Of a stretch of 64,000 nt of DNA, positions 1-64,000 are shown piece by piece. The notes beneath the pieces were generated by a model, which worked only from the letters and a program-made list of their open reading frames with translations, was not told the DNA's origin and searched no databases. The position numbers were made by a program, and so were the translations under genes. Every line of letters begins with the position of its first letter. Positions within the stretch are counted from its first letter, which is position 1. This stretch comes from Lytechinus variegatus (Eukaryota > Echinodermata > Echinoidea > Temnopleuroida > Toxopneustidae): the NCBI RefSeq assembly GCF_018143015.1, contig NC_054740.1, positions 45,253,422 through 45,317,421 on the forward strand. The letters run 5' to 3'.

Positions 1-1476
1 AGCTTTGGATTGATATGTCAATTTCAATTTTGGATTCGGTCCGTTCCTAAATACATGAGGGCTGTTGATATTATGGGGTGTCTCCACTTTGATATGTGCA
101 AAAGATGGATTTAAAGAGAGTCCCCCAAAAGTGTTGATCCAACAAACAAGCATAAGGATCAGCGACCTGTTGATCTTTTCGATTTAGATATTTGACCTTA
201 AAAAAAACCCTCTTTGCTCTTGGAAAATTAATGCCTAAAAATCATCATGATCATAAAAATACTTGTATCAATATGATCATTGATCAACTAGCTGTTGATT
301 TGGAACCTTGTATTCTACAATTTAAAAAGACAATATTCTTTGACAAGAACTGTGTTTAGAGCAATCATATGTCTAGATTATACTGTGTGTCTAGCATAGA
401 AAACAAGTTGCTATACATCTTAAATCAAGTTGCAGCAACTTGATTGTGCAACTAATAATGTTTGATAATATTAAGATATGTAAAAATCATCAATACAATA
501 GCATTTGTTTCCCCAAGAAAGTATTAAGAACTTCTTACAGGGTACTTCCAATGTATTTTTATTGTGTCCGTCCGTGATGGAAAATATTTGCAATTCTCTC
601 AGAAGTTTGATATTGGTTAAGAATTCAATATGCTGAACATAGAAGCTAACATACCCGAGTGTTAGTTGCATTAAAAATTATTGGTCCATGTTAAGCTGTT
701 TAGATAGAAACAATAAAAATGTACAAAAATTCTAAAAACCACATTTCTATCATGTCCGTCCGTGATATGGCACATTTAGTGGATACCTACGTTTGTAGGT
801 AACCATGGCAACAAACTTTTTTCATCATTCAGCATACTTTGTCCTACCCTTCACTACAAAACACAAAGGAACCTTGTTCATCTTATTCCTAATTCGTTAC
901 AAGCCTTCAAAAGTTTCAAAATCTATCAAATGTCCGTCTGTGATGAACCGATCAAGCTCTGGTGTTGTATATTGTCATGACTCATGACCCATTAAATGAC
1001 CTTTAACTCCACCACTTTGTTTTCAATTTTGAAACAAAAAGTATTTTTTTAGAGGGAAAAATACAAATTTAAGTCAAAAAAAGGGTGTAAAATAGATAAG
1101 TGCTTTTTACCCACACATGTCTTTTATAGAAATGAGAGCAATATAGTCCAAGTATGGATTCTCATTCTTGTCATAGTCTTTTACATGATGAATACATAAG
1201 AAATGTGTGGATGTGAAAATATCGCAATAAGTTTGGACTGGGGTGATTTAAGCCAAATCAACATGGGGCAAGTTGAGCCATGGTAATTCTTATTGTGATG
1301 TATAATAAAAAAAATGTAAAAGCCGTTGATATGCAGGCAGAAAGAACCTAATTCACATGACAGTTCTTTTACTTTTAAAGGATGTTAGTATTTATAGAGA
1401 ATTAGCATGTGAAAATACTTTAAATGAAAAATTTACATCCTGGTTCTTCCCGCATACATTTTGTGGCTCAACTTAC
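1..1476. other. Non-coding, probable SUMO intron with a spaced 15-bp repeat
   Basis: I see no coding exon here. The word TGTCCGTCCGTGATG, or a close variant, occurs near 566, 752 and 931, about 180 bp apart, so this is a degenerate tandem repeat. From about 1225 the sequence carries words such as GGGGCAAGTTGAGCCAT, which recur near 1963 on the far side of the inverted-repeat element at 1477-1925. That element therefore landed inside an older repeat. Assignment to the SUMO intron is inference from the downstream exon. Confidence 0.5.
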
Positions 1477-1925
1477 TATGGAAGCTTAAAAGTGCCACCG
1501 AGATGTTGAGATAATTATCTTGGGAAGTCGACATCATGATAGAAAAGATCAGATGATGAGATCCCGCATCTCGTCATGTCGACATCTTTTAGAAGAGATG
1601 ATCAGATGACAAGATCTTCTATCTCGACATGTCTACATCCAGTGGAAGAGATGATCAGATGACATGATCATGGATCGAAGATCTTGTCATCTGATCATCT
1701 CTTCTAAAGGATGTCGACATGACGAGATCCGGGATCTTGTCATCTGATCATCTCTTCTACAAGATGTCGACATGATGAGATTCGGGATCTTGTCATCTGA
1801 TCATCTCTTCTACAAGATGTCGAAATGACGAGTTCCGGGATCTCGTCATCTGATCTTTTGCTATCATTATGTCGACTTCCAAGATAATTATCTCAACATC
1901 TCGGTGGCACTTTTAAGCTTCCATA
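1477..1925. mobile_element. MITE with ~75-bp terminal inverted repeats and internal GATC-rich repeats
   Basis: The ends are near-perfect inverted copies of each other: TATGGAAGCTTAAAAGTGCC at the left and its complement ending in GCTTCCATA at the right, with pairing continuing for about 75 bp. ACTTAC sits directly outside both ends (1471-1476 and 1926-1931) and is probably a target duplication of 6-8 bp. The interior is a series of ~60-bp units containing GATCAGATGACAAGATC and GATGTCGACATGACGAGATC in both orientations. No coding sequence is visible. Superfamily unassigned. Confidence 0.75.
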
Positions 1926-1994
1926 ACTTACCCCAGACGGTGGCACAACTTACCCCCACAGATGGGGCAAGTTGAGCCATTTGATATCATTTTT

Positions 1995-3223
1995 GTCTCA
2001 CCTGCGAAGCAAAGTGAGACTATAGGCGCCGCTTTTCCGACGGCGACGGCGTCAACATCAAATCTTAACCTGAGGTTAAGTTTTTGAAATGACGTCATAA
2101 CTTAGAAAGTATATGGACCTAGTTAATAAAACTTGGCCATTAGGTTAATCAAGTATTACTGAACATCCTATTAGAGTTTCATGTCACATGATTAAGGTCA
2201 AAGGTCATTTAGGGTCAATGAACTTAGACCATGTTGGAGGATTCAACATCAAAATCTTAACCTGAGGTTAAGTTTTTGAAATGTCATCATAACTTAGAAA
2301 ATATATGGACCTAGTTCATGAAACTTGGACATTAGGTTTATCAAGTATCACTGAACATCCTGCATGAGTTTCACGTCACATGATCAAGGTCATAGGTCAT
2401 TTAGGGTCAATGAACTTTGGCCGAATTGGGGATATCTGTCGAATTCCCATCATAACTTTGAAAGTTTATGGATCTGATTCATGAAACTTAGACATAATAG
2501 TAATCAAGCATCACTGAAAATTTTGTGCAAGTTTCAGGTCTCATGATTAAGGTCAAAGGTCATTTAGGGTCAATGAACTTTGGCCGAATCGGGGGTATCT
2601 GTTGAATTACCATCATAACTTTGAAAGTTTATTGGTCTAGTTCGTTGAACTTGGACATTAGAGTAATCAAGTATCACTGAACATCCTGTGCGCGTTTCAG
2701 GTCACATGACCAAGGTCAAAGGTCAATGAACTTTGGCCGAATTGGGTGTATCTGTTGAATTACCATCATAACTTTGAAAGTTGATGGATCTGATTCATGA
2801 AACTTGTACATAAGAGTAATCAAGTATCACTGAACATCCTGTTCGAGTTTCAGGTCACATGATCAAGGTCAAAGGTCATTTAGGGTCAATGAACATTGGC
2901 CGAATCGGGGGTATCTGTTGAATTACCATCATAACTTTGAAAGTTTATTGATCTAGTTCGTTAAACTTGGACATTAGAGTAATCAAGTATCACTGAACAT
3001 CCTGTGCGCATTTCAGGTCACATGACCAAGGTCAAAGGTCAATGAACTTTGGCCGAATTGGGTGTATCTGTTGAATAACCATCATATCTCTGTAAGTTTA
3101 TTGGTCTAGTTCATAAAAAGTGGACATAAGAATAACCATGTATCACTGAACATCTTGTGCGAGTTAGAGTAGTATTCAAAGTCAGCACTGCTGCTATATT
3201 GAACTGCGTGATGCAGGTGAGAC
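1995..3223. mobile_element. Transposon-like element with GTCTCACCTGC ends and ~160-bp tandem repeats
   Basis: GTCTCACCTGC at 1995-2005 is mirrored by GCAGGTGAGAC at 3213-3223. Between them lies a run of six diverged units about 155-190 bp long. Each contains 'catcataacttngaaagt', 'caagtatcactgaacatcctg' and 'ggtcaatgaactttggcc', plus a direct repeat of AGGTCA spaced by one base (2195, 2387, 2550, 2713, 2866, 3029). No protein is encoded. This resembles a very common sea urchin dispersed repeat; the class of transposase that moves it is unknown to me. Confidence 0.65.
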
Positions 3224-3484
3224 GGCCAGAGGCATTCCACTTGTTTCTCAAAGGTCACGATGACTTTCATTGTGGGGGTAGAATAGGTGAAAAAGATTTC
3301 CCAAGAATCAAACTTAAAAGGCAAGGTACTTATTTCTACAATATTGCTAGTCATATCTATTCTTACATGCAAAATGCAAAAAGTGTCACAACTTACCCCG
3401 CCTTCCCCTATTTGTTGATGAACTGCGACTGAACACCTTAACTCTATAGGATGCCTTTCTGCTTTTCCTTTTTTTTTCCTTCAG
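3224..3484 (+). other. End of SUMO intron with splice acceptor
   Basis: Non-coding tail of the intron. It finishes in a strong polypyrimidine tract (about 3460-3480, mostly T and C) followed by CAG at 3482-3484, a good splice acceptor for the exon at 3485. Confidence 0.7.
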
Positions 3485-3616
3485 GGTTTGAGGGGACAGC
3501 TGCGTTTCCGATATGATGGCCAGCCAGTAAACGAAGATGACACACCAGAGACTCTTGATATGGAGGATGAAGACCAGCTTGAGGCATATCAAGAGCAGAC
3601 CGGTGGTAGGGGGTAG
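3485..3616 (+). CDS. SUMO: SUMO (SUMO-2/3-like) precursor, C-terminal exon
   Basis: This exon encodes the last 43 residues of a small ubiquitin-like modifier. SUMO is conjugated through its C-terminal glycine to lysines of nuclear and other proteins by the E1 (SAE1/UBA2) and UBC9, and is matured and removed by SENP proteases. Visible signatures are [15 protein letters not shown] (human SUMO-2 has RFRFDGQPINETDTP), [16 protein letters not shown] and a two-residue tail (RG) after the di-glycine that SENPs would remove. The exon opens with GL after the acceptor, matching the known SUMO-2 boundary before 'GLSMRQ'. The stop is TAG at 3614-3616. YQEQTGG is SUMO-1-like, while the DGQP and MEDED parts are SUMO-2-like. 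Earlier exons (start, beta-grasp N-half, any SUMO-chain lysine) lie left of the window. Confidence 0.96.
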
Positions 3617-5232
3617 GCTTGGACTCATTTCTGATGAATCATTAGTTCCAATTGTTCCGCAACCTACATGTGCATCTTCACAAGAATGTCAGAGACCAGC
3701 AATGTAGCAATTATTTGATTGTAGTTTTTAAATGCCCTAAATGATCGACTGATACAGTTCAACAAATTAACCCATGTGAGATGCTGCAGAGTCGGTGTGT
3801 TGAAAGTCTGGCACTCTAGTTATGTTCCTCAACTTAATTATCCCTTTTTGCAAATTTGTTTCTCTGATTTTGTCTTTGGCTTATGTGTCTTATTTAATCA
3901 TAGTTTGTGCCAAAGTATCATTTAAATTGCCTAAAACCTGGTTTTTTGTAAATAATTGTCAAGTGAGTTGATGGGTACGGTGTCACATGACATCATTTCT
4001 GCAGTAAGACATATGCACGTGCAGGTTGTGGATAAGTCCCTCATTTCTTTTGTGTATAAATGTCTGTGGACACTCTGAAAATTTGTACAATATTATGGAT
4101 GTAGCACTACTTTTTGTCCAGTTATAGTAACTTTGAAATTGTGTTCATTGAAATCACTTTGTAGCATAGCTAAATGACCAAATACACATCAGGAGATTTC
4201 TCTTCACTCTACGAAGAAAAAAAATATTTAGAGATGAAAAGGATTTCATAAATTTGTCATTTAATATGAAGTTGAGACGCTCTTAGAATCTGTTGTATCT
4301 GCTCATGGATTGATTTGAGGAGATGGTTATATCACATAAAAGTCATGCATTCACAAAAGAGTTTTACTTCTAAGTCCATCCTAACAAAAAGAAATAACAT
4401 TGAAAATTTCATCAAAATTAGATGTAAAATAAAAAAGTTATGACATTTAAAGTTTCGCTTAATTTCACGAAACAGTTATGTGCACATGCTGGCCGGTATG
4501 CAGGCAAACGAGGAGACTACATGTATGATATCATCCACTCACTATTTCTTTTGTATTTCATTATATGAAATATTCTAATTTTCTCCTCATCGCCAAGTGA
4601 TACAACAATTAATTCCTATTTGAACATGTGGAATTAGCATTGTTTAATACTATATGGTTCAGTCAAGTTGGTCCTTATTGTAAATCTATAAAAATGCATT
4701 ATTGTATAAGTTAAACAAAAAAAAAAACTAAAGAAATAGTGAGTGATGGACATTATCGACTGACTCACCTAGTTGTGCACATCACTGTTTTGTGAAAAAT
4801 AAGAGAAACTTTAAAATGTCATAACTTTCTTTTTTTACATCCGATTTTGATGAAATTTTCAGCACTATGATCGTTTGATTTTCTCTATTTAGTCAAGTCA
4901 GTGTTTTCCTGGGGTGGACATGACCTTTAAGTTTAAGCCTCATTAAATGCATTATTGTTTCCATGGTAACGCTCCATGCTAGGGATGAAGTCAAGGTCAG
5001 TAGTCACAAGGGATAAAACACACTTGAATTTAGGTGAGGTTCTTTTGTGATTTGGGGCCCGAGGTAAGTTGTAAGAATACTATGCTTGTGTGTACATATT
5101 GGTCTAAAATGATGAGTACACAGATGCACATTGTATCAAGGTAACCATAATCCCCAACTATCTTCTGTCCTTAGTTCATATACGCACATGTATACAATGA
5201 ATTAAATCTTACATCATACATTCATAAATAAA
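3617..5232 (+). other. Probable SUMO 3' untranslated region
   Basis: AT-rich non-coding sequence follows the SUMO stop. The first canonical poly(A) signal I find is AATAAA at 5227-5232; another lies at 7227-7232, so the transcript end is uncertain. A foldback repeat (4370-4930) is embedded in it, which would place a long hairpin in the mRNA if the UTR really extends this far. Confidence 0.5.
4370..4930. repeat. Foldback element, copy 1 (TTAAAGGTC...GACCTTTAA family)
   Basis: The left arm reads 'catcaaaattagatgtaaaa' then 'gttatgacatttaaagtttc', and the right arm is its complement ('aactttaaaatgtcataact'). The ends resemble AAGTCCATCC and GGGTGGACATGACCTTTAA. Related copies lie at 24476-25204, 42514-42949 and 51531-52305. 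No coding capacity; a non-autonomous inverted-repeat element. Confidence 0.7.
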
Positions 5233-7970
5233 ATGTTCGCATATTTTACCCTATGTGCATGTATGAATCTATTAATTTGACTGAAACAGAAGTTGGTAAA
5301 TTGGTAAATATTGCAATGACATAGTTCCAATCAGACAATCAATGGCTGTGGTGCCAATAGCTTTCATTATTTTAAAGGTAATTTACAGGATGATAAAAAA
5401 TAATGTGAATTAAGATTACACAAAACTAAGATAATTTCATTGAAATCAGACAACACCCCCCCCCCTCCCTCAAAAAAAAATGCCTTATCTCCTTTGTGCA
5501 TACATGTTTGTCTGCATTAATAGGCAATGAATGAGCCGATGCCATTTCTGTAATGTTTTGTATTTTATAAAATGGTGATTTCTTTTCTCTCCAAGAATGT
5601 AATTACAGGACTACTGATATATCTAAGATCATTGCTGTAGTTTATTTTGTTACAAAGGAAACATGTTATGCACATATGTATGGAAATATTAAAACAATCA
5701 TATTAGATTGGAAAACAATATTTGGGACATCACATTATCTGACCAAGTTCTGAAAAAGGCTAAAATTTTGAATAAATTACTTTATTTTTTTTTCTTCAGA
5801 TTTTGATGAAATTGTTCGCGATTTGCCCGTTTAGATTTACTTGTTTTATTCAGATATTATTTTCCAGCTTGGATTACTGTACACCTCTTAAGTAGCATCA
5901 GAATTATACCAGTTCACTGAAAGCTGCATGTCTAGTGCGTGTTGTTTGACACTGATACTAATAATATGCAGATTACCCCATAAAAAGATTTTCATCTTGG
6001 GTGGCTCTACAGGGATATCCAAACTTTGCAAATATGATATTTTTTCTCCAGAACTTGATGAATAATATTCAGATGCCTTTTTATCCTGCCTCCATCCAGT
6101 GTATTTCTAACTGAACTTGATTGCAAAACAAAAAATGAAGAATTAAATTGCAAAGAAACATAATTTTACAGATACATGTATATTCCTGTAATCTATTTTG
6201 AAGCTGTAAACATGTATACATGTATGACTTATATGTGTATTTCATGAACATTTGTTTCAATACCTTATATTGTTAATGTGAAAGCATTGATATACTAATA
6301 GAATAGTAATATTACAGTATGTCTTTTTTGTTGTGTTAAAGGAACATGTCTGTAGTGTCATTTTTTTTACATTTTGATTTTGGGGAAAGATTGTTCAGAA
6401 CCTATTATTTCTTTCCAGTAGTTTCAATTAAATGCTTGCCTCATATCTTGATGTCCTCTTTATTTTAATGCATCGGATCATAATTTTTGCTCAACAACTT
6501 CAAATTGGAAACTGTAGAGTGAAGTTTGACATGATATGAGTAACCAGAATAAGCACTTCAGGCAAATGGTTATCACATCATATCACTGATGCTGATGACT
6601 ATCAAGCATTTAATCTTAGTAGTTTCAATTGGTACATGACAAATGCAATATTCTCAAATTTATTCAAGGTAGTGCATTGAGAAACCTGTAGTAATGGCAA
6701 ATTGAGACTAGACCAACATCCCATCTGATTGATTCATGTAAGCGATGCTTGATTCAAGGTCAGGAGTAAAAAAAACAAAACTTTCTCCACCAGTCTTAGT
6801 ACATGTCTCTGGGCTTAGGCTGGCTGACTGGCCTCAACTCCATTACAGTTTTCAGCTCTCTTTCATCTATTCGTGTTTATAGTTTCTCAACAATGCACAT
6901 CCTTTATTGTTATGTCTACTAAATGTATTTCATTGGGTTACAGGTCCAATGGAAAGTCACCAGTAGTCAATTGAGAGGGTGCCCACCCCCCCCCCCTCCC
7001 TTTCACCATTGTGGTGACAATTTGAAGTTTGAGAGATTGTTTGGCATTGCACAGGAGATGTGTTATAAACTCTTTTCATTCCCATTATGTCACGCTTGTG
7101 GGGTATTTGACTGCTGACAGTCTGTTTTTTTCAACAAAGTGTAATCAGAGAAATGAAACCATGTTTGAACATGTAGCTATGTACATTGTGTAATAAGTAG
7201 TTTAGACAGTCATCATTGCATGTCTTAATAAAGTGAATTTCAGTACCTTAGTCTTCTTTAATTATTGTCTTAAATATTAGGTTTTAGAAATACATGTAAC
7301 TGCTGAAGGCAATATTAATAACATGTATACCATGTGTATGTATATGAAAGAGACAAGAGTGCATGGTCCAACTTGTTTATTATGTGTTCATTATGACAGC
7401 GAGAGAGAGAGAGGAGAAAAGAGGGTTGAAAGTTGTGGGGGTGGAGGGTGGCTTTGAGAATGACCATCAGAAATGTCATGCCAATTTGTTTGTTGTTAAA
7501 GTTAGAGATTGAATAAAGGAGGAAGAAACTGGTGGGAAGGGGCTTATCAATACAGAGGGGGGGGGGGGGTACCTATTTTTAGAATTCATATATTGGTCAG
7601 GGGTCAAAATCAATATTCAACAAGAAGAAAACATTTTTTTTTCTTCAAATGTTTGTTTTCTTGAAGACAGAAATTGAAGCACGATAAACAAATTTTTTTT
7701 TTTGTTGTTTAAAAGGCAAGAGAGACAAACGATCACAATCTAATAATCGATGATAAAAAAGGAATTTATGCCAGAACATGCTGTTCATCGGGATGCTTCT
7801 CAGGTCATATTTTAGAATTATTAATTGCCCCAGACGAGCAAAGTATTGGTGTTTTTCCTTTCCACTCTTTTCACATAAGCCTTTGAGGAGACAAATACTA
7901 GTAACCCTTTTTTTAGTCTAAAACGTATGCTAGTCGAAATTCTGAAAAATGCAAATTTTGGAAAACACCA
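5233..7970. other. No gene recognised; alternative poly(A) signal and simple repeats
   Basis: AT-rich sequence without a convincing exon on either strand. It contains AATAAA at 7227-7232 (possible distal end of the SUMO transcript), a short GAGA run near 7400, C-runs near 5455 and 6986 and a G-run near 7557-7570. Confidence 0.6.
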
Positions 7971-8224
7971 CAGTGGCGGATCCAGGGGGCGCACGCCACC
8001 CCCCCCCCCTAATATTTGAGCGGCGCCGCTCAAAAAAAATGAAAGAACAAGAAAGAAAAGGCGCTGCTTCAAAAAATAAAAGAAAGAAAAGAAAAAGGCG
8101 CCGCTTAAAAAATTATACACTGATATAATATTAGCTATCCCAGCATAGCACAATCATATCTTTTTTTAACTACCCTTTTCCCCAGCAACTTCGCTGGTTA
8201 AAAATAATCAAGAGTGCGCTGCCT
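7971..8224. repeat. Fragment with a hAT-like terminus
   Basis: CAGTGGCGGATCC at about 7973 resembles the common terminal inverted repeat of hAT transposons. It is followed by a C-run and two stretches of 'ggcgccgct' separated by A-rich sequence. I cannot see the opposite end, so this is at most a fragment. Confidence 0.35.
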
Positions 8225-8680
8225 GCATATAACTGGCGCCAATCAAGAATATTCAGCGCCACCTTAATCTAAATCGGCGCCGGGCAAGAATAATCGGCGC
8301 CATCTGGTTATAAATAGGCGCCGGTAAAGAAAAATTGGCGCTGCCTGAGTTCGTAACCGGCGCCGATTAAGGATAATCAGCGCCTTCTAAATCTAAATCG
8401 AGGCTGGTCAAGAATAATCAGCACCATCTGGTAAAAATCGGCGCTGCCAGACTCTTAACCGGCGCCGATCAAGAATAATCAGCTCCGGCCATCTAAATCG
8501 GCTCCGAGCAAGAATAATCGGCACCATCTGGTTATAAATCGGCGCCGGTAAAGAAAAATCGGCGCTGCCTGAGTTCGTAACCGGCGCCGATTAAGGATAA
8601 TCAGCGCCACCTATATCTAAATCGGCGCCGGTCAAGAACAATCAGCGTCCCCTGGTTCCAATAAATAGGCGCCGGTAGAA
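8225..8680. repeat. GGCGCC tandem array with 224-bp higher-order period
   Basis: Short units of about 28-32 bp alternate GGCGCC or a one-base variant with 'aagaataatc', 'atctaaatc' and 'tgcctgagttcgtaacc'. A longer period is visible: 'ggcgccggtaaagaaaaat' starts at 8317 and again at 8541, 224 bp apart, with the following ~70 bp almost unchanged. GC-rich words in an AT-rich setting make it conspicuous. Confidence 0.8.
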
Positions 8681-8705
8681 TGATGAAGAAGGGCCTATTG
8701 CCAAC

Positions 8706-10524
8706 CCGGGGGGACCACTTACATTGACGAGTGGATACCATGCGCGACCAAAAAAACACGTAAAAAGGATGTCTTTTTCACGATAGGGCACGTTACGTAC
8801 GTAACGTGATAAGGGTGTCAAAAACACAAAAATAATGGAAAAGGGTATCTATTTCGCTAGGAAAATTACTTGTTTAGGGTCGAATTTGCGGGGATGAAAA
8901 AAACAAAATTAAAATGTTTTATAAAGGATGTCCTTTTTGCCCCAAAACTTCGTGTTTAGAGTCCGATTTGCGCAAGGTGTAGAAGGTGGGGTCGTACTAA
9001 ACCAAATAAGGTAAACATACTTGCCAACCATTCCGCTTTTGGCGGAATCATCCCGATTTTTTATTGCCAATTCCGCGTTACGAATATCAACTCCATAATT
9101 ACGATTTTCATTAATTTTTACATTGATAATATTGAAAAAAACGGCTGGAGCGAAGGTTATAGACTAATCTGAATTGGCGCTAATATTCACTACTGAATGA
9201 CACGCGCCGTATAAGCTAAAACAACAACAACAGCTTGCGGACACCTGGATGTCGCGATATCCCAAATAGCATTACTTTTCCACTAACTGAACACACTCTT
9301 GTACGTAGATTTTCATTTTGCCCATGGATCCTACTCTAGAATCCATGCTTTGCCTATCTCACATGGCGCGCACATTGCAGAAGCGCGTGCAAACACAGCT
9401 AGAGCGACAACACATGCAAATACAATGCATGCTGCGACGTCGCGAGCGCGAGTATTCCTCGCTGCTAACCCAGGAAGCTTCGGCCTGTGCCGGGTTACCG
9501 ACGGGCCGGAGCTCCGTGGGTTACCGCGCTGCAAGTGCATATGTGTGGAAACGTAAGATCCAGCTCAACGATCGTCGGATTAATGGCCAAAGGATATAGT
9601 TTTCCGTGAAATTTTGAAGCCAAAATTACAAATTTAGTGTGTGGAAACTAGATACCGTCGCCAATGCGTCGTTTGAATTGTGAATGTGAGTTGTGATTGT
9701 GATTCCGATCGTTAAACAGACAGTGCATGGGTGCACTGGGCAGTATCTGAGTACCGGTACCTAGCCCAGTCGCGGCCCGCCCGCTTAGCGGGTCGGAGCA
9801 CCATGGGCCTGGGTTTGGTGAGTACCGTACCGGTGCATTTGCAATTGCATAAGTTCATGTGTAAGTTACATATGCATTTAGACTGTTAGTCTGTTTTCGT
9901 GAAATAAAGCCAAAATTATTTAGAAATACAAGGAGTATTCTGAGAAATATCCAGTTATTATTGTAATGGAAATACATGTTTTTGAAGTAAAAAAGAATAT
10001 GGTAAAATTTCATGAAATGAATCCTGTTGATTTTCCTGTTTCAACTTTCATTTTTCATTACTTTGGGACAAAATTAAGATATTTTTCTTCTTTGTGGACA
10101 GGTAAAAGGCACTTCAAAAGTGAAGGAAAGCCCTCCATTTCATGTTCTAAAATTCCAAAAATTTCTTACCATGGCAGGGGGTACCCCCACACCCTTCCCG
10201 CGCAAAATGTCACACGCTCTTGAGTCGTTACTCTGCGTGAAAAATGGATTCCTCTTTTTTTTCTCTAAAGTTGGCAAGTATGGGTAAAGCCGACGACCGA
10301 AGGACCCGTAACAATAAAACATTCCTGTACTTGTTTAGGGTTCATTTCAGGGAATATTTGCCATGAGTATCGTTTTGTTTCCAATACTTGTTAAGGGTAG
10401 GGTTTCACACGCCAATACTTGTTAAGGGGTGCATTTTCAGAATATGAAAATTACGTGTTTAGGGTGCTTTTTGAGACCCCATGGTCGCGCATGGTATCCA
10501 CTCGTGAATGGAAGTGCCCCCCCG
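8706..10524. mobile_element. Outer inverted-repeat element (GAGTGGATACCATG family), interrupted
   Basis: The left end has CCGGGGGGACCACTT, GAGTGGATACCATGCGCGAC; the right end has GTCGCGCATGGTATCCACTC and GAAGTGCCCCCCC in inverse orientation. The family occurs twice more at about 300 bp full length (52648-52950 and 54470-54778). This copy is longer because a 1267-bp element (9016-10282) sits inside it. Non-coding. Confidence 0.75.
9016..10282. mobile_element. 1267-bp DNA transposon-like element with CATACTTGCCAAC ends, nested
   Basis: The ends CATACTTGCCAAC and GTTGGCAAGTATG are perfect inverted repeats. GGTAAA lies directly outside both ends (9010-9015 and 10283-10288), a 6-bp target duplication. 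The interior includes a short GC-richer open frame on the plus strand (ATG at 9324; MDPTLESMLCL..., with an arginine/glutamine-rich helix-like stretch) followed by a potential donor (GTAAGA near 9552). This could be a remnant of a transposase N-terminus, but it is too short to place in a family. Confidence 0.7.
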
Positions 10525-10529
10525 CGCCT

Positions 10530-11420
10530 GCTGCGGGGGGGGGGGGGTAATTGTCTGTAAAATAATTGTCCAGGGGGCGATTGCCTGGGGGTAATTGTCC
10601 TGGGGGGTAATTGTCCTCAGGGGGTAATTGTCCGGGGGGATTGTCCTCGGAGGCTAAATGTCAAGAGGTGGTTGTCTGGAAGGTGATTTTCTGGGGGGTA
10701 ATTGTCCTAGAACCGATGATAGGACCTAATGGTGATTGGACCCATGGCAACGATACCAAATGATGTTAGCCGAAATGGGTTTAGACAAAGTGATAGCGAA
10801 CCAACTGAAGTTAGACCAAATGGAACATGGACAGAAATGAGAGTACCCCAAGTGGTTATTAGACCAATTGGCTATTAGACCAAAAGGTAATAGACGTAAT
10901 GATATTGGACAAAATGGATATTGGACCAACTGAAAAAAATACAATTTGACTAAATGATAATAAACAACGGCTATTAGACCAACTGGCTATTAGAAGAGAT
11001 GGTAATTAGACGAAATGGCTATTGGACTATGTTGATAGTTGACTAACTAATGGTAGACGAAATGATATCAGACCATGCGATAGTGGGGAAAAGGCAGTAG
11101 ACGAAATGGCGATAAAGCGACAAATATCCATACAAAGAGTAATCCTGATTTCAAAATAATTTCATTCTCTTTTTCGTGTCTCAAAATATTCAGTAAAAGC
11201 ATGTTTTATATCTTATCTGTAGCTCGAGTCCTGAAGAAAATACCGCTGTGACATTATGCGTTGCGACATGTGACATTATGCGTTGACGATTTGCTGCGAC
11301 ATTATGCGTTAGAAAAACTACGACATTATGCGTTGACTGCGACATTATGCGTCGGACGCTCTTGGCATAATGTCGCAGATTGCGACATTATGCGTTGGTG
11401 CGACATTATTGGTTGTAACA
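10530..11420 (+). repeat. Three-block composite repeat, copy 1
   Basis: Three different short-word arrays follow one another: GGGGGTAATTGTCC (10530-10715), ATTAGACCAAATGG / ATTGGACCAACTGG (10716-11120), a ~120-bp spacer, then TGCGACATTATGCGTTG (11250-11412) including a hairpin. It ends in GGTTGTAACA. The same order and much of the same wording is found at 57372-58301 (+) and inverted at 55355-56305. No protein is encoded. Confidence 0.85.
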
Positions 11421-11589
11421 TGGCTTATTTCTCCCGAAGTGAACCTTGGAAATTGTATAATGATCGAGTTATGTGCCACGGGAGAGACAACAAGTGTTCA
11501 TTCGGCAACTTCCTACGGAGACACATCCCGGTAACCCATGAATACGTCTTCAGGTAACTACTGGTGCAGAGCACAATCTCCCTAATACC

Positions 11590-11875
11590 TTGGTCACATA
11601 TGCTCTACGGCGACCGTACGGCTGCCGTAGATACATGAATTCGAGAGATTTCTGCGGCGGCCGCAGAAAATCTGCGGTGGCCGCAGGGTCGACGTACGGC
11701 GGATTCCTACTTTTTACAGGCCGTAGGGGTGGCCGTAGAATTTTAACTCGGAGTTATAACATTTTTTCTTTTCTACGCTCGCCGTAGAAATTAGACTAGC
11801 CGTAGGCATTGCATAGAACGGTCTACGGCGGCCGTACGTTGAGCGTACGGTGGCCGTGCGGCTGCCCTCGTGTTT
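11590..11875. repeat. CGGCCGTA-rich cluster 1
   Basis: About a dozen close variants of the self-complementary words CTACGGCGGCCGTAG, CTGCGGCGGCCGCAG and TACGGC/GCCGTA are packed into under 300 bp. They occur in both orientations, separated by short AT-rich stretches. A second cluster lies at 13140-13435. Confidence 0.7.
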
Positions 11876-12720
11876 TTCTTCCCTCCTTTCCCCTTCTCCT
11901 ATTGTGTTATCTGCTCGGAAGCCACCAGGCGCGTATTCAGAATTTTGCACCTCGGGGGCTCTCCCTATAATTTTGGCCCATATGCAAGTGTACTTTTCGG
12001 AAAAAAATGGTGACCCCTCCTCGTCAGGCAAACAGGTGCCTTAAATGCATGTTGAATTATCTTATTTCATAATCACATGAAAAGGACAACTGCAGACAAC
12101 TTTTTTAATTATGACTTAATAAAAAGCAAACTATCCATGAATATGATATACTGTAATACCACTTTAAAAAAAACAAATGTGACCATGCAGGAAGCACAGA
12201 TATTGCCCTTTCACTAGCGGCTAACTTGGGTAAAATATGATGTTATTATCATTATCATTATTATTACTATCATGGGGAGTTAAATGCTGATTTTTGTTGT
12301 TGTTTCCTAGGGTGTAGTTCTTACTTAAGACTAACGTGTTTATTAACGTCTTAACTTTATTCATACAAAGAAGTTATCATGGTTAAGGGAGATTTATTTC
12401 GTAAGTCCAAATAAATAATGCGAACGCGATTTTTGATAGCTTGTGTATAGACCTGAATAGAATATTCTGAGAAGTTTTGTAAGCATGAGCAGGATGGGTA
12501 TCTATCTATCTGTCAGGGCGAGCTGATGATTGTCTATATTCCAAAATGACCCAAAGTTTGGAAATTCTAAGCATTATTGGTAATCATGATCAGGATGGGC
12601 ACTTAAAAATTATTCGATTATATTCCGTTCCAAAACTAGACATTCTACGCAATTGAGGTAATCATTAGGTAATCATTAACAGGATGTCATCTAAATAACC
12701 ATCTGATGAGAGCGCGAAGC
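11876..12720. other. No gene recognised
   Basis: Mixed-composition sequence with no convincing exon. It contains repeated 'atcatgatcaggatggg' / 'aagcatgagcaggatggg' words (12480-12680), suggesting a degenerate direct repeat of about 110 bp. Confidence 0.5.
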
Positions 12721-13139
12721 GCGAATCCCCAAAGGTCGAATTTGCCCCCCCCCCCTTCCTTGGTCGAGCATTACTGATCGTATAATATTCAGATCAGTAT
12801 CAAACATTAATTTGGCGACCCCCCTTCCTAAGTCGAACATCAATTTGGCGCCCCAGCACTTTTATTACTCCCCCCCCCCTTTCTCCTTTTCCCTTCTTCT
12901 TGTTTCCTTCTCTCTTTATTTTCTCCCTTTTCTCTTTCTCTTCTTTCCCCCTCCTTTTTTATCTCCCTTTTCTTTCCCTTTCTTTCCTCCCTCTTTATGG
13001 CGCCCCCTTTTCGCCTACCCGGGAGCCCGGGTCCCCAACCCCCCTCCCGCCCAGAATACGCGCATGGGCATGGTGCGACACTTTGAAAACTTTCTGAAAT
13101 GAAATGTCTAATGTATAATATCATGATGGTATTTCTCAC
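12721..13139. repeat. C-runs and polypyrimidine tract
   Basis: Starts with 'gagcgcgaagcgcga' and two related C-rich segments ('ggtcgaatttgcccc', 'ggcgacccccctt'). Then 12860-13010 is almost pure C/T on the plus strand. Any open frame here is a composition effect. Confidence 0.75.
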
Positions 13140-13435
13140 TGAGTCCCCCTGCGGCCGCCGTGAGGGCGCCTTGCGGCCACCTTGCGTCTGCCGTAGTATT
13201 TGTCAAAAACCTACGGCCAGCGCAGGGTCGCCCTAGGGCGACCGTACGTCATGATTTCAAGGACATACGTCAGCCGCAGATTTCTTTTCTCCATAAATTA
13301 AAAAATACGCCGTGCGGCGACCGTAACATATGTGACCGCTAGAGTAAGTGGCCGTGGAAATTCTGAGGCGACCGTAGAATTGCTACTCGCCGTAGAAATT
13401 TTAGAATCTACGGCGGCCGTAGCAAATGTGACCAT
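13140..13435. repeat. CGGCCGTA-rich cluster 2
   Basis: Same motif set as the cluster at 11590-11875 (GCGGCCGCCGT, CTACGGCCAGCGCAGG, CTACGGCGGCCGTAG), again in both orientations. Confidence 0.65.
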
Positions 13436-14821
13436 GGTATTAATAAGCGACTGGCGCTATGAGAATGCAAGGAGAAAAGCTTGGATAAGTATCATTTATG
13501 TTTACATTCACTTACACTAAGCATTTGATTTTCTAGACAACGGAGTTAAAGAGGTTTTCGCAAAGTGAGACCCTGCTAAACACCATTTGAACTGTTTAAC
13601 TGTGATAAGAATTTGGTTTGATAAATATTAACAAAATGCGAGTCAACTGAAAGCAAAATTGTTTCATTACATCTCGAAGATGCATGCAATGAGGATGATT
13701 GAAGAATGGTATATTCCTATTCAAACCAAAAAAGGGAGAGAAATGCAGGATAAAGAAGACAGGAAAATATAACAGCAATAACTAAAGCGTGGTGTGAGAA
13801 AAGATATTGCGTACTCAACTGGGAACACTGCGGGATGGAGAATGAGTTTAATACTAAAAACTTTTTTTTTTGAAGGAAGAAATGGAGATGAATTGTTTCA
13901 AAAGTGAAAAGCAACAGAGCTGATATTCTGATTATTAAAGACATATTATAATCATGCAACGAGAAGAAACTAGAAGACGTTCATGGAATAATCACCCTTT
14001 ATTTATTTTGTGTAAAAGATATATAGACATATATAAATATATATATTTTTTTAATAAATATTAATTAGAGCCTAAAGTGACTCTGATTGATTGTACAGGT
14101 TGTTTTGGGGCCTTCTTAAATGTACCAAGTAAATGTGAAAAAATATAGGCCTATATTAGAGAAAGCCTCTTCTCTTCCCCCCCCCCCCCCCCCTTTATCT
14201 GTTTTCACCATTTCTCTTATATTTGTGGGAATAAGTATTAACAAACTTGAAGTTCAAACCAAGAAAAAGTGAGGAAAGGGGAAGGGAAGGGGGAAAAAAG
14301 GGAAAATGGCAGTTTAAGCTGCGTTTTTTTTTTAACTGCAGTGAATTAAAGTTCTGTGGAGCTTCTTTGTAATATAACTATGGATTTCCTTTGCCAAAAA
14401 AAAAATCTATGGATTCGAAGAGATACATTTTATCCAATCTATAAGTGGATATGCGTATACATATACAAGATGCATTTTTATTTTTATGATCTCTTTCTAT
14501 CTCTCTCCCTCCCTCTCTATATGATCTCGGGGACTGCCAGTAATAATGACAGGAATGCTTCTGTAGTTAAATGGTATTGTAGGTCTAATGCAAATATCTA
14601 GGCCTATAGCTACATGTGCATGTATCTGGTTATGTCAATCTCTCCGCTTTGCATAGCGGATAGGAGTAACTGTCTGGAAAAAAAAGACAAAAGAAAAAAA
14701 GGCAAACCTTCCTTCAATAGTTATGATGTTAATTGGATAAATGTCAGTAGTATGATAAATAGCGCATTCCGATAGTATAGTCACGTATTGTATTACCGGA
14801 CACTATCATATTTCCGGACGC
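13436..14821. other. No gene recognised
   Basis: AT-rich sequence with a C-run near 14177, purine-rich stretches near 14270 and T/C-rich stretches near 14490. No exon with acceptable borders was seen on either strand. Confidence 0.5.
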
Positions 14822-15862
14822 GCATTTCATTTCATTTCATTCGTTTATTTCAATTACAGTTTCTTCTGTACATGTTGACATATATAAATAAGAAAACACA
14901 TTTCAAATATTCCTGTACAGAAAATTATATTCAAGGTTATTACAAATCAGGTTGGAAGTGGAGGAGGCTGCTAAAAAGCGGAGCTTGTAGAGTGCAGCCT
15001 CCTAATAAATATTCTTGCAGTTGTATAGCATATAAAAAATAAAATAACAACTTGAGCATAACCAGTTGAATTAAAAGGAAAAATGGGAAATAAAAATAGA
15101 AAAGGAAATAAGAAAAAGAGAGATGAAAGGTCTCCAGAATCCAGCCCCAGCACTCACAGACGGACCTCGCCGATCAACAGGGAAACGAGAGAGATGTAAA
15201 AGTGTACGTGACATGATAAACATGTTTGATTAAAAAATACAAGAGTTTGAGTGATGAAGAGTTAAATTCAATGGTTATCTTGAAGAAATTTTTCGAACTT
15301 ATATTTGAAAGAATTAAGGCTTGGAGATTCTTTGATGTTACTATTAATAGTTCCCCAGAGTCTAGGGCCTTCAAAAGTAAAAATTGATTTTGCAAGGATG
15401 GTCCGGGGTAGTGGTAAATGAAATTCATCGGATTGACGTGTGGGATATTTGTGAAAGGTTTTGTTATTGTTAAATGAAGAATTAAATATGGGTGGTAACA
15501 TATTGTTTAACTGATACATGAATTGACCTAAATTATATTGGTACAGTGTTTGTATTTTTAGAATGTTATTGTTTAAAAACAACTTATCTGTGTGAGATCT
15601 CTAGGACAATTAAGTTGAAAATAACACGCAATGCCTTCTTTTGTAAAAGCAACATAGGCGGCGGAAGCGGGGGGGACGGGGGGGACGTGTCCCCCCCTAA
15701 ATTTGAGGTGGGGGGACGGTCCCCCCCTAAATTTAGTTTTGATAACCTTTTTTTTTTTTTTTTTTTTTTGCATGTCAATTTTTTTTCCTGCGTTCCCCCT
15801 AAATTTACGCGGACCCCCTTGACACGTGTGTTGTCCCCCCCTAAAATTTAGGTTGATGACCT

Positions 15863-15906
<44 letters not shown>

Positions 15907-16620
15907 TCTCAAAAATTTTTGGGGCGCTTGTCCTAATTTTTACATGTGTCCATCCCAAAATTTCAGGTGGACACCCCCTAAATTTATTGGCTTCCGCCGC
16001 CAATGAAAAGCAATATTCTATCTAGGTAGGTTGAGTGTGTGTTTCCCCAAACAATTGCTCCATAATTTAGATATAGTAAAATTAATGTTGAATAAAGCAT
16101 CTTCAGGGAGGAAGTTGGAAGAAAAAACTTAACTTTGTTGATAACATCAATATTGCGTGAAATTGTACGACATATAGAGTCAATATGCGATTTCCAAGAT
16201 AATTTGTTGTCGATTATGAGGCCTAAAAATTTTGTTGTAGTAACAACTTCAATTTCTACATTGTCTAATTTGATATTTAAATGGTAATTGTTCTAAAGAA
16301 TTGCTAAAAAGCATGCATTTCGTTTTTTGAACATTAATTGACAATTTATTAGCCCTAATCCATTGTACCAATTTATCCAGTTCAGTGTTCAGTACATTAA
16401 TTAAAATATCGGGGTTAGGATGAGAGTAGAGTACATTTGAATCATTTGCAAAAAGGACATAAGATAATATTTCAGAGGAGTTCTGAATGTCATTTATATA
16501 GATTATGAATAAAACAGGGCCCAGGAGGCTGCCTTGGGGAACACCCCAGTTAACATTTTGTAGAGAAGAATTTTGTTCATTTATGCTTACGAATTGTTTA
16601 CGATTTACGAGGTAGTTTCT
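14822..16620 (-). mobile_element. 5'-truncated non-LTR retrotransposon (LINE), Jockey/CR1-like reverse transcriptase
   Basis: Read on the minus strand, 16548 down to about 16300 encodes a reverse transcriptase core: [19 protein letters not shown], then [12 protein letters not shown], then [21 protein letters not shown] occupies the position of the catalytic FADD, so the first aspartate is lost and the copy is inactive. The reading frame changes after about 16270, then continues with KFLGLIIDNKLSWKSHI and LNYGAIVWGN to 16020. The C-terminal part (15582-15268) has HKYPTRQSDEFHLPLPRT and FEGPRLWGTIN, a tail typical of CR1/L2/Jockey-group ORF2. The 3' end is an ATGAA-type microsatellite near 14830. 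An inverted-repeat element (15653-16005) splits it. The apurinic endonuclease domain is missing. Confidence 0.9.
15653..16005. mobile_element. hAT-like MITE inside the LINE, 8-bp target duplication
   Basis: Ends CATAGGCGGCGGAAGC and GCTTCCGCCGCCAATG are inverted repeats. AAAAGCAA at 15645-15652 is repeated at 16006-16013. The interior contains several copies of CCCCCTAAATTT and two long T-runs. An 8-bp duplication with C/A-starting ends fits the hAT superfamily. It is younger than the LINE it interrupts. Confidence 0.88.
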
Positions 16621-17439
16621 GAACCACGCATATTACTGCGTACGAAATCAATTTCGTACCGTAAGACTTCCGCAATTCAATTTCACAGATCAATTCAAAG
16701 AACAAGTTTGCAAAAACAAGGCGAAAAAATCAAACTTTTTCCTTATTTTTCTCTAAAATGACAGAAAATGCTTAAAATATCTTGTAACATAGTATTGCAT
16801 TAACAATTGATCCCAATCGATCTATTTTCTGATGGCAATACGGACCTAATTTCGGGCCTGATTCGCCAAATTTCAATCTTGTCCGCTCCATCGATCAGAT
16901 CGTCGACGGCTAGTTCTCAAGGTATACCCCGGCCGTCCGTGCGCGAGGTAGATAGAGAGCCGTCAACGATCGTCTGCGCATCGATAGAACTTGACCATGT
17001 TGACTGAGGGTCACGATATGAACGAGCATTAATACTGGAAAGTGCCATATCGAACACGCAATCAATTTTTTTTGAAAAAAAAAAGAAATTAGTTAGCAAA
17101 CACCAATTTATTACAAAGATCTGCTCAAAATCGATATGAGAAAGCAAACAAAAACTTAGAATTTACTCATGAGATGATATATCATGAAAAAAACACACCA
17201 ACTCTTTCTTACATCATTATAATCAAGAATATTTTTACCCGTCCGTCGCGCGTCCGGAATTGTGATGTAATTTGTCACGCACGAAAATAATTGTTTTTCG
17301 CGGAGGGGTATGCGGCAAGTGCGGTGCAAAGAAAAAGGTTGGAAAACATAAAATAATTTCATCATATTCATAATTTTCAGAATATTTGGAATAGCAAGGT
17401 ATAAAGGGGATCAATACCCCACGCTACATCAAAATCATA
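16621..17439. other. No gene recognised
   Basis: A more GC-rich patch at about 16860-16990 ('cagatcgtcgacggc', 'ccggccgtccgtgcgcgagg') has no supporting splice sites or recognisable product. The rest is AT-rich. Confidence 0.45.
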
Positions 17440-17760
17440 CTGTTACCATGACAACTCGATTTTCAACACATGTTAAAAATGTGTCTTGCACATCCTCACA
17501 CCAAGACAAATGTTTGTGCCAAATTGGAACTGAGGAAGTAGTTCGATCCGCAAGATTTTACCAAATTTTCTGACATAAAATGCCGTTACCATGGCAACGG
17601 TTTCCGAAACATGTGGAAAATGTGTCCTGAACATCCTCACACAAAGATCAATGTATGTGCCAAAAATTTCATGAGTATTGGTTGAAAAATAAGTAGTTTG
17701 ATCCACAAGATTTGCAACGGACCGCCCGCCCGACCATACGCTGATTACTCATATAGCCCC
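17440..17760. repeat. Dispersed repeat with ~150-bp units (GCAACGGACCGCCC type), copy 1
   Basis: Two units each contain 'ttaccatggcaac'-like sequence, 'aaaatgtgtcttgcacatcc', 'tgtgccaaa' and 'gatccgcaagattt', ending in GCAACGGACCGCCCG. A second copy lies at 18880-19190 in the same orientation. Non-coding. Confidence 0.65.
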
Positions 17761-18001
17761 TTCAAACTTCATTTGGTTACTATATACCACCTTCAAACTT
17801 CATAAGTATGATATTAAATGTTGTGATTTGATATAAATTCATAAAAATACTGAGAATAAGTTATATCATATATAATCTAAGGAAGGGATAAGTGACCAGA
17901 CAATGTATAGTATTGAAAGAGTTTACAATGCGAGTTGTTTTTTCAGCACTAAACAGTGTCACAGTAAATAACTTCATGGCATAATTAATTATAGTCATGT
18001 G

Positions 18002-18104
18002 CATAGGCGGAGGAGCAGATGATTGTCTTTCGTGTTTGGGGGGGGGACGCAACAATAGCCGTCCCCCCAAACACAAAAGATAAACCTCTGCTCCGCCGCC
18101 AATA
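18002..18104. mobile_element. 103-bp hairpin MITE of the CATAGGCGG family, 8-bp target duplication
   Basis: Ends CATAGGCGGAGGAGCAGA and TCTGCTCCGCCGCCAATA pair with few mismatches. GTCATGTG flanks it at 17994-18001 and 18105-18112. An inner hairpin is formed by GTTTGGGGGG and CCCCCCAAAC. Same terminal motif and same duplication length as the element at 15653-16005. Confidence 0.88.
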
Positions 18105-18112
18105 GTCATGTG

Positions 18113-18530
18113 TACTCAAATTCATAAATTGCAGAAATAAAAGCAAGTTAAACAAAAACTTTCAGATTGTTGTAACAGACCAACAGGGACAGCGATTAAG
18201 TCTCTGCTGAACTTTGTTCAGGTGAGAAAAAAAAGCAAAATCAATATGAAAATGAAAGTTTAACCTTAATCACACTGGAGTATTTTGGAGGATGGAAATA
18301 CTGTTGGGGGGGGGGGTTAAATGCCCTAAATGTCCCCGCCCAATCTCGACTTCGTTGATCGCACAATTGCAACGAAAATAGTCATGACTTAATCTACAAA
18401 ACTGTATACTTTTTGATTGTTCCAAAATTATTCAAATTAATTTGTTATTAATTATCCTAATTTATGCATGAAATTAGAATTTGACTATTTTAAATTATAA
18501 GGCCCTTGTACCGCTAATCTTTTTTTAGAG
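18113..18530. other. No gene recognised
   Basis: AT-rich sequence with a G-run near 18306. No exon or structured element found. Confidence 0.5.
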
Positions 18531-18746
18531 ACTCCCTGTGAGATTCTGACCAAATGCACATTAAACAGAATTTGCATTTTGAGCAATTTTGGGACTTTTG
18601 ACACTTACATAATTATGCATAATTTCGGACTGCATACCCAGGCGTCGCAAATTTGGTCTCAAAGGTTGCATGAGATTTATCGACACAGATTTATTGCCAA
18701 AAAAATTTCAAGGGGGGCCTTTCACCCTCCCCCTCCCAAGTCTATT
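18531..18746 (-). mobile_element. Fragment of the TTAA-flanked CCCTAAA element
   Basis: The right end reads GTCTATTTAGGG followed by TTAA (18747-18750). Inner words ('ggcgtcgcaaatttggtctc', 'cataatttcggactgc') match, in inverse orientation, the left parts of the elements at 25437 and 27812. The distal part is missing. Confidence 0.6.
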
Positions 18747-18879
18747 TAGGGTTAAATTTGTCGTTATGTCTTAATAAAAGACCCTGCAAATTCTACTTGA
18801 TTCTTTACCTTATGACTCATGAATTATAAATCACTCTCAGCAATGTAATATAAAACTAGATATCACCTTGTCTTCTAGA

Positions 18880-19190
18880 TATTTTTGTGAAAAATGTGTC
18901 TGCACATCCTCACAAGCAGACCAATATATGTGCCAAATTTCATGAATATTGGTTGAAAACTGAAGTAGTTCGATCCACAAGATTTTTACCAAATTTTATG
19001 CCAATACATGCCGTTACCCCGACAACGCACAGTTTCCAACACTTAAGAAAAATGTGTCTTGCACATCCTCACAACAAGTGTAATCTATGTGCCAATTTTC
19101 ACGAGTATTGGTTGAAAAATGAGGAAGAAGATTGATCCGCAAGATTTGCAACGGACCGCCCGACCATACGCTGATTACTAACATTTCTTT
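18880..19190. repeat. Dispersed repeat (GCAACGGACCGCCC type), copy 2
   Basis: Two ~150-bp units with 'aaaatgtgtctngcacatcc', 'tgtgccaa', 'atattggttgaaaa' and 'gatccgcaagatttgcaac', matching 17440-17760. Confidence 0.65.
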
Positions 19191-19694
19191 TCAACCCTTA
19201 TAGGCTCACACCACAAGTAGTCAACAAACTCATTTTGTCTCAGAACATGTGTACATCATAACTCATCTTAATTCAGATAATTTCATACAAGGGCTCATTG
19301 TTCTGGCATAAACTAACCATTAATTTAGCTTTCACTCCAAACCACTACTATCCTGATCGCTTTATTAAAGCTTGAAATAACAACCTTGTACTACTTCTTT
19401 GCTCTGCATAATTAAAATATGTAAATTAGAACTTCTTTCATAAATGGTCTGCATACAAGACTACCTATATGAACAACATTTTCTCACTCAGCGTATATCT
19501 ATACCATTTGGAATCTGTACAAAACATCTCTTATTTTCATATTTTATTATTTTCAGATTTATGTACAAAATCCGAAATAACAGCCTTAGAGAAACTATTC
19601 TCTGTCATGTTCATATAGACAGCAAAAGTGCTTATGAATTACAAAGGTAAGTGAGAAGCCTGTCCCCGAAAGCCGCTTAGTTTTGTTGTCCAAG
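19191..19694. other. Non-coding; contains a minus-strand poly(A) signal
   Basis: TTTATT at 19543-19548 (AATAAA on the minus strand) lies about 150 nt beyond the stop codon of the minus-strand terminal exon at 19695-20014 and is a plausible poly(A) signal for it. A weak plus-strand exon candidate here was set aside (see rejected items). Confidence 0.45.
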
Positions 19695-20014
19695 CTACTG
19701 CTCGGTTAACTTTAAATTTCGGATCGATAACGCCATACTTCTTACAGAGGCTTTGGTATCAGATGCCTGCATTACACTGTACACTTCAGATGCCATGAAC
19801 TCCCAGAAATTTTGAATTACTTGGGCAAAATGGACTCCAAATACATGAGACTTAAAAAGCCTGTAAGTGGCTTCCACCACTTTCTGTCCCGCTTCAATCA
19901 CTACCCTGTCTGCAATCAAGAAATATTGTAGTGGATTGCGTCTGTGTCCAGGCAATAGGGCTGCCGAAACTCAGTAGACTTCCCAGCTGCTGCCGCTTGA
20001 ACGTCTGTCCCAAT
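19695..20014 (-). pseudogene. Terminal exon D of a SAMD3-like protein, with an apparent frameshift
   Basis: On the minus strand a strong acceptor ('ctttctgcttctttgccag') precedes the exon at 20014. It opens in phase 0 with IGTDVQAAAAGKSTEFRQP, then that frame stops. A second frame continues with LLPGHRRNPLQYFLIADRVV, then VFGVHFAQVIQNFWEFM and SLALSIRNL-like sequence to TAG at 19695-19697. The two halves fit one protein only with a one-base shift between about 19955 and 19975, so the copy is either decayed or carries a sequencing error. The pattern (VGTD, then a hydrophobic LI.D..V segment, then YVFG..YP..V..FFEF-like) resembles the C-terminus of uncharacterised SAMD3-like proteins. It would follow exon C (60109-60224), whose end HVP joins naturally to IGTD. 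Family naming is from memory and tentative; that it is a coding exon is much safer. Confidence 0.6.
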
Positions 20015-20435
20015 CTGGCAAAGAAGCAGAAAGAAGTGATAGTTGAGCATTGACAACATGATCTACAAATTTTAAAAGCATATAGGCCCCAACAATATAA
20101 TATTCAAACAAATGTAGCACCTAATTAATCTCATATTCAAACAGGGAGGAAAAAATTGCATGATGTAAACCTGTAGTATATTTGAAACAAACCCATGGAT
20201 GAAGCTTTGGGAGGCTGCCACAATCCATAAACAGCCAACAATGAGGTTTTGCCAGTGAAGGAGAGATTAATGACTGAATGTATTAGCTGGAATTTGTATT
20301 ACATAAGATATTGGAATGCATCTTCAGGATGGCATACACCACTGCATTATGGCCTCTTTCAAGTTCTGGCTCTGCAATTTCTAATCATCATATTATATGG
20401 CATTGTGTGTACACAGGACTAGTACACACGCATAG
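20015..20435 (-). other. Probable intron upstream of exon D
   Basis: No certain exon. On the minus strand about 20390-20290 reads open for roughly 30 residues (EPELERGHNAVVYAILK...) after an AG, but I see no donor, so it is not called. Confidence 0.35.
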
Positions 20436-20890
20436 CTAGGCAACGCGGCGCGTTTTCATTATTCGTACAGCGACGACTTGAGTGTATGTTGGATAGGACC
20501 GTACCATTTTTGACCGGGGGTGTGCCAATGAATGCAAGTGATCAAGAAGAGTTACAAAACTGAAGGGAGTGAGAACACAAGGAAAGTGAGAGGGAAATTT
20601 ATGAAAACAAGTAATGCGAGGAAAAATGACAAAAAGGAGAGAAAGGAGAAGAAGTGAAAACACGCAGCTGAGTGCGCTCACGATATGTAAGTTGAACACC
20701 CCTGCACCGCAATGTGAGCAGCCCGCCACTATACACGTAGACTGCCTGCACGCGCGATGCGAAGACAGCGGCGCGGCGCGTATTAGTGACTGTGCGTTAA
20801 ACGTCCCATTTCTATGCCTTATAAGAGGAGCGTTTTTTGTACACAACAAATTGATATGCGGTCTCGGTAGAACGACTCCCACCTTGAAAT
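20436..20890 (-). repeat. Repeat module Z+X (GTTGAACACCCC junction), copy 1
   Basis: The stretch 20436-20700 matches 48310-48640 in inverse orientation ('gtacagcgacgac', 'gtgccaatgaatgcaagtg', 'gctgagtgcgctcacgatat'). The stretch 20700-20850 matches 21438-21580 in inverse orientation ('gacagcggcgcg', 'gttaaacgtcccatttctatgcc'). An open frame of about 148 codons spans both modules on the minus strand but resembles no protein I know and changes module midway. I treat it as incidental. Confidence 0.6.
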
Positions 20891-21109
20891 AAAGTTGTCA
20901 GAAATGTGCCCATGTTCTGTTTCAAAGTCCATGTTGATCTGTAAAATCAAACAGGAATAAGTATATTTTTGTAAACTTTCATGCTTGTAATAGTAAAACA
21001 TTGGGTCCATGATTCAATGCGTACATTTTGCCTAGTTCATTAAACATGGACATAACCCACATAAGGATAATTAATGGAGAAAGAAACCCTAGAAACCATG
21101 CAGTTGAAT

Positions 21110-21260
21110 TCATATCAAAGTGAAAAATCAAAGAAACATGTTGTTGAAAGTTTGAGCCAGATTGAATGAATAATAAGAAAGTTATATGAGTATCTGAATA
21201 TTCAGATCACTATGCCATGTAGACCCTCCCATTGGCAATGCGACCAAGATCTGTGATTTC
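21110..21260 (+). repeat. Half of a foldback repeat (ATCACTAATGCTATGGAG type)
   Basis: 'agaaagttatatgagtatctgaatattcagatcactatgcc' and 'ccattggcaatgcgaccaag' match one arm of the foldback at 23415-24049. The other arm is absent here. Confidence 0.55.
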
Positions 21261-21437
21261 ACATTACTTTAATACTTACCTCACTTAAATTCTCTATTGC
21301 AAGATGAGGTGTTATTTTATGAGAGGACAAACACAGAGGTTTCACAGCATTATATCTTGGATGATTTGTTTGTCATATCATAAGAATGAGCAAAATGAGA
21401 CATTTTGGGGTATATTTTCAGTGTCCAAAGCATATCA

Positions 21438-21590
21438 ATTTGTTGTGTACAAAAAACGCTCCTTTTATAAGGCATAGAAATGGGACGTTTAACGCACAGT
21501 CACTAATACGCGCCGCTGTCTTCGCATCGTGCAGGCAATCTACGTGTATAGTGGCGGGCTGCTACATTGCGGTGCAGGCCCTGATAGCAA
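21438..21590 (+). repeat. Repeat module X, inverted relative to 20700-20850
   Basis: Begins 'aatttgttgtgtacaaaaaa' and carries 'gggacgtttaacgcacagtcac' split by a few mismatches; ends at GCGGTGCAGG followed by CCCTGATAGCA. With 20700-20850 it forms a long inverted repeat about 590 bp apart. Confidence 0.7.
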
Positions 21591-21595
21591 AAACT

Positions 21596-22105
21596 GGGTA
21601 AAAAGACGTTATATTGACGTCATTTTACGACGAGTATCACATCGTTTTGACGTCGTAAAAAGACGTCTTAAAGTCAACTATTTGCACCAACGCACGTCGT
21701 CATATCAACGTCGTAAAATGACGTGATTATGACGTCTTAATAAGTCGAATACGACGCCTTTATGACGTTTTTACGCCATATTCCTGACCAGTATTACACG
21801 TCTTTATGACTTGATTATGACGTCATTAATGGTTACTTACAACGTCTTTATAACGTCTTTATAACGTATTCATTACCAGTATTATACGTCAGATTGACGT
21901 CGTATATTGACGTGATTATGATGTCATTAATGGTCACTTATAACATCTTTATGACGTGATTATGACGTGATTAATAGTCACTTTATAACATATATATGAC
22001 CAGTATTAGACGTCATCTGGACATGATTTTAAGGTCTTTAATAGTCGACTACGATGTCATATTGATGTAATTTTGACTTATTATGACGTGATAATGATTT
22101 ACATA
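21596..22105 (+). repeat. TGACGT-rich degenerate tandem array 1
   Basis: About twenty ACGT cores in 510 bp, mostly TGACGT or ACGTCT, with recurring phrases 'attatgacgtcattaatggt' and 'gaccagtattana'. TGACGTCA occurs perfectly near 21614 and 21817. The companion array at 47515-48310 has the same vocabulary in a different unit. Confidence 0.8.
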
Positions 22106-22500
22106 TGAAATTGTACATGAAAACACAACTCGAACGTACAGTTAACCTAGCTTAGTTCAAAATATTAAAGAAATCAAATCATGGGTTGATCAGTTCCAAT
22201 ATTTTTACGATTGCAAGATTGACTGTAGGTCCAAGACTTGTCAAGAACAGACAAAACACAAACACCCATACACACAGTCACACACATTAAACGATAAATC
22301 AAATACACATTTCAATTGTGAACTCAGTTACAAATATTTTATTAATAAATTCAAGAAATCGCGTAACAAAACTTTTTTCCTTTAAGAATACAGTATGTGG
22401 TGTATTCTTGTAAATACAACATACAACAAGTTGGATTTTACTCTTACAGGGTGCGGATTGCTTTCCCAAAAGTTTGACAAGCTAAAAAAAAAAGGTAATT
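22106..22500. other. No gene recognised
   Basis: AT-rich, with a short CA-rich stretch near 22255-22290. Nothing further seen. Confidence 0.5.
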
Positions 22501-22940
22501 TGGCTTTCAGAATTGGCACCCCCCCCCCCCCCCATTCCGTGTCTGGTCAAAGAACTATGAAACCAGTTACAATGTCTGTTAATAAATACAGAGATACAAT
22601 TTGGATAAATTGCCTATTCATCTATTGTCAACTCATCCACTGTGATCATGGCCTACCTCATTTAGTCAAAAGACAATTGGTCCATCAACGAAATATCTAA
22701 CAACCATTTGGTCCAATAATCTTCTAATCACCAGCTTGTCTATGACCATTTCATCTCATAACCAGTTGGTCTAATACCAATTTTCTTTTCCTTCATTTTG
22801 TCCGATTGACACTTATTACACTTGGTCCAATTAGACCAAATGGTTTGGCAATTAAACCAATTGGTTATTCAGAAAAAATGGTGGGTGGACGAACTGATGG
22901 TAAACCAAATGATAGCGTTCGACTGATAAACCCATGCAGA
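22500..22940. repeat. GGTCCAATTAGACC-rich degenerate repeat
   Basis: After a C-run near 22520, words such as 'ccatttggtccaataa', 'ccagttggtctaata' and 'ggtccaattagaccaaatgg' recur in both orientations. This is the vocabulary of block 2 of the composite repeat at 10716-11120, so it is probably a relic of that family without blocks 1 and 3. Confidence 0.55.
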
Positions 22941-23414
22941 GTCTGAGATATTAAGGTAAATACAATACTGATGTCCAAGAAATATGGCTTCCAAGTACCT
23001 TATTTTAAACAAGAAATGGCTTACCCTGAACAATATGTCTGTGAAAATAATACCAGATTTGCAGCGATACTCAAATGGAAGCTCATATTTATTTGGATGT
23101 AAGCAACATGTATTCATTTTAACTAAGTATGGTTTGTGATTGTCGCTTAAAAGTTTCACCTTGGTAACAGCAGTTTTCCATATATACATAATAATGAAAA
23201 ACACCCAAGTTTAAGGTGAATACTTCACTTGCATACATGAGTGAAATTCCTGACACCAGCTAGAGCCTGACCCAGTTAAAATATTTCTCGATATTGTGTA
23301 GCATGAGTTGTACTGCGTGAATATAATGCTGATATATAAGAAATAATTGCTTACAAGTATAAAAAATTTAACTAAAATGAGTAAATCAAATACCACATAA
23401 AATAAATTTTCTCT
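22941..23414. other. No gene recognised
   Basis: AT-rich sequence. Two weakly similar segments contain 'gtgaatacaatactgatgtccaagaaatat'-like words (near 22960 and 23320), hinting at an old direct repeat. Confidence 0.4.
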
Positions 23415-24049
23415 TTTAAAGGGGAATGAAACCTTTGGAACAAATAGGCTTGTGTAGAAACAGAAAAATCAGAGAATAAGAATAAAGAAAGTTTGAGAAA
23501 AATCGGACAAATAATGAGAAAGTTATGAGCATTTAAATATTGCAATCACTAATGCTATGGAGATCCTCCAATTGGCAATGCGACAAGGATGTGTGATGTC
23601 ACTGATGAACAACTTTCCCTTTGGTGGACTATAAAATACCCTCAAAATGTCTCTTTTTGCTTTTTCTTATGATGATACAAACACTTTATCCATGATGTAT
23701 TCTTAACAAAATATTTATTACATGCCCTCATGTAGACAGAACACATGATCTATGGATAGATGTGATAAAAGAGGCAATTCAAGTGAAATATATCCTAAAG
23801 TAATGGGGAGAGTTGTTCACAAGTGACATCACTCATCTTTGTCGCGTTGTCAATTTGCTATCTCCATAGCATTAGTGATCGCAATACTCAAATGCTCATA
23901 ACTTTCTCATTATTTGTCCGATTTTTCTCAAACTTTTGTTGATCTGTTTCTTTGATTTTTCTATTTTCACACAAGCTATCTTGTTCCAATGGTTTCATTC
24001 TTTTTTAAGTGAAATCAACTTTTTGTTGGCGTGGACTTATCCTTTAAAG
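23415..24049. repeat. Foldback element with ~180-bp arms (ATCACTAATGCTATGGAG type)
   Basis: The left arm (to about 23600) with 'aatcactaatgctatggaga' and 'gagaaagttatgagcattt' is complementary to the right arm (23840-24005) with 'tctccatagcattagtgatc' and 'aaatgctcataactttctc'. The ends are TTTAAAGGGG and ATCCTTTAAAG. Partial copies lie at 21110-21260 and 49130-49300. Non-coding. Confidence 0.8.
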
Positions 24050-24475
24050 TATGTAACAATAAGGATCAGTGCGAACGACCCATCATTTCTCGCGCTACAA
24101 CCCGCCCTTTTCTCTTGTTTTGACAAAAATGGGCGTGACCTTACTTTCAAACGGCCATTGCGCCATACGAGTTGACCAATTGAATTAAATATGAAAAAGG
24201 TTGTATCATTTTGACCTCCGGGCGAATAGTTGTCAAACTTGACATTGATATACGTTAATTATCAAGCTAATTTTTACAATTCTTCATCTCCTAAATCTTC
24301 TATCATACCAATGATCTACGTTTTCTTTATTATTTTGTTTTAGTAAAGTTTGTAAAAGCCTCACAATGAACATGACGAATTCCCCCAACTGAAATTATAG
24401 TAGAAATAGATCAAAAGAAATCGACCTTTTTCAGATGAATGAAATGAAACATTAAACTCATGTTCTAAGGGGAGG
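24050..24475. other. No gene recognised
   Basis: A somewhat GC-richer patch at 24065-24180 is flanked by AT-rich sequence. No exon borders found. Confidence 0.45.
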
Positions 24476-25204
24476 TTAAAGGTCAAGTCCAATTCATTCC
24501 AATGCCTGAAATTAATTTTCATATTATGAAAATTAGTAATTAAAAATAGAAAATAAGGAAAATAATCCAAAGATTATAAATTAAATGTCAAAAGTAAGTA
24601 ATTTGAACAAAAGTTCATGATGAATAAATAAGTACAATAAGTAAAAAAATGTTGATTTGAATCAATAGAGAAAAATCAGACAAGCACAATGCTGAAAATT
24701 TCATCAAAATCGGATGTAAAATAAAAAAATTATGACATTTCAAAGTTTCGTTTATTGTTATATGAACGAGCCACTTACATCAAAATGAGAGAGTTGATGA
24801 TGTCACTCACTCACTATTTCTTTTGTTTGAATTAGACAATATTTCAATTTTTACGAAATTGATGATTAGGACCTCCTTGCCTGAAGCACAAAATGTTAAA
24901 ATAATGGAAATCCACGTGTTCAGGGAGGAATGAAACTTCATTTCACATGACAATGTCGAGAAAATCAAAACATTTCATATTTTCATATAATAAAATACAA
25001 AAGGAGGGTGAGAGATGTCATCGGTCTCATTTGCATACTGACAGAGATATGCATATAACTGTTTTGTGAAATGAAGCGAAACTTTAGAACATCATAACTT
25101 TCTTATTTAACATTACATTTTGATGAAACTTTCAGTGTTATGCTTGTTGAATTTTTCTCTTTTTATTCAATTCAAGTTTTTGTCAGGTTGGACTTGTACT
25201 TTAA
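24476..25204. repeat. Foldback element, copy 2 (TTAAAGGTCAAGTCC family) with internal insertion
   Basis: TTAAAGGTCAAGTCC at 24476-24490 and GGACTTGTACTTTAA at 25190-25204 are the ends. About 155 bp of unrelated AT-rich sequence separates the left end from the rest of the left arm ('ttgatttgaatcaatagag', from 24651). Arms include 'ttcatcaaaatcggatgtaa' and its near-complement, and the loop has 'gacctccttgcctgaagc'. Confidence 0.75.
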
Positions 25205-25436
25205 ATCAGGCAGGGGCTGCGGAGGCTGAGGGGCTTCCCCACTTTCTTCTAAAACCATGTAAAAAAATCAAAATTTATCATGATTGTGTTTATTAGCATG
25301 GTCAGCCCCCCCCTTGAAAAACCGGTCTGTGGCCCGTGCTTGGTCAACTTTGACGGGAATCAAATTTTGCCAATTGAATTGCCGGAAGACCTGGGGGACG
25401 TTTCATTAAGCTGTTCGTAAGTTACGAGCGACTTAA

Positions 25437-26188
25437 CCCTAAAAAGACTGGGGGGTTGATTCAGCCCCCCCCCTCGACATTTTTTCCCGATAAACCCGCT
25501 GCTTGAAATCTTTTTACCGCGTCACTCGCTGACTTTTTACTTTAAGTCTCACGCAACTTTTGAGACCTAAATTGTGACTCCCGGGTACGCGGATTCGAAA
25601 TTACGCAACATTTCGCAAGTGCATGCAGACCCAAAATAACTCAAAAACGTTAATTTGTGTACAAATCCAATGCAAATAGTGTTTTTCGTCAAAATTCATA
25701 AATTGTATCATTTTTCCATTTAGTGCTTAAAATCAATTAAATTTATCTTTTTTATGGTCAAAATGAAGTCCCTGACAATTTCCATTGAAAAAACAATAAA
25801 AAACAAAAAGTCGAAAAACAGAGAAATACATAGGAAATTTAGAAAACAATAGAATACTTAAGAAAATAAATGTGATGTTGAAATTTTTAAAAAATAAATT
25901 TGATCAGATGCCTATCTAGATTATGTGAAACAAAAAGTAGCATTTTAGGGGCATTATTTTATTAATTAGAGCAAACTTATGATTTTACGCATAAACTGGC
26001 AAATTAATGAGCAATGAGATTTTTCACAGAATTATATATATTAAAATTTTGTAGATAATGCCATGGGTAACGCCCGTGCCAATTTCTGTTGCGATCGCGC
26101 GATGGACGACCGAGATCATAAGGTGGGGGGGGACTGAATCAGGCCCCCCAGTCTTCTTAGGTGTTGAAATAGCCCAGTCTATTTAGGG
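25437..26188 (+). mobile_element. TTAA-flanked MITE (piggyBac-like), copy 1
   Basis: Begins CCCTAAAAAGACTGGGGGG and ends CAGTCTATTTAGGG. TTAA is directly outside both ends (25433-25436 and 26189-26192). TTAA targeting with CCCT-type ends is known for piggyBac and is also used by Kolobok, so the superfamily is inferred. The 752-bp interior has no transposase. Related copies: 27812-28832, fragments at 18531-18746 and 49300-49905. Confidence 0.8.
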
Positions 26189-26192
26189 TTAA

Positions 26193-27807
26193 TAATCATT
26201 TAGCACAAAGGAAAGGTTCACTAGTCGTTCTCAAAGTCAATCTTAACTTACTAACAGATTTATGAATCAGCCCACTGCACTCTAATGATGAGCAGACCAA
26301 GTTGCTCCTGAAAAATGTATTGTACTACATAATTATTTATTCCTATGTAAAGCATCTCTTAAATTATTATCCCCCTAAGTATAAGATTACCGGTAGACCA
26401 ATTACTCTCTGCCAAAGACAATGGATCTGTTCTAAAATACAAATAACGTCTTTGATCCTCATTTGACCTGTGTTTTGCATTTAATATTAAAGTTTTTTGA
26501 AACTCAAAATTTCATAACCTTCTTATCTTAGTCAGATTTTGATGAAATTATCGGTGCTTCTTTGGTTTTTTCTCTATTTTAATATTCAAATTACGTTTTG
26601 GTGGAGTCTACCTTTTCTTTGATAGGCTCCATTGTAATTTGGCAATGTAATTGGTCTAATGTTATATATTGGGGATAGCACAGATACCGTTTATAATATG
26701 TGCAAGCTTTATGCACTCTCATTGGCGTATGAAGGATACCTGCAGGGTTGCTAGAAACCATATTCTATGTTTGATTGATCATCCATCTCTGAACTCATCA
26801 AGGAAGTACTTTATCTTGTGACACCTGTAAAAAATAAAAGGGGGGTATTGACAAACTTATAATAAACATAACCAAACTATTTCATCTGCATGCAAAACTT
26901 ATTGGTTTCAATTATCAATTCTTGTTATTGCATATTGCCAAAAGTCAGTGATCTACATTATCACTATCGATATCAATATCCATTGATATGAAAATCAACA
27001 TCAGGTGAGGGAGGACATTTGCTTATTCAGTTTATTTTATTCCAATCGCTCAGCTGAAAACTTTTATATTCTGTAATATGAAATATGTAAAAATGAAAGG
27101 GTGCTAATTGCATTCACCTTTGTACATTTAGAAGTAGAAAAAAAAATAAATGAGGGCATAAATGGGGCACTTAATAAGAGGTGAAAGAAGAGACACTGCA
27201 GAAGAGATATTTCACTCTAAAAAAAAGGAGCGCAAGAGTGCAATAAAGACAATTTGAATCAATATTCAATTAAAGGAAAAACTCATAGAAGGGAACAGGG
27301 GTAGTATTTTTAGATCCATTTCATCTCTGAAAAAAGAATCCCTTAAAATCCCTTTGAATTGATATTCTTCTAAGAACAATTTCATCTTCATTTTATTATC
27401 TAAGACACACCCATTTGTGAAGCAACATCCAATGAGAAAGGCTGTAAATAAAATGCAGCAGTCCCATCTCATTCATCCAATGAAAATCTTTTACGCCAGA
27501 TGTGGATTTAATCTTTTGATTAGTTACATATGTAAAATTGCATAATTCATGTGTAATGTCGTTTTGATAGTGTCCCTAATCCCCGAAAGAGTGTAACAGG
27601 GGTCCAATAAAATCATTGTCATTGTCTTTGCAAAATCAAACGATACTCTTATTCTTATCATTGTTTAGATGTCTACTTCGCATCATAAAAATTGTCTAAG
27701 TTGCAAAAACAAACAATACTCTTATCTTTGTTAAGATGTCACTTTTGCATCGTTTCATGCATAATTTCAGAGAAAAAATTATTAAACTAGTCTTTTGAAA
27801 TTTTTCA
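26193..27807. other. No gene recognised; one foldback arm
   Basis: 26460-26625 is a single arm of the TTAAAGGTCAAGTCC foldback family ('ttcataaccttcttat', 'gattttgatgaaattatc'). The remainder is AT-rich. A minus-strand frame near 27266-27472 starts MRWDCCILFTAFLIGCC, signal-peptide-like, but has no further support. Confidence 0.45.
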
Positions 27808-27811
27808 TTAA

Positions 27812-28832
27812 CCCTAATTCTGCCAGGGGAGGGCCATAATGCCCCCCCCCCCTCGACAATTTTTGCGATATCTGCTGCGCAAAGTTTTTTGACCTCGCCG
27901 CTCACTGACTTTTTACTTTTAAGTCTCGCATAAATTTTGAGACCAAATTTGTGACACCCGGGTGCGCGGTTACGACATTACACGTCAAAATGTAAGTGTA
28001 TTTCAGGGCTCGAATTAATCCAAGGCCATGGCCTTAGATGCCCTCAGAAATGGCCTTGATGCCCTTCATATATTTGTAGACTTAAGGCCAAAATAACTGC
28101 CCTTTTTTGCTGTGGCCTTGGTGCCCTGCGGTAATCCAGTGCATGTGCCCCATTGAAAAGTGCATTTATTACTGATGCCCTTTTTTTGGTGGCCTTGGAT
28201 GTCCCATAAAGTGAAAACTGCCTGCCCTTTCCCTTAAGTGCCCTTTTAAAAAATGGCCTTGCCCCTTTAAATTCTTAATTCGAGCCCTTATATTTTTCAT
28301 GTACAAATCCAATGCAAATAGTGTACCGGGTATTTAGCCAAAATTCAGAAACGTATCATTATTTCTACTTTTACTGATTAAACAATATTAATTTTGCCTT
28401 GTTTATGATCAGAATTCACTCTGGAACGATTTTTATCGAAAAAAGTACAAAAAAAAAAGAAATACATAAATTAAAAAAGCAATAAAATACATAAGAAATC
28501 GGTCTTGGCACCAGGATTTTTTCATTCACAATTGTTAGGAATGCTATAAAGAATATTTCACCAAAAATAGCATTCTATGAGCTTTATTTAGTGAATCAGA
28601 GCAAAAAGTATGATTTCATGAATAAAATACATAAGTTTCATGAATAAATTAGAAAATTAATTCCTACAAAATAAAAATATATGAATTCAGTGAAATTTAC
28701 CAATGCAACTGCGTAGATTATGTCACTCTCTACCATCATGCAAATTTTCATTGTGATAGCGCAATCCGTGGCTGAGATCTTAAGGGGGGCCCTAATGCCC
28801 CCAAGAATCAAAATACCCCAGGAGATTTAGGG
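27812..28832 (+). mobile_element. TTAA-flanked MITE (piggyBac-like), copy 2, with nested insertion
   Basis: TTAA at 27808-27811 then CCCTAATTCTGCC; right end GATTTAGGG then TTAA at 28833-28836. Inner wording parallels copy 1 ('gctcactgactttttactt', 'gtacaaatccaatgcaaata'). A 284-bp element (28005-28288) is inserted. The left breakpoint of the 5.2-kb tandem duplication falls within that insertion. Confidence 0.8.
28005..28288. mobile_element. 284-bp MITE with AGGGCTCGAATTAA ends, nested
   Basis: AGGGCTCGAATTAA and TTAATTCGAGCCCT are perfect inverted ends. The flanks TGTATTTC and TATATTTT match at 6 of 8 positions, consistent with an aged 8-bp duplication. Interior is rich in 'ggccttg'/'tgccctt' words. 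No coding sequence; hAT-like by duplication length only. Confidence 0.75.
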
Positions 28833-29033
28833 TTAATCTACAGGAATAATGTTGGAGTATCAGTCACTGTCAATGATTACATAACTTTCCTTCATTCTCA
28901 TTTTAACATTGGAACAAATAAACTGAATCAAACATGGAGCTCATGTTCATGTAAAAAAAAATCCCTTCCAAAAGTGATAATTGTACTCACCACTACACAA
29001 AACAGCATATTTGCATGACTTTTGTTCCATCAG

Positions 29034-29173
29034 TCCATGTTGATGAAATCAGGATTGACACTGAATTAAATGTGGAGCGTAGAGTTGTTCCAACTGTCCC
29101 AGATGATGTCACTGAAATTGAAATGATTATTTATTTAGTCTATCGATCAGATATACATGTCCTAAAGCTTCAG
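29034..29173 (+). CDS. Candidate internal exon, unrecognised (copy 1)
   Basis: An open 140-bp stretch bounded by an acceptor ('gacttttgttccatcag') and a donor (CAG then GTACTC). In the only well-behaved frame it reads HVDEIRIDTELNVERRV, then VPDDVTEIEMIIYLVYRSD and HVLKLQ. The composition is protein-like and mixed, with a possible beta-rich segment; entry phase 1, exit phase 0. I do not recognise a family. The donor is mediocre and no partner exon was found nearby, so this may be a fragment captured in a repeat. Confidence 0.35.
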
Positions 29174-29999
29174 GTACTCACCACTCATTCCACATGCAAT
29201 TTTAATGGCAAATGCACAATCTTCGTGACTGTAGTGTGACAAACGACTCCTTTAGTATTAATATTTTGTACATAAAATTGCAAATTGTAGAGAAAACAAA
29301 AAAAAATCATTTTTTTTAGGTGTATGCACCTTCATTTATATTTTTCCAACAATAGAACATGTTTTAAAAACTGAGAACTGAGGAACAAGAAAAAAAATTG
29401 CATGATAAATCGAGTGTGTATTAGATATAAGGACACCTTCAAAATCGGGCGGCAAAATTTAAAGGTGTTTGGAAAAGATGGAAGCGATATTTTGGTTTGA
29501 GATATTTTCTAATCATAAATTAATATATGATTTGCCATATGATTGTCCATCACTACCAATTTTCAGACAGGGATTATTTTTTTAGAAAAAACACATCTCT
29601 TCTGAATTGGGTCTATGTACAATTACATTTATAAGCAAGGCCAAGCCTACCTGAAGTGATGTTCGAGCAGGCTTTTCTCCTCTTCATTACCGCTCCACTT
29701 CCCCGAACTTCAAGTCGTTGAACTCGTTCAGATACTCTGAGTGGCAAAGGTGGGGAAAATGCATATTTATTGTAAAAAATATCCCCCAAAAGACATCAAC
29801 AATAAATAAAAGCTAGATTTCTTGCTCTAATCCTCCGGTTACCTCAATAAGACAAAATGCTATGCCTTGGAATGGAAATTTGAGTGTAAAACAGGGGGGT
29901 TCCCACTGCGGCACATACCCACCACACATTATGTACTAAGTACCTTGGCTCTAAGACCAAGTCTAAGTCAAGAGTAAGAAATTAAACTTGGCGTTAATG

Positions 30000-30794
30000 C
30001 AGTTTCGCAGCGGCTGGTAACCAGCATACCTCATCACCAATATTTGTTCCCAAATGTCATGACAAGTCTCTCAGTCACATTTCGATGTCAATATATCCAC
30101 CACTTTTCAAAATATCGTGATTGGGAATGGCTGTATTTCGGCTTCGATCTCAACGTCGTTGATCGACACAGCATAGACATCGCTTCGCAGATCGCTTGGA
30201 TTCACCGTGCACCGTAATGTTGATATGAACTGAAGTTAGCAACCAAATCATGCGAAAATGTGGCGAACAAACTGCCAGCATGCCGCATGCGAATCTATGT
30301 TCGCATGATTTGGTTGCTAACTTCCGTTCATATCAACATTACGGTGCACGGTGAATCCAAGCAATCTGCGAAGTGACATGGCGTAGACATCGCTTCGCAG
30401 ATCGCTTGGATTCACCGTGCACAGTAATGTTGATATGAACTGAAGTTAGCAACCAAATCATGCGAAAATGTGGCGAACAAATTGCCAGCATGCCGCATGC
30501 GAATCTATGTTCGCATGATTTGGTTGCTAACTTCAGTTCATATCAATATTACGGTGCACGGTGAATTCAAGCGATCCGCGAAGCGATGTCGATCAACGAC
30601 ATTGAGATCGAAGACGAAATACAGCCATTCCCGATCACAATATTTTGAAAAGTGGTGGATATATTGACATGAAATGTGACTGAGACTCTCAGTCACATTT
30701 CGATGTCAATATATCCACTTGTCATGACATCTGGTAACAAGTATTGGTGATTAGGTGTGCTGGTAATCGGCCGGTGCGAAACTGCATTAGCGCC
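30000..30794. mobile_element. 795-bp foldback transposon with GGCGNTAATGCAG ends and 8-bp target duplication (copy 1)
   Basis: GGCGTTAATGCAGTTTCGCA at the left mirrors TGCGAAACTGCATTAGCGCC at the right. TTAAACTT is present directly outside both ends (29992-29999 and 30795-30802). Inside, 'tgattcaccgtgcaccgtaa'-type sequence and 'catgatttggttgctaactt' occur as two successive inverted pairs, so almost the whole element can fold. No transposase is encoded; hAT- or Mutator-like by duplication length. Confidence 0.88.
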
Positions 30795-30839
30795 TTAAAC
30801 TTTAATGCATTGTTGGTTGGGGGGGGGGGGCCCCCTTAT

Positions 30840-31995
30840 AAAAATCGCCAATGGTATTTGAATGGTGCCGAATGGTAGTTGAATGGTAATCTGAATGGTA
30901 AATGGTACGCGAATGGTATTTAAGTGGTGTTTCAATGGTAAGTTCTTAATGGTAATTGGTAGTTTATTTAATGGTAAATGGTATACCATATACCGAATGG
31001 TGTTTCAGTGGTATGTGACTAATGATATGATTGGTATGATGAATGGTATACCATTTACCCAATGGTGTCTCAGTGGTATTCAATGGTGTCTCAGTGGTAT
31101 GTGCTTGTAATGGTATGATTGGTATGATGAATAGTATACCATACATCCAATGGTGTCTCAGTGGTATACAATGGTGTCTCAGTGGTATTCAATGGTGTCT
31201 CAGTAGTATGTGCATGTAATGGTATGATTGGTATGATCAATGGTATACCATACACCAATGGTGTCTCAGTGGTATACAATGGTGCTCAGTAGTATATGCC
31301 TCTAATGGTATGACTGGTATAATGGATGGTATACCATGCACCAATGGTGTCTCAGTGGTATACAATGGTGTCTCAGTGGTATTCAATGGTGTCTCAGTAG
31401 TATGTGTCTTTGATGGTATGACTGCATGGTATACCATGATATACCCAATGGTGTCTCAGTGGTATACAATGGTGTCTCAGTGGTATTCAATGGTGTCTCA
31501 GTGGTATGTGCTTGTAATGGTATGATTGGTATGATGAATAGTATACCATACATCCAATGGTGTCTCAGTGGTATACAATGGTATCTCAGTGGTATTCAAT
31601 AGTGTCTCAGTAGTATATGCCTCTAATGGTATGACCGGTATAATGAATGGTATACCATGCACCAATGGTGTCTTAGTGGTATACAATGGTGTCTCAGTGG
31701 TATTCAATGGTGTCTCAGTAGTATGTGTCTCTATAATGGTATGACTGGTATGATGAATTGTATACCATATACCCAATGGTGTCTCAGTGGTGTCAAATGG
31801 TGTCTGGGTAGTATGTGCCTCTAATGGTATGACTGCATGGTATACCATTATATACCCAATGGTGTCTCAGTGGTATACAATGGTGTCTCAGTGGTATTCA
31901 ATGGTGTCTCAGTAGTATGTGCCTCTATAATGGTATGATTGGTATCAATATGGTGTCTTAGTAGTATGTGCCTAGTGGTATATAATATAATCATG
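30840..31995 (+). repeat. TGGTATACCA minisatellite, array 1 (copy 1)
   Basis: Units of about 83-114 bp each start with a palindromic GGTATACCAT and continue with several copies of AATGGTGTCTCAGTGGTAT, 'agtagtatgtgcctctaatgg' split by variants, and GGTATGACTGGTATGATG. Less regular AATGGT words begin at 30840 after a G/C run and TTATAAAAATCGCC. Long open frames on both strands are simply the repeat read in frame. Confidence 0.9.
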
Positions 31996-33475
31996 TTGGA
32001 TAATTGTAAAGCTATAGTGGCTTAGTGGTGTTTGCCTAATGAATGCCATTTGTGTTAATGCTGAATGATATGCCCAATTGCATTACCCATTAACATAATT
32101 CCGAAGATTTAAAGAAAATATATCAAAGATTAAAAGGTATTTAGAGTTAATTAAATATTTGACCTGTGACTTTTATGCGAGCAGCTTCCCCAAATCAAGT
32201 GTAATCGCTCATGATTGTAAACATGGTCTCTTGCATTCTTTTAAATTGTCTTTGTCCTTATTAAGTAAAAGGTCTATATGTGTTTAAATATTATTGATCC
32301 AGTGGTTATGATACAATATTAAAAATTTGTTATATTTTGCTATTGTACATAAATTTAAATCTGATGCAATGGGTGCATGCAAAAATAAAATCAATCGGTC
32401 AATGAAATCTTTTTTGATAAAAAGGGTTTTAATATTTAATTAATAAGTTTTATTCTATTTTTATAATCATTTTGCTTGTTTATGGCCGCTTTTTATAAAA
32501 AGAACTATATATTGTGTATATATATATAGTGTTCCAAGAAGATATTTGCAATCAATCCCAAAATTCGATCAGATGCAAATTTACAGGTGATGATACATTC
32601 AGTTTATCTAGAACATATCAATTTGGATTTTTTTATGGATCAGTTGCAAGTTTGCAATGAAAAGTATGACTCTCATTATTTTGGAGTCTGAAATTGATTT
32701 GCGTTCGATTGCTTCGATTGCAAGTTTCTTGCAATGCCCCATATAGTTTTGCTAAAAATGAATTCACTGTTGGTTGTCTTGGTCCCCCAACCTCTATCAA
32801 ATTCCCATCCGCAAACCCTGATTTGGTCTGTCTGCAACGTCAAAAGCCCCATCTGACCCATTTGTACGCTATTATAGCTGCTTCCATTCATGAATTATGC
32901 ACCCTTTTTTTACAAATGATATTTCCAAAATTCTAATTCTATTTTAGGCTCTAAATATTCTTTCCCACTTGTGGACGGCGTTTATAAAGAGGAGAGCTAT
33001 TCTATAGGCCGGCATTACTTGATTGAAATGATTTATCCACATGGTCTTGCTCCCTCACCCCTATCAAAATTCCCTGCCGCCATACAGGGTATCGTACAAT
33101 GTAACAGAAAAGAAATCTACTGAATGAAATCTCAATTTCAATCATTACAAAAGCAAATTAAAAGGGAAGAGGAGTGAGTAAAAAATATATATATAAAGGG
33201 GAAAAAACAAGAAAAGAAAAAAGGCAAAGAAGAAAAGAAAGATTAACAGAAAAGAAAAAAAGACAACGAAAATAAAAAAGAAAATAACATAGAGAACAGG
33301 AAAAAAAAGTGAAGGGATCGAAAACTTTTTTCATATATTCCAAGATCCAAGGAAATTCAGTGGCATGCACTCACGCCATCATGGTTTCCAACCCAGAACC
33401 AATCGAGAGGAAAAAGAAGACACCCCTGATTTGGTTTTAATTCACCCCCCCCCCCCCATATCGGGATGTGTATTA
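31996..33475. other. No gene recognised (inside duplicated unit)
   Basis: AT-rich sequence with a purine-rich tract at 33160-33320. A mildly less AT-rich segment at 32690-32890 is open on both strands, but it lacks exon borders and resembles nothing I know. The same sequence recurs at 37205-38684. Confidence 0.45.
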
Positions 33476-34242
33476 TTAAATTCTTAATTCGAGCCCTTAT
33501 ATTTTTCATGTACAAATCCAATGCAAATAGTGTACCGGGTATTTAGCCAAAATTCAGAAACGTATCATTATTTCTACTTTTACTGATTAAACAATATTAA
33601 TTTTGCCTTGTTTATGATCAGAATTCACTCTGGAACGATTTTTATCGAAAAAAGTACAAAAAAAAAAGAAATACATAAATTAAAAAAGCAATAAAATACA
33701 TAAGAAATCGGTCTTGGCACCAGGATTTTTTCATTCACAATTGTTAGGAATGCTATAAAGAATATTTCACCAAAAATAGCATTCTATGAGCTTTATTTAG
33801 TGAATCAGAGCAAAAAGTATGATTTCATGAATAAAATACATAAGTTTCATGAATAAATTAGAAAATTAATTCCTACAAAATAAAAATATATGAATTCAGT
33901 GAAATTTACCAATGCAACTGCGTAGATTATGTCACTCTCTACCATCATGCAAATTTTCATTGTGATAGCGCAATCCGTGGCTGAGATCTTAAGGGGGGCC
34001 CTAATGCCCCCAAGAATCAAAATACCCCAGGAGATTTAGGGTTAATCTACAGGAATAATGTTGGAGTATCAGTCACTGTCAATGATTACATAACTTTCCT
34101 TCATTCTCATTTTAACATTGGAACAAATAAACTGAATCAAACATGGAGCTCATGTTCATGTAAAAAAAAATCCCTTCCAAAAGTGATAATTGTACTCACC
34201 ACTACACAAAACAGCATATTTGCATGACTTTTGTTCCATCAG

Positions 34243-34382
34243 TCCATGTTGATGAAATCAGGATTGACACTGAATTAAATGTGGAGCGTAGAGTTGTTCC
34301 AACTGTCCCAGATGATGTCACTGAAATTGAAATGATTATTTATTTAGTCTATCGATCAGATATACATGTCCTAAAGCTTCAG
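34243..34382 (+). CDS. Candidate internal exon, unrecognised (copy 2)
   Basis: Base-for-base copy of 29034-29173 in the second duplication unit, with the same acceptor and donor. Confidence 0.35.
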
Positions 34383-35208
34383 GTACTCACCACTCATTCC
34401 ACATGCAATTTTAATGGCAAATGCACAATCTTCGTGACTGTAGTGTGACAAACGACTCCTTTAGTATTAATATTTTGTACATAAAATTGCAAATTGTAGA
34501 GAAAACAAAAAAAAATCATTTTTTTTAGGTGTATGCACCTTCATTTATATTTTTCCAACAATAGAACATGTTTTAAAAACTGAGAACTGAGGAACAAGAA
34601 AAAAAATTGCATGATAAATCGAGTGTGTATTAGATATAAGGACACCTTCAAAATCGGGCGGCAAAATTTAAAGGTGTTTGGAAAAGATGGAAGCGATATT
34701 TTGGTTTGAGATATTTTCTAATCATAAATTAATATATGATTTGCCATATGATTGTCCATCACTACCAATTTTCAGACAGGGATTATTTTTTTAGAAAAAA
34801 CACATCTCTTCTGAATTGGGTCTATGTACAATTACATTTATAAGCAAGGCCAAGCCTACCTGAAGTGATGTTCGAGCAGGCTTTTCTCCTCTTCATTACC
34901 GCTCCACTTCCCCGAACTTCAAGTCGTTGAACTCGTTCAGATACTCTGAGTGGCAAAGGTGGGGAAAATGCATATTTATTGTAAAAAATATCCCCCAAAA
35001 GACATCAACAATAAATAAAAGCTAGATTTCTTGCTCTAATCCTCCGGTTACCTCAATAAGACAAAATGCTATGCCTTGGAATGGAAATTTGAGTGTAAAA
35101 CAGGGGGGTTCCCACTGCGGCACATACCCACCACACATTATGTACTAAGTACCTTGGCTCTAAGACCAAGTCTAAGTCAAGAGTAAGAAATTAAACTTGG
35201 CGTTAATG

Positions 35209-36003
35209 CAGTTTCGCAGCGGCTGGTAACCAGCATACCTCATCACCAATATTTGTTCCCAAATGTCATGACAAGTCTCTCAGTCACATTTCGATGTCAA
35301 TATATCCACCACTTTTCAAAATATCGTGATTGGGAATGGCTGTATTTCGGCTTCGATCTCAACGTCGTTGATCGACACAGCATAGACATCGCTTCGCAGA
35401 TCGCTTGGATTCACCGTGCACCGTAATGTTGATATGAACTGAAGTTAGCAACCAAATCATGCGAAAATGTGGCGAACAAACTGCCAGCATGCCGCATGCG
35501 AATCTATGTTCGCATGATTTGGTTGCTAACTTCCGTTCATATCAACATTACGGTGCACGGTGAATCCAAGCAATCTGCGAAGTGACATGGCGTAGACATC
35601 GCTTCGCAGATCGCTTGGATTCACCGTGCACAGTAATGTTGATATGAACTGAAGTTAGCAACCAAATCATGCGAAAATGTGGCGAACAAATTGCCAGCAT
35701 GCCGCATGCGAATCTATGTTCGCATGATTTGGTTGCTAACTTCAGTTCATATCAATATTACGGTGCACGGTGAATTCAAGCGATCCGCGAAGCGATGTCG
35801 ATCAACGACATTGAGATCGAAGACGAAATACAGCCATTCCCGATCACAATATTTTGAAAAGTGGTGGATATATTGACATGAAATGTGACTGAGACTCTCA
35901 GTCACATTTCGATGTCAATATATCCACTTGTCATGACATCTGGTAACAAGTATTGGTGATTAGGTGTGCTGGTAATCGGCCGGTGCGAAACTGCATTAGC
36001 GCC
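35209..36003. mobile_element. Foldback transposon with GGCGNTAATGCAG ends (copy 2)
   Basis: Identical to 30000-30794, including the TTAAACTT duplications on both sides. It was copied with the segment and did not insert independently. Confidence 0.88.
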
Positions 36004-36048
36004 TTAAACTTTAATGCATTGTTGGTTGGGGGGGGGGGGCCCCCTTAT

Positions 36049-37204
36049 AAAAATCGCCAATGGTATTTGAATGGTGCCGAATGGTAGTTGAATGGTAATC
36101 TGAATGGTAAATGGTACGCGAATGGTATTTAAGTGGTGTTTCAATGGTAAGTTCTTAATGGTAATTGGTAGTTTATTTAATGGTAAATGGTATACCATAT
36201 ACCGAATGGTGTTTCAGTGGTATGTGACTAATGATATGATTGGTATGATGAATGGTATACCATTTACCCAATGGTGTCTCAGTGGTATTCAATGGTGTCT
36301 CAGTGGTATGTGCTTGTAATGGTATGATTGGTATGATGAATAGTATACCATACATCCAATGGTGTCTCAGTGGTATACAATGGTGTCTCAGTGGTATTCA
36401 ATGGTGTCTCAGTAGTATGTGCATGTAATGGTATGATTGGTATGATCAATGGTATACCATACACCAATGGTGTCTCAGTGGTATACAATGGTGCTCAGTA
36501 GTATATGCCTCTAATGGTATGACTGGTATAATGGATGGTATACCATGCACCAATGGTGTCTCAGTGGTATACAATGGTGTCTCAGTGGTATTCAATGGTG
36601 TCTCAGTAGTATGTGTCTTTGATGGTATGACTGCATGGTATACCATGATATACCCAATGGTGTCTCAGTGGTATACAATGGTGTCTCAGTGGTATTCAAT
36701 GGTGTCTCAGTGGTATGTGCTTGTAATGGTATGATTGGTATGATGAATAGTATACCATACATCCAATGGTGTCTCAGTGGTATACAATGGTATCTCAGTG
36801 GTATTCAATAGTGTCTCAGTAGTATATGCCTCTAATGGTATGACCGGTATAATGAATGGTATACCATGCACCAATGGTGTCTTAGTGGTATACAATGGTG
36901 TCTCAGTGGTATTCAATGGTGTCTCAGTAGTATGTGTCTCTATAATGGTATGACTGGTATGATGAATTGTATACCATATACCCAATGGTGTCTCAGTGGT
37001 GTCAAATGGTGTCTGGGTAGTATGTGCCTCTAATGGTATGACTGCATGGTATACCATTATATACCCAATGGTGTCTCAGTGGTATACAATGGTGTCTCAG
37101 TGGTATTCAATGGTGTCTCAGTAGTATGTGCCTCTATAATGGTATGATTGGTATCAATATGGTGTCTTAGTAGTATGTGCCTAGTGGTATATAATATAAT
37201 CATG
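36049..37204 (+). repeat. TGGTATACCA minisatellite, array 1 (copy 2)
   Basis: Same units in the same order as 30840-31995. Unit-by-unit identity, including irregular spacing, shows the two arrays have not drifted since duplication. Confidence 0.9.
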
Positions 37205-38689
37205 TTGGATAATTGTAAAGCTATAGTGGCTTAGTGGTGTTTGCCTAATGAATGCCATTTGTGTTAATGCTGAATGATATGCCCAATTGCATTACCCATT
37301 AACATAATTCCGAAGATTTAAAGAAAATATATCAAAGATTAAAAGGTATTTAGAGTTAATTAAATATTTGACCTGTGACTTTTATGCGAGCAGCTTCCCC
37401 AAATCAAGTGTAATCGCTCATGATTGTAAACATGGTCTCTTGCATTCTTTTAAATTGTCTTTGTCCTTATTAAGTAAAAGGTCTATATGTGTTTAAATAT
37501 TATTGATCCAGTGGTTATGATACAATATTAAAAATTTGTTATATTTTGCTATTGTACATAAATTTAAATCTGATGCAATGGGTGCATGCAAAAATAAAAT
37601 CAATCGGTCAATGAAATCTTTTTTGATAAAAAGGGTTTTAATATTTAATTAATAAGTTTTATTCTATTTTTATAATCATTTTGCTTGTTTATGGCCGCTT
37701 TTTATAAAAAGAACTATATATTGTGTATATATATATAGTGTTCCAAGAAGATATTTGCAATCAATCCCAAAATTCGATCAGATGCAAATTTACAGGTGAT
37801 GATACATTCAGTTTATCTAGAACATATCAATTTGGATTTTTTTATGGATCAGTTGCAAGTTTGCAATGAAAAGTATGACTCTCATTATTTTGGAGTCTGA
37901 AATTGATTTGCGTTCGATTGCTTCGATTGCAAGTTTCTTGCAATGCCCCATATAGTTTTGCTAAAAATGAATTCACTGTTGGTTGTCTTGGTCCCCCAAC
38001 CTCTATCAAATTCCCATCCGCAAACCCTGATTTGGTCTGTCTGCAACGTCAAAAGCCCCATCTGACCCATTTGTACGCTATTATAGCTGCTTCCATTCAT
38101 GAATTATGCACCCTTTTTTTACAAATGATATTTCCAAAATTCTAATTCTATTTTAGGCTCTAAATATTCTTTCCCACTTGTGGACGGCGTTTATAAAGAG
38201 GAGAGCTATTCTATAGGCCGGCATTACTTGATTGAAATGATTTATCCACATGGTCTTGCTCCCTCACCCCTATCAAAATTCCCTGCCGCCATACAGGGTA
38301 TCGTACAATGTAACAGAAAAGAAATCTACTGAATGAAATCTCAATTTCAATCATTACAAAAGCAAATTAAAAGGGAAGAGGAGTGAGTAAAAAATATATA
38401 TATAAAGGGGAAAAAACAAGAAAAGAAAAAAGGCAAAGAAGAAAAGAAAGATTAACAGAAAAGAAAAAAAGACAACGAAAATAAAAAAGAAAATAACATA
38501 GAGAACAGGAAAAAAAAGTGAAGGGATCGAAAACTTTTTTCATATATTCCAAGATCCAAGGAAATTCAGTGGCATGCACTCACGCCATCATGGTTTCCAA
38601 CCCAGAACCAATCGAGAGGAAAAAGAAGACACCCCTGATTTGGTTTTAATTCACCCCCCCCCCCCCCCCATATCGGGATGTGTATTTAT

Positions 38690-38985
38690 CTTGGCGAAGA
38701 AGTCCCCTCCCCCCATATTTTGTCATAATTTATCCCCCCCCCCATATGCTTTGGCGAGAGGGGCCGCTTGGCTGCTTGCCAGGTAGCTCTATTATACGTG
38801 TTGTTCTCGCACTACGCACGCGCGAACGTCTATAACCGCCAAGTGCAATATTTGAAAAAGAAAACTCGATCTACCGGTACTACCGTTTTGCTGTTGATAA
38901 GTCCGTCGACAATTCATCAAAAACTAAAGGAACACGGGTCAGATTCGGACAGCGACTTCAAAGTCATTTGTAGAAGGCTATAACA
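38690..38985 (+). other. Possible 5' non-coding exon
   Basis: A GC-richer segment (about 38790-38960, 'cgcactacgcacgcgcgaac') ends at a strong donor, ACA then GTAAGT at 38986. All three frames have a stop before the donor, so it cannot be internal coding. It could be an untranslated first exon for the gene containing the exon at 41587. Weak evidence. Confidence 0.2.
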
Positions 38986-39668
38986 GTAAGTTCTATAACA
39001 ATTTTCTTTGATTTATTTCTCAAATTGTCTCAAAATGTTAGATGTCGTTGTACTGCCACGACATGCACGACCACTGCACTGCCACCGTCACTGCCCCGTT
39101 GGCGCTGGCCGCTGCTCTACGGGCCGGGACGTGGCTTTGACGATAGGAAGTGCTTATGGTTTATGCTTTGTATTGGCAGAGTTAAGATCGGCGAGCATTG
39201 AATAGTAATTCGCTCATATTGCCTGATGTTTATTGTCAATGTTTTACAAAAACCATCTCTGAATACATTGAATTCGTGAATGAATGATTTGTTAATGCTA
39301 ATGTCAAGACTGTCAAAGTTTTAATTGTGAATAAATAGACCGTTACTGCACACGTTAATTTACTGAAATTGAAAACTTGCCGACAAATATTGCTTTGAAA
39401 TTAGGCCTATAATTTGTTGTTGTTGTTGTTGATAGATGTTGGTAAATGAGATAAAATGGAGGTGAAACATGGTAAGGGTCCTAAAGTTTAAAAAATGATA
39501 AAGGCTACGCAGGTCTATAACTTTGCTACACTGTACACACCACTCATTGCACATACTATTTCAATGGTAAAATGTGCACTTTGTGTGTGGAACTGTGACT
39601 GGACGGAGTGACAAACGATTCCTATTCAATTTTTCTACAGAGGCTGCAATAAATATGCAGAGAAAACT
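38986..39668. other. No gene recognised
   Basis: A GC-richer patch at 39045-39150 ('ccacgacatgcacgaccac', 'ggcgctggccgctgctc') is open for about 65 codons on the plus strand without splice support. 39535-39630 resembles 29178-29255 ('caccactcattncacat', 'gtgacaaacgantcct'). Confidence 0.4.
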
Positions 39669-40826
39669 GGCGCTAATGCAGTTTTGCACCAGCCGATTAC
39701 CAGCATACCTCATCACCAAAACTTGTTCCCAAATGTCATGACAGGTCTCTCAGTCACATTTTGATGTTAATATACCCACCGTTTTTCAAAATATTGGGAA
39801 TGGCTGTATTTAGTCTTCGATCTCGACGTCGTTGATCTAATCCGTAGACATCACTTCGCGGATCTCTCGGATTCGCCGTAATATTTATATGGACTGAAGT
39901 TAGCAACCAAATCATGCTAACATGTGGCAAACAAACTGCCAGCATGCCGCATGCGAATCTTTTGATCGCATAACTTCGGTCCATATCAACATGACGGCGA
40001 ATCCAAGCGATCCGCAATATTTTGAAAAGTGGTGGGCATATTGTGTATTGATCTCAAAATGTGTGTAGACAATTCTGGTGGGGAGTTTTGCTTGAAGTTG
40101 CATGCACAACGAACAATTGTCCATAGACTGTGTACAACGGATAGATCGTCTCCGCACAGCGATTCGAAGACCGCTGATTGGTCAATAGTGCAGATCACGT
40201 CATGACCACGTGGTCCCAAAAATAATTCCTTTGGACTGCGTGCGGAAGTATCGATAACGATATCCGGTCATGTTGTGTACACGGTAAATGGTCTTGGTTC
40301 GTGATTGGATCGCTCCGGTATCGATCGAACATTATCAAAACTGCAATTTCATGCATATTCACGCGACGCTCCAAAACCCGGAAGCCAATTGACTTTATGC
40401 ACGTTGCGATAGACTCTACAAATTCCAAGGAACACGATGACATATAGACGCTAATTTGTAAGATTTTGACGGAAAAGCAAGAAGTATTCAAAATTCGCTT
40501 ACCTGTGCGGTATCGGTGAGAAAATAGATCCTCCGAGAATACCTTTCATAATTCATATAAAATATAGGAAAATTGAAATTCTAGGTCGATTTTGGTACGA
40601 GGTGATAGGGAATTGCACACTTGTTTTGGTGGAATTCTGTGTGGGGAAACAAAAGGCTTGCACTGCGCATGCTTACTATATTTTCATTCATAAATTGGTT
40701 CTCGGCAGTGGCTGGATGACGTCATGTAATAAGCAAAAATGTACACGACCGCTACGTTCACGCTCTGCTATCCGTTGTACACAATTGTTCACTGTGAGTT
40801 GGCTGGTGTGAAACTGCATTAGTGCC
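39669..40826. mobile_element. 1158-bp element with GGCGCTAATGCAG ends
   Basis: GGCGCTAATGCAGTTTTGCA at the left and TGAAACTGCATTAGTGCC at the right are inverted repeats of the same family as 30000-30794. The first 350 bp match that element ('caccaaaacttgttcccaaa', 'gttagcaaccaaatcatgc'). The middle is different and longer, with a second inverted pair, TGTGTACAACGGATAG (about 40128) and CTATCCGTTGTACACA (about 40768). I see no duplicated target site. The interior GC-rich part has no recognised coding sequence. Confidence 0.7.
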
Positions 40827-41586
40827 GGAGGGTATTCTTAGATCCTTTCATGGGGCTAGGCATATCAATTTTTAAAGTAAATTTTATCCTCTTTTAAAGT
40901 TAAGTTTGTCCTGTGATCACATTTTATCTGTTTTTATTTATTTACTGATCAAAACTTGCCTAAAAAACGTCTGGAGTTCATCCACTGGCATATGATTGTC
41001 CATGAACGGATCCATGATTTCTCAAAGGGGGTAGTGGGGCACATTTTCCCAAGGAAACTTTAAATAACAAGCAAACCAAAAAGGAGATCCTCTTGTATGA
41101 GACAATATTTTTAATATAAATATTTGCTGTAACTTTCGAAGGGGGGGGGGGAGAACACTTGTGTAAGAAAGCCACATTTTTATCAAACACATCAACTATT
41201 GCTCTCAAGGTGGGGGCACAGGTCAAATGTGCCCACTTGGATCTGCTTCTGCGATTGTCAATACCAGAAAAATGGAATTTATGTCATCGATTACCCTCTT
41301 GAAAATTGCTGCTCTAGAAATTTGATTTCAGATGACATAGCTATTACTAGTATAAAGCATGCACAGTTATAATACAGCCTTGTCTGAACTACGCTGAAAT
41401 ACTATCACATTTCCTTATTTTTATCCTAAATTCTGGGCTGGTAATCAGAGGTCCATGAAAAATATCTTTAACATTAAAGTTCTAAGATCATTATTTTTCT
41501 ATTATTATATTAGTATTCTATTTTTGTTTGTATCTGCACATACATGCAGATTTTACACTTAAATTGATTTTATTTCATTTTCAAAG
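40827..41586. other. Probable intron, no further features
   Basis: AT-rich apart from a G-run near 41145. It ends in a T-rich tract and AG (41585-41586), the acceptor of the next exon. Confidence 0.45.
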
Positions 41587-41706
41587 TTTGGACGACGGAT
41601 ACACTGGATGATAAGGTAGATGATCCAGCCTTATCTTGGAATGACACGACGGGTGTTGAACACAGAAAACGTACCGTGTACAAGAAACAATTGGAGTTTA
41701 TGAAAG
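41587..41706 (+). CDS. Internal coding exon, unrecognised protein
   Basis: A 120-bp stretch with a T-rich acceptor ('gattttatttcattttcaaag') and a strong donor (AAAG then GTAGGT). Only one frame is open: WTTDTLDDKVDDPALSWN, then DTTGVEHRKRTVYKKQLEFMK. It enters and leaves in phase 1, a symmetrical exon that could be skipped or shuffled. An acidic first half is followed by a basic second half. Exons on the same strand at 53514, 59491 and 60109 cannot join it directly (phases differ), but it could belong to the same gene through exons I have not recognised. No family assignment. Confidence 0.55.
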
Positions 41707-42239
41707 GTAGGTGTGTAAGAATTTTCTTCAGTAGAAAAAATGCAAAGCTTCATGAGATAAAACAGATTGTATTCCTGCAGTGGCATAGCTGAAAAAAAAA
41801 ACCTTGTCAGGAATGGTAAAAAATCCTTAGAAAGGACAAATGTCATCCCTATTTAGAGGAGCACACGTCTTTTCTGACACCCCCCCCCAGAAAAAAATCA
41901 GTATGTTGGCTGAGGGGGGAAGGGTGGACACTTTTTCCCCAGGTATTCATTTGTTGTGGTATTTGTCATCATTGTGGCAACCTCCCATTATATAATAGGT
42001 TATTGTCTACCCATCTATGGTTAAACATAAATTTATTTATCATATTTTACAAAATGTTTTGTTGATATTTGTTAATTGGTATCATTCAATTGAATGGTAG
42101 AGTATACTGCAAATTTCTCAATATATAAAAAAATATATGAACTTCTAAAGAAAGCTTACACACATGACAAGCATTCATATTTTGAACACTTAGCTAATAT
42201 ACTGTCCTTTGCATTGTTTTCATCCAATATTTCTTATTA
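41707..42239. other. Probable intron
   Basis: AT-rich with a C-run near 41880. No exon seen. Confidence 0.45.
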
Positions 42240-42410
42240 CAGCTTCAAGGAATTAATCCTGCCGGGTACCCATTCACTTCATCTGGGTCTAGTGATGCAC
42301 AGTGTGGATGAAATTCGGGCTGAAGGAAAACACACCATGGCTAGGACTCAAATTCACGACCCTCTGTTTGAAAGGTGAGAGTCAGAACCACTAGACCACG
42401 ACGTTCCCAG
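42240..42410 (-). mobile_element. tRNA-derived SINE, truncated, minus strand
   Basis: On the minus strand the head reads GTCGTGGTCTAGTGGTTCTG, giving an A box (TGGTCTAGTGG). A degraded B box follows (GAATTTGAGTCC against the GGTTCRANNCC consensus). Downstream is the central phrase AATGGGTACCCGGCAGGA then AATTCCTTGAAG, shared with the SINE at 47564. The 3' tail is missing. Confidence 0.75.
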
Positions 42411-42513
42411 CTGATGTCATATCCCCACTTGTTCTTTTGTATTTTATTACAAGAAGTCACGCTAATTTACATTTTGTCCTCCGAGAACTATAAAAAATGG
42501 AGTGAAAATTTAT

Positions 42514-42949
42514 TTCAAAGACATGTCCACCCTAACAAAAAAGTTGATTTGATTAAAAAGAGAAAAATCAAACATAAAAATCGGATGAAAAATAAGAAAG
42601 GTATGACATTTTTAAGTTTCGCTCAATTTCAATTAATAGTTACATGCACATCCAGGTCGGTATGCAAATGAGGGAACTGATGACATCACTCATTCACTTT
42701 TCTTTGTTTTTTAAATATGAAATATTATAATTTTCTCCTCATTGTCCTATGAAATAAAGTTTTATTTTTATTTTTTATTGTCAAATCCGTAAAAAAAATG
42801 AAATATTGTACAATTCAAACAATGAAAACCAAAACAAAAAGTGAGGGTCTTATTTTGCATCCGATTTAGATGAAATATTTTGCATGATGCTTGCCTGATT
42901 TTCTCTGTTGATTCAAAACAATCTTTTCTGTGGTGGACTAGACCTTTAA
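42514..42949. repeat. Foldback element, copy 3 (TTAAAGGTCAAGTCC family)
   Basis: Left end ACATGTCCACCCTAAC and right end GGTGGACTAGACCTTTAA are inverted. The left arm has 'aaaatcggatgaaaaataag', and the right arm has 'catccgatttagatgaaat'. Loop sequence 'ctgatgacatcactcattcac' is shared with other copies. Confidence 0.7.
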
Positions 42950-43540
42950 TGTGAAGATATGCATTGCTGGAAATAATGATATGATACTTGGGACATATCA
43001 TACACACATGTATGAAAATATGAAATAATTATTTCATTTTATAGAATAAGCCTAACAAATATTCCTGACGATCGTGTGTACATTGGGTTAATTTTTTACC
43101 AAAATGTTGTTAAATTTCAAATTCAATAACTTTGTTATTATCAGATTTTAATGAAATTTTCAGCATGATCCTTTTCTGATTCATTCTCTCCCTACCAAAA
43201 TCTCCCCTTTTCTCATGCTTTCTTTCTATGGTCCCCTTCATTCTCCTTATAACTATGTTATATGTAAAGTGTAACCGGTCGTCCAACCAATTTGATTGAA
43301 GGGCTAGAGGTACTCGAGACTGAAAGCTATGTGATATAATTCAAAGTGTACATCAGACAAACAAAAAACACTGAAAATCTCATCCAAATTTGTTTAGGAT
43401 TAACAAAGTTTTGACGAATTAAAGTTGTTATTTTTTGCTAAAACTGTTCTCTGCAAGTCCTCATGAATATACAAGATCACAATTTATATATTTTTTTGTA
43501 TTACATGAATTTAAATTTTGTCCAAGCTCGGTTGTAAAAA
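42950..43540. other. No gene recognised
   Basis: AT-rich. 43120-43180 is a single short arm of a foldback-family repeat ('tcagattttaatgaaatttt'). Confidence 0.45.
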
Positions 43541-44158
43541 ATTACGATTGACTACTGATTTACTGTGTAAGACAATATAACACAACAAAAATAGACAGAA
43601 AAGAAATAAGTGGGTATCTTGTATATATTATTTTCTATATATTTTGCAAAAAAGGTCTCTATTTTTCTTCTGTTTTTTAGTTTTCCAAATTGAATAATTT
43701 TCTTTCCTTATTTTCCTTATATTTTTTTCTATGTGTGATATATTATTTATTTATTAATGTATCATTATTGTATTTATGATAAACTTTTTGCGTGTTTCTA
43801 CAGTAAATCATTAAAACGGTTTATCTTTTCCGGACTCGAATTACGATTGACTACTAATTTACTGTGTAAGACAATAATCTTTCTCACACATATTTAACAC
43901 AACAAAAATAGACAGAAAAGAAATAAGTTGGTATCTTGTATAGATTATTTTCTATATATTTTGCAAAAAAGGTCTCTATTTTTCTTCTGTTTTTTAGTGT
44001 TCCAAATTGAATAATTTTCTTTCCTTATTTTCATTATATTTTTTTTCTATGTGTGATATATTATTTATTTCTTAATGTATCATTATTGTATTTATGATAA
44101 ACTTTTGGCGTGTTTCTACAGTAAATCATTAAAAACAGTTTATCTTTTCCGGACTTGA
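43541..44158 (+). repeat. Local tandem duplication, ~300-bp unit twice
   Basis: The unit starting ATTACGATTGACTACT at 43541 restarts at 43840. The copies differ at scattered single bases and by an ~18-bp insertion in the second ('tctttctcacacatattta'). Each ends in GTTTCTACAGTAAATCATT and TTTTCCGGACT. Clearly older than the 5.2-kb duplication. Confidence 0.85.
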
Positions 44159-45439
44159 ATAACCTTATCGTTCTTAAACCAACCTGTTTCTACAGACTGA
44201 ATAATCTGATTAACTTGCATTTCGCGTCGCAAATACGGTGGAAATCGGAAAATTCAACCTATAACCTCACATTGCATTTTGGTATGTCAAAAATTGCATC
44301 TCGTTAGGAAAATTTTCAAAATTCATGGTAGATCTCACTCATTGTAGCAGGTACACGTTTCGCGATCAGCTGGCGAGATAAAAAACGGCCAGAATATATG
44401 TTTACTGTGAGATCGCACTTCTTGGTTCAAGCACTTAAGCCAGACACGTATGCTATTTTGCCCCGTGTTTTTACAGAAAAGTTAAACGGATTAACATGGC
44501 AATAACCACCTCTCAGAGAGAGGGTTATGAGAAACCGTATTTTGCGCGATGCAATTTATCAATAAACCGCATCGCGTCTGTTTCTACAGGAAAGTTATCA
44601 GGGATTCGGGATACTTAGGCGGGTAATACCTTTTAACAATTCTATGTAGAAACATGCCATTGATATATCTTTTTAGGTGAAAAGAAAAAAGAGACCAATT
44701 TGGGAGTACTATTTTCCCCCCTTTTGGGGATATTTCATTTCTTCTAGGTGTGGTACCCTTTATTCATTTGGCCATGTGAAGGCTATCACACATTTTGAGT
44801 TTAATCTTCGAAATTTGGTGTTCATTAGTTTGTTGTCCAAACTCTGTCTTACATGTAAATTTGTTTATAGGAAGATTAACATAATATTTATGTGGAGTGC
44901 AATCATTGATCTCTTGTGGAGTCGCACAGTCACATGTATTCATAATATGGTGCTTTTATGCCATACCTGTCAATACTCTTTTGTACTTGAACTTATTAGT
45001 AAAAAAATGTTTATTAATGTCGTTGAAAGCAATTACACACAACAGATTTAACATCAAGTTTATTGTATTACAAGTATCAGGTTTGTATGCAGAACAGTGG
45101 TTTTGCCAAGTACTCAATCCATGTAAAAAGCAATATGAGAGAACAGGTTTATTCTTGGAAATGTTAGCCTTCATTTGTTGTGTTTTTCAATCAAACTCTG
45201 TCTTGATGCATGTTTACTTTTAGATAACAAGATTGACAGAGTATAGATATCAACGAGTAGCTAAGTCATATATATTAATAACTTATGTGCTTTAATTATA
45301 AAGTCTATACTTGTGAATACTCTGTGCCATTTATGCTGTACTTAAACTTCTTATAGTAAAAACATTTTATTGACGTTCTTGAAATAAGTAACTGTTTTCA
45401 TTTTTTTTCTTGTGTATACTTATTCCATTATTAAGCCTA
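44159..45439. other. No gene recognised; TTTCTACAG phrases
   Basis: 'gtttctacag' followed by related words recurs near 44190 and 44580, so the repeat of 43541-44158 continues in degraded form to about 44660. 44660-45240 is AT-rich with long chance frames of low-complexity composition. No exon identified. Confidence 0.45.
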
Positions 45440-46465
45440 CCACTAACCCCAGAGATATGCTGTTCACCAATGGTCTACCATTCACTGTACTTTATTGGCC
45501 TACTATACATTGCACATCGTTGTTCTACTGTCTACCATTCAGTGTAAACCATTGGTCTACCATTGAACTTGTGGTCTATAGTGTATGACCAATGGTGTTA
45601 TTTGAATGGTTGACTAATAGTATAGTGTGTATGACAGTGTTGTATGGTAAATGGTAGGTCAATGGTGTACGGTGTATGGTAAGCCAATGGTGTATGGTAA
45701 GCCTATGGTGTACGGTGAATAGTAGTTCAATGGTGTATGGTAGGCCAATGGTGTACTGTAAATGGTAGGTCAATGGTATACGGTGTATGGTAGAATGGTG
45801 TAAAGTGAATGGTCAATCAATGGTGAATGGTGTGTGGTGTACGACGAATGGTAGTTGAATGGTGTATGGTGAGCGGTGAATGGTACGTGAATGGTGTACG
45901 ACGAATGGTAGTTGAATGGTGTATGGTGAGCAGTGAATGGTACACGAATGGTGTACGGCGAATGGTACGCGAATGGTGTACAATGAATGGTGTACGATGA
46001 ATGGTACGCGGATGGTGAATTGTACACGAATGGTGAATGGTACACGAATGGTGAATGGTACACGAATGGTGTATGTTGAATGGTAGGCGAATGGTGTATG
46101 GTGAATGGTGTAAGGTAATTGGTAGGCCAATGGTGTCCAGTGAATGGTGGCTGAATGGTAAATGGTAGGCCAGTGAATGGTGGCTGAATGGTCAATGGTG
46201 GTCAATGGTAAACCTGTCTATAGTGGCCATATGGTAGATCAATGGTGAATGGTGTTTGATCAATGGTATATGAATGGTAAATGGTGCTCATGAATATGGT
46301 AATAGTAAGGTCCAAATTATTTAAATTAGTTTGAATGGTATACCATTGAGGCTTGAATGGTATACCATTGGTGTATGGTGGGTGCTGTGCGAATGGTATT
46401 CCAATGGTATATCAATGGTGTATGATAAATGGTAGTCAATGGTATACCATTCAATTTTTTTTATA
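45440..46465 (-). repeat. AATGGT minisatellite, array 2
   Basis: Irregular units of AATGGTGTATGGTGAATGG, AATGGTAGGCC and AATGGTACGCG, with GGTATACCATT near its right end. It terminates in TTTTTTTTATAAGGGCGGGG. That anchor is the inverse of GGCCCCCTTATAAAAATCGCC at the left edge of array 1 (about 30830), so the two arrays are related and lie in opposite orientation. Long open frames (for example about 45770-46195 on the minus strand) are repeat translation. Confidence 0.85.
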
Positions 46466-47189
46466 AGGGCGGGGGTAATTTTTACAATAAAAATTCATTT
46501 TATTTTTTCCCACCTTTGAAACTCGGAGTATCCGAATTACGAGTTCACCGAGTTGAGGTTCGGGTAGGTGGAGCGCAGTGTAGCAGTGGTGAAGTGGAGC
46601 CTGCACAAACATCACTTGAATTGAAGGTACATGTAATGTAGGCCAAGCCAAAGCCTTAGGCCTAATAAAAAGGCGAGGAAAGGGCACTGTGCAGAGCACG
46701 TGTCCAGGCCATGCCATGGCTGACAACGTCCACACCATACAAATTAGAGAATAGGGTCTAAAATGATTTTTTGAGATCAAATTTAAGAAGTCATAAGAAT
46801 GTATTTCAACGTTTGATAATTGGATTTAAAGATGAAAGCCAAGAAAACGTTTTCACATGTTCACAGTCCAAACAGCAAACGCCACGGCTCGAGAGCCGTT
46901 AGGGCGTTGGCATCGCCACAACTCTAGGGTTCGACTTCACATACCGTACCGTACGGTACTTACGCCGGCACGCACAATACCGCTGGTTGAAATAACTTCA
47001 TCAGTGATAGGTTATTCTGATTTCTACTGATACTCCAGCTAATTTAGACATACGGTATATAGAATATTAGTATACATGTAAATGCTTACCCTGAAGTGTC
47101 TTGACATGTCAAAAAAGGCAGGCAGTCAATTGAGAACAAGTTATTACGGACGTCGATTGCACGATCCAGCACTTTGACTCGACTTCGTT
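46466..47189. other. No gene recognised; possible degenerate tRNA-like head
   Basis: 46510-46640 is mildly GC-richer without exon borders. About 46878-46932 contains GTTAGGGCGTTGGCATC and AGGGTTCGACTTC, resembling the A and B boxes of a tRNA-derived repeat, but no SINE body follows. Confidence 0.3.
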
Positions 47190-47506
47190 CAAAATTTAGG
47201 GGGGGGGGTCCATCTGAAATTTTGGGATGCATGGTCCATCTGAAATTTAGGGATGGACGCAGGCAAAAAAAATGACATTTGAATTTAGGGGAGTGTATTA
47301 CCAAAAATATTTGACAAGCAAAAAAAGGGGGGTTATCAACCTAAATTTTAGGGAGGGGGGGACACAAACATTTTAGGGAGGGGTGGGGGCCCACGTGAAT
47401 TAAGGGGGATGCATGCAGAAAAACAAAGTAAACAAGCAAAAAAAAGGTTATTATATCAACAAACAATTTAGAAGGGGGAACACCCCCCCGCGCTTTCGCT
47501 GCCTAT
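47190..47506 (-). mobile_element. Third member of the CATAGGC MITE family, one end
   Basis: Read on the minus strand it begins CATAGGCAGCGAAAGCGCGG, then repeats CCCCCTAAATT-type words as in 15653-16005. The opposite end and target duplication are not clear. Confidence 0.55.
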
Positions 47507-47514
47507 GGTACGTC

Positions 47515-48310
47515 TAAATGTTTTCATGACGTCATATAAAATTGTAAATGCACTCGTCGTGAAGGTGTTGTGGCTCAGTGGATAAGTCTGCGGACTGTGA
47601 ACCAAAAGGACCAGGGTTCAAATCCCACCACAGCATGTCCTTTGGCAAGGCGTTTATCTGCCACTCTCGACCAAGGTGTAGTAAATGGGTACCCGGTAGG
47701 AAGAAATTCCTTGGAATGCTCGATGCGCCAGATCAGGGTAGCCGTGCTAAAGCCGGGGTAATGGCATGCAGCGCTTAGAAACATTTGTATTAAGCGCTAT
47801 ATAAATGTTGCATATTATTATTATAATCACGTTGTATATTTTGGTCATGCAAAATTGTAAATTTACTCCTGACTGGTTGATTAATGATGTCATAATCTCA
47901 TCATTATCTGGTCATATAAAATTGTGATATATTCGTCTTTGATTTGTCAATATATGACGTCATATTTAGGTCATGCAAAACTGTAAATTTTACTTGTCAT
48001 TGAATGGTCAATTAATGACGTCATAATCACGACAAAATCTGGTCATGTAAAATTGTGGATAGACTCGTCGTTGATTTGTCAATAAATGACGTAATAATCC
48101 CGTTATATTCTGGTCATGCAAAATTTTAAATTTACTCGTCATTGACTGGTGAATTAATGACGTCGTAATCACGTCATAATCTGGTCAAATAAAAATGCAA
48201 GATAAACTCGCCGTTAAAAGTGGTCAAAATTACGTCATAAAGACGTCATATTTATTGTCTACGACCAGTATGCCGAGAATACGACGTAATTATCACGTGA
48301 TTATGACCAT
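47515..48310 (-). repeat. TGACGTCA-rich tandem array 2, ~70-bp units, split by a SINE
   Basis: From about 47840, units of about 70 bp start GGTCATGCAAAATTGTAAAT and contain 'ctcgtcattgactggtcaa' and AATGACGTCATAATCACGTC. Perfect TGACGTCA occurs near 47527, 47949 and 48015. The array begins left of the SINE (47564-47825) and resumes right of it. It ends next to TGCTATCAGGG, the same junction word found inverted at 21580 beside array 1. Confidence 0.85.
47564..47825 (+). mobile_element. tRNA-derived SINE, near full length
   Basis: Head: GTTGTGGCTCAGTGGATAAG (A box TGGCTCAGTGG) and GGGTTCAAATCCC (B box GGTTCAAATCC), both matching the RNA polymerase III consensus. Body: AAATGGGTACCCGGTAGGA and 'aaattccttggaatgctcg'. 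3' end: TTAAGCGCTATATAAATG followed by ATT repeats. The intact boxes suggest a fairly young copy; it would be transcribed by pol III and mobilised by a partner LINE. Confidence 0.92.
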
Positions 48311-48645
48311 GTCTGCTATCAGGGGGGGTGTTCAACTTACATATCGTGAGCGCACTCAGCTGCGTGTTTTCACTTCTTCTCCTTTCTCTCCTTTTCTTGT
48401 CATTTTTCCTCGCATTACTTGTTTTCATAAATTTCCCTCTCACTTTCCTTATTTTCTCACTCCCTTCAGTTTTGTAACTCTTCTTGATCACTTGCATTCA
48501 TTGGCACACCCCCCGGTCAAAAATGGTACGGTCCTACCCAACATACACTAAAGTCGTCGCTGTACGAATAATGAAAACGTGCAAAATTCTTCACGCGTTG
48601 CGTTGCCTGGCTATGCGTGTGTACTGTGTACACACAATGCCATCG
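48310..48645 (+). repeat. Repeat module Z, copy 2 (inverse of 20436-20700)
   Basis: Starts at CAGGGGGGGTGTTCAACTTA and contains 'cgtgagcgcactcagctgcg', 'ttgatcacttgcattcattgg' and 'gtcgtcgctgtacgaataat', all inverse of the first copy. It ends near GTGTGTACTGTGTACAC. Confidence 0.7.
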
Positions 48646-49300
48646 GCTGAACCCGCCAAACTATAGTGACCAATTATTGCAAAAGCTTTTGCAAATGTGA
48701 AAAGTGACAGAGGTTTTTTTTATCCAATCAAAATAATTCTTAGGTATTCGCAATCTACAGCATTTTCTGCAAAATGTCTTTTTTTGATAGGGTCTATTGT
48801 GACGTATATATTTTTTTACAACAATGTGAAGTCGCACCAAACGTTTCGTTTCCTGCACTTGCCCATTGGCTCATGTACAAATGGATTTCCAAAATCATCA
48901 AGAAAGGTTCCAAAAACCTCAAAAGTGACAGAACTTAATTTGACTAAAATTAAATGAAAATCATATCATGTTCAAGGTGAGAATCTGCTCTATTCTGTTT
49001 TGATAGATCACCTTGTTGACGCGTTTGGGAGATATCTTAGCAAATCCGTCAAAAAAGGCGTATTTTTCTATTATTCTCCATAGGGAAATAATTTAACACG
49101 CTACGCACTGCAAAAAAGGAGCGCAAACAAATTGATATGGGAAGAGTTGTACGTCTGTGACATCACAGATATTGGTCGCATTGCCAATGGCAATGTCTCC
49201 ATAGCATTAGTGATCTTGAAATTTAAATGCTCATAACATTCTTATTACTTGCACAATCTTACTCAAACTTTGGTTGATTTGCATGCTGATAGTGTGCGAT
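48646..49300. other. No gene recognised; one foldback arm at its end
   Basis: 49130-49290 is a single arm of the foldback family at 23415-24049 ('ccatagcattagtgatctt'). The rest is AT-rich. Confidence 0.5.
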
Positions 49301-49905
49301 GTAATCTTCAAGGCTGTATGGTAACATTTTCCAAAATAATGAGATTTTATTTTATACAAGTAATTATGCTAATTTTTGCATAAATCATATCTTTTGCTCT
49401 AATTCACCAAATAAAGCTGCTAGAATGCTTATTTTTGGTAAAAATATTCTTTGTAGTATTCTTAACAATAGCAATAAAAAAAAACTTCGGTTTGGAAATC
49501 AATTTCTTATGTATTTTATTGTTTTATGAATTTCTTTGTTTTTCAACCTTTTGTTTTTCTCACCAGATTTATTGCAAAAACTTTTTAAAGCATAATTATG
49601 CTAAAATCAATTGATTTCAGATGTTTAAAATAAAAATAATCATATCTTTATGAAAAAGATGAGAAAGCTCAATTTGCATTGACTTTGTAAACAAAATCAC
49701 GTTTTGGAACAATTGTTGGTCCAACATGTACTTACAAAATGTTGCGTAATTTCGGAACCACGAACCCGGCGTCGTAAATTTGGTCTCAAAAGATGCGCCA
49801 GACTTAAAAGTATAAACTCTGTGAGTGGCGCGGTCAAAAAATATCGCGCGGCGGAATGATCGCAGAAAATGTTGAGGGGGGGGTCCCCCGGCCAGTTTAG
49901 GATTA
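49300..49905 (-). mobile_element. TTAA-type MITE, minus orientation, truncated
   Basis: The end at about 49890-49905 reads CCGGCCAGTTTAGGATTAA, a decayed form of the CCCTAAA end. 'ggcgtcgtaaatttggtctc' and 'gagtggcgcggtcaaaaaat' match the left portions of 25437 and 27812 inverted. The distal end is missing. Confidence 0.65.
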
Positions 49906-50029
49906 AACATATTTATTAGTGGATATATTATAAGCAAATGTTTGTTTAACATTTTAAGCCAATTAGCAGAAGAAAAGGTGATCAAATAGGCCTCTAAATA
50001 AGTTGTCATGAAAGCTTGGGTTAACTTAC

Positions 50030-50197
50030 AAGTTCTGGCATCTCTTGTATCCTTGGAAACGTGGTGATGAAGTCTGTAATGGTCACGTCTGTCCTCTTCT
50101 TCAGCATCATTTGACGATAAGCAGGAGTGTCTTTGAAAAATTTGATAATTTTCCCCTTATTTGCTGCAGTGGGAACTGTGTGCTTCATCCAGTTAAC
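50030..50197 (-). CDS. Exon A, SAMD3-like uncharacterised protein
   Basis: On the minus strand the acceptor is 'ctactgtctttcag' and the donor GTAAGT follows CTT. The 168-bp exon is exactly 56 codons, phase 0 at both ends: VNWMKHTVPTAANKGK, FFKDTPAYRQMMLKKRTDV, TITDFITTFPRIQEMPEL. A 'VNW' start, then an 'YR...' motif, then 'I...FPRI' matches my recollection of the middle of SAMD3-like proteins found in fish and invertebrates, just before the segment 'F.LL....AD.L..KW'. Exon B (59491-59638) begins with just such a segment and in the matching phase, but lies on the opposite strand 9.3 kb away. No function is established; coding status is strong, family name tentative. Confidence 0.75.
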
Positions 50198-50609
50198 CTG
50201 AAAGACAGTAGTTACCGTATTATTTCAACCATCAAAATAACCTTCAGTACATGTAAGGCGCTTTTATTGCCTTGGCCATACTCTTTGCATTACTTCTTAA
50301 CGTGATTTTGGTGCCCCCTTGATCTCGTATTTTGAGCTATTCTGCATTTCATACATTACACAGATGTGCATGCGTACTAGGGATGCCATCGACATGGCAA
50401 CTCATCAGAAACCTTGCCAATGAGAAATAGATTTCACAACATTTGTCAATATAACCTCCGTAAATGTTAACTGCATGAAATGACTTGAAATCATTAAAGC
50501 TTTCCAAATGTGCATTGTCACTCAGATTGATGAAACAAACTTAAAATGAAAGAATGATGATGATTATCAAGGCAAATCATTCATAATAATAATAATAATT
50601 AAAGATTTG
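50198..50609. other. Probable intron of the minus-strand gene; ATT microsatellite
   Basis: Non-coding. (AAT)n near 50583-50600 leads into a palindrome at 50610-50679. Confidence 0.5.
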
Positions 50610-50679
50610 TATAGCGCACATATCTGTCGATGACACTCAAGGTGCACCTTGAGTGTCATCGACAGATATGTGCGCTATA
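50610..50679. repeat. Perfect 70-bp palindrome
   Basis: TATAGCGCACATATCTGTCG starts the left arm. The arms meet at GGTG/CACC with no spacer and every one of the 35 base pairs matches. The arm wording ('gatttgtatagcgcacatat' after AAT repeats) looks like the 3' end of a SINE or LINE. Confidence 0.95.
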
Positions 50680-51530
50680 TTAACTTATATAAAACAGAAA
50701 TGAAATAAATACACAAAAATTGAACAAACTGTTAAAGTTAAAGTTGGTAGTCAAAATAACAATTCGGGCTTATCACACAACAGTTAAGGAAATGCTTCCC
50801 TCATGAGGAAAGTCTTTAATCATTGACCAATAATGATTAGCTCTGAATCTCTTTTTTCACTTTTTGATAATTACACTTATTTTTAATTGTTCGGAGGGCT
50901 TATCGTACAATTTGCATGAATTAGCCAATATAAATTTCCAATTCTATGCACAAATTATGATCCCTGTACTTGGCTCTACCAGATTTAGTTTGAAGTTGGA
51001 CTTAGACCTAAGATTAAAAAAAGCAGTTTGGTGATTTTAATATACTTGCATTAATTAGCAGTTCATCAATTTCTACATTCTGTGTAAGGCTATGGTTTCT
51101 GTACTTACATTAGCTTTTAGATCTATTACATTTAGATAGATCTAGACCCATCTCCTAGTCTAGATTTTAAGTTTAGTCTAGGTCTACATCTGGATCTAGA
51201 CTACTTGTCCGGACACTTTAATCTTTTTTGATGCCTTCTTTTTTGTCTTTGGATTACAGTAGAAATATGAATTCAATACTTGTTATCATCTTGTACCGTA
51301 TTTTGTTCTTTATATTTCCTAACATTTTGTAATGTACTAAAAATTGATGAAACTTCCCTTGTAAATTTTTTTCCAAATGACTTTCTAAAATTGATCGTCC
51401 GGACATACAACCCGACAGGACACTGGGTATACTATTCACAGCCGTAAGGCCCAAGGCCAAGGCAGTATAGTGTATCACTCACACTGTGACAGTCACACTG
51501 GCACCTAATTGGTCTCAGGCCTACTGTAAC
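50680..51530. other. No gene recognised; CTAGA-rich stretch
   Basis: 51110-51215 is rich in TCTAGA / TAGATC words, a simple degenerate repeat that recurs near 58530-58760 and 59150-59280. Confidence 0.5.
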
Positions 51531-52305
51531 TTAAAGGTCAGTCCACCTCAGAAAAGTGTTGATTTCAATCAATAGAGAAAAATCAGATAAGCACAATGTT
51601 GAAAATTTCATCCAAATTGGATGTAAAATAAGTTATGACATTTCAAAGTTTCGCTTATTTTTAATTAAACAAAATAGTTATATGAACGAGCCAGTTACAT
51701 CCAAATGAGAGAGTCGATGATGTCACTATTTCCTTCTTTTTTTTCTAATTCTACAATATTTCAATTTTTACGAATCTGACGATTTGGACCTCCTTGCCTG
51801 AAGCAAAAAATATTAAAATAATGGAATTCCATGGAATTCCATTATTTTAATATTTTTTTTTGCTTCAGGCAAGGAGGTCCAAATCGTTAAATTCGTAAAA
51901 ATTGATGGAATTCCATTATTTTAATTTTTTGCTTCAGGCAAGGAGGTCCAAATCGTCAAATTCGTAAAAAATGAAATAATGTAGAAGGGAGGAATGGAAT
52001 TCCATGTGTTAAGGGAGGAATGAGAGCTTCATTTCACATGACAATGAGTAATGACGAGAAAATAAAAATATTTCATATAATAAAATACAAAAGAAATAAT
52101 GAGTGAGTGATGTCATCAGTTCCTCACTTTCATACCGACCGAGATGTGCATAACTAACTTTTTTTGTGAAATGAAGCGAAACTTTGAAATGCCATAACTT
52201 TCTTATTTTTACATCCACTTTGGATGAAATTTTCAGTGTTATGATTATTGAATTTTTCTCCTTTTATTCAAATCAAGTTTTTGTTAGGGTGGACTTGTCC
52301 GTTAA
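51531..52305. repeat. Foldback element, copy 4, with expanded inner hairpin
   Basis: TTAAAGGTCAGTCCACC at the left and GGGTGGACTTGTCCGTTAA at the right. The middle holds a second, nearly perfect hairpin of about 105 bp centred near 51832 ('gatttggacctccttgcctg' pairing with 'caggcaaggaggtccaaatc'). A third copy of that arm lies at about 51905-51965. Confidence 0.85.
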
Positions 52306-52385
52306 TTGCATGCGAAATTCTCGCCCAGAATTAACTGCGACAGCTCGAACGTCTGCAGAGCGTTCGGGCCGCGCCGGCACAGATA

Positions 52386-53199
52386 TTCCCGACCTTTCGT
52401 TTGAGGACGCAGACGCTAATTTACAACGGTAGTTGGCTTTGGAAGAGACATTTGGGCCCGTCTTAAAACTCTGGCCGGCAATGCAAATTGTGTGACATGA
52501 GATATTTTTTTCGTTTCGCATCTGCGACAGAAACGTTCAATATGCGTTTCGTGTGCAAAATTCTGGTTGCTACTATGGTAACAGCGATATATCCGATTGA
52601 GGACGACTTTCCAAATCAACATTTGACTCCTCCTAGAGCTCGAGAGGCCGCCCGGGGGGCCCACTTCCATTTATTAGTGGACACCAAGAGCGAGCACGCG
52701 TAAAAGGGGACAGAGTGGGCAAGTACATTACGTATAGACCTATGTAACGTTATAAAGGTGTCAAAACGATGTTTAAAATGCTGAAAAAATGATACATATC
52801 CAATACTTGTAGGGTTTCACACTTGTTAAGAGATGCATTTTCATAATCTGAAAAATGATTAATTGCTTCCCTTGTTTAGCGGGGTACTGTTCGAAACCCC
52901 ATGGTCGTGCCTGGTATCCACTCATCAATGAAAGTGGTCCCCCCGGAATTTGAATCTAATCCACATTTCTGCGGAAAGTATAAAACATAATGCCCATTAC
53001 ATCGTGTGCTAGAGGCATATCGTTTGTGTAGAAGGGTTAAACAAAAGAAACAAAAGAAACCCGCGAGGTCAACACGTCCCTGGTCAAACGTATTGCATGC
53101 TGTGTTGTACGTGTATCAACGCATGCGAAATGAAATGTTCGGCTGGAGAGGTTGATCTAACCTCATGAAATCAATTGCCAGTGATCCACCAATAATCCA
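52386..53199 (+). repeat. Direct repeat unit 1 (~810 bp)
   Basis: From 'tcccgacctttcgtttgagg' to 'ccagtgatccaccaataat', matching 54196-55019 at an offset of about 1.81 kb with scattered substitutions and small indels. It includes one ~300-bp member of the GAGTGGATACC element family (52648-52950). Confidence 0.85.
52648..52950. mobile_element. Inverted-repeat element (CCGGGGGG...CCCCCCGG), about 300 bp
   Basis: Left end CCCGGGGGGCCCACTTCC and right end AGTGGTCCCCCCGG, with TTAGTGGACACC / GGTATCCACTCAT paired inside. Same family as the interrupted copy at 8706-10524. Confidence 0.75.
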
Positions 53200-53513
53200 C
53201 ATTAAATGCAAAATCGATTCGATGGACTGTAATGATCTATATCTAAGCCTTCATTCAGTAAGTTTTTCCTCTCTAAATATGGAGTCGATTTTTTTGAAAA
53301 ACCACTTTCTTATCCATGTCATACACTCTAAATTTCAGGGACTTAAAATTTAAGTCTCAGTCGGGATTGAAATGAAATTAAATCTAAAAGATTAAATTTA
53401 AGTCCTGAAAGATTGCTAAACGTAGTTCTTTATCCGAGATTCCAATATTTTTATTTAAGTCCCGAAAGACTAAAAAAGTTTCGAAGATAAATAGAAAAGT
53501 GGCCAATAGGAAG
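53200..53513. other. Possible promoter / 5' untranslated region
   Basis: AT-rich, with a palindromic phrase 'gacttaaaatttaagtc' near 53340 and related ones to 53470. A CCAAT word lies at 53503, just before the ATG at 53514. Confidence 0.25.
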
Positions 53514-53664
53514 ATGGATATTTTGTCACGTGACTTGCAAGCGGGAACTGCAGCGGGAAAAAAAATCATCGCAGTAATCCATGGATTGAAAATGGCCAAT
53601 CTGGATGGATTTTTGGAAAAAGTACTGGGCACGAAGGCCGAAGATACTAAACGAATATCGGAGG
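53514..53664 (+). CDS. Candidate first coding exon, unrecognised
   Basis: ATG at 53514 opens 50 codons plus one base, ending at a strong donor (GAGG then GTAAGT). The product starts MDILSRDLQAGTAAGKK and continues with VIHGLKMANLDGFLEKVLG and KAEDTKRISE. It looks globular and helical, with a good hydrophobic pattern and no low complexity. Exit phase is 1, so it cannot join exon B (phase 0) directly; at least one exon would lie between. It could be the start of the plus-strand SAMD3-like gene, but this is inference. No signal peptide. Confidence 0.45.
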
Positions 53665-53758
53665 GTAAGTTCATTTGGTGTTAAGTATGCTAACTTTATT
53701 AGAATAACTAATTATATGGCGGCAAAACGGGTGTTTTATCAAGTTGGGAATAGTCGAC

Positions 53759-53828
53759 CTCAGAAAAATCGCACGCGCAATTTTGCCATTCACGTGAATG
53801 GCAAAATTGCGTGTGCGATTTTTCTGAG
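53759..53828. repeat. 70-bp palindrome, one mismatch
   Basis: CTCAGAAAAATCGCACGCGC begins the left arm; the arms meet at CACGTG with no loop. One G/T difference breaks perfect symmetry. Centre between 53793 and 53794. Confidence 0.92.
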
Positions 53829-54079
53829 TCGCAATTTCGCCATAGTCATAGACAATTGACTTGTAGAAAACATCAAATAATACATTCTTAAAACATTTTT
53901 CACAGATATTTGTTTCCAGAATTGTGACGCATGATTATCAAGCTCTCATTTAAGCCAAGTCTTGTTACCAATTGGGCAATTTTGGTATTTTTGTGAGCGT
54001 TCCTAACGTGCCTAACGACCGTCGTTACATACTGCAGCCCATACACACGAAGTGCGGGCTGGACAGTCGTTAAGTTTTT

Positions 54080-54184
54080 GTAGGGCCTACCGCCCGGTGC
54101 AGCGGTGGCGGTTTACCTGGCTGTATGCAGTGGTGACGGTTACCTGTAGAAATCGGCACCGCTGCACCGGGCGGTAGGCCCTGT
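54080..54184. mobile_element. 105-bp hairpin element with GTAGGGCCT ends
   Basis: GTAGGGCCTACCGCCCGGTG at the left pairs with CACCGGGCGGTAGGCCCTGT at the right over about 28 bp. The loop repeats 'ggtggcggttacct' / 'ggtgacggttacct'. Its right border (CCTGTTACAACCGATAAT) is also the outer border of the composite repeat near 58285-58305. Confidence 0.75.
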
Positions 54185-54195
54185 TACAACCGATA

Positions 54196-55019
54196 ATCCC
54201 GACCTTTCGTTTGAGGACGCGGACGCTTATTTACAACGGTCGTTGACTTTGGAAGGGACTTTTTGGGCCCGTCATCATGGTCGTAAAACTCAGTCCTGCA
54301 ATGCAAATTGTGTGACATGAGATTTTTTTTTCGTTTCGCATCTGCGACGGAAACATTCAATATGCGTTTCGTGTGCAAAATTCTGGTTGCTACTATGGTA
54401 ACAGCGATTTATCCGATTGAGGACGACTTTCCAAAGCCACATTTGACTCCTCCTAGAGCTCGAGAGGCCGCCCGGGGGGCCCACTTCCATTGATTAGTGG
54501 ATACCAGTAGCGACCACCCGTAAAAGGGGACAGAGTGGGCAGGTACGTTACGTATATAGGTCTATGTAACGTTATAAGGGTGTCAAAACGATGTTTAAAA
54601 TGCTGAAATAAGGGATATATATTCAATACTTGTAGGGTTTCACAAGCCAAATACTTGTTAAGAGATGCATTTTCATAATCTGGAAAAGAATTGCTTCCCT
54701 TGTTTAGCATGTTTAGGGTACTTTTCGAAACCCCATGGTCGTGCCTGGTATCCACTCATCAATGGAAGTGGTCCCCCGGAATTTGAATCTAATCCCCATT
54801 TCTGGGGAATGTAAAACATTAATGCCCCTCACATCGTGTGCGAGAGGCATATCGTTTGTGTATAAGGAGTAAACAAAAGAAACAAAGAAACAAAAGAAAC
54901 AAAAGGAAACGAGTTCAAAGGTATCGCATATGATGTGTACATATCAACGCATGCGAAATGTTCGGCTGGAGAGGTTGATCTTATCCATGAAATCAATTGC
55001 CAGTGATCCACCAATAATC
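54196..55019 (+). repeat. Direct repeat unit 2 (~820 bp)
   Basis: Diverged copy of 52386-53199, including another GAGTGGATACC-family element at 54470-54778. Confidence 0.85.
54470..54778. mobile_element. Inverted-repeat element (CCGGGGGG...CCCCCGG), second direct-repeat copy
   Basis: Left end CCCGGGGGGCCCACTTCC and right end GAAGTGGTCCCCCGG, with GATTAGTGGATACC and GGTATCCACTCATC paired. Confidence 0.75.
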
Positions 55020-55354
55020 AATTGACCAGTGATCTCACTCAATATCTATGTCAATGTCATAAATCTATTTTAGGTTCTGCATTTTGAATATCTCCAGCCA
55101 TCAGTCGTAATATACATGCATGTATGCGGTACGGGTGTCGCGGAAAGGGATTTTGCACACGAAAAGCAGATTTGTAGGGCCTGTAACCCCCCTGTTACAC
55201 AAAGCTTAGCATTGATCGTAGAGCAGTTTTCTACGTTTGATTCTATTGACTGTAATGCACAATCAATCTTAAAAATCAAGTGTATGATTAAGCGTTAACT
55301 TTTGTGTTAGGGGACCCTAATACTAGCGTCCGTGATGATTGCGAAAGGTCCCAA
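55020..55354. other. No gene recognised; possible outer terminus of a larger element
   Basis: TTTGTAGGGCCTGTAAC at 55171-55187 is the near-inverse of GTTGTAACAGGTCCTACAAA at 58293-58312, so 55171-58312 may be one large inverted-repeat unit. Confidence 0.35.
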
Positions 55355-56305
55355 ATGTCGCACCAACGCATAATGTCGCAGCAACGCATAATGTCGCAAT
55401 CTGCGACATTATGCCAAGAGCGTCCGACGCATAATGTCGCAGTCAACGCATAATGTCGTAGTTTTTCTAACGCATAATGTCACATGTCGCAACGCATAAT
55501 GTCGCAGCAAATCGTTAACGCATAATGTCACATGTCGCAACGCATAATGTCACAGCGGTATTTTCTTAAGGCCTTGAGCTACAGATAAGATATAAAACAT
55601 GCTTTTACTTAGTATTTTGAGACACGAAAAAGAGAATGAAATTATTTTGAAATCAGGATTACTCTTTGTATGGATATTTGTCGCTTTATTGCCATTTCGT
55701 CTACTGCCTTTTCCCCACTGTCGCATGGTCTGATATCATTTCGTCTACCATTAGTTAGTCAACTATCAACATTGTCCAATAACCATTTCGTCTAATTACC
55801 ATCTCGTCTAATAGCCAGTTGGTCTAATAGCCGTTGTGTTTATTATCATTTAGACTAATTGTATTTTTTTTCAGTTGGTCCAATATCCATTTTGTCCAAA
55901 ATCATTACGTCTATTACCTTTTGGTCTAATAACCACTTGGTGTACTCTCATTTTCGTCCATGTTCCATTTGGTCTAACTTCAGTTGGTTCGCTATGACTT
56001 TGTCTAAACCCATTTCGGCAAACAATCATTTGGTATCGTTGCCATGGGTCCAATCACCATTAGGTCCTATCATCGGTTCTAGGACAATGATCCCCAGAAA
56101 ATCACCTTCCGGACAACCACCTCTTAACATTTAGCCTCCGAGAACAATTACCCCCCCCCCCCCCGACAATTACCCCCGGACAATCATCCCCTGGACAATT
56201 ATTTCGCAGACAATTACCCCCCCCCCCAGCAATTGCCCCCGAGGACAATAATTCCCCAGACAGTTACCGCCAAACAATTACCCCCCGAAAATCCCCCCCC
56301 CCATT
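55355..56305 (-). repeat. Three-block composite repeat, copy 2 (inverted)
   Basis: In inverse order: CAACGCATAATGTCGCA repeats (55355-55555), a spacer with 'tacagataagatataaaac', TTGGTCTAATAACC / TTTCGTCTA repeats (55690-56085), then GGACAATTACCCC repeats (56085-56305). Confidence 0.88.
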
Positions 56306-57371
56306 TCTCTCTGGCATCGAATCAAGCGTGACCCCAGGGGCGGAGGGGGCACTCGACAAAAAAAACGAGGGGTCCTTGGAACGTCCGCCGGGTGCGCTCG
56401 CGCAGAGGTGATGGTCGGACAGCGCTCTGCGGCCGCATTTCACCAAAACTGCAGCTCATTGTAGCAGATCAATGTGACCGGAACGGCGTAACGAAAAATA
56501 TGACAAGCTTTGGAGCGGATTTCTTTCTTCTTTTTTCTCGATAAGAAGAACATTTTTTGCCTTGGAGCGGCTTTATTTGTTCTTTTTCTCAATAAGACAA
56601 AGATGCTATGCCTTGGAACGGAAATTTGAGTGTAAAAATAGGGGTCACCTCCGCTGCACATTATCATATACTGAGTGCCCCCCCCCCCCCCGGCGTGAAC
56701 CATTATAATGGTCTGGGTCGGTGGCACAGGTTTTCAATATATTTTCTACTTTATCTTATGTTAATAACTTTCTCTCTTATATCGCTCTTTCTCCCTTTTT
56801 CTCTCTCCCTCTCTCTCATTTTCTTCTTTTTCATTTTTTCTTCCTTTTCCGCCTTCTTTCTTTTTGTTTAGCAATGCCTTCTGCATCATGAAAAATGGGG
56901 GTGGGGGCTTGCGCTATATAGCTACGCATATGTACATCAGAAAATGTGTAAACTGGCCCACATACTAAGTTTTCATAGAACAATTGAACATTCATGAAAA
57001 GACACGATTAGACATAATAATCACAAATGCCTAATTTCTCTGATTCCAACTGATCTGATTTTTTCTTGATTCATTTGGGGTTTAATTTCAGGAAAAATCA
57101 GGAAAATAGATAAAACATTAAAAAGACACCTTCACAGGTAGTCGGTAACGCAAACCATCAACACTACTATTGACAAGAAAAACCTATAAACCTGTTATTT
57201 TAAAACAATTCATCTATCAAGAAGCTAAGAATTATGAAACAATTGGTGCACATTCCAGATTAAGATGTGGCTTTAGTTTTAATACAGCAAGCAAAAAAAA
57301 AATATGCAAAGATAATATACACAAGAACGCTTTGTAATTTTACTATTTAGGCCCTAACTCTGTGCACTCCC
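56306..57371. other. Spacer between inverted composite repeats, no gene recognised
   Basis: Starts GC-rich ('ggggcggagggggcactcg'). 56575-56700 resembles 29845-29945 ('gctatgccttggaacggaaatt' type wording). A C/T-rich tract lies at 56760-56870, then AT-rich sequence. Confidence 0.5.
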
Positions 57372-58301
57372 TTTGTCTAGGGGGTTATTGTCCCCGGGGC
57401 AGGGTAATTGTCCTCGGGGGGGGGGGGGTAATTTCCTAAGGGGTAATTATCCGGGGGTAGTTGTCCGGGGGTAATTGACCTCGGGTGGGTAAAATTGTCA
57501 GGGATTAGTTGTCCGGAAGGGTGATTGTCCGTGGGGTAATTGTCCTAGAACCAATGATTGGACCTATTGGTGATTGGACCCGTGGCAACGATACCAAATG
57601 AGTATTAGCCGAAATGGATTTAGACAAAGTGATAGCGAACCAACTGAAGTTAGACCAAATGGAACATGGACGAAAATGAGAGTACACCAAGTGGTTATTA
57701 GACCAATTGGCTATTAGACCAAAAGGTAATAGACGTAATGATATTGGACAAAATGGATATTGGACCAACTGAAAAAAATACAATTAGACTAAATGATAAT
57801 AAACACAACGGCTATTAGACCAACTGGCTATTAGACGAGATGGTAATTAGACGAAATGGTTATTGGACTATGTTGATAGTTGACTAACTAATGGTAGACG
57901 AAATTATATCAGACCATGCGATAGTGGGGAAAAGGCAGTAGACGAAATGGCAATAAAGCGACAAATATCCATACAAAGAGTAATCCTGATTTCAAAATAA
58001 TTTCATTCTCTTTTTCGTGTCTCAAAATACTGAGTAAAAGCATGTTTTATATCTTATCTGTAGCTCAAGTCCTGAAGAAAATACCGCTGTGACATTATGC
58101 GTTGCGACATGTGAAATTATGCGTTAACGATTTACTGCGACATTATGCGTTGCGACATGTGACATTATGCGTTAGAAAAACTACGACATTATGCGTTGAC
58201 TGCGACATTATGCGTCGGACGCTCTTGGCATAATGTCGCAGATTGCGACATTATGCGTTGCTGCGACATTATGCGTTGGTGCGACATTATCGGTTGTAAC
58301 A
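57372..58301 (+). repeat. Three-block composite repeat, copy 3
   Basis: Same order as copy 1: GGGGTAATTGTCC words (57372-57545), ATTAGACCAAATGG words (57545-57960), spacer, TGCGACATTATGCGTTG words (58085-58290). Ends GGTTGTAACAGG. Very close to copy 1, 47 kb away, including the spacer. Confidence 0.9.
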
Positions 58302-58304
58302 GGT

Positions 58305-58835
58305 CCTACAAAAACATCATCTTTTGCTCTGGATTTTCTCAAAATCTGTGCAGTAAATACCAAAAATATTTGCTAATAAAAGTAATATGTGTGCTTTGTT
58401 ATATTGTCTGTTAAATTAGAATCGACTTTCAATCAATTAGGCCTAGAAACCTAAGGGGCCTAATGAAATCACAAAGTTCTTAAAAATTTCTGTCTTGTCC
58501 GGACAAACAACCCGTCCGGACACAACAACCGGGTATAGATTCTAGGCCCTAACGTTAGGTCTAACGTTAAGTTAAAGCCTGTAACTTAGACCAAGGGTCT
58601 AGATCTATAGCCTATCTACCCGGTTGTTGTGTTTCCGGACGGGTTGTTTGTCGATCCGGACAACATTTTATGAAGTTTGTGATCAATATTCTAGACTAAT
58701 CGATTGAAAGTAATACAGACAATAGAATCTAGATCTAGGACAAAGCACAAACATTAGCAAATATTTTTGGTATTTACTGCACAGATTTTGAGAAAATCCA
58801 GAGCAAAAGATGAAGTTTTTATCTGCTTAACAGTG
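58305..58835. repeat. Foldback element with TCCGGACAAACAACCCG arms
   Basis: 'catcttttgctctggatttt' at 58317 pairs with 'aaaatccagagcaaaagatg' near 58793. 'tccggacaaacaacccgtcc' at 58499 pairs with 'ggacgggttgtttgtcgatc' near 58636. The centre is CTAGA/AACGTTA-rich. Non-coding. Confidence 0.75.
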
Positions 58836-59490
58836 AGTTAGACCTAACGTTAGAGTCTAGGGTCTATATAAGTATCCGGACAACGGACCCCCCCCCCCCA
58901 TCATACGTAGGCTGTATTGCCTAGATTTAGATCTAAGTCTGCGCAACTGAAATTTTATCTCAATTTCAATAAAAAGTAAAATATTTTTTTTTACGATTCA
59001 TCAATGTTAGATTTATTCCATTCTTTATATTCTAATGATCAATGAAGCAAAATATCTCAAGAAATCATTTAGAAAGAAAGTCTACAAGAACAGTGTTATT
59101 TTATAATTTTTAGACAGGCTTGTCGTTTCGTAAAATAACACTGTTCTTGACTAGGGTCTAGACCTATCCTAGATTAGGTCTGTTGGAATAGGATGTGGTT
59201 GGTAATGGATAATGACATCAGTACAGATCACAAATAGAGGCTAGATGGACATTATTGTTTATGTCTAGACTAGAGCACATTTAATAATGCGTCTTGCTGT
59301 GACTTCAGTTGAGAGCCAGCCAGCCAGACCTAGTTTTGGTAGTATTCCTGTATTTATATATTTTTTTAATGTGTATGGATTAAATCTATGCATGCATAAT
59401 ATTGTACTTCTCAAGTCCATCAAACTTAAAGCTATTTTATCTTATTTATTTGTTTTAATATTTTGTTTGCTATTTGCCTAATTTTCTTAG
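58836..59490 (+). other. Probable intron upstream of exon B
   Basis: AT-rich with a C-run near 58893. A ~20-bp inverted pair is present ('agaacagtgttattttataa' near 59087 and 'taaaataacactgttcttga' near 59121). Ends in a T-rich tract and CTTAG, the acceptor of exon B. Confidence 0.6.
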
Positions 59491-59638
59491 ATTGGCATCG
59501 ATTTTGCGTTACTACATGAAGATGCAGCCGACAAACTGCTGTCAAAGATGTCAACCTTGAGGGAGAAGATCATATTGCAGGGCCATCAGGAATCTGAAAG
59601 CATCAAGGAAGTAGTGAAACGCTACGAAGATACAAACA
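59491..59638 (+). CDS. Exon B, SAMD3-like uncharacterised protein
   Basis: Acceptor 'cctaattttcttag', donor ACA then GTAGGT. Only one frame is open, phase 0 in and phase 1 out: IGIDFALLHEDAADKLLSKM, then STLREKIILQGHQESESIKE and VVKRYEDTN. The pattern of an aromatic/hydrophobic 'F.LL....AD.LL.K' helix followed by 'I...' and 'I...L..Y' matches my memory of the central region of SAMD3-like proteins. It splices cleanly to exon C. Exon A, which would precede it, is on the other strand. Function unknown. Confidence 0.8.
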
Positions 59639-60108
59639 GTAGGTTAATGATTTTACCGCATCCTGTGAACCTGATTCAACTTATAGGGTCCTAAGATGTC
59701 TTAGGACCCTGAAAGGTCATGGAAATATTTTCCCAGATTACTGTGTTTAGAAATAAATAGTTATTCAGGTTGAGTAATGTTACATAATTTCAGCAAATTT
59801 ATCCTTCATATATTTATTGATGTCATGAAAACATTGTTGTATCTAATGTTCTTAAATCAGTTGACTTTTAGTGTTTGGTGACTGGTTGGGCTGGAACTTC
59901 CTAGAGTTTAAACCCTAAAAAGGCAGGCAGGGAGAGAGGGAAGGGTGCTTTCATATTTAGTCATTAATGTATTATCAGAATGCAAATTGCAGAGGAGCCG
60001 GCAACACTTGTTGTTCTACTTCTCCATCTGAAGGGTAACACATGATCCAGAAATTACCTTGTTCTAAAATGTAAAGATTTCATTTATGAATTTTCATTCA
60101 TCTTTCAG
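59639..60108 (+). other. Intron between exons B and C
   Basis: 470 bp, opening GTAGGT and closing in 'cattcatctttcag'. No repeats of note. Confidence 0.8.
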
Positions 60109-60224
60109 GAGATCTTTGTGCACTACTAACTGTGCTCTACACACTGCATCGGCCGGTGCCAAAGTCGAAGGGCGTAAACTGTAGCAGATCTGCAGCAGTA
60201 CACTACCTTGTACAGCATGTGCCA
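60109..60224 (+). CDS. Exon C, SAMD3-like uncharacterised protein
   Basis: Continues exon B across a phase-1 junction (AGA, arginine). It reads DLCALLTVLYTLHRPVP, KSKGVNCSRSAAVHYLVQHVP, and ends in phase 0 at a good donor (GTGAGT). In the related proteins a hydrophobic 'LL.L..ML.P' helix and a 'K...A...L......VGTD' segment come next; exon C supplies the first and exon D (19695-20014, opposite strand) opens with IGTD. The true downstream partner on this strand should lie beyond the satellite array, to the right of the window. Confidence 0.8.
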
Positions 60225-60770
60225 GTGAGTAATTTGATTCTGAAATATTGCACTTTTTTTAGGGTTCTTTTATAATTCATCAGGGGGTGAACAGCAAATA
60301 TCAATCCTAACTATAAAGTGAAAATTGTTCTTTGGCCCAATATCCCTACTAAGAGCAATATCCCTTTTTGTATCTGATTCACTAAAGTACTTGGGATTGA
60401 TATTAGCAGTAAAATCCCTATTAATTAGGCTTAGAGTGATTTGGATTGCTTGCAACTCCTATTGCAAACGACCAATGCTCTTCATTCCCTTCAGACCCAC
60501 CCTGTGCGCCTTGAGTATGTGCCTCCATGTGTGTCTCCTGCCTGTTTTATTGTATGACTAAGCAGTGAAAGTGTGGTCAAACGTGAATAAATGCTTGAAA
60601 AGGGCCAAATTTTAAGACAAACTTAAGGTTGAATAAAGTTAACTGATACCTACACAATTTGATGCAATACCTGCACTACTACAAATGGTCCTGAATTTTT
60701 TTCAAGCTTGTCCAACGTCTTAATAAACGTATGCTCTCTTTAGTTTCAAGGGGGAAGTTGACGAAAAGTT
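60225..60770 (+). other. Intron downstream of exon C
   Basis: AT-rich, no exon. The satellite array begins inside this intron if the gene continues to the right. Confidence 0.6.
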
Positions 60771-62070
60771 GAGTCATGACCAGGGTGTCTGGAAAACGAA
60801 GACCGAAGACCGGGGACACATATCACACTCGTGTGAAAGCGTTTGTAGTTCACGCACGAAGTGTGTACAAAGCAGTGCAAAGTGTGTACAAAACACGTGC
60901 GCGGGTTAGAATGGACTTTGGACCTTGCCCCCTACACATGTTCTCCCATTGACATAACGCATGTCCCCGGTCTTCGATCTTCGTTTTCCAGACCTGTTGT
61001 TGGGTGTCTGGAAAACGAAGACAGAAGACCGGGGCCATCGCATCCGTCTAGCTAAAATAAACCATTATTATATTCAGATCAAATTCAGGAATATTCTGAT
61101 ATTGGATATGTAATGAATTATGATTGGTTAATGATTAATTGTATGGATATCGTAATGTGAATGATAATCGATTGAGCAATATATCGCGCTCAGCTCAGCT
61201 GGCATTAAAATTTTATACCATTGACATAACGCATGTCCCCGGTCTTCGATCTTCGTTTTCCAGACCTGTTGTTGGGTGTCTGGAAAACGAAGACAGAAGA
61301 CCGGGGCCATCGCATCCGTCTAGCTAAAATAAACCATTATTATATTCAGATCAAATTCAGGAATATTTTGATATTGGATATGTAATGAATTATGATTGGT
61401 TAATGATTAATTGTATGGATATCGTAATGTGAATGATAATTGATTGAGCAATATATCGCGCTCAGCTCAGCTGGCATTAAAATTTTATACCATTGACATA
61501 ACGCATGTCCCCGGTCTTCGATCTTCGTTTTCCAGACCTGTTGTTGGGTGTCTGGAAAACGAAGACAGAAGACCGGGGCCATCGCATCCGTCTAGCTAAA
61601 ATAAACCATTATTATATTCAGATCAAATTCAGGAATATTCTGATATTGGATATGTAATGAATTATGATTGGTTGACAAGTTAATGATTATTGTATGGATA
61701 TCGTAATGTGAATGATAATTGATTGAGCAATATATCGCGCTCAGCTCAGCTGGCATTAAAATTTTATACCATTGACATAACGCATGTCCCCGGTCTTCGA
61801 TCTTCGTTTTCCAGACCTGTTGTTGGGTGTCTGGAAAACGAAGACAGAAGACCGGGGCCATCGCATCCGTCTAGCTAAAATAAACCATTATTATATTCAG
61901 ATCAAATTCAGGAATATTCTGATATTGGATATGTAGTCAGTTATGATTGGTTGATAAGTTAATGATTAATTGTATGGATATCGTTATCAGCTAGGGCATA
62001 ATTAATACATAACAATTATAACGTACAATACACCTCATACTGCGCAATCACGTACAAGCAGTCTCAACTT
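60771..62070 (+). repeat. Hairpin satellite, forward-oriented array
   Basis: A diverged half-unit at 60780-60830 is followed by four units. The word GTGTCTGGAAAACGAAGAC starts at 61004, 61276, 61548 and 61827 (spacing 272, 272, 279). Each unit contains an internal hairpin: CCCCGGTCTTCGATCTTCG...CCAGACC, a short TGTTGTTGG loop and the complementary GTCTGGAAAACGAAG...CCGGGG. This is followed by about 200 bp of AT-rich sequence. Units are nearly identical. The small open frames within are repeat artefacts. Confidence 0.92.
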
Positions 62071-62089
62071 AACTGCCGTTTGCAACTAC

Positions 62090-64000
62090 CATTGACATTA
62101 CGCGTGTCCCCGGTCTTCTGTCTTCGTTTTCCAGACACCCAACAACAGGTCTGGAAAACGAAGATCGAAGACCGGGGACATGCGTTATGTCAATGGTAGT
62201 AAAATTTTAAGGCCAGCTGAGCTGAGCGCGATATAATTGCTCAATCAATTATCATGCATCACGATCCATACAATTAATCATTAACTTATCAGCCAATTAT
62301 AACTGATTACAATATCCAATATCAGAATATTCCTGAATTTGATCTGAATATAATAAAGGTTTATTTTAGCTAGACGGATGCGATCCCCGGTCTTCTGTCT
62401 TCGTTTTCCAGACACCCAACAACAGGTCTGGAAAACGAAGATCGAAGACCGGGGACATGCGTTATGTCAATGGTATAAAATTTTAATGCCAGCTGAGCTG
62501 AGCGCGACATATTGCTGAATCAATTATCATTCACATTACGATATCCATAACTTATCAACCAATCATAATTCATCACATATCCAATATCAGAATATTCCTG
62601 AATTTGATCTGAATATAATAATGGTTTATTTTAGCTAGACGGATGCGATGGCCCCGGTCTTCTGTCTTCGTTTTCCAGACACCCAACAACAGGTCTGGAA
62701 AACGAAGATCGAAGACCGGGGACATGCGTTATGTCAATGGTATAAAATTTTAATGCCAGCTGAGCTGAGCGCGATATATTGCTCAATCAATTATCATTCA
62801 CATTACGATATCCATACAATTAATCATTAACTTATCAACCAATCATAATTCATTACATATCCAATATCAGAATATTCCTGAATTTGATCTGAATATAATA
62901 ATGGTTTATTTTAGCTAGACGGATGCGATGGCCCCGGTCTTCTGTCTTCGTTTTCCAGACACCCAACAACAGGTCTGGAAAACGAAGATCGAAGACCGGG
63001 GACATGCGTTATGTCAATGGTATAAAATTTTAATGCCAGCTGAGCTGAGCGCGATATATTGCTCAATCAATTATCATTCACATTACGATATCCATACAAT
63101 TAATCATTAACTTATCAACCAATCATAATTCATTACATATCCAATATCAGAATATTCCTGAATTTGATCTGAATATAATAATGGTTTATTTTAGCTAGAC
63201 GGATGCGATGGCCCCGGTCTTCTGTCTTCGTTTTCCAGACACCCAACAACAGGTCTGGAAAACGAAGATCGAAGACCGGGGACATGCGTTATGTCAATGG
63301 TATAAAATTTTAATGCCAGCTGAGCTGAGCGCGATATATTGCTCAATCAATTATAATTCACATTACGATATCCATACAATTAATCATTAACTTATCAACC
63401 AATCATAATTCATTACATATCCAATATCAGAATATTCCTGAATTTGATCTGAATATAATAATGGTTTATTTTAGCTAGACGGATGTGATGGCCCCGGTCT
63501 TCTGTCTTCGTTTTCCAGACACCCAACAACAGGTCTGGAAAACGAAGATCGAAGACCGGGGACATGCGTTATGTCAATGGTATAAAATTTTAATGCCAGC
63601 TGAGCTGAGCGCGATATATTGCTTAATCAATTATCATTCACATTACGATATCCATACAATTAATCATTAACCAATCATAATTCATTACATATCCAATATC
63701 AGAATATTCCTGAATTTGATCTGAATATAATAATGGTTTATTTTAGCAAGACGGATGCGATGGCCCCGGTCTTCTGTCTTCGTTTTCCAGACACCCAACA
63801 ACAGGTCTGGAAAACGAAGATCGAAGACCGGGGACATGCGGTATGTCAATGGTATAAAATTTTAATGCCAGCTGAGCTGAGCGCGATATATTGCTCAATC
63901 AATTATCATTCACATTACGATATCCATACAATTAATCCTATAACCAATCATAATTCATTACATATCAAATATCAGAATATTCCTGAATTTGATCTGAATA
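62090..64000 (-). repeat. Hairpin satellite, inverted array, continues past window
   Basis: The same unit in opposite orientation. CCCCGGTCTTCTGTCTTCG starts at 62108, 62385, 62652, 62932, 63212, 63492 and 63764 (spacing 277, 267, 280, 280, 280, 272). The first two units are more diverged; the later ones are almost identical. The flip lies in 62010-62095, a stretch of non-satellite sequence. Confidence 0.92.

What the first reader, a model, noticed from the sequence alone, without database searches (positions are those of the whole stretch)
19695..60224. One protein's consecutive exons scattered on both strands
Exon A (50030-50197, -), B (59491-59638, +), C (60109-60224, +) and D (19695-20014, -) read as adjacent parts of one SAMD3-like protein, and the junction phases agree: A|B 0-0, B|C 1-1, C|D 0-0. 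Junction wording is natural (MPEL|IGID, HVP|IGTD). Yet A and D are minus, B and C plus, and no single inversion restores A-B-C-D. Possibilities are two or more paralogues with only some exons recognisable, a multi-step rearrangement helped by the inverted repeats at 20.4/48.3 kb and 55.4/57.4 kb, or an assembly orientation error.
Basis: partly seen in the sequence, partly recalled or inferred. Interest (0 to 1): 0.78.

Follow-up and report, generated by a model that had tools for sequence, protein, structure and literature searches.

The report
Scattered fragments of an animal-like gene
Four short coding-like pieces that could follow one another in one protein lie on both strands of a repeat-rich stretch; they look like remnants of incomplete gene copies, or of a scrambled or mis-assembled copy, rather than a new kind of gene.

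Summary
The four segments exist at the stated coordinates; junction phases A|B 0, B|C 1, C|D 0 are correct. Three corrections. (1) D is open in no single frame: it changes frame between about 19,919 and 19,970. (2) Phase agreement is weak evidence: A|D fits equally, and 9,625 of 85,140 ordered triples of exon-like segments fit. No searched collection held a relative. Each exon was found once. Per strand the order is correct (A, D on minus; B, C on plus). I favour two incomplete, divergently oriented family copies, the minus one a pseudogene; one scrambled copy and mis-assembly stay open. Low interest.

The parts
50030..50197 (-). Exon A: 56-codon open segment VNWMKHT...QEMPEL, internal exon-like
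   Evidence: family support weak
59491..59638 (+). Exon B: IGIDFALLHEDAADKLL..., enters phase 0, leaves phase 1
60109..60224 (+). Exon C: (R)DLCALLTVLYTLHRP...VQHVP, enters phase 1, leaves phase 0; 470-nt gap after B
19695..20014 (-). Exon D: terminal exon-like segment with a frame change between about 19919 and 19970; frame 0 part IGTD..QPYC, frame 2 part ..YFLIADRVV..LTEQ and stop
20397..20702 (+). Dispersed repeat, inverted relative to 48325-48643 (90%); no target-site duplication seen by eye at the outer ends; the interval between the arms holds none of exons A-D
48325..48643 (-). Second arm of the above inverted pair
55354..58288 (.). Element with long inverted arms (55354-56262 and 57374-58288), related copy at 10.5-11.4 kb; reads as a dispersed repeat, not a relic of gene duplication
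28267..38686 (+). 5.2-kb tandem duplication in the D-A interval; the copies differ only by three extra C bases in the second

Best explanation
A-D are remnants of two incomplete, divergently oriented members of one multi-exon, SAMD3-like animal gene family in a repeat-rich region. The minus-strand member keeps A and a frameshifted terminal exon D, and has lost or diverged B and C; it is probably a pseudogene. The plus-strand member shows B and C and may continue to the right of 64 kb. Shown: the segments, phases, frame change in D, per-strand order, and absence of close second copies in the window. Inferred: that they are exons, that they belong to one family, that there are two copies, and how exons were lost.
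For: Order is correct within each strand: A before D on minus, B before C on plus with a 470-nt gap. D cannot be read in one frame, as expected of a decaying copy. A|D is in phase, and B+C is 264 nt (88 codons, symmetric 0-0), so loss of B-C leaves the frame of A-D intact. No rearrangement is needed. The two later recalled fish-type sequences align best to the order A-B-C-D of all 24 orders. The surroundings are repeats: 93 self-matches of 80 nt or more after leaving out matches inside six simple-repeat or satellite intervals. In the frames scanned, the only Pfam match above its curated cut-off is a reverse-transcriptase piece.
Against: No second copy of A, B, C or D is found; simulated intact copies of 40% identity are nearly always seen (200, 197, 178 and 200 of 200 at E 0.1 for A, B, C and D's second part), so both copies must be incomplete or far diverged. 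Each exon exactly once, split between strands, is also what one scrambled copy would give. A, B and C are intact, which is not typical of long-dead copies. No upstream (N-terminal) exon was recognised on either strand. Family evidence is mixed: with the first recalled sequences, B and joined B-C score best in an N-terminal part, not where the order predicts (B-C: 0 of 300 shuffles as good).
Confidence: 0.5

Rival explanations
1. One former gene, scrambled in this genome: the block B-C was moved in inverted orientation out of the A-D interval (one inverted transposition), or two inversions occurred. The gene is broken.
For: Each exon was found exactly once. The left-to-right order D- A- B+ C+ becomes D- C- B- A- by moving one block (reasoning; inversion counts). 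B-C lies in a 2.6-kb island between the inverted-arm element (ends 58,288) and the satellite array (starts about 60.9 kb).
Against: None of 107 inverted-repeat pairs flips B or C; both minimal two-inversion routes need a breakpoint right of C; the best pair that flips A alone is 75.6% over 275 nt. The 59.0-60.8 kb DNA has no match elsewhere in the window at E 1e-3, apart from a 26-nt inverted match inside itself.
Confidence: 0.23
2. Assembly artefact: segments of one or two haplotypes or loci were joined in wrong order or orientation.
For: A 5.2-kb tandem duplication whose copies differ only by three extra C bases lies between D and A, and a 272-280-bp satellite reverses orientation near 62.0 kb: both are places where assemblies can fail.
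Against: No N in 64,000 bases. A single mis-join does not restore the order; B-C would have to fall between 20.0 and 50.0 kb (reasoning). No long near-identical repeat flanking A or B-C in the right places is listed.
Confidence: 0.17
3. One or more of the pieces, most likely A, is not an exon of this family, so there is no four-exon puzzle: only B-C on plus and D on minus, or less.
For: A ranks 36 of 122 exon-like candidates. Of 2,445 reading-frame segments it ranks 8 against the recalled human SAMD3 A-region, 21 and 452 against the two other recalled A-regions; B ranks 66 in the SAMD3 B-region and D's second part 151 at the SAMD3 C-terminus. Against later fish-type sequences A alone is at chance (150 and 401 of 1,000 shuffles). 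B alone against SAMD3: 0.42 of shuffles as good.
Against: A sits colinearly just before B in the alignment of the AB join to recalled SAMD3 (289-394), though 38 of 300 shuffles score as high. Its splice sites are good.
Confidence: 0.08

Closest known systems
SAMD3-like uncharacterised protein family of animals (name and sequences recalled, not from a database call)
   Same: The C-terminal D part, B and C align in the right order to two fish-type sequences recalled from memory.
   Different: Recalled human SAMD3 gives no support for the order. No SAM domain or N-terminal exon was found in the frames searched. D is frameshifted.
Unprocessed (duplicated) pseudogenes with missing exons (general knowledge)
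   Same: Intron-like gaps kept, some exons missing, frame change in an exon.
   Different: No intact parent copy is visible in the window.
Genes with exons on both strands joined by trans-splicing, such as Drosophila mod(mdg4) (recalled)
   Same: Exons on opposite strands with compatible phases.
   Different: No transcript evidence; D has no frame open throughout; the order A-B-C-D needs two switches of strand.

Membership tests
SAMD3-like protein family | Significant similarity of the C-terminal region to a member | tested here: inconclusive
Pfam, PDB, phage, viral and prokaryote searches gave no relative.
SAMD3-like protein family | Exons A-D colinear with one member | tested here: inconclusive
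   ABCD is the best of 24 orders for two recalled fish-type sequences; for recalled human SAMD3 it is not among the six best printed.
SAMD3-like protein family | N-terminal SAM domain | tested here: inconclusive
   None in six-frame Pfam scans of 15-33.5 kb and 39-64 kb, and nothing distinct against the recalled N-terminus; it could lie outside the window, and relatives may lack it.
Unprocessed pseudogene | Disabling change in the coding sequence | tested here: met
   D is open in no single frame; a sequencing error is not excluded.
Unprocessed pseudogene | Intact parent gene elsewhere in the genome | not testable with these tools
   No genome held for this window.
Repeat-mediated inversion | Inverted repeats in the window whose recombination restores the order | tested here: not met
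   Of 107 inverted-repeat pairs (40 nt or more, E up to 0.01), 75 flip no exon, 11 A, 11 D, 10 D and A, none B or C. Repeats beyond 64 kb cannot be judged.
Trans-spliced two-strand gene | A mature transcript joining exons of both strands | not testable with these tools
   No transcript data.

The most novel reading that the evidence does not exclude
A working gene whose exons lie on both strands and are joined by trans-splicing of precursors from the two strands into A-B-C-D, with the frame change in D being a sequencing error.
Probability: 0.02. Interest if true: 0.85.

Novelty: new member of a known kind. Interest (0 to 1): 0.15.

Why it matters
Mostly as a caution: phase agreement and natural wording across picked segments are weak evidence for one gene, and inverted repeats in a window explain a rearrangement only if their recombination moves the exons. 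If the exons were really joined in one transcript, it would be a rare two-strand gene.

Tried and rejected
Relatives outside the window: viral contigs and genome contigs, whose short peptide patterns reach mainly close relatives; phages by tblastn; PDB (one match, E 0.42, BamD): no relative. Pfam on each exon and a join: DUF5659 with A at E 0.008 (16.5 bits, cut-off 23.6) and HTH_MCM7 with B at 0.11, both below cut-off. Two repeat DNA patterns and the reverse-transcriptase piece in viral contigs, to place the organism: nothing. Papers (I saw only the listings and abstract starts, 15, 0, 0, 8 and 12 rows): nothing on this family in those rows; 276 papers hold the word SAMD3 and I saw 12.

Possible second copies rejected. 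52138-52200 (+), A-like at E 0.69, lies in a dispersed repeat and holds a stop. 22872-23210 (-), D-like at E 1.5, is at chance. The 55.4-58.3 kb inverted arms as the centre of an inverted gene duplication: reflection would put the B copy upstream of A on minus, the wrong order, and a related copy at 10.5-11.4 kb points to a dispersed repeat. The 20.4/48.3 arms as ends of one large element: no target-site duplication by eye. Structure prediction of the D part, 87 residues, no alignment: mean pLDDT 61.5, three helices, not informative.

Limits. Pfam six-frame scans left out 33.5-39.0 kb (mostly the second copy of the duplication) and covered 2 of 6 frames of 1-15 kb. Weak Pfam rows below cut-off in those scans: DUF4652 (0.049), Zn_ribbon_4 (0.21), SelK_SelG (0.31), TTc_toxin_rep (0.21), UPF0444 (0.06); I take them as chance. 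The simulation has no gaps or stops, so it is optimistic, and I did not verify that BLAST honoured the database-size setting with a subject file. All recalled family sequences were typed after I had read the window's exons, so their likeness, to B above all, may be biased. The first two found no exon by tblastn except B at E 3.9 in an unexpected part. The shuffles permute doublets within 500-nt blocks and are not strictly dinucleotide-preserving.

Full report
What is there. The window is 64,000 bases without N, 34-44% G+C in 4-kb steps, with no whole genome held. No tRNA was found and no Rfam family reached its threshold. The four segments exist as stated. A, B and C are flanked by AG and GT; D starts after AG and ends at a stop, with two AATAAA motifs further on. 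Phases fit: A|B 0, B|C 1, C|D 0.

D cannot be read through in any one frame: frame 0 gives IGTD...QPYC and then a stop; frame 2 gives the C-terminal part to the stop at 19,695. The change lies between about 19,919 and 19,970, where both frames are open. It is either a disabling mutation or a sequencing error.

How strong is the case that these are consecutive exons? By splice and codon score alone, A and C are unremarkable (ranks 36 and 17 of 122 overlapping candidates) and B fails the thresholds I set. Phase agreement is near base rate: 665 of 1,980 ordered pairs and 9,625 of 85,140 ordered triples of the 45 non-overlapping exon-like segments fit; A|D, C|A and C|B also fit. The case therefore rests on protein likeness. 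No library or collection I searched gave a relative.

Protein likeness, for. In pairwise shuffles (n 1,000) D's second part is reached 0 and 0 times, B 0 and 25, C 0 and 4, D's first part 8 and 58, for the two sequences. The order A-B-C-D scores best of 24 with both. The AB join aligns colinearly to recalled human SAMD3 289-394.

Protein likeness, against. A alone is at chance with those two sequences (150 and 401 of 1,000). With recalled human SAMD3 no single exon stands out (shuffle fractions A 0.057, AB 0.127, B 0.42, C 0.24, D's second part 0.757), and A-B-C-D is not among its six best orders. With the first two recalled sequences, B and B-C score best in an N-terminal part that does not fit the order (B 0.017 of shuffles with one, B-C 0 of 300 with the other), and tblastn with them finds no exon but B at E 3.9. 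All recalled sequences were typed after I had read the exons, so bias is possible.

Copies. tblastn of each exon and a profile scan of 2,445 reading-frame segments find each exon once; the next profile match has E 1.4. That profile includes the window's own exons, so their own scores in it are not evidence. In a gap-free simulation, copies of 40% identity are found at E 0.1 in 200, 197, 178 and 200 of 200 trials for A, B, C and D's second part, and at 30% in 175, 160, 125 and 194. So a close second copy in the window is unlikely; a strongly diverged or decayed one is not excluded.

Rearrangement. Left to right the order is D- A- B+ C+. Exhaustive search gives a minimum of two inversions, by two routes, both with a breakpoint right of C. 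One inverted transposition of block B-C into the D-A interval also restores the order (reasoning). Flipping D and A through the 10.5/55.4 kb pair (88.6%) would put all exons on one strand but in the order A-D-B-C (reasoning). So repeats in the window do not explain the arrangement; breakpoints beyond 64 kb cannot be judged.

Surroundings. Six-frame Pfam scans of 15-33.5 kb and 39-64 kb show one match above its cut-off, a reverse transcriptase on the minus strand at 16.27-16.65 kb. A partial scan of 1-15 kb (2 of 6 frames) shows a SUMO-like match at 3.5 kb, E 1.2e-4 but 22.3 bits against a cut-off of 23.8. Between D and A lies a 5.2-kb tandem duplication whose copies differ only by three extra C bases. 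Right of C, a 272-280-bp satellite starts at about 60.9 kb and reverses orientation near 62.0 kb.

Judgement. The simplest account needs no rearrangement: minus-strand A and D from one copy, plus-strand B and C from another, both incomplete here, with D frameshifted. Against it stands the lack of any detectable second copy. One scrambled gene and mis-assembly are real alternatives that reads, transcripts or a relative genome would settle. Nothing here requires a new mechanism.

Noticed in passing
3485-3619 (+): Terminal-exon-like segment of a SUMO-like gene ([37 protein letters not shown], then a stop); Pfam Rad60-SLD E 1.2e-4 (just below its cut-off), 65% identity over 37 residues to SUMO2 as recalled. 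No convincing upstream exon in the window.
   Followed up: partly
28267-33474 and 33476-38686: 5.2-kb tandem duplication whose copies differ only by three extra C bases: very recent, or an assembly artefact.
   Followed up: partly
60946-64000: Satellite of 272-280 bp in two arrays of opposite orientation meeting near 62.0 kb; by eye the unit holds an internal hairpin.
   Followed up: no
55354-58288; related copy at 10537-11415: Element of about 2.9 kb with inverted arms of about 0.9 kb (90%; 98% over the outer 517 nt), foldback-like.
   Followed up: partly
16273-16650 (-): Reverse-transcriptase fragment of a retroelement (RVT_1, E 4.2e-11).
   Followed up: no
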